Virus record (IMG/VR): IMGVR_UViG_3300048597_000240 | Span: 1 to 21,867 of that record | DNA length: 21,867 nucleotides | Direction: 5' to 3' (one strand) | Source: a virus | Part shown: positions 1-21,867 of the stretch, piece by piece | How positions within the stretch are numbered: the stretch's first letter is position 1 | Layout: every line of letters begins with the position of its first letter | Position numbers and translations under genes: made by a program | Notes under the pieces: model-generated | The model's input: only the letters and a program-made list of their open reading frames with translations | What the model was told of the DNA's origin: nothing | Databases searched by the model: none

Positions 1-127
1 GCCATTCTGATGATGGCGAGCAACTTCTACGAACACCGGTTGGCCTTCGGCGAAGACGTGCTCACCCCGACGCCCGAGGGTTGGGAACGAGTGGTCGCCC
101 TGCACAAAACTGGGCTGGAGTGGGCCG
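1..127. repeat. Terminal direct repeat, left copy
   Basis: Identical to 21741-21867. The repeat lies inside a coding gene and reads through in frame. 127 is a common maximum k-mer length in short-read assembly, so this is best read as the overlap of a circular contig and not a packaged terminal repeat. The real molecule is circular or circularly permuted, or has ends elsewhere (see 15501-15657). Confidence 0.93.
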
Positions 128-132
128 CGTGA
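1..132 (+). CDS. Head-tail connector (gp6-like), 3' end
   Basis: This is the last 43 codons and TGA stop of the gene that begins at 21294; the window cuts a circular molecule inside it. The 127 bases at 21741-21867 repeat 1-127 exactly and stay in the same reading frame, so the joined product is 192 residues. The stop (130-132) overlaps the GTG start of the next gene at 129, indicating translational coupling with the head-closure protein. See the entry at 21294 for the family assignment. Confidence 0.9.
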   Translation, partial: AILMMASNFYEHRLAFGEDVLTPTPEGWERVVALHKTGLEWAA

Positions 133-443
133 ACCCGAGCCAATACCCCGTGCGGTTCGCCTGGCGGGCGCACTCCTACGGCACCCCCGATAGTTTCGGC
201 CAGGCCGTGGACGTCTACGCCGCTTCGGTTGCGTTGTGGGGCGGCTACGCCTCCGAGCGATACGGCGGAACCGTCGAGACCCTTGAATCGGAACAGGCCC
301 TCGGCGGCTGCACGATCCGGCTCCGCAACTACCCCGCCGTCGGCCCGCTCGACACGCTCACCGATCCGCAAACCGGGGAAGTGTGGACGGTCGCCAGCGT
401 GGCCCGTGGCTCGAATGAGGTGCTCGCCGAGGTGACCGGCTGA
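129..443 (+). CDS. Head closure / head-tail adaptor protein
   Basis: 104 residues. It resembles the phage head-tail joining family (SPP1 gp16-like, Phage_H_T_join): a short beta-rich protein with WGGYASERYGG near residue 36 and a C-terminal stretch reading ...LTDPQTGEVWTVASVA, which matches the usual 'define the quantity, then evaluate it' beta strands of this family. It would close the portal-connector channel and receive the tail. The GTG at 129 was chosen because it overlaps the connector stop as GTGA and gives the usual family length; an upstream in-frame TTG at 81 would need 48 bases of overlap. It is followed with one base of spacing by the gp10-like gene at 445, giving the standard connector, closure, gp10 order. 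Assignment rests on size, position and general sequence style. Confidence 0.75.
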   Translation: MNPSQYPVRFAWRAHSYGTPDSFGQAVDVYAASVALWGGYASERYGGTVETLESEQALGGCTIRLRNYPAVGPLDTLTDPQTGEVWTVASVARGSNEVLAEVTG

Positions 444-444
444 C

Positions 445-969
445 ATGGCAATCCCCGCAATCGCCGCCGCACTCTCCCGCGGCCTGGTCGCCGATGTGCT
501 CGGCTCTGTCGCCGGGCTGCAACTCTCAATCGACGTCCGGCTCGATGCCGAGGGCCTCAAGCAACTCAAGGGCAAGCGCCGCACGGCGGTCTACCGTGCG
601 GTGAACCGCGCGGCGAAGCCCGTCAAGGAAGCCGTCATCGCCAACGCCTCCAAGCTGAAGCGAACCGGGGCGCTCGCCAAAGCCATCGGCACGAAGACCC
701 GCATCTACGCGGGTGGCGTGGTCACCGTCATCGGGCCGAAGATGAGCTTCAAGAGGCGGACCAAGACGAAGAAGAAGGGGCCGAACAAAGGCACTCGGAG
801 CAACATCCGGCCCTACCTCTACGCCAACCTCTTGGAGAAGGGCACGATCCGAGCGGCCGCGAAACCATTCCTGGAACCCGCTTGGGACGCCCACGGCCCG
901 GGCTACATGCGCCGGGTGCGGGCGGAGATCGCCGCGGAGCTGGCCGCCGTCATGCAATCGGGCGGGTAG
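445..969 (+). CDS. HK97 gp10-like tail/neck protein
   Basis: 174 residues. It matches the HK97 gp10 family of neck or tail-completion proteins. There is an N-terminal segment with the typical LKQLKGKRRTAVYRAVNRAAKPV helix pattern (about residues 39-61), then basic residues and a conserved C-terminal region with YANLLEKGTIRAAAKPFLEPA (about 129-149), the family hallmark (Y..ll.e.GT....a.PFl.pA). A very basic insert (KRRTKTKKKGPNKGT) sits near residues 101-115. It begins two bases after the previous gene and ends with a TAG that is also the first three bases of a TAGATTCGGG motif (967). It acts during virion assembly at the head-tail junction. The usual next gene, a tail terminator, is missing here and sits instead at 15120. 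Confidence 0.88.
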   Translation: MAIPAIAAALSRGLVADVLGSVAGLQLSIDVRLDAEGLKQLKGKRRTAVYRAVNRAAKPVKEAVIANASKLKRTGALAKAIGTKTRIYAGGVVTVIGPKMSFKRRTKTKKKGPNKGTRSNIRPYLYANLLEKGTIRAAAKPFLEPAWDAHGPGYMRRVRAEIAAELAAVMQSGG

Positions 970-976
970 ATTCGGG
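967..976 (+). promoter_or_regulatory. TAGATTCGGG motif before tail tube gene
   Basis: TAGATT at 967-972 followed by CGGG. The TAG is the stop of the gp10-like gene. Unlike most copies there is no start codon directly after it. The tail tube start lies 52 bases on, at 1019, so a transcript from here would carry a leader of about 40 bases with the CCCGAGGTT ribosome-site element (1004-1012). No TTGACA-like box is visible 16-18 bases upstream. It is read as a -10 element by comparison with the other copies. Confidence 0.5.
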
Positions 977-1018
977 GGAATTCCATCGGACCCCCCGAGC
1001 ACGCCCGAGGTTGCCCCC

Positions 1019-1462
1019 GTGCAAATCTGTTTCGACTGTGTGGCCAAGATCAACGACGGCGCGAGTTCCGCGTTCGTTGCAATCCCGGGCCTGGTGACGA
1101 TTCAACTCCCGGACCTCCAAGTTGAAGCCAAGGAAGACCGGGCCTTCTCGGCTTCCAAGATCAAGCAATTCGAACCCGGCCTCGGCGAGTATTCCGAAGT
1201 CGCTTTCACGATGGACTACACCGACGCCCAGCACGCCCGGTTCCGGGCACTCGCTCACGACGCGGTCGAAATCAAGATTTACCCGCCCGACCCTGACGGG
1301 GCCGGAGCCGAGTTGGCCGAGGTGGCGACCGTCGCCGGATTCTTCACCAAGATCGGCGGGCCGCGGCTCGAACGCGGAGCCGAAATGCGCATGGAACACT
1401 CGCTCAAGGTGAACTCGGTCACCTACGCCGACGCTCCGAACAACTCGCCCGTTGGGGTGTAA
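1019..1462 (+). CDS. Major tail tube protein (probable)
   Basis: 147 residues. It lies between the neck genes and the frameshifted tail chaperone, the fixed position of the major tail protein in siphophages. The sequence has the look of a tail-tube fold: an early 'IPGLVTIQLPDLQVE' strand pair, then 'FEPGLGEYSEVAFTMDY' and a late strand-rich region with GFFTKIGGPRLERGAEM, as in many lambda gpV/HK97-like tube proteins. GTG at 1019 was chosen because CGAGG (1006-1010) lies eight bases upstream. The same CCCGAGGTT context precedes the capsid gene, consistent with high expression of both. A 14-base perfect palindrome follows the stop at 1463-1476. No function other than tail tube is suggested by context; the similarity was judged by eye only. 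Confidence 0.75.
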   Translation: MQICFDCVAKINDGASSAFVAIPGLVTIQLPDLQVEAKEDRAFSASKIKQFEPGLGEYSEVAFTMDYTDAQHARFRALAHDAVEIKIYPPDPDGAGAELAEVATVAGFFTKIGGPRLERGAEMRMEHSLKVNSVTYADAPNNSPVGV

Positions 1463-1476
1463 TCCTCGGCCGAGGA
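1463..1476. other. 14-base palindrome after tail tube gene
   Basis: TCCTCGGCCGAGGA is perfectly self-complementary and begins right after the TAA of the tail tube gene. It could form a small hairpin stabilising the 3' end of the tail tube message or attenuating transcription. There is no T run after it, so it is not a standard terminator. Confidence 0.3.
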
Positions 1477-1518
1477 ACCCGACCATTCCGCCCGTTCCCC
1501 TACCAGGTGAGGTAGCAA

Positions 1519-1815
1519 GTGAAAGCGACTCGGCTCCGCCGCGTGTACCCCGTGCCCGATTTCCCCGGGCTGTTCGTTCGTGCCCTGACTGTCAACGAAG
1601 GGCAACGGCTCTTCGACCAGGTTGGCGCGGGGGCGGACGACGACCAGGCGGCGAAGCTGATGATCTCCGCCGCGGCCTGCGACCAGGACGGCGGGCCGCT
1701 GTTCAGTGGCCCCGAGGATCCCGAGTTCGGCGAGACGTCGAAAGACGTGCTCCGGGCACTCTGGGACGAAGCCGGCCGGGTGAACCGGATCACCGACCCA
1801 AAAGCCGCGGGCTGA
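1519..1815 (+). CDS. Tail assembly chaperone, short form (gpG-like)
   Basis: 98 residues, GTG start at 1519 with a strong AGGTGAGG ribosome site just upstream. It sits between tail tube and tape measure, where nearly all siphophages encode a tail chaperone made in two forms by a -1 frameshift. The short form ends with TGA at 1813-1815. It begins MKATRLRRVYPVPDFPGLFV, followed by an acidic helical region. In the lambda G/GT system this protein coats the tape measure and recruits tube subunits and is absent from the finished tail. The slippery heptamer C CCA AAA lies four codons before the stop (1797-1803). The assignment comes mainly from position and from the frameshift signal. Confidence 0.82.
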   Translation: MKATRLRRVYPVPDFPGLFVRALTVNEGQRLFDQVGAGADDDQAAKLMISAAACDQDGGPLFSGPEDPEFGETSKDVLRALWDEAGRVNRITDPKAAG

Positions 1816-2114
1816 CCGCGGACGAACGGTTCGAACTGCGGTTGGCCCTCCAACTCGGACGCACACGCGACGAACTCCGCGACTCGGTCACACTGGCCGA
1901 GTACGCGGACTGGCGGTCACTCTGGGCCGTCGAGCCGTGGGGCGGGCCGGTGGAAGACGAGCGGACGCGGCTCCTGGCCTCCTGGATGGTGAGCGCGTGG
2001 AGCAAGCGGAGCTTCGGCCCGCGGGACTTCGATTTCAGTTGGGGCGAACAACCCCGTCACAAGGTGAGCACGGCCGAGGGGGTGCGGTTACTCGCGGCTG
2101 GCATCAAGAGGTAA
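1519..2114 (+). CDS. Tail assembly chaperone, -1 frameshift product (gpGT-like)
   Basis: Reading frame 1519-1803, then a slip of one base back so that A1803 is read again, continuing to the TAA at 2112-2114. This gives 95 + 103 = 198 residues. The junction reads ...ITDPK/SRGLTADERF. The downstream frame has no sensible start of its own between 1803 and 2000 and is open through to just before the tape measure gene. Its extension (LALQLGRTRDELRDSVTLAE... EYADWRSLWAVEPW) has the helical, Trp/Tyr-rich look of the T domain, which in lambda contacts the tube subunit. The ratio of the two forms normally matters for tail assembly. There is no experimental proof here; support is the heptamer, frame direction, position and coding-like extension. 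Confidence 0.85.
1797..1821 (+). promoter_or_regulatory. Programmed -1 frameshift site CCCAAAA with hairpin
   Basis: The heptamer CCCAAAA at 1797-1803 is in the X XXY YYZ phase of the zero frame (GAC CCA AAA). After slipping, both tRNAs re-pair well (CCC, AAA). A 6-bp GC stem CCGCGG (1805-1810) / CCGCGG (1816-1821) with loop GCTGA follows. The spacer is one base, shorter than the usual 5-8, so the stem would be partly opened when the ribosome is on the heptamer, or a different fold is the stimulator. The zero-frame TGA lies inside the loop. Confidence 0.82.
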
Positions 2115-2120
2115 CGACAC

Positions 2121-3656
2121 TTGGCGAACAACTCCATCGGCAAGGCCGCTCTCATCCTCACCACGAACGACCGCGGGTTGGGCCGCGGCCTCGATGGGGC
2201 CTACTCCAAGCTCCAGGGCTTCAAGACTTCCATCACTTCCAGTTTCTCAAATCTCGCAATCGGCGGTGCGCTGACATCGCTGATCGGCGGCGGCAAAATC
2301 GTCGGCGACCTCCTGGATTCAATCCGCGAGAAAGCAGACTTATCCCAGCAAGCCCGTTCGCTCGGGATCCCCGTCGCCGCGTTCCAGGCAATAAAGGCGG
2401 CAGCAGCAAGCGCCGCCGTTGACGTCGGGGGATTAACGGAAGCCCTTATCAACATGAGCGGGAAAATTGCCGAAGCGAACGCGGGTAATCAGAACACCGC
2501 AGCCGCGTTCCGGGCAATTGGTCTTGAGGCGGCTGCGCTCAGGGGGAAACGGCTCGATCAACAGTTCCTGGAAATCGCCGGTGCATTGGGCCGCGTGCAG
2601 GATTCCGGGACACGCGCCCGGATGGCTCTAGCGGTGCTTGGGGAAGAAGCTGGGAAGATGCTCTTGCCGGTGCTCGCCGAAGGGACTTCAAGATTCGAAC
2701 GGTTCGCCGCCGAACAGAAAAGAACCGGTGAGGCCCTCAGCCAATCGGATGCACTCGGAATCGAACGGGCACGCGCGGCGCTCCCGAGAATTGGGGCCGC
2801 GTTCGATGGTGCGTGGACTCGGATTGTTGTCGCTGCAGCGCCATCAATCGAGCGAGTGGCAGGGGTTGCTACGCGGATCCTCACGCGACTGCAACCGCTC
2901 TTCAACGCATTCGCCGAGGGTGTCAGCACCTACTACGAGATTGTGGGATCGTTCATTGGCGAAGTCATCGACCTCGGTTCCGAACTTGTATCTGAACTCT
3001 CTGGCTGGCTGGGAGACGTATTCCCCGAGGCCAAAACTTTGTCGGTAAGAGAAATGGTGTTCGGACTTTTTGAGGGTATTGGGGTTGCTGGTGGGTACGC
3101 ATGGGACACGCTGAAAGCCGGGGCAGGCGCGTTCGTGCTCGGCGTGGTTGGAGTTTCAGACGCAGTTACTGCTCTGATCGAGGTGTTAGCGGACCTAGTG
3201 GACCTCGCAGGGGATTTGCCATCTGAATTGGGGGGAGCAACCTTCGAGCGCTGGGCCATGGATCTCAAGTCTTTTGCAAAAGATAGGGCCGAAACATCAA
3301 CAGAGGATCTGCGGGCTTGGGGCACTCGCCAGATGGAAGCATTTGGCAATTCTCAGTCCCAAGTGCACACTTGGTTTGCCAAACTCCGAGCCGGGAAACA
3401 GGACATCGAGCAAGCCGCGGACAAGGTGAACGCCGCCGCGCAGCAACTCGGGCAGGTGCTCAAGCCGAACGCCGCTCTCGACCGCGGCAGTAAGGAAGAC
3501 TTCTCGGCTCGCGTGCAGTGGCAGTTCCAGAACGAGCAAGCCGACAAAAACTTGGCCGAGGCTCGCAAGGTGGCGGCGAACACGGCCGCGACCGTGGACG
3601 CGGTGCGGGGCCTTGGCGATCAACTGTGGCGGCTCGCGCCGCTCGGGGGTGTGTGA
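2121..3656 (+). CDS. Tape measure protein
   Basis: 511 residues from a TTG start at 2121, with GAGGTAA eight bases upstream. It is the longest tail-region gene, helical and Ala-rich, and follows the chaperone directly, as tape measures do. The N-terminal part has alternating Gly-rich and helical segments (GKAALILTTNDRGLGRGLDG; SFSNLAIGGALTSLIGGGKI), and the middle (about residues 320-365) is hydrophobic with Gly and Val, as expected for the segment that enters the host membrane. The C-terminal third is polar and helical. At roughly 0.15 nm of tail per residue this predicts a short siphovirus tail of about 75 nm. Its TGA overlaps the ATG of the next gene (TGATG at 3654-3658). Confidence 0.9.
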   Translation: MANNSIGKAALILTTNDRGLGRGLDGAYSKLQGFKTSITSSFSNLAIGGALTSLIGGGKIVGDLLDSIREKADLSQQARSLGIPVAAFQAIKAAAASAAVDVGGLTEALINMSGKIAEANAGNQNTAAAFRAIGLEAAALRGKRLDQQFLEIAGALGRVQDSGTRARMALAVLGEEAGKMLLPVLAEGTSRFERFAAEQKRTGEALSQSDALGIERARAALPRIGAAFDGAWTRIVVAAAPSIERVAGVATRILTRLQPLFNAFAEGVSTYYEIVGSFIGEVIDLGSELVSELSGWLGDVFPEAKTLSVREMVFGLFEGIGVAGGYAWDTLKAGAGAFVLGVVGVSDAVTALIEVLADLVDLAGDLPSELGGATFERWAMDLKSFAKDRAETSTEDLRAWGTRQMEAFGNSQSQVHTWFAKLRAGKQDIEQAADKVNAAAQQLGQVLKPNAALDRGSKEDFSARVQWQFQNEQADKNLAEARKVAANTAATVDAVRGLGDQLWRLAPLGGV

Positions 3657-4639
3657 TGGCGATCACCGGCGTGGCCACGGAACAGTACGACGCCCGCGAA
3701 CACTCCTACGCCGAGGACGGTAGCCTCACCGGTACGCGGGCCTGGTCGGTCGATCTCAACCTCTCCGCCGCGACGGGGCCGGAGCTGGCCGATGTAGACA
3801 CGGCCGCGGCGGCAATCGTGCCGGTGGCTCGTTACGACGTCTACCCCGGACGGCCGGGGCTGCTGGCCCGCACGTTCTCGGTGAAGAACGACGGCGCGAC
3901 TCACTCTTGGGTTGTGACCGTGGGCTACTCGTCTCGATTCGAGACCGTGGAAGCGAAGGCCTCGGACCTGGCGGCGGACGGCTTCGACAACTCGACGTCT
4001 GGCCCCGGCGCTGGTGACATGAGCCAGAACGCCGAGGACAGGCCGTTCACGATTCGGAGCGTGAAGCGGACCCGGAACCGCGTGCTCGAATTCGACGCGA
4101 TTACCGAAGGCCGCGTGGAGAACACGGCGGGCGATCCGTTCGACCCGCCGCCCGAGTGGGAAGAGACGTTGCTGGGCTACCAAATCTCTTGGCGAGTTGC
4201 TCCGGCGAATCTGCGTTGGACCGCTGTCACTCCGCCGCTCGGGAGACCGGACTACCTCGATACTGTGAACTCCGCCGCCTTCCGAATCTGGGGCCGGACG
4301 CACGCGGCCCGCACGCTCCGCGTGGCCGACGTCACCGCCTCGATGGTCTGGGATCGTGTCAGCGTGTCGAGCGTCTCGACGCTGCAACTCGCTTTCGAAC
4401 TGTCCGTGGAACTACTCCACAAACCGGGCGGATGGAAACGGGAGTTGCTCAATCGCGGACGGCGCGAGTTCATCGACGCTGATGAACCGCTGCGCTGGAT
4501 CCTCGACGCGGCCGGGCAACCCGTGGCGGACCCCGTGCCGCTCCATGCGACGGGCCGACGGCTCTTGCCCGGTGAGGCCCTGAACTACATCACCGCGTGG
4601 GAGTACCCGGAAAAGAACCTGGTGGAGTTGTTCCAGTGA
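3656..4639 (+). CDS. Tail-tip protein of unknown fold
   Basis: 327 residues, ATG at 3656 overlapping the tape measure stop; upstream in-frame starts would lie inside the tape measure gene. No catalytic motif is seen. The sequence is beta-rich with many aromatic strands (ITAWEYPEKNLVELF at the end, LLGYQISWRV in the middle). The C-terminal half contains a pattern (GGWKRELLNRGRREFIDADEP ... DAAGQPVADPVPLHATGRRL) typical of uncharacterised phage tail proteins lying after the tape measure. By position it probably belongs to the distal tail or hub, but no homology to known distal tail proteins is claimed. It overlaps the next gene by GTGA at 4636-4639. Confidence 0.6.
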   Translation: MAITGVATEQYDAREHSYAEDGSLTGTRAWSVDLNLSAATGPELADVDTAAAAIVPVARYDVYPGRPGLLARTFSVKNDGATHSWVVTVGYSSRFETVEAKASDLAADGFDNSTSGPGAGDMSQNAEDRPFTIRSVKRTRNRVLEFDAITEGRVENTAGDPFDPPPEWEETLLGYQISWRVAPANLRWTAVTPPLGRPDYLDTVNSAAFRIWGRTHAARTLRVADVTASMVWDRVSVSSVSTLQLAFELSVELLHKPGGWKRELLNRGRREFIDADEPLRWILDAAGQPVADPVPLHATGRRLLPGEALNYITAWEYPEKNLVELFQ

Positions 4640-5730
4640 CCCAGCTATTCGGCCTCACCCGACCGACCGCCGACAAGGTTCGCCAGTGGCGGGATAGGAC
4701 CACGTCGGACCCTTCCCCCACGGGTCGGGATATCCCTTCGATGCGGTTGGCGTGGTGCGTGCTCGACAACTACTCCGCGGGGGCCGAGCCGGTGCGCGTG
4801 CCGGGCCGGGCCGTCCGGTGGTTGCAGTGGGGCGAGTGGATCGACGGCGAGCCGGAAACGGTGTGGATCGTTCGCCGAGGTGTGGACCCGCTGTTGAAAC
4901 GCGGCTCGACTGCTCACCCATTGTTCTGGCTCTGCGAGCACACGGCCTACGACGACGTGGACGGCAAGCCGATCATGACCCCGGTGCCGCTGCCACTCTC
5001 GGATCTCACCGTAGGAACGACCTGGCCGCACGACGCGGCCGCGTGCTGGTCGCAGGGTGTTCCCCCGTCACATGGCGAAATGCTCTTCTATCACCGCGAC
5101 GTCTACGGCGGGCAGTGGGTCCGATTGCCGATCGGCGCGCTCGGCCAGGTGCTCGCGGTGGTGGATGAAGGCGGGCTTGGGACTCGGCTCCAACCCGGTT
5201 GGGTGACGCCGCCGACGGCCCTCACTCTCCCCGAGGTTGAGCCGCGTTGTGTGATGGCCGACGGCGACGACCCCGCCCCGCCCTACTGGTGGTGTGTGTC
5301 CGGGGATTGCGTCCAGGCTGCCGAACAACCCGAGGATTCAACCGGACCCTACTCGTCTTTCTCGGAGTGTGCCGAACCGTGCGGCGCGACGTCGCCGCCC
5401 CCGCCGCCCCCGCCGCCGGATAACTGCTTCGGCTACCCGTGCTCGGTGAGTGTGACCCTGACCGACGGCACCAACACGGCGACGGCAACACTCGACCCGG
5501 CTGGGCAGGTTGGCACCAACTGCTATTGGTTCAAGCACAACCCCGGCCTTACCATCCCCGGGCATTCCGCCGCCTACTGCTACTTCAACTGCTACGGGCC
5601 GACGACCGCGATTGTGGCCTACGGCAGTGGTGGCACCACGTCGGCGTTGCCCACGCTGGTGGGCGCTGATTGGGTGCTCACGATTGCTTCCGGCGTGACT
5701 CTCACGTTCTCCAGTGGTGCGCCTTGCTGA
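4636..5730 (+). CDS. Tail fibre/adhesin with Cys module and polyproline hinge
   Basis: 364 residues, GTG at 4636 overlapping the previous stop. The N-terminal part (1-205) is Trp-rich, beta-rich and unrecognised. Residues 219-249 form a small Cys module (WWCVSGDC...CAEPC, four Cys), followed by eight consecutive prolines (254-261). The C-terminal domain (about 264-364) is rich in Thr, Ser, Gly and Tyr with several Cys (CFGYPC, NCYWFKHN, YCYFNCYG). This order of body, disulfide-type module, rigid hinge and beta domain suits a surface adhesin or minor tail protein at the tail tip. Receptor binding is inferred from architecture and position only. The Cys pairs would need an oxidising environment, which fits a virion surface. 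Confidence 0.6.
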   Translation: MTQLFGLTRPTADKVRQWRDRTTSDPSPTGRDIPSMRLAWCVLDNYSAGAEPVRVPGRAVRWLQWGEWIDGEPETVWIVRRGVDPLLKRGSTAHPLFWLCEHTAYDDVDGKPIMTPVPLPLSDLTVGTTWPHDAAACWSQGVPPSHGEMLFYHRDVYGGQWVRLPIGALGQVLAVVDEGGLGTRLQPGWVTPPTALTLPEVEPRCVMADGDDPAPPYWWCVSGDCVQAAEQPEDSTGPYSSFSECAEPCGATSPPPPPPPPDNCFGYPCSVSVTLTDGTNTATATLDPAGQVGTNCYWFKHNPGLTIPGHSAAYCYFNCYGPTTAIVAYGSGGTTSALPTLVGADWVLTIASGVTLTFSSGAPC

Positions 5731-5942
5731 CACTCGCCGAAATCCACGCGATGTTCGACGCGATCCGCGCCGAGTTGCCCCCGGCCTCGAAACCACGCCC
5801 TCGATGCGAGCACCTCGGGCAGCGCCTGGAGTTCCGGCCCGGGTGCTCGGGCTGGATGTGTAGACACGTCTGCGACCTCGGGCATTCGCCCGCGATCCCG
5901 GGGAGCACCTGCCAGCGCTGCGAGGATCACACGGCCGAGTAG
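5724..5942 (+). CDS. Small Cys-rich protein
   Basis: 72 residues if it starts at TTG 5724, which overlaps the previous stop; CTG 5727 or ATG 5751 are alternatives. An N-terminal helix (LAEIHAMFDAIRAEL) is followed by a Cys/His-rich half: CEHLG near residue 28, then GCSGWMCRHVC and CQRCEDH near the C-terminus, with seven Cys in about 40 residues. The CxxC at the end and the paired Cys suggest a small metal-binding or zinc-ribbon-like fold. Similar short C-x-H-L-G proteins are, from memory, frequent in planctomycetes, but no function is known to me. Its TAG stop forms the start of the TAGATTCGGG motif at 5940. Confidence 0.6.
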   Translation: MLTLAEIHAMFDAIRAELPPASKPRPRCEHLGQRLEFRPGCSGWMCRHVCDLGHSPAIPGSTCQRCEDHTAE

Positions 5943-5951
5943 ATTCGGGCC
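5940..5951 (+). promoter_or_regulatory. TAGATTCGGGCC leaderless promoter, sigma-like gene
   Basis: TAGATT at 5940-5945, then CGGGCC, then ATG at 5952. The TAG is the stop of the Cys-rich gene. No Shine-Dalgarno lies within 15 bases of the ATG. The spacing puts the expected transcription start at or next to the A of ATG. Confidence 0.6.
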
Positions 5952-6305
5952 ATGGAAACCACTCGACGCGGCAACGTGAAAGTGACCAACGCCGAACTCC
6001 GCCGCTGGGTGGTCGAAACCCAAGTGACGATGCGGCCCTGCCTGGAATTCTGCACGGCGATCCAACGGATTGCTCTTGGCGTTCGAGAACAGTTCCACCG
6101 AACATCGTCGCCCGAAGATTTCGCGTCTGACTGTTTGGTGAAGGTGCTCCTGGCCGTGCCGAAGATGGACCCTTCTCGAAACCTGTTCGGTTACATCACG
6201 AACGTCTGCATCAACCTGGCCCGCTCTCAACATCACGCATCCGAACGCGAGCGGGCGAAGCTCCAGGCGTTCCATGCTTCCCGTCACTCCGAGGGTAAGG
6301 AATGA
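5952..6305 (+). CDS. Sigma-70 region 2-like phage sigma factor (gp55-like)
   Basis: 117 residues. The central part (about residues 55-92) looks like sigma region 2: EDFASDCLVKVLLAVPKM, then DPSRNLFGYITNVCINLARS, where N-x-F-x-Y-x-T plus a later Asn/Arg matches the T4 gp55 late sigma pattern (N-P-F-A-Y-F-T...N). A basic tail (HHASERERAK) follows. No sigma region 4 is present, as in gp55, which reads only the -10 box. It would direct host RNA polymerase to phage late promoters. It lies just before the lysis-position gene and is itself preceded by a TAGATTCGGGCC element, so autoactivation is possible. It ends in an ATGA overlap with the protease gene. Similarity was judged by eye; a small unrelated helical protein cannot be excluded. 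Confidence 0.6.
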   Translation: METTRRGNVKVTNAELRRWVVETQVTMRPCLEFCTAIQRIALGVREQFHRTSSPEDFASDCLVKVLLAVPKMDPSRNLFGYITNVCINLARSQHHASERERAKLQAFHASRHSEGKE

Positions 6306-7450
6306 ATTGGTCCAAGTGGCTGACGCTGCAACCGCTGGCGGGCAACCGAACGTACTTGGCCGCGGCCGGGTTCTTGCTCCTGGCCGTCTCGCTGGCACTG
6401 TCCGGACAAATCCAAGAGGCGGGCGGGGCTGCACTCGCCGCACTCGCCGCCGTCGGGATCCGCGGGGCGATCTCCCCGACCACTCCGCCGCCGACGGCTC
6501 CGGCCGTGCTCGCGGTGCTCCTCGGTTGCTCGGGCCTGGCGACCGCTGCGCCGCAGATCGGCGGGGAGAAGGCCTACCCGGCTCACTCGCTGGTACGACT
6601 CCGAGCCGAGGGCCTCGACGCGAAATCGGCGGTGCTCTGGCGCGTGACTCCATCGAAGAACGTCCAGCGTGCGAGCACCCCGCGGCAACTTCTGGAATTC
6701 GCTGCGCCTCCGGGCACTTACGAAATCCTGCTCTTGTCGATCACTTCGGGGCCTGACGGCCTCGATGTGCAGGAGACCACGGCCGAGGTGACCATCGGCG
6801 GCAACTCCCCGAGCACGCCGCCCAGCACGCCGCCGAGCAATGCGAAGCCCGACCCGACCAAGGCGATTTCTCGAATCTCGTTCCCGGTGCAAGGTGGAAC
6901 TGCGGGCTGTACGGCCGTGGCAATCGGGCCGCGTCGGAGCGATGGGCGATGGGACATCCTGACCGCTGCGCACTGCATGCCCGGCGTGGGAAGCCGCGGC
7001 AAGATGATCTTGCAGGACGGCCGCGAACTGGCTGTTCGCGTGACTGTTCACCACAAGGAAAACGACATCGCTTGGCTTGAGACTGAACAAGCTGTCGAGC
7101 AAATGCCCTTCGCGTTGCTCGCCAGCAAGAACCCGCCCGTGGGCACCAAGGTTTGGCACGCGGGCTACGGCGTGGATAAACCCGGCAACCGCGAAGAAGG
7201 TGAAGTGGAAGCCGACGAAGACGACGAAGGCAAGTTGCGATTCAACCTCAGCGTGAGTTCCGGCGACTCGGGCGGGCCGATCATTCGGGCAGACACGGGT
7301 GAAGTAGTCGCGCCGGTGTGCTGCACGCTCGGCCGCGGTGTCAAAACCTCGATGTGGGCCGGGAGCGCCGAGCGGGCCGGGAAGCTCCGTCCGAAGAGCA
7401 ACGCACAAGACCAATGGACCCCGCTCGAAATCCCGATGTGCCGGAAGTAA
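6302..7450 (+). CDS. Membrane-anchored trypsin-like serine protease, holin-like N-terminus
   Basis: 382 residues, ATG at 6302 overlapping the sigma stop, GGGTAAGGA upstream. Order: a holin-like hydrophobic region (about 18-57, NRTYLAAAGFLLLAVSLALS then an Ala-rich helix ending GIRGAI); a Pro linker; a second hydrophobic stretch with lipobox-like LLGC (68-76); an Ig-like beta domain (about 88-166, ending ETTAEVTI); a Pro/Ser linker (168-185); and a chymotrypsin-fold protease (about 188-382). The triad is visible: His224 in TAAHC, Asp255 in ENDIAWLE, Ser323 in SGDSGGPI. Cys203 and Cys225 match the usual 42-58 disulfide. It would act on the outer face of the membrane. Its late, end-of-operon position and the lack of any recognised muramidase or amidase suggest a lysis or envelope-opening role. 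This is inferred; immunity, exclusion or lysogenic conversion are alternatives. Confidence 0.88.
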   Translation: MNWSKWLTLQPLAGNRTYLAAAGFLLLAVSLALSGQIQEAGGAALAALAAVGIRGAISPTTPPPTAPAVLAVLLGCSGLATAAPQIGGEKAYPAHSLVRLRAEGLDAKSAVLWRVTPSKNVQRASTPRQLLEFAAPPGTYEILLLSITSGPDGLDVQETTAEVTIGGNSPSTPPSTPPSNAKPDPTKAISRISFPVQGGTAGCTAVAIGPRRSDGRWDILTAAHCMPGVGSRGKMILQDGRELAVRVTVHHKENDIAWLETEQAVEQMPFALLASKNPPVGTKVWHAGYGVDKPGNREEGEVEADEDDEGKLRFNLSVSSGDSGGPIIRADTGEVVAPVCCTLGRGVKTSMWAGSAERAGKLRPKSNAQDQWTPLEIPMCRK

Positions 7451-7453
7451 TCC

Positions 7454-7639
7454 ATGGACCACGCCAAACCGTACCGAACGGACATTCTCGAAACGGTGCT
7501 CGCCGTAGTGCTCGACGTGGCCAAGTTCGCACGCGAGCACCGCGAAGACTTGCTCACGCTGGCGCTGGTCGGAGCCGAAATTTGGGCCGCGGTTTCGCGG
7601 CCGGCTTCGGACCCGAAGCCGGATGATTGCCCGTTCTGA
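7454..7639 (+). CDS. Small late protein, possible lysis accessory
   Basis: 61 residues, ATG at 7454 three bases after the protease stop. It contains an amphipathic to hydrophobic helix (residues 10-48: ILETVLAVVLDVAKFAREHR, then EDLLTLALVGAEIWAAVS) and a short Pro-rich tail. It might be a membrane-associated accessory of the lysis gene, but nothing identifies it. Its last 86 bases overlap the end of the leftward gene at 7554-7793, an antisense tail-to-tail arrangement. Confidence 0.5.
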   Translation: MDHAKPYRTDILETVLAVVLDVAKFAREHREDLLTLALVGAEIWAAVSRPASDPKPDDCPF

Positions 7640-7793
7640 TCTCTTCCAGGAGGCCCTCGACGGTGCGGGCAATCTTCTCCGCCATCGTGGGATTCGAGAC
7701 TTGCGATTCGGTGAGTTGCGAGCGAAGAACTTGAACCTCGACTTCCTTCCCTGGCTCATCGGTGTCACTGAAGACGATTGCGATCACTGCCAT
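7554..7793 (-). CDS. Small early protein of unknown function
   Basis: 79 residues. The ATG at 7793 was chosen because CAAGAGGTG lies just upstream and a TAGAAT promoter-like box lies 25 bases further; longer in-frame extensions run through the terminator hairpin. It begins MAVIAIVFSDTDEPGKEVEV, followed by a helical middle (ESQVSNPTMAEKIARTVEGL) and a basic Pro/Lys/Arg tail (KPAAKPRPKFRLRPAP) that could bind nucleic acid. No family recognised. Its 3' end overlaps the convergent gene at 7454-7639, so the two transcripts are complementary there. Confidence 0.6.
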   Translation of the reverse strand: MAVIAIVFSDTDEPGKEVEVQVLRSQLTESQVSNPTMAEKIARTVEGLLEEIRTGNHPASGPKPAAKPRPKFRLRPAPA

Positions 7794-7813
7794 TGTCGGC
7801 ACCTCTTGAGTGT

Positions 7814-7824
7814 GCCGAATTCTA
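7814..7824 (-). promoter_or_regulatory. TAGAATTCGGC promoter, leftward
   Basis: On the minus strand TAGAAT (7824-7819) is followed by TCGGC, one base longer than the TAGATTCGG motif of the plus strand. It lies between the terminator hairpin (7836-7860) and the gene starting at 7793, giving a leader of about 20 bases with an AGAGGTG ribosome site. This is the only minus-strand relative of the motif that was found. Confidence 0.45.
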
Positions 7825-7835
7825 CCTGAAACGAC

Positions 7836-7860
7836 GCGGCCCCGGAATCTCCGGGGCCGC
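7836..7860. terminator. Bidirectional hairpin terminator
   Basis: A perfect 10-bp GC stem GCGGCCCCGG (7836-7845) / CCGGGGCCGC (7851-7860), loop AATCT. On the plus strand it is followed by TTTCGTT, ending the late rightward unit. On the minus strand it is followed by GTCGTTTC, ending the long early operon 24 bases after its last stop. T runs are short in both directions. Confidence 0.75.
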
Positions 7861-7884
7861 TTTCGTTGCTCCATCAGCAAGAGG

Positions 7885-8121
7885 TTATTGGTTCTCCGCC
7901 GAAGACCACTTCACAATGACGACCAGGAGGGCGGCTCCGCACCACACGCTATCGGTGACCTGTGCGAGCACTGACCCGAGTACCAACGCGGCGAGCGTCC
8001 GAGCAAACCCACGACGGGGGACGCACACAATTTTCCCACACGCTCGGCACTCCCACTGAAACACGCCGCCAGTGTGCGGAGCACCGCCCTGCATCTGCGA
8101 GCCGCATCGCGGGCAGTTCAT
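7885..8121 (-). CDS. Zinc-ribbon protein with two membrane segments
   Basis: 78 residues, ATG at 8121 overlapping the previous stop as ATGA. N-terminal zinc ribbon: CPRCGSQM (Cys3, Cys6) and WECRACGK (Cys25, Cys28), with a further Cys33. Then come two hydrophobic stretches, about 41-55 (RTLAALVLGSVLAQV) and 57-71 (SVWCGAALLVVIV). This fits a small membrane hairpin with a cytoplasmic zinc ribbon. It is the last gene of the leftward chain. A holin-like role is conceivable from the membrane hairpin, but the zinc ribbon and early-side position argue for membrane signalling or exclusion. Confidence 0.65.
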   Translation of the reverse strand: MNCPRCGSQMQGGAPHTGGVFQWECRACGKIVCVPRRGFARTLAALVLGSVLAQVTDSVWCGAALLVVIVKWSSAENQ

Positions 8122-8603
8122 CGGGCACCCCCATTGCTGATTTGCTCGCACTCGACAATCAGCTTGGAGAAGTTCGGGGCGTCGAGCATGAGGCGAGCCA
8201 AGCACGTCTTCGTCCGCTCGAAATGCTCCCGAACATACAAGGGGTTAGCTCCGGTGAGAGCGCAAATGTATCCATGCAAGTAGGTGCAGATCGACTGGGC
8301 CTCACTGTCCCCTACTTCGACATCAAGCATGTCCTCAAGCACCATGTCGCGGGCGAAGATCATCAAGCACAACAACAGCGCGACTTGGTCTTCTTGCTCG
8401 ATCTTCTGGACCGGTTCCGGGATCTCTTGCAAGTGCCGTTCAAGCTCGGCCTGACCTTCTTTCGTCCGGCACGCCACGGCGGCAACGTGCAAGATGAGCG
8501 GTTCGCCGCTGGAAGTGACTCCGGACCAAATCCGTGCGGGCTGGCCGTTCACCTCGACGATTCTCGCCGTGGGTGTGGCTGTGATTTCTAGCGTGCTCAT
8601 CAT
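8118..8603 (-). CDS. Early protein of unknown function
   Basis: 161 residues from ATG 8603 (ATGA overlap with the previous gene); a second ATG at 8600 is equally possible. A beta-rich N-terminus (STLEITATPTARIVEVNGQPARIWSG) leads into helices with an acidic middle (IEQEDQVALLLCLMIFARDM) and a C-terminal segment NPLYVREHFERTKTCLARLM. Several Cys are scattered with no metal-site pattern. No family recognised. It ends in an ATGA overlap with the zinc-ribbon gene. Confidence 0.65.
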   Translation of the reverse strand: MMSTLEITATPTARIVEVNGQPARIWSGVTSSGEPLILHVAAVACRTKEGQAELERHLQEIPEPVQKIEQEDQVALLLCLMIFARDMVLEDMLDVEVGDSEAQSICTYLHGYICALTGANPLYVREHFERTKTCLARLMLDAPNFSKLIVECEQISNGGAR

Positions 8604-8824
8604 TCCCCCATGCCTGGCAATGTTTGTGTGGTGAATGCCTCCCGGATCAACAGCGCTAAGGCCTGATCCACTTTGCGTTCGTAGTCCTTGGCCTCTCGCA
8701 AGACTGCGACGGCCTTCGTTTCGAAGTAGTGCTTTTGGCTCTTCCTCATGCTCCGCACCAGGAGCATGAATTCCATGAACGCGGGGTTGGTGCCAACTCC
8801 CGCGGGTGGCTTCGTGTCTTTCAT
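8600..8824 (-). CDS. Small early protein, helical
   Basis: 74 residues, ATG at 8824 in an ATGA overlap with the gene before it. After a Pro/Gly N-terminus it is almost wholly helical and charged (MRKSQKHYFETKAVAVLREA, YERKVDQALALLIREAF), suggesting a small oligomeric or coiled-coil protein. No family recognised; a regulator or anti-host protein is possible from its place in the early operon. Confidence 0.6.
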   Translation of the reverse strand: MKDTKPPAGVGTNPAFMEFMLLVRSMRKSQKHYFETKAVAVLREAKDYERKVDQALALLIREAFTTQTLPGMGE

Positions 8825-9054
8825 TGGTCACCGCCTTTCGGCTGCGCCAGTTCCAGGCGACGAACGGCCGAGCCGTTGCAGATCCGCACGGATTCGAAAC
8901 GACCCCGCCAATGCTTGCGGATCTCGGATTCGACCTGTTGTGCCTCGGGATAAGTGAAGCCGCGAATCACCTCGGTCCACGCCTCTTGCTGGTAGTGCAA
9001 GGCGTTGACCGGCTTCCATTCGATCACAACGGCGTAGTGGCGTTTCAGGCTCAC
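8821..9054 (-). CDS. Small early protein, alpha/beta
   Basis: 77 residues, GTG at 9054 overlapping the previous stop (GTGA). A beta strand (YAVVIEW), a helix with Tyr/Trp, then EAQQVESEIRKHWRGRF and a last strand SVRICNGSAV suggest a compact alpha/beta fold of about 75 residues. No known motif. It is chained to the next gene by ATGA at 8821-8824. Confidence 0.6.
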   Translation of the reverse strand: MSLKRHYAVVIEWKPVNALHYQQEAWTEVIRGFTYPEAQQVESEIRKHWRGRFESVRICNGSAVRRLELAQPKGGDQ

Positions 9055-9485
9055 GCGGCACCGCCTTTGACTGGTGCGTTTGTGCGCGGGTAAACTCGTT
9101 CGGCTCGTATGGCCTTCCTCGCTCGTCTTGGTGCTCCCGTTAGTCGCTGGCCGTACACGGCCGTTTGGATCGCAAGTTCTTTGCTGCTGGCGTACACAAG
9201 TCGCTGTTCGCCAACAAGTACACGATCCACTTTGACTTCAGGCTCACGCGGCACCCCCTTCCGTTCCGGGAAGAGGGGCAGTCGCGCACTCGCTCGCAGA
9301 GCGTAGAGCGGGATCCGCGATTCCTTCACGGCCGTCACCTCGGGCGAACGGATGCACTCGATGCGCGGTGGGGATTCGAGTTCATGCGACTTGCAAAAGC
9401 CGATGACCCTGTCTGTCTTCTTCCCGCAGAGATAGCACCACTGGAGCTTCTGGCGCTTTCTTTTCTTGCGTGGGCGAGCGGTCAT
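9051..9485 (-). CDS. Basic zinc-finger early protein
   Basis: 144 residues, ATG at 9485 in an ATGA overlap; a longer in-frame start at 9545 would overlap the previous gene by 64 bases. The N-terminus is very basic (RPRKKRKRQK) and is followed by a finger-like cluster C-x2-C-x10-C-x2-H (Cys17, Cys20, Cys31, His34; CYLCGKKTDRVIGFCKSH). The rest is basic and strand-rich with a C-terminal basic helix region (GAPRRARKAIRAERVYPR). The combination suggests RNA or DNA binding. The exact role is unknown. Confidence 0.65.
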   Translation of the reverse strand: MTARPRKKRKRQKLQWCYLCGKKTDRVIGFCKSHELESPPRIECIRSPEVTAVKESRIPLYALRASARLPLFPERKGVPREPEVKVDRVLVGEQRLVYASSKELAIQTAVYGQRLTGAPRRARKAIRAERVYPRTNAPVKGGAA

Positions 9486-9916
9486 TTCGCACCGCCTTTC
9501 GCTATGTGACAAGCGGACGTCACTTCCGCGACGGCCTGTTCCCACTCGAACACGCTCATCCCCGCCCGCATTCCGGGCATCTGGACGTGAGCACGCACCA
9601 AGGCACTTTGCAGGCGGTCACGAATCCCGTTCACGTCGGCGACGTCGCCGCGGCTCAGGTGCGACCAGAGATAGACCGCCGCTTCCAGGAGCACGGGGAG
9701 TTCGGCAATCACTTCCGAGTTGAGTTGATCCAACTCCGAGGGATGCCGGAACGGATCACCGCAGACGCAAACGGGTTGATCGTTTCCATCGACCACGCTG
9801 GCCGTGGCCCCGATTGAAAACCAGTGGTCACCCGGCGAGATGGCCGGGAGCTGGTGACGATGAACACCCTGCAACAGCTTGGGCGGGTTCACCGGCCGGA
9901 CTTTCTTTGACTTCAT
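9482..9916 (-). CDS. Early protein of unknown function
   Basis: 144 residues, ATG at 9916 overlapping the stop of the large Zn-finger gene (ATGA). It begins with a basic segment (MKSKKVRPVNPPKLLQGVHR), then a beta-rich part with CVCGDPFRHPSE (a CxC pair and His) and a helical C-terminal half (VIAELPVLLEAAVYLWSHL...). No family recognised. Direct coupling to the gp32-like gene makes a role in replication or in modulating that protein plausible. Confidence 0.6.
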   Translation of the reverse strand: MKSKKVRPVNPPKLLQGVHRHQLPAISPGDHWFSIGATASVVDGNDQPVCVCGDPFRHPSELDQLNSEVIAELPVLLEAAVYLWSHLSRGDVADVNGIRDRLQSALVRAHVQMPGMRAGMSVFEWEQAVAEVTSACHIAKGGAK

Positions 9917-11256
9917 GACCGGCCCCCCTTCCCCTTCACGGGCTTAGAGGGGTGACCATTCGGGAGCGCCGCTCCAACTTCGTCGCAGACGATTTTGCCC
10001 GTGCCGAACTTCAACAGGATCGCATCCGTGTCGAGTGGCTCAGGGGCATCAAGTGACGTCCGGCTGTCACTCCGGGGAGTGGCCTTCGGCGTCGGGGGAG
10101 TTGGTGACATTTGAATGTCACTCGGGGGAGTTGCTTTCGGGCGGGACTCGATTTCGGCTCGGGCCGCATCGACCAGGGCGGCGAAGCCGGGGAGCCGAGG
10201 TGTTACTCGGATGAACGCCTCAATCTCGGAGATTTCCATCGACTTCAACGACATCGAAAAGACATCGGTTTGATCTTTACTCGAGGTGACGGGGGGGTTC
10301 GGCTGATCGGCCGTTTTCGGGCTGACCAGTTCCGGTTTCGGCTCCGGCGGCGTGGCAGGAATGCCCGCCGCAGCTCCTGGCGTTGCGATTGCGGCGATTT
10401 CTGGACCCGAACCGGCTCCAGACCCGTTTTCGGGCTGATCGTGTCCCAAATCGCGTTTATTGCGATTTGCGAGCAACGCTTTGACCCTGGCTTGATCGAG
10501 ATTGAATTCCGCCGTGAGTTGCTCCAAGCTCCAGGGTAGGTTCTCGGCCTCAAGCTCTTTGATGCGTTTGGCTATCCACTGGTGTTGAAAGGTCTGTGCC
10601 TCGGTCAGTGGGACTGTCTTCGCCTGGAGCACTGGCGGCAAATACTCCAGGGCCTCGGGCAATTGGGGCAGGACCACGGCCGAGGTGTTGTTCCAAAGCC
10701 GCTGCATGAACGGCACCGGATCAAAACCCGCACGGCCGGGATTCACCAAGAACTCTTCGGGAACCTCGTAAACGGGCCGAGTGTTGTTGCCGAATTTGAC
10801 CCGCCAGAAGTTCATGCGGAACCCGCGAAGTTGCGGGTAGTGCGTGCTCACGTGCTCGTCGGCTTCCAGCAATTCGATGAGCCGATTTGTGAGCACCACG
10901 ACGGCCGGAACCCACTGCTTTTTCCGGCCTTTTCTCAGCACATAAGCCGCAACGTACCCTTCTCGCTGACGCCGCCAATGATCGGTGTACGTCTTGCCAT
11001 CTCGGCCCTTCGAATGGGTGATGGTGAGTGGGCAATACGGGCACGCTTCCGCGGGTTCATCATCCCGGGTTCGCAAGCACGGCACCGACTGGCCGCGCTG
11101 GTAGTGATGGACATGCTTCACGAACACTTCGCCGAGGAACCAGACGTGCCGCTTGTCGGCCTCGGTTGTCCCCAAAAATCGCTCGATCAAAACCGGCTGA
11201 CCCGTTGGCTTGGGTGGATGTGAGCCAACGGCGCCACCGTCGTGGACAGGGTCCAT
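9913..11256 (-). CDS. Zn-finger, gp32-like ssDNA-binding protein with HTH (candidate replication protein)
   Basis: 447 residues from ATG 11256 (AGAGGG seven bases upstream); an in-frame GTG at 11310 lacks a ribosome site. Cys60-x11-Cys72-x2-Cys75 with His50/51 upstream resembles the His-Cys-Cys-Cys zinc site of T4 gp32. It is followed, as in gp32, by a basic/aromatic segment and a strand reading GYVAAYVLRKG, then an alpha/beta region. Residues 242-267 (WSLEQLTAEFNLDQARVKAL) look like a helix-turn-helix. From 275 to 400 it is Pro/Ala/Ser-rich and probably disordered. The first 190 residues align with the 188-residue product at 11652-12218 (see findings). It is the first gene of the leftward operon and lies directly beside the palindrome array at 11403-11540, so it may bind it. 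SSB, replication initiator or autoregulator are all open. Confidence 0.6.
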   Translation of the reverse strand: MDPVHDGGAVGSHPPKPTGQPVLIERFLGTTEADKRHVWFLGEVFVKHVHHYQRGQSVPCLRTRDDEPAEACPYCPLTITHSKGRDGKTYTDHWRRQREGYVAAYVLRKGRKKQWVPAVVVLTNRLIELLEADEHVSTHYPQLRGFRMNFWRVKFGNNTRPVYEVPEEFLVNPGRAGFDPVPFMQRLWNNTSAVVLPQLPEALEYLPPVLQAKTVPLTEAQTFQHQWIAKRIKELEAENLPWSLEQLTAEFNLDQARVKALLANRNKRDLGHDQPENGSGAGSGPEIAAIATPGAAAGIPATPPEPKPELVSPKTADQPNPPVTSSKDQTDVFSMSLKSMEISEIEAFIRVTPRLPGFAALVDAARAEIESRPKATPPSDIQMSPTPPTPKATPRSDSRTSLDAPEPLDTDAILLKFGTGKIVCDEVGAALPNGHPSKPVKGKGGRS

Positions 11257-11402
11257 GCTGCGCCCTCTGAACCGTCGCGTTCTCTCTTCCGGCCGGGCTG
11301 CGTCGAACACGAACCGCAGTCTTACCCCGGGTCGGAATGAACTCGATCGGCACGGGCAAGGTTACCCCCAGATTCGGCGACCGTCAAGAGTTGGTCGATC
11401 TT

Positions 11403-11540
11403 CCCCCTTATTGGGGAATGCCTCCCATGGGGCATTTTCCCCACCTTGGGGAAAGCCCCCTGGGGAAAATCTCCCATGGGGGTTTTTCCCCAAGGTGGGA
11501 ATTGGCAACCATGGGGGTTTTTCCCCAAGAGGCATTTCCC
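11403..11540. repeat. Array of TGGGGAAA/TTTTCCCCA palindromic repeats
   Basis: Three direct 20-base units of the form CCCATGGGGnnTTTTCCCCA at 11424-11443, 11473-11492 and 11508-11527 (the last begins ACC). Inverted partners TGGGGAA... lie at 11412 and 11461 and a shorter one at 11447. The pair 11461-11492 makes a near-perfect 32-base palindrome centred on CCATGG (two mismatches per half); 11412-11443 makes a similar one with a one-base shift. Spacings of 49 and 35 are not codon multiples. Such iteron-like clusters are typical of replication origins or cooperative operators. Confidence 0.7.
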
Positions 11541-11581
11541 AATAAGCTCAAAAACTCCCATCTGGGTGAGATTCCGAATAA

Positions 11582-11642
11582 CGTTCTGTTCTGTCACGTT
11601 TCTTCATAGAGAATTACCTAAGAGAAGTAACAGAACAGAACG
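11582..11642. promoter_or_regulatory. 13-bp dyad CGTTCTGTTCTGT ... ACAGAACAGAACG
   Basis: Left arm 11582-11594, right arm 11630-11642, perfectly complementary over 13 bases, and roughly so for another 8-9 bases inward (CAC/GTA, then TCT/AGA). Each arm is itself a tandem TTCTG TTCTG. The 35-base centre is AT-rich. It looks like a two-site operator or an origin element; transcribed leftward it would also form a hairpin after the 11652-12218 gene. Confidence 0.6.
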
Positions 11643-11651
11643 CTTGGGGAG

Positions 11652-12218
11652 TCACTCCAAGCTGTCGCAAGGGAAGCTCTCCGGAACACCATCGCACTTC
11701 GCGTAGTCGAGTTGTTGAACTAAGCCAAATCGTTTGGACAAGAATGGAATGATGTTGAAATTCATGTCGTGTGGCGGCGGGAAATTCCCCAAGTATTCGA
11801 CCTTCATCGACTGGCTTTTCCCGGACAGTCTCCAAAGCAGCCCTCTGATTTTTGGGGTATCTCCGCAAGCGAATTGCTGCAAAAGTTGAGAAGGTTTCAT
11901 GGAGACGATCACCGGGTTCCAAGTGTGGAATTTTGATCGTGTCCCCCGTCCTCCGCGTCTCTCCAGTGCAGCGGCGAAATACCTCAATTGTGGTTGGCCG
12001 AGCCAATGGCTCGAATCAGGATCGCATTTCAGGCATGCCTTTCCAGGTACTGATTTGCAACAAAAGAAACTGCGATTGCCAACGGGATGGGTGTAATAAC
12101 CGGAAAACTGATCGCTGAGCAAGTGGATAACTACAGGCTGCGAAAGCCTCGTGTACGAGCGGAAACGCACCGCATTTGCGGCGTGGAATTGCCGAATCGT
12201 GAAGGTGGTTGTTGTCAT
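11652..12218 (-). CDS. Second Zn-finger gp32-like protein (paralogue)
   Basis: 188 residues, ATG at 12218 with a weak ribosome site (ACCAGG). The zinc-type cluster is His44, Cys53/Cys54, Cys62-x2-Cys65, followed by HWLGQPQLRYFAAALERRG, a basic segment and a helix SMKPSQLLQQFA. The order of segments matches the first 190 residues of the 447-residue protein at 9913-11256: xQPV near the start, Cys cluster, HW..Q...Y.AA, RG...R, V.Y...F, then a PF...R motif. It lacks the HTH and Pro-rich tail. It is read as a short single-domain relative, probably ssDNA-binding. Together the two proteins bracket the palindrome array. A minus-strand ORF in another frame (11614-12006) overlaps it but lacks this homology. 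Confidence 0.6.
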   Translation of the reverse strand: MTTTTFTIRQFHAANAVRFRSYTRLSQPVVIHLLSDQFSGYYTHPVGNRSFFCCKSVPGKACLKCDPDSSHWLGQPQLRYFAAALERRGGRGTRSKFHTWNPVIVSMKPSQLLQQFACGDTPKIRGLLWRLSGKSQSMKVEYLGNFPPPHDMNFNIIPFLSKRFGLVQQLDYAKCDGVPESFPCDSLE

Positions 12219-12239
12219 TGCCTGGTCCGACGAATGACG

Positions 12240-12270
12240 CCGCCCGCCTGGGTACCATCCAGGCGGGCGG
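12240..12270. terminator. 12-bp GC hairpin upstream of leftward gene
   Basis: CCGCCCGCCTGG (12240-12251) / CCAGGCGGGCGG (12259-12270), loop GTACCAT. It stands 21 bases before the ATG at 12218 and about 80 bases downstream of the tRNA 3' end in the leftward direction. On the plus strand it is followed by GTCTATGTTT, on the minus strand by no T run. It may insulate the leftward gene from tRNA read-through in the prophage, or shape the leader of that gene. Confidence 0.45.
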
Positions 12271-12313
12271 GTCTATGTTTGGCGGCAGGTGGTAAGAACA
12301 CCGTGCCGCCCTA

Positions 12314-12355
12314 GGCCCGACTGCCTCAGAGGTTGGCAGTCGAACCAGTCGGGCC
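12314..12355. repeat. Inverted repeats with CAGTCG elements beside attP core
   Basis: GGCCCGACTG (12314-12323) is perfectly inverted as CAGTCGGGCC (12346-12355). A nested pair GACTGCC / GGCAGTC lies at 12319-12325 and 12335-12341. In all there are three CAGTCG elements, one reversed. The right arm includes the acceptor end of the tRNA fragment. These are candidates for integrase core or arm sites. Confidence 0.5.
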
Positions 12356-12394
12356 GGCGGGATTTGAACCCACGACCTCTTGCACCCCAAGCAA
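12349..12394 (-). other. Candidate attP core: 3' part of tRNA-Pro(GGG)
   Basis: Read leftward, this segment matches tRNA positions 28-73: an anticodon arm with loop TTGGGGT (anticodon GGG), variable loop AGGTC, T arm GTGGG-TTCAAAT-CCCGC with all five pairs, acceptor half CGGCCCG, then A73. G72 fits the C1-G72 pair usual in bacterial tRNA-Pro. The D arm and 5' acceptor are absent, so it is not a gene here; phages carry such fragments to rebuild the host tRNA on integration. It lies 137 bases from the integrase start. The exact crossover limits need the host attB. Confidence 0.78.
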
Positions 12395-12433
12395 CTGGGC
12401 TGAGTGGGCAATTGCGCGGGCTAGCGAACTTGG

Positions 12434-12476
12434 CCGAGAGCGTGCCGGTTGTAGGGGGGCCTACTCTCGGTAGATT
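12434..12476 (+). promoter_or_regulatory. Integrase promoter with TAGATTCC
   Basis: TAGATT at 12471-12476, followed by CCGC. A TTGTAG box 16 bases upstream could serve as -35. An inverted repeat CCGAGAG (12434-12440) / CTCTCGG (12464-12470) ends exactly at the TAGATT and encloses a smaller GTAGG/CCTAC pair, suggesting an operator. The GTG at 12481 is out of frame with integrase; the transcript would have a leader of about 50 bases before ATG 12531. Confidence 0.5.
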
Positions 12477-12530
12477 CCGCGTGCAGGAATCACCCCGTTC
12501 GCAGCTGGCATTATTGCCACTGGTGTTCAG

Positions 12531-13439
12531 ATGGACAAGCCGAGTACACCGCGTGAGCATGGGGATATGCTCACCACTCGGCTTTTGTCACAATCGTTCT
12601 TGGATCACCTCAAAGTATCGTGCAAGCTCGGGCAGATCGCTCCGGCCACGGTGCAGTTCTACCAATCCCAACTTCGCATCCTGACCGGTGCCGTCGGCGA
12701 CTTCCCCGCGGCCGAGTTGCGAGCGCCTCACCTGGTTTCGGTGAAGTTGTCGCATCACTTCGTCCGCGTGTTGAAGAGCCTGTACAACTGGGCTTCGGAT
12801 GCGGACGTGCAGTTGGTTCCGAACAACCCGTTCCGAAAGTTGAAAACGCCACGTTGCGGGCAAAGAACCCGGACGCTCAACCACGCCGAGACGCGGGCCT
12901 TGATGCGCGAATGCTCGCGGGAGTTCCGACGACTCTTGCGGGTGGGGTTGCGTACTGGCGCTCGACCTGTCGAACTGCGTGAATTGCGGTGGGGGCAAGT
13001 AGATCTCGGTTCGCGACTGTTCCTGATGAACAGTTTCAAGGCGAAGGATAAGCGACGAGACGGGAAGGCGGTTCGGGCTATACCGCTCCCGCGTGAAGTG
13101 GTGCGGCTCCTGGCCGCACTCAAGAGGCGAACGCAACCGAAGGCCGAGGACAACGTGTTCCTGAACACTCGCGGGCAACCTTGGACGGCGAACGCGACCA
13201 GGTGCGCAATGCGAACCGCCCGCGAGCGGGCCGGGCTGGCGGCTGGTGGCGAGCGGATCGTACTCTACACACTCCGCCACACCTTTGCGACGAACGCCAC
13301 GCGGAACGGGATCCAGGGGCGGACGCTCGCGGACATCATGGGCCACACGTCCACGGCGATGACCCAACGCTACCAACACCTCACCGCGGGCGACCTGGTG
13401 GATGTGATTGACCAAGCTACACGGAGACGAACAGCGTGA
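12531..13439 (+). CDS. int: Tyrosine recombinase / phage integrase
   Basis: 302 residues from ATG 12531 (ATG 12567 is a possible shorter start; neither has a strong ribosome site). N-terminal SAM-like core-binding domain (about 14-100: DHLKVSCKLGQIAPATVQFY, LYNWASDADVQLVPNNPF) and a C-terminal catalytic domain. Catalytic residues visible: Arg145 in TGARPVELREL, Lys170 or Lys172 in SFKAKDKRR, Arg249 in YTLRHTFAT, His272 in MGHTSTAMTQRY and nucleophile Tyr281. The usual box II His is Tyr246, a tolerated variant. It would integrate the circular phage DNA at attP, whose tRNA-Pro core lies just upstream. It overlaps the next gene by GTGA, so integrase and spike genes are co-transcribed. No excisionase was recognised. 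Confidence 0.95.
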   Translation: MDKPSTPREHGDMLTTRLLSQSFLDHLKVSCKLGQIAPATVQFYQSQLRILTGAVGDFPAAELRAPHLVSVKLSHHFVRVLKSLYNWASDADVQLVPNNPFRKLKTPRCGQRTRTLNHAETRALMRECSREFRRLLRVGLRTGARPVELRELRWGQVDLGSRLFLMNSFKAKDKRRDGKAVRAIPLPREVVRLLAALKRRTQPKAEDNVFLNTRGQPWTANATRCAMRTARERAGLAAGGERIVLYTLRHTFATNATRNGIQGRTLADIMGHTSTAMTQRYQHLTAGDLVDVIDQATRRRTA

Positions 13440-13759
13440 GCACTCCAGTTCAGAACGCGGTTACCGGGCTGCAAGAGCGGGTGCGGTTGCACCCACTCGC
13501 CAACGGCGAGAAGGCGATTGCCACGGGATCTTCGCCGAGGCGGAAAGCGGCCGCGGTGACTCCACACGACACGACCACTTTCGATGAGCCGTCGATACTC
13601 TGGATTGGCGTTGGTGGGGATCTCCGCGTACTCCCATGGGACAACGCCGATCCGGTGACGTTCAAGAACGTGCCCACGGGGCCGTTCGACCAACGCGAAG
13701 TGAAGAAGGTTTTGGCCACTGGAACGACAGCCAGCGAAATCATCCGGGAGTTCAACTAA
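13436..13759 (+). CDS. Spike base / capsid decoration-like protein
   Basis: 107 residues, GTG at 13436 overlapping the integrase stop. The pattern ILWIGVGGDLRVLP ... VTFKNVPTGPF ... VKKVLATGTTASEIIREF matches, from memory, the short phage 'spike base protein' family known from gene transfer agents (Rcc01079-like; G-T-GGD...V-x-F-x-N-V-P-x-G ... VLATGTTAT-I). Such proteins sit at capsid vertices and carry head spikes. The following gene has a lectin-like C-terminus and may be the spike itself. Its location after the integrase, away from the tail genes, is unusual. Overlap TAATG with the next gene. Confidence 0.7.
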   Translation: MSTPVQNAVTGLQERVRLHPLANGEKAIATGSSPRRKAAAVTPHDTTTFDEPSILWIGVGGDLRVLPWDNADPVTFKNVPTGPFDQREVKKVLATGTTASEIIREFN

Positions 13760-14508
13760 TGGCCGGGGCGAGAGTGGGCGTTGGCTCGCGGCTGGGCGGC
13801 GGCGTGCCTGTGCCCTTCACCGGTGCTTACGCCAGTTTCATCGCGCACCCCTACTACTGGCGTACGGACGCTAGCAAAGCTGTGCAGCCTTCGCCGGGGG
13901 ACGCGATCCGCTGGTGGTATATCCCCGAACTCGATTTGTGGGCCGAACAGGCGACGAGCGGCAATCGACCGATTGCTCGATACGACGCGGTGTGTGGTTG
14001 GTACTCGGAAGGGGATGGCATCGGCAAACGCATGGTTTTCTCGCTGGGTAAGACGCTGGTTACTCCAGTCACCGCAGCGGTCAGATATAAGTTGATCGAC
14101 AACGCTACAGTATATCTTCCGGTTTTCGGGGCCGGCTCAGCGAATGCGATTGTTGGACCGTGGTCTTTCGACGGAACGTCTTTGTACGGCGGGTTCCATA
14201 TGAACGATTGGAGGAGTCTGAATACAGCCGCATCATTGAATATTTGCGACCTGAACCATAACACAGTCGTAGCCATCGGCGAAAACGGCATTGCTGGTCG
14301 CGTCTACCTGAACGGGGTAGGTGGATATAACGAGTCTGGGGCCTCGGCCAACACCTTTGGTGACGAGGCGATCATTCACGGTGCGTTCCTGGACAATTCT
14401 AGTTTCAGCTCCGCCTCTCGCGTTTATCGTGCCTGCCTGATTGAATCAGCACTTGACGCACCTAGCCGCGCCGCACTCACTGCCTGGCTGGAGTCCCCCA
14501 ACCGATGA
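13759..14508 (+). CDS. Lectin-like spike or receptor-binding protein
   Basis: 249 residues, ATG at 13759 in a TAATG overlap. The C-terminal two-thirds has the beta-sandwich pattern of a LamG/concanavalin-like domain: repeated short strands (YGGFHMNDW, NHNTVVAIGENG, GRVYLNGVGGYNESG), ending with ASRVYRACLIESALDAPSRA, which matches the usual closing helix of such domains. The N-terminal 50 residues (PYYWRTDASKAVQPSPGDAI, RWWYIPELDLW) also read as lectin-like. Probably a carbohydrate-binding spike attached via the preceding protein. Codon use from about 14080 to 14420 is visibly more AT-rich than its neighbours (tatatcttcc, gaatacagcc), a sign of acquisition of the binding domain by transfer. 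Confidence 0.65.
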   Translation: MAGARVGVGSRLGGGVPVPFTGAYASFIAHPYYWRTDASKAVQPSPGDAIRWWYIPELDLWAEQATSGNRPIARYDAVCGWYSEGDGIGKRMVFSLGKTLVTPVTAAVRYKLIDNATVYLPVFGAGSANAIVGPWSFDGTSLYGGFHMNDWRSLNTAASLNICDLNHNTVVAIGENGIAGRVYLNGVGGYNESGASANTFGDEAIIHGAFLDNSSFSSASRVYRACLIESALDAPSRAALTAWLESPNR

Positions 14509-14930
14509 GCACCCCCGCCAAGCCGCACCTCTACTACTTGGTAGCACCGGTGCAACTCGTGCCAATGCCACGCGAACTCGCTGTCAAGTTGGGCGACGGC
14601 GGTGAGGCCGAGCGACTCAATTTCTCGATCCCAGTCTGTACGGTCGCGGACCCCGCTACAATCGTCGCCTACGGCGGCGGCACGGGGCCAGCTGGCGAGC
14701 AAACCCGGCAGTATCTCGACTCTCAGGTGCTCCTTGGACTGCCCCCGCAAGTGCTGTGGGTCAGGTGTGTGAACGAGGCCGCGCCGCCTCGAATCGTCCG
14801 CACATCGCACGCGCCAACCCAAGCCCGGATCGACGGCGGCGAAGTGGTGAGATGGGACTTGGGTAGGGCACTCACTGCCGTGGGGCTGGCCCTCTGGCGC
14901 GACCCCGCGTTGCAGTTGCCGTTGCTCTGA
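14505..14930 (+). CDS. Unknown protein in spike operon
   Basis: 141 residues, ATG at 14505 in an ATGA overlap with the lectin-like gene. It starts MSTPAKPHLYYLVAPVQLVP and contains a Gly-rich turn (AYGGGTGPAG), mostly beta character, and a hydrophobic C-terminus (LGRALTAVGLALWRDPALQL). No family recognised. As the last gene of the integrase-spike unit it may be a spike assembly factor or a third spike part. Confidence 0.55.
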   Translation: MSTPAKPHLYYLVAPVQLVPMPRELAVKLGDGGEAERLNFSIPVCTVADPATIVAYGGGTGPAGEQTRQYLDSQVLLGLPPQVLWVRCVNEAAPPRIVRTSHAPTQARIDGGEVVRWDLGRALTAVGLALWRDPALQLPLL

Positions 14931-14932
14931 TA

Positions 14933-14952
14933 GCAAGCGGTCCAGGGCTTGC
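14933..14952 (+). terminator. Possible terminator of integrase-spike unit
   Basis: Stem GCAAGC (14933-14938) / GCTTGC (14947-14952) with loop GGTCCAGG, followed by GGTTCTTC, three bases after the last stop of the unit. The stem is short and the T run weak. Confidence 0.35.
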
Positions 14953-15071
14953 GGTTCTTCGATCGACGCGGCTACCTTGGGAGCGTGGCAGGACTTTTCC
15001 AGGCTGTGCTCGCCGCCTGGCCGAATTGAAGCGAACGGGAGAGGGTAACGCCTCGGTTCGAACTGCCAGAT

Positions 15072-15099
15072 GAAGGCCTTGGGGAAACCCGGGGCCTTC
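15072..15099 (+). terminator. Hairpin terminator before tail terminator gene
   Basis: Outer stem GAAGGCC (15072-15078) / GGCCTTC (15093-15099), inner GGG/CCC pair around AAA, followed by TGGCTTTGG. It stands ten bases before the TAGATT element at 15109, the same arrangement as at 21251-21283. Confidence 0.55.
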
Positions 15100-15108
15100 T
15101 GGCTTTGG

Positions 15109-15119
15109 TAGATTCGGCC
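15109..15119 (+). promoter_or_regulatory. TAGATTCGGCC leaderless promoter, tail terminator gene
   Basis: TAGATT at 15109-15114, CGGCC, then ATG at 15120; no ribosome site precedes the ATG. It lies in non-coding DNA after a hairpin, so the motif is not a by-product of coding sequence here. Confidence 0.62.
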
Positions 15120-15500
15120 ATGAGCAGCCTTGAAGAAGCCATCGTAGACCGCTTGCTCACTGGATCGGCCGTCGCCAACCTGGTGGATGACCGGGTGTTC
15201 CCCGACGATGTGCCGAGCCACACGACCCCGTCTCCATGGATCGTGTATGCGATCCCAAGTTCTGAAGCGACTGACCTTTTGGCCGCAAACCTCGACTCGG
15301 TCAACACCGTCGAAGTGAGCGTGTTCGCCGAGAGTAAAGCCACTGCGGTGGAGCTGGCGAACTTGGTCCGAGACCGCTTGCACAAATGGCAAGGCGGTCT
15401 GGTTCATCGGGCACTCTGGGAAAGGAACGACCGGTATGACGTTGACGGCGGCTTCGTGGTGGTAGTTTCCTTCCGGGTCTGGGCGTTCGCGTCGGGCTGA
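15120..15500 (+). CDS. Tail terminator / completion protein (DUF3168-like)
   Basis: 126 residues, ATG at 15120. It matches the short tail terminator family (DUF3168, gp17-like): N-terminal helix SLEEAIVDRLLTGSAVANLV, DDRVFPDDVPSHTTPSPWIVYA, a strand-rich centre (VNTVEVSVFAESKATAVELA) then VRDRLHKWQGG and a last strand with VVVVSFRVWAF. In HK97-type phages this gene normally follows gp10 and precedes the tail tube gene; here it stands upstream of the small terminase with its own promoter. It would form the ring that stops tail growth and joins the head. The family call is fairly secure from the overall pattern. Confidence 0.8.
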   Translation: MSSLEEAIVDRLLTGSAVANLVDDRVFPDDVPSHTTPSPWIVYAIPSSEATDLLAANLDSVNTVEVSVFAESKATAVELANLVRDRLHKWQGGLVHRALWERNDRYDVDGGFVVVVSFRVWAFASG

Positions 15501-15657
15501 CGCTAAGCCAAGTGACAGTTAGCTATGGGTTGTAGTGTCGCCGCCCCCGGGTAGGGGGGCAAAATGTTGACGGCGACCTCGGCCCCGACCGCCCGCCTAC
15601 CCGCGCGCGAATCGATCCGATCATTTGTTTGTTTCCGGAACCTCTGGGATTCGAGCC
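15501..15657. other. Non-coding region, candidate cos or pac site
   Basis: 157 bases before the small terminase gene. Two interleaved inverted repeats: GTCGCCG (15537-15543) / CGGCGAC (15571-15577) and CGGGTAGG (15548-15555) / CCTACCCG (15596-15603). G- and C-runs alternate with AAAATGTTGA. cos and pac sites commonly lie just upstream of the small terminase, and an HNH gene beside the terminase is typical of cos phages. The cut position cannot be read from the sequence. Confidence 0.45.
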
Positions 15658-15984
15658 GTGAAGCCGCCGAAGCCCCCGATTAAGCTCGATCAAGAGGCCC
15701 TCAAGCTCTGGAACCGGCACTCCATTCGGTTGAAACAGGCCGGTATCCTGTCGGATCGAAGTATCGAATCTTTCCTCTTGCTGTGCCAAACTTGGGGCAT
15801 GCTGCAAACCCTGATGGAGTATCAGCCAGGCGGGGCGAACTTCCGCGAGATGACGCAACTGAACCAACTCCACAAGAACTATCAGGCCCTGGCCCGCCAG
15901 TTCGGCTTGCTCCCCGCCGCGGCCCGAGCGGCCAAGATGGAAGAGCAACCGCCCAAGCCCAAGGCCGGGGAATTCGAGTTCTGA
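15658..15984 (+). CDS. terS: Terminase small subunit (P27 family)
   Basis: 108 residues from GTG 15658; an earlier TTG at 15625 is in frame but gives an unusual N-terminus. The pattern fits the P27 family: PP-x-x-L-D-x-x-A-x-x-x-W (IKLDQEALKLWNRHSIRLKQ), glLs-x-x-x-x-x-x-F-x-x-x-C, a helical middle and QFGLLPAAARAAKM near the end, the family signature FGLtPaaRa. It recognises the packaging site and loads the large subunit. The start is preceded by GATTCGAGCC, a degenerate copy of GATTCGGGCC without the TA of the -10 box. One base separates its stop from the HNH gene start. Confidence 0.88.
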   Translation: MKPPKPPIKLDQEALKLWNRHSIRLKQAGILSDRSIESFLLLCQTWGMLQTLMEYQPGGANFREMTQLNQLHKNYQALARQFGLLPAAARAAKMEEQPPKPKAGEFEF

Positions 15985-15985
15985 C

Positions 15986-16249
15986 GTGCCCAACATCACC
16001 AACTCGAAACCGCCGATCCCGAAGCGACCGCCGAGGCCCTACCGCGGATCCTCGACGGCCCGCGGCTACGACCACGCTCACCGGCTCCTTCGCCGCCAGG
16101 TGCTCGCCGAGCAACCGGTTTGCTCGATGTGCTCGGGCGCCTTCTCTCACCACTTGCACCACGTCGATGGTGACAACCGCAATACTACTCGCGAGAACGT
16201 GACCGGCGTTTGCGAACGCTGCCACATGCAACACCACGCCCGGGCATAG
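15986..16249 (+). CDS. HNH endonuclease
   Basis: 87 residues, GTG at 15986. Classic small phage HNH nuclease: CSMC, then LHHVDGDNRNTTRENVTGVC (H-H ... N ... N), then CERCHMQHH with the closing Cys pair and His. The zinc site would be the two CxxC pairs, and the beta-beta-alpha metal motif spans HHVDGDN to CHMQHH. HNH proteins encoded next to the terminase in HK97-type phages assist terminase in cos cleavage, so this is the likely role here, though homing is an alternative for free-standing HNH genes. Its TAG stop begins the TAGATTCCGGG element at 16247. Confidence 0.92.
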   Translation: MPNITNSKPPIPKRPPRPYRGSSTARGYDHAHRLLRRQVLAEQPVCSMCSGAFSHHLHHVDGDNRNTTRENVTGVCERCHMQHHARA

Positions 16250-16257
16250 ATTCCGGG
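16247..16257 (+). promoter_or_regulatory. TAGATTCCGGG leaderless promoter, large terminase
   Basis: TAGATT at 16247-16252, CCGGG, then GTG at 16258. The TAG is the HNH stop codon. No ribosome site precedes the GTG. Confidence 0.6.
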
Positions 16258-17877
16258 GTGCGTGTCCCTGACGAACTCATCCGAACAAAATCCGATCGCG
16301 CTGCCGTCGATTCCGGGCATTGGTTCGACCAGGCCGCGGCTGATCGTGTCGTTCGATTCTGCGAGCGGTTCTTGGTGCCGACTCGCGGCCCTTCTGCCGA
16401 CAAGCCCGCCACGTTGATACCCTGGCAGCGTGTATTGCTTTGCACGCTCTTCGGCTGGAAGCGGCCCGACGGGCGGCGGCGGTTCCGGTTTGGCTGCCTC
16501 TTCGTGCCGCGCCAGAACGGCAAGAGCTTCATCGCCTCGGCGATCTCCCTCTACATGCTCGCCGGCGACGGGGAACCGGGGGCCTACTGCGTGGTGTCCG
16601 CGGTGACTGGCTTTCAGACGGGGGTTGTGTTCGACGAAGTCTTGAACAGCGTGAAGGCCTCCCCGGAGTTGTCGGCCGCGTTGAAGCCCGTTCCCTCGAT
16701 ACGCGAAATCCGATACCCGAAACGGAACGCGAAACTGAAGGGTTTGAGCAACGAAGGTTGGGGCAAGCTCGGGAACCCGCCGCATTGCGCGGTGATGGAT
16801 GAGTTTTGCTTCTGGCCGAACTACAAGCCATACGAAGCTCTGAAGACCGGGATGGACTCCCGGTTGCAACCGCTGCTCTTTGCCATCAGCACTTCGGGGC
16901 ATGATCGGAGTTCCGTCGGCTACGAAGTCTGGGAATACGCTCGCGGGATCCTGGCCGGGACGATCACCGACGTGGCCTTCTGCCCGGCGATCTACGCGGC
17001 CGAGCCGGAAGCGGATATCCAGGATCCCGAGGTGTGGAAGGCCTCGAACCCATCGCTCGGCGTGACGATCCGCATGGAAGAGACGGCCGCTTGGGCCGAG
17101 CGCGCGAAGCACTCGAAAACGGAAGAGCTTCAGTTCCGCCAGTACCGTTTGAACCAATGGGTGAGTTCCTGCAACCAGTTCCTCGACCTCGACCAACTCC
17201 AGCGCTGCGCCGTGCCCCGCGACCAGTGGCCGGACCTGACCGGGCTGGATTGCTACATCGGTGTGGATTTGGCCCAAACCCGTGACCTGGTCGCCGTGGT
17301 GTTCATCACGCCACACGGCGGGAAATACTACTTCGAACACCACTCCTTCGCCTGCCGTGTTGCAGTGGAGATGCGAGAAGCGCAAAACCTGGTGAGGTAT
17401 TCAATCTTCGAAGCTGACGGCTCGCTCACCGTGCATGAAGGGAACATCATCGACTTTGAAGACGTCCGCTCTTTTATTCGGAACATTGCGAAGGTGAGAA
17501 ACGTTCGGGTGATTGCATTCGACCCGCGTGAGGCCTCCGATTCAATTCTGATTCTCAAGGCCGAGGGCTACCCGGCAGAACAATACCCGCCGGGGCCGCT
17601 GTATTTTGATGGCCCAATGAAGCGGCTCGAATCTTGGGTGAACGATGGCAAGCTCGTCTTCGACGGTGCGGCTATCGCACTTTGGCAGGCGCAAAATCTG
17701 GAGAGCAAAACGGATCACCGGGAACTGATGTGCCCGATGAAACCCCGGGGCGACAACGCCGCGAAGATTGACTTGTGGTACGCCGGACTCATCGCCGTCG
17801 GGAAGACGATCTTGGGCGAAGCTCAGAACCAGGCGGACGCAATCCAGGGCGATTCCGTGGGCTTCGCGTGCGTGTAG
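16258..17877 (+). CDS. terL: Terminase large subunit
   Basis: 539 residues from GTG 16258, chosen because it follows the TAGATTCCGGG element directly; the ATG at 16210 lies within the HNH gene. N-terminal ATPase: Walker A VPRQNGKS (83-90), Walker B AVMDE (178-182), coupling motif near FAISTSGHD. C-terminal RNase H-like nuclease: Asp337 in YIGVDLAQ, Asp422 in IAFDPREASD, and the last acidic residue near KIDLWYAG. It belongs to the HK97/Terminase_1 family. It packages DNA into the prohead through the portal and makes the end cuts, here probably with the HNH protein. All key residues seem intact, indicating a functional phage. Its TAG stop begins the next TAGATTCCCGC element. Confidence 0.97.
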   Translation: MRVPDELIRTKSDRAAVDSGHWFDQAAADRVVRFCERFLVPTRGPSADKPATLIPWQRVLLCTLFGWKRPDGRRRFRFGCLFVPRQNGKSFIASAISLYMLAGDGEPGAYCVVSAVTGFQTGVVFDEVLNSVKASPELSAALKPVPSIREIRYPKRNAKLKGLSNEGWGKLGNPPHCAVMDEFCFWPNYKPYEALKTGMDSRLQPLLFAISTSGHDRSSVGYEVWEYARGILAGTITDVAFCPAIYAAEPEADIQDPEVWKASNPSLGVTIRMEETAAWAERAKHSKTEELQFRQYRLNQWVSSCNQFLDLDQLQRCAVPRDQWPDLTGLDCYIGVDLAQTRDLVAVVFITPHGGKYYFEHHSFACRVAVEMREAQNLVRYSIFEADGSLTVHEGNIIDFEDVRSFIRNIAKVRNVRVIAFDPREASDSILILKAEGYPAEQYPPGPLYFDGPMKRLESWVNDGKLVFDGAAIALWQAQNLESKTDHRELMCPMKPRGDNAAKIDLWYAGLIAVGKTILGEAQNQADAIQGDSVGFACV

Positions 17878-17885
17878 ATTCCCGC
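17875..17885 (+). promoter_or_regulatory. TAGATTCCCGC leaderless promoter, portal gene
   Basis: TAGATT at 17875-17880, CCCGC, then ATG at 17886. The TAG is the stop of the large terminase gene. No ribosome site before the ATG. Confidence 0.6.
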
Positions 17886-19130
17886 ATGCTGAAACGACTC
17901 CGGGCCAAGCTCCGCAACTACTTCCAGGGCTGGTATCCGCTCTCCGCGGTGCCGTCCGGTTTCTTCGGCACGCCGAGGCCCGGGGCCGTCGAGACGACGG
18001 AACAGGCCTTGACGATCTCCGCGTTCTGGGCGGGCCTTCGCCTGTACCAAAACGTGGTTGGCTCTCTCCCCCTGGTGACCTACCGGCGAGCGAGCAACGG
18101 CCGCGAAGTGGCTGCCGATCACCCGGCCTATAACCCGTTGTGCTATCGACCGAACCCGGCCCAGAGCCGCGCTACCTGGATCGACCAGGTGGTGAAGGAC
18201 ATGATCCTTGGCACCGGGAATTCGCTCACATTGATCCGCCGCACTGAAGGCGGCGACGTGCTCGGCCTGTACCCGGTGAAGCCCGAGCACGTCCGGCAAA
18301 TCATTGTGGACGCGGATTGGAATAAGGCGTTCCTGATTCAGACGCCCCAAGGCCAAGAGGTGTACTTCGACTCCGAGGTACTGCACCTTTTCTACTTCTC
18401 GCTCGATGGGATCACCGGCGTGCCGCTGCTTCGGTTTGCCGGCGAGAGCCTCGGCCTTCACCGCCAGGTACTCGAAAGCGCCAGCGCCTACTTCCGCAAT
18501 CGGGCCAGGCCTTCGGGATACATCAAGTTCCCCGGGAAGTTGAACCCGGGGGCAATCGCCGAAATCAAGAAGTTCTTCAAGGAAGAGTTCGCCGGAACTG
18601 AGAACGCGGGCAAGGTGCCCGTCTTGGCCGACGGCGCGGAGTTCTTTCAGTTCGACGACACGAACGCCCGCGATGCCGAGTTGCTCGCGGCGATGGGTGC
18701 TTCACCCGACGACGTGGGCCGCTGGCTCAACCTCTCAGCGCTCGCCCTCGGCAAGCTCGACCGTGGCACCTATTCGAACCTCGGGGCCGACAACGCGGCA
18801 ACCTATCAACGGTCGATCCGACCGTTCCTCAACCGGATCGAACTCGAACTCAACTGGAAGTTGTTCGGCCCGAACTCCGAGTTCTACGCCGAGTTCCTCA
18901 CGCAAGCGATCCTTCAAGGCGACCCGGCCCAGCAAGCGGCCGTCGCAAACATCGGGATCATGAACGGCTCGGTGCTCCGCAGTGAACAACGCCAGTGGTT
19001 GAACCTGCCCCCGGTGCCTGGCATGGAACGGCCCCTGTTCCCCGCGAACATGTGGCAACTCGACGCCTCGGGCAATCTGATCCCCACGAACCCCACGGCG
19101 GGCACCAATGGTCCGGATCTATCTGCGTAG
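17886..19130 (+). CDS. Portal protein (HK97 family)
   Basis: 414 residues, ATG at 17886. It matches the HK97-type portal: N-terminal helix, then TISAFWAGLRLYQNVVGSLPLV (the conserved v.a.v..ia..ia.lPl), YNPLCYRPNPAQSRATWIDQ, LGTGNSLTLIRR, LYPVKPEHV, YFDSEVLHLFYFSLDGITGV, then AYFRNRARPSGYIKFPG and the wing and crown helices, ending with a flexible tail. Twelve copies form the DNA channel at one capsid vertex. Its length is normal for the family. The last 23 bases overlap the protease gene start (19108). Confidence 0.96.
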   Translation: MLKRLRAKLRNYFQGWYPLSAVPSGFFGTPRPGAVETTEQALTISAFWAGLRLYQNVVGSLPLVTYRRASNGREVAADHPAYNPLCYRPNPAQSRATWIDQVVKDMILGTGNSLTLIRRTEGGDVLGLYPVKPEHVRQIIVDADWNKAFLIQTPQGQEVYFDSEVLHLFYFSLDGITGVPLLRFAGESLGLHRQVLESASAYFRNRARPSGYIKFPGKLNPGAIAEIKKFFKEEFAGTENAGKVPVLADGAEFFQFDDTNARDAELLAAMGASPDDVGRWLNLSALALGKLDRGTYSNLGADNAATYQRSIRPFLNRIELELNWKLFGPNSEFYAEFLTQAILQGDPAQQAAVANIGIMNGSVLRSEQRQWLNLPPVPGMERPLFPANMWQLDASGNLIPTNPTAGTNGPDLSA

Positions 19131-19680
19131 TGCGGCCCCCGTGTTGATCCGTGCGAGCGCCGCCCCCGTCGAGATTCGGGCCGAGCGGCGGTTGTGCTTT
19201 TACGCGGCCGTCTTCGATGTCGAAACCACGATCACCGAACAGGGCAACACGTTCCGCGAAGTGATCCGCCCCGGGGCCTTCAGCGAGACGTTGACCCGCT
19301 CGGCGGCGGTGTATGCCTGCGTCGAGCACCGCCGAGAAGAGAGCTTCGCCACGGTCGCCGACGGCTTGCTCTTGCAGCAAGATGCCCGCGGGCTTTTCGC
19401 AAGCTGCTACCTTCCAGACTCCGCAATCGGTAACCGCGTGCTCGACGACGTGCAGGCCGGGCGGCTCACCGGTTGTTCGTTCGCATTCCGGACGCTCCGG
19501 GATCGGTGGCATAACCGGGCCGATATCCGTAGCCCCTTCCAAATCTGCGAACTCCTGGCCGTCGAACTGGTAGACGTCGCTGTCACCGCTCGCCCGGCCT
19601 ACCCGGCGACGGTGGTTTCGGTTCGATCCGATCCGAAACACCGCGAGCGACGGTTGCGGTTGGCGCGCGTCCGTGCCTAA
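19108..19680 (+). CDS. Prohead protease (HK97 family)
   Basis: 190 residues from ATG 19108, overlapping the portal gene by 23 bases; GTG 19141 is an alternative that would remove 11 residues. It matches the HK97 prohead protease: FYAAVFDVET, REVIRPGAFSETL, then His74 in CVEHRREESFA and Ser124 in TGCSFAF as the catalytic pair, with ARGLFASCYLPDSAIGN between them and VAVTARPAYPATVVSV near the end. It cleaves scaffold or N-terminal segments of capsid protein during maturation and is then lost. It stands in the standard portal, protease, capsid order. Confidence 0.92.
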   Translation: MVRIYLRSAAPVLIRASAAPVEIRAERRLCFYAAVFDVETTITEQGNTFREVIRPGAFSETLTRSAAVYACVEHRREESFATVADGLLLQQDARGLFASCYLPDSAIGNRVLDDVQAGRLTGCSFAFRTLRDRWHNRADIRSPFQICELLAVELVDVAVTARPAYPATVVSVRSDPKHRERRLRLARVRA

Positions 19681-19726
19681 TCTCTGGGACTGGCACTTCC
19701 GCCGGTTCTCTCACCCGAGGTTCTGA

Positions 19727-21211
19727 ATGTCCGAAATTGTCCTGGACCCGCCCGGCTATGTGGCCGGGCATGCCCCCGTTCGCTTCCGCAACACGCCGCC
19801 CGCCCCCGCTCCGGCCCCAACTCCGCCCGCCCCGGCTCCAACTCCGGCCCCCGCTCCGCCCCAACAACGCAACACCGGGCCGCGCACGTCCGCACAGATC
19901 CAGGCGGACCGCGCGGCGATGATTGCCGAGGCCGAGGGCCTCCAGACCCGAGCCGCAACCGCTCCGCTCTCGGCCGAGGAAGACGCCCGGTTCGATTACT
20001 GCCTGACTGAAGCCGAGCGGCTGGCCGGGGAGCTGGCCACGGCCCAGCGTGCCGAGCGGCTCACGGCCCAACGTGCAGCGCTCCAACAACCTGCCCGACC
20101 GGCCCCGGCTCCTGGGGCCGGTGTGGTCACCCCGCAAACTCGAAACGCGGGCGGCACCGCTGAAGGCCTCCGGCTCTGGCTCCGCTCGTTCACTGACGAA
20201 GCCGACTTCTCGACCGACGCCCGCTTCCGTGCTCAGCAATCCGGGTTCCCAATCGGGAGCACCTCGGCCCGAATGCAATGCGACTTCGGCGGTTCCTTGA
20301 ACAAAGCCAAACGGCGGGCAATCTCGAAGGGCGGAACCAACACCGGCGCTGAATTGATCCCGAAGACCTACGCCGATCGCGTCACCGAATACATCACGTT
20401 TTTTTCGAGTCTGATCGGCTACGTCGATTCCGAAGTGACCGCCGACGGGAATGATCGCACCTACTTCCGGATTGACGATACGGCGTTGATCTCCAGTTAC
20501 ATCACGGCTTCTTCCGGAACCGAACTCGAACCGACGATCCCAGATGTGGACATTGCCACAGGGGCCGTGGTCATCAAAGCCTTTGAAATCACCTCGGGCT
20601 ACCACAAGCTCACCCGCCAGGCCCTCCGCGATTCGGCGGTAACCCTGGAAGACAAGGTGGCGAAAGCGGTCGCCAACGCTCACGCTCGCCGCATCGAGCG
20701 GGACATGATTCTTGGGGGCGGCACAACAGCGGCTCGCGGGATCTTGACCGCCGCCACGGCCTACGGCGCGACCACGTACGACGACTTCACGGCCGACCTG
20801 ATTGAGGACGTCTACTTCAGCGTGCCCGAGCAATACCGCAACGGTTGTATCTGGCTGACGTCCTCTTCCGGCATGGCTCGACTCCGCAGAAAGCTGAAGG
20901 ACTCGACGGGCCGAAGCTTGTTCAGCCAGGCCATCGAAGACGGTGCCGAGGTGCTCTACCTGCACGGCCGGCCGGTGGTAACCTCCAGTTACATGCCCGG
21001 CTTCGCCGCCAACCAAAAGCCGCTCGTCTTCTTCCATCCGATGATGTACATGTTGAGGCTCGTCGAAGGCCAAATGCTCGACGTCCTCAAGGAAAAGTTT
21101 CACCCGCACATCGGTTATGCAAGTGGCATGGCCTTTGGTGGTGACTACCTCGGGCCAGCGAATACGAACATCTGCATCACGCTCGACGCCAACCCGGGCA
21201 ACGGCTCGTAA
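19727..21211 (+). CDS. Major capsid protein (HK97 fold) with long N-terminal domain
   Basis: 494 residues, ATG at 19727 with CGAGG (19716-19720) in the same CCCGAGGTT context as the tail tube gene. An N-terminal Pro/Ala-rich segment (24-45), a helical scaffold-like delta region (54-120: IQADRAAMIAEAEGLQTRAA, LTEAERLAGELATAQRAERL), a second Pro/Ala linker (121-135), then the HK97 fold from about 144: ELIPKTYADRVTEYITFFSS, FEITSGYHKLTRQALRDS, GTTAARGILTAAT, YRNGCIWLTSSSGMARLRRK. The delta domain is normally removed by the prohead protease. The Pro/Ala extension in front of it is unusual. Confidence 0.95.
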   Translation: MSEIVLDPPGYVAGHAPVRFRNTPPAPAPAPTPPAPAPTPAPAPPQQRNTGPRTSAQIQADRAAMIAEAEGLQTRAATAPLSAEEDARFDYCLTEAERLAGELATAQRAERLTAQRAALQQPARPAPAPGAGVVTPQTRNAGGTAEGLRLWLRSFTDEADFSTDARFRAQQSGFPIGSTSARMQCDFGGSLNKAKRRAISKGGTNTGAELIPKTYADRVTEYITFFSSLIGYVDSEVTADGNDRTYFRIDDTALISSYITASSGTELEPTIPDVDIATGAVVIKAFEITSGYHKLTRQALRDSAVTLEDKVAKAVANAHARRIERDMILGGGTTAARGILTAATAYGATTYDDFTADLIEDVYFSVPEQYRNGCIWLTSSSGMARLRRKLKDSTGRSLFSQAIEDGAEVLYLHGRPVVTSSYMPGFAANQKPLVFFHPMMYMLRLVEGQMLDVLKEKFHPHIGYASGMAFGGDYLGPANTNICITLDANPGNGS

Positions 21212-21227
21212 CCGGTCTTAACCGGTT
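21210..21227 (+). terminator. Hairpin at capsid gene stop
   Basis: AACCGGT (21210-21216), loop CTTA, ACCGGTT (21221-21227), a perfect 7-bp stem overlapping the TAA stop. No T run follows, so it may protect the capsid message 3' end or act with the second hairpin. Confidence 0.4.
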
Positions 21228-21250
21228 GCTCGACTCGCAACGCTCCACGT

Positions 21251-21271
21251 CGCCCGGCCAGGTGCCGGGCG
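21251..21271 (+). terminator. Hairpin terminator between capsid and connector genes
   Basis: CGCCCGG (21251-21257) / CCGGGCG (21265-21271), loop CCAGGTG, followed by GAATCGTTTCG and then the TAGATT element at 21283. It is the same hairpin-then-promoter arrangement as at 15072-15109 and, on the other strand, 7836-7824. Confidence 0.5.
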
Positions 21272-21282
21272 GAATCGTTTCG

Positions 21283-21293
21283 TAGATTCGGGC
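21283..21293 (+). promoter_or_regulatory. TAGATTCGGGC leaderless promoter, connector gene
   Basis: TAGATT at 21283-21288, CGGGC, ATG at 21294. It lies in non-coding DNA after two hairpins; no ribosome site precedes the ATG. Confidence 0.65.
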
Positions 21294-21867
21294 ATGCGAA
21301 ACCCCTGCCAGATCGTGACGCCCCCAGCATCCGAACCCGTCACCCGGGCGGAACTGGTCGCCCAACTCCGGCTCAACGACGCCTCGGGCCTCGACGCCGA
21401 GTTGGATCGTGCCATTACCTCGGCCCGCGAACTCTTTGAAGCTCAGACCGGCCGGGCCGTGCTCCCGACCACGATCCGGCAATTCGCGGACGCGTGGGGC
21501 GATGGGATCCCGCTCCAGGTGGGGCCGGTGACCTCGGTTTCGAGCGTGCAATACTACGACACGGAAGACGCACTCCAGACGCTGGCCGGAACTCAACTCG
21601 ACTCGGCCACGGTGCCCGCCCTGGTCTACCTCGCGAGCGGGGCCTACCCGGCTCTCTCGACGAAAGTTCGCCGCCCGGTGAGGATCCAATTCATCGCCGG
21701 TTGGGCCAACGCCGCCGCCGTGCCTGCAATGGTTCGGCTGGCCATTCTGATGATGGCGAGCAACTTCTACGAACACCGGTTGGCCTTCGGCGAAGACGTG
21801 CTCACCCCGACGCCCGAGGGTTGGGAACGAGTGGTCGCCCTGCACAAAACTGGGCTGGAGTGGGCCG
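21294..21867 (+). CDS. Head-tail connector (gp6-like), 5' part
   Basis: 191 codons shown, of which 42 repeat the left end of the window; joined over the circle the protein has 192 residues. It matches the HK97 gp6 / phage connector family: VTRAELVAQLRLNDASGLDAEL (typical lt-x-e-x-k-x-hLRid), helix ITSARELFEAQTGRAV, the strand region TTIRQFADAWGDGIPLQVGPVTSVSSVQYYD, a beta hairpin, then VRRPVRIQFIAGWANAAAVP and a closing helix AMVRLAILMMASNFYEHR. It forms a ring beneath the portal. The start ATG 21294 is set by the TAGATTCGGGC element. Its stop is at window positions 130-132. Confidence 0.9.
   Translation, partial: MRNPCQIVTPPASEPVTRAELVAQLRLNDASGLDAELDRAITSARELFEAQTGRAVLPTTIRQFADAWGDGIPLQVGPVTSVSSVQYYDTEDALQTLAGTQLDSATVPALVYLASGAYPALSTKVRRPVRIQFIAGWANAAAVPAMVRLAILMMASNFYEHRLAFGEDVLTPTPEGWERVVALHKTGLEWA
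21741..21867. repeat. Terminal direct repeat, right copy
   Basis: Identical to 1-127; marks the overlap that closes the circle. See the left copy for interpretation. Confidence 0.93.

Follow-up and report, generated by a model that had tools for sequence, protein, structure and literature searches.

A TANATW element directly upstream of late-gene start codons in small diverged phages: candidate -10-only promoters for leaderless mRNAs

The element in the window phage

The window analysed here is a viral contig of 21,867 nucleotides whose 127-bp direct terminal repeat shows that the genome is closed, with a length of about 21.74 kb. Its late genes and the features discussed below are collected in Table 1. 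The hexamer TAGATT occurs seven times, always on the plus strand and never on the minus strand, where shuffled sequences predict 1.8 +/- 1.4 copies. Since the genome is closed, these seven copies constitute the complete set, and a recount agrees with the positions listed by the first-pass annotation. The longer consensus which that annotation gave to all seven, TAGATTC[GC][GC][GC]C, is exact at four of them only (5940, 15109, 17875 and 21283, against 0.04 by chance), as the copies at 967, 12471 and 16247 depart from it at the last base or bases.

Table 1. Elements, genes and hairpins of the window
Feature	Position	Strand	Remarks
Element copy	967..977	+	At stop codon of gp10-like gene; 52 nt upstream of GTG 1019, probable tail tube gene
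Element TAGATTCGGGCC	5940..5951	+	Abuts ATG 5952 of the sigma region 2-like gene; its TAG ends ORF 5670-5942
Sigma-70 region 2-like protein, 117 aa, without region 4	5952..6305	+	Own element copy upstream
Element copy	12471..12480	+	60 nt upstream of integrase ATG 12531
Terminator-like hairpin (AGGCC...GGCCT + TCTGGCTTT)	15074..15097	+	Ends 11 nt upstream of 15109 element
Element TAGATTCGGCC	15109..15119	+	Abuts ATG 15120, gp17-like tail terminator
Tail completion gp17 / tail terminator gene	15120..15500	+	PF11367, E 3e-11
Element TAGATTCCGGG	16247..16257	+	Abuts GTG 16258, TerL; TAG is the stop of HNH gene
Terminase large subunit (TerL) gene, GTG start	16258..17877	+	PF20441, PF03354; phrog_9
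Element TAGATTCCCGC	17875..17885	+	Abuts ATG 17886, portal; TAG is the stop of TerL
Portal gene	17886..19130	+	PF04860, E 7e-69
Strong hairpin CGCCCGGC CAGGT GCCGGGCG	21251..21271	+	3' of capsid gene, 11 nt upstream of 21283 element
Element TAGATTCGGGC	21283..21293	+	Abuts ATG 21294, head-tail adaptor
Head-tail adaptor gene	21294..21867	+	phrog_442; runs on across contig ends

At five of the seven copies, a start codon follows 11-12 bases after the first T of the element, which leaves a gap of 5-6 nt. The start codons of TerL, portal and adaptor are backed by N-terminal alignment with a relative. None of the five starts shows Shine-Dalgarno pairing (duplex energy 0 to -3.4 kcal/mol), in contrast to most other window genes, those listed pairing at -5.4 to -11.5 kcal/mol. 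The mean at element starts is -1.5, versus -3.2 at random positions. The absence of ribosome sites at these starts and their presence elsewhere, both reported at first pass, are thus borne out. The two other copies are not adjacent to a start. The copy at 967 is probably a short-leader promoter, and counterparts are found at the same junction in the relatives L005 (9439) and G001 (13417). The copy at 12471 is probably not leaderless either; the integrase start is 60 nt away, and the GTG close to it opens 67 codons only.

Form of the element in other phages and in controls

The first-pass annotation would have counted an absence of the element from the same genes of close relatives against its proposal. 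The literal word TAGATT is absent from the nearest relative, L005, where a counterpart nevertheless precedes the same genes. This drifted form, TANATA followed by CSGGC and ATG, was recognised by reading homologous starts and is found in L005, in five other diverged contigs and also in G010. Altogether nine element-bearing contigs were considered: the window phage and eight metagenomic contigs, mostly fragments (L005, G001, L064, L157, G008, G010, G011 and G012). The last three were picked up by a scan for the motif itself, so that the first match in each is selected and the rest are not. G010 has no detectable protein in common with the other element-bearing contigs, and a search for named relatives of G010 and G012 gave distant phages only. 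In the same scan 46 contigs were newly matched. Among these, at least three element-like starts on one strand were present only in L172, L177 and L170; most of the others have a single match each and were treated as possible chance. Four contigs suspected from their TANNNT count (L007, L033, L070 and L091) yielded no common word and were dropped.

The identified genes downstream of the element are nearly all late genes. They encode the small terminase, TerL, portal, adaptor and a tail protein in L005; the small terminase, TerL, portal and tail proteins in G001; gp17, TerL or an ORF preceding it, portal and adaptor in L064/L157 and G008; gp17, TerL, portal and tape measure in G011; HNH, small terminase, portal, adaptor, tail terminator and endolysin in G012; and both terminase subunits, portal and adaptor in G010.

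In the nine contigs, TANATW before open starts gives 13, 32 and 4 matches at gaps of 4, 5 and 6, and no other gap has more than 3. The TA.AT core was preset in the logo but not in the open hexamer count, in which TAAATA ranks first (19 versus 0.12 expected) and TACATA, TAGATA and TAGATT likewise come near the top. The spacer is G+C-rich, and none of 27 sites has a T at spacer positions 1 to 3. No -35 box was detected upstream of the element (best match 2.81, versus 2.71 +/- 0.14 in shuffled sequences). Control phages show no peak, with 11 matches at gaps 4-6 for 17,163 starts in 108 contigs. A weight matrix built from the other phages only places four window sites as the top four positions of the whole window on both strands; site 5940 falls outside because its gap is 6. 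Shuffles, this leave-one-out matrix, relatives and controls together refute an artefact of chance or base composition, in favour of which nothing was found and whose probability is negligible.

A proposed dedicated late promoter

The DNA itself shows that the element exists with its particular spacing, that it is conserved before homologous late genes, that a -35 box and a Shine-Dalgarno sequence are lacking, and that terminators lie a short way upstream of several copies. Our preferred explanation, to which a probability of roughly three in four is given, is that these are -10-only promoters dedicated to late transcription, from which leaderless mRNAs arise. Each element would be a complete minimal promoter, consisting of a -10-like box (TAGATT in the window phage, TA[A/G/C]ATA in its relatives) and a G+C-rich discriminator of the approximate form CSGGC, with no -35. 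RNA polymerase would open the DNA at the element and start at the start codon or 1-2 bases from it. The mRNAs of the sigma-like, gp17, TerL, portal and adaptor genes would then be leaderless as a consequence of starting at the start codon, and the tail tube copy at 967 would produce a short leader instead. Promoter activity, the position of the start site and leaderless translation are what we infer from these arrangements. The earlier proposal of leaderless late promoters is hence upheld by placement, missing ribosome sites, upstream terminators and recurrence, except for the copies at 967 and 12471.

Terminators lie immediately upstream of the element in L005 (7775), in G008 (7172 and 13223), in L157 (5561) and in the window (15109). 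The hairpin preceding the 21283 copy has a weak T-run and was not scored by the terminator script.

What reads the element

The strongest competing explanation, although unlikely, is that of ordinary leaderless TANNNT promoters of the kind known from Deinococcus and actinobacteria, read by the host housekeeping sigma, with nothing specific to phages. TA-like signals that precede the start by about 12 bp are described for leaderless genes (Zheng 2011, PMC3160421), and TANNNT was confirmed experimentally in D. radiodurans (PMC12340547). The geometry is indeed the same: a -10-like box abutting the start, 10-12 nt from its first T, and no Shine-Dalgarno sequence. The use of the element by otherwise unrelated phages, G010 included, also suggests a host component. 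The phage element differs, however, in being TANATA/TANATT with a G+C-rich spacer and in preceding mainly late genes. A TANNNT consensus with an uninformative middle fits the TAGATT of the window phage alone, while TANATA dominates across the group. As a class, TANNNT is little enriched at gaps 4-6 in the same phages and most hexamers end in A, which makes the equation with the Deinococcus/actinobacterial signal, drawn by the first-pass annotation, doubtful. Moreover, the element forms no peak at the genes of the planctomycete plasmids pPLIM01, pISOP01, pSINAC01, pPL17-1, pOJF2_1 and pPL62-1; 295 kb of such plasmids hold 2 matches for 4,846 starts, although they may not represent the phage's host. 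The phage-plasmid pPLIM01 is itself without the element. The host housekeeping holoenzyme, in the form in which it serves ordinary planctomycete genes, is probably not the reader. This role may fall to another sigma of the host on which late phage genes draw, or to specificity factors that the phages encode.

Slightly less favoured is a phage-encoded minimal sigma reduced to region 2, comparable to T4 gp55, which would here be the product of 5952-6305 and would activate its own gene through the element copy in front of it. The AlphaFold model of this protein (pLDDT 74) has as top Foldseek match the sigmaE region 2 on -10 DNA (TMq 0.57, E 0.3); the fold resembles the DNA-bound sigma region 2 structures 5or5 and 4lup, and T4 gp55 (7d7c) is among the matches. 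The PF04542 score (E 8e-4) is under the curated cut-off, and a PF08281 search gave no match; a protein without region 4 would suit a -10-only promoter. The hexamer is uniformly TAGATT in the window phage versus TANATA in G001 despite an identical attP core, which also favours a phage-borne reader. On the other hand, PF04542 had no match in G001, G008, L005, L064, L157, G010 and G012, several of which are fragments, the protein has no relative in viral_contigs, and the sigma of G011, located at the contig end, belongs to the ordinary ECF type and has both region 2 and region 4. The window protein is perhaps the reader in its own genome.

The T4 late promoter is a TATA box with no -35 and an AT-rich spacer (PMC2988020). 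It shares with the phage element a box at the -10 position ending in A, the lack of a -35 and the association with late genes, to which the candidate region-2-only sigma of the window phage may add a further likeness. It differs by its 8-bp box (TATAAATA) with AT-rich downstream sequence, in place of a 6-bp TANATW with a G+C-rich spacer; the phage element, in addition, abuts start codons, and most other element-bearing contigs are without a detected sigma-like gene. The best reading would place the element closer to T4 late promoters than to ordinary Deinococcus/actinobacterial TANNNT. The late promoters of the jumbo phage AR9 (AACA-6N-TA/G) likewise form a short phage-wide consensus, but late transcription is there performed by the phage's own multisubunit RNA polymerase and yields leadered mRNAs, with 5' UTRs of 26-491 nt (PMC5312081).

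An improbable alternative is a translation signal devoid of promoter activity, either a ribosome entry element independent of Shine-Dalgarno pairing or a termination-reinitiation junction. The tight spacing to the start codon would suit it, as would the TAG of the element doubling as the upstream stop codon at four of the seven window copies (967, 5940, 16247 and 17875), a feature that the first-pass annotation did not mention. But the copies by terminators without an overlapping upstream gene (15109 and 21283 in the window, 7775 in L005, 7172 and 13223 in G008) require new transcription. The TAC versions of the relatives cannot act as stops, which shows that a stop codon is not the element's purpose, and the tail tube junction copies stand some 30-50 nt upstream of the start, not adjacent to it.

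Host and significance

Planctomycete-type genes are present in two contigs, and these two point to Planctomycetota. This phylum is noted for having few Shine-Dalgarno genes (PMC5397173), and no promoter-mapping paper on it was found in the literature searched. A host search in genome_contigs returned distant TerLs only. When plasmids were searched with the trypsin-like, sigma-like, integrase and portal proteins, the matches listed included no relative from planctomycetes. Searching with the tRNA core of attP identified G001 but no host; the tRNA-Pro(GGG) of the host is expected to hold CTTGGGGTGCAAGAGGTCGTGGGTTCAAATCCCGCCGGCCCGA.

A wider proposal, which we put at a little under even odds, is that diverged phages of one host group share a late-gene transcription system, made of -10-only promoters fused to start codons and of a non-housekeeping reader, with leaderless mRNAs from the late genes that bear these promoters. 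As part of the same tentative proposal, the host group would be planctomycete in at least two cases, and the reader would be either a host sigma captured by the phages or minimal phage sigmas exchanged between them.

Leaderless genes are a known trait of whole bacterial lineages. Here, they would mark the late genes of small diverged phages and of one unrelated phage and, if true, leaderless initiation would belong to phage temporal control. The 11-base element can be searched for in viral metagenomes, where it would link contigs and fix start codons. It also raises a direct question, namely which sigma recognises TANATA-CSGGC-ATG.

Recurrence of the element at late-gene starts

All seven copies of TAGATT reported by the first-pass annotation (967, 5940, 12471, 15109, 16247, 17875 and 21283) are present in this phage and all share one strand; the expectation, counting both strands, is 1.8. 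Five of them indeed lie 5-6 nt upstream of start codons, namely those of a sigma region 2-like protein, the gp17-type tail terminator, TerL, the portal and the head-tail adaptor. The extended word claimed for all seven sites is exact in four and deviates in three. With a matrix trained without this phage, four of its sites take the top ranks in the window. The genome is complete, at about 21.74 kb, because of its 127-bp direct terminal repeat and of the adaptor gene, which reads across the contig ends and closes through this repeat; the record is classed as linear, yet the genome is closed.

Across nine element-bearing contigs, TANATW (W, A or T) was counted before open ATG/GTG starts according to the gap between hexamer and start codon. 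Gaps of 4, 5 and 6 nt gave 13, 32 and 4 occurrences, and all other gaps within 0-25 gave 0-3 each. When hexamers were counted without guidance, TAAATA came out on top and TACATA, TAGATA and TAGATT were other high-ranking words. TATAT[AT] occurred just 4 times at gaps 4-6. At these gaps, 17,163 starts in 108 control phage contigs yielded 11 matches, without a peak, and 4,846 starts in planctomycete plasmids totalling 295 kb yielded 2. In a set of 27 sites, where TA.AT was fixed by the search itself, the spacer is G+C-rich, T is missing from its positions 1-3, and neither a -35 nor a TGn was seen.

Features of this phage and of related contigs
Feature	Position	Strand	Remark
Direct terminal repeat	window 1-127 and 21741-21867
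Closely packed repeats, inverted and direct, of CCCCAAGG / CCATGGGG / TTTTTCCCC	window 11400-11545		lies in the divergent early region; may be an origin of replication or an array of operators
3' half of tRNA-Pro(GGG)-like gene	window 12349-12391	-	adjoins integrase; probable attP core
Tail terminator gene	window 15120-15500		upstream of terminase genes (also in L064, G008, G011), not between gp10-like and tail tube genes
23S rRNA intervening-sequence-like protein (PF05635, below cut-off)	L064:2470-2880		gene behind one element
gp17 tail terminator domain fused to LamG-like domain	L149:14929-16800		in G001
gp17 tail terminator domain with extra C-terminal residues	L177:375-1319		in G011

Conservation in other phages

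The first-pass annotation would have taken absence of the element from the same genes of close relatives as a refutation. The nearest one, L005 (TerL 75% and portal 71% identical), lacks the literal TAGATT and could on that criterion have spoken against the proposal, but a drifted counterpart stands directly before the ATG of TerL (TAGATACCGGC), portal (TAAATACCGGC) and adaptor (TACATACCGGC). Further drifted copies are found at the gp10/tail-tube junction, before the small terminase and before a tail gene. L064, L157 and G008, with TerL at about 32% identity and quite different G+C (47-49% in L064/L157, 58% in G008), carry the element at gp17, TerL (or the ORF immediately upstream), portal and adaptor. 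In G001, picked up through a tRNA-Pro attP core identical to that of this phage, six starts on the late strand have an adjacent copy.

Scanning viral contigs with CTANATACCGGCATG matched 46 additional contigs, three of which contain several copies; in each of these the finding hit is selected and the remaining hits are unselected. The element genes are gp17, TerL, portal, tape measure and one more tail-region gene in G011, and HNH, small terminase, portal, adaptor, tail terminator, endolysin and two others in G012. G010, a 49.6-kb phage, has ten copies, at the small and large terminase, portal, adaptor and others, and no protein detectably shared with the other element-bearing contigs.

Promoter or translation signal

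Judged from sequence, the element would be a promoter rather than a translation signal. In about half of the sites its first three bases, TAG or TAA, double as the stop codon of the gene upstream, a reuse that saves space; since TAC versions exist, the stop codon is not the selected feature. Several copies (L005 7775, G008 7172 and 13223, L157 5561, window 15109) have a terminator hairpin 8-35 nt before them, and transcription must therefore start anew at these places. The element is retained at the gp10/tail-tube junction, where the start codon is 30-50 nt distant, as expected of a promoter. The contrast drawn by the first-pass annotation between two gene classes is supported: element starts lack Shine-Dalgarno pairing, whereas other genes in this genome show it.

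Zheng et al. 2011 (PMC3160421) catalogued TA-led leaderless genes, in which TANNNT lies about 12 bp upstream, and such promoters were tested in D. radiodurans (PMC12340547). The element has their placement but departs from one of their defining features. Likewise, it shares the absent -35 of T4 late promoters, which are -10-position TATA boxes (PMC2988020), but differs in one defining feature. No description of such promoters in planctomycete phages was found in the literature searched, the coverage of which was incomplete.

Possible host and reader of the element

A DUF1559 gene is present in G008 (PF07596, E 1.8e-15), and the plasmid relatives of this gene are all planctomycete. One end of G011 encodes an ECF sigma and a zinc-finger anti-sigma-like reading frame, a pair presumably of planctomycete style. 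This phage itself would, by inference, have a planctomycete host. Its probable attP core is also present in L136/G001, L137 and L138. The Planctopirus limnophila plasmid pPLIM01 (L134) encodes a complete complement of head and tail proteins, with a gene order much like that of this phage, and looks like a phage-plasmid; the element is absent from it.

The copy at 5940 precedes the gene of a 117-aa protein with weak resemblance to sigma region 2, both by profile (PF04542, E 8e-4, below cut-off; NCBIfam TIGR02937, E 0.012) and by fold, where sigmaE region 2 with -10 DNA matches best and T4 gp55 stands at rank 10. Its missing region 4 would suit a -10-only promoter. No counterpart was detected in most other element-bearing contigs, G010 included, so only if divergent versions were missed could this protein be the reader common to all. 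A housekeeping sigma is disfavoured because the planctomycete plasmid genes show no peak. The presence of the element in G010, which has no shared proteins, would favour a host component as candidate reader.
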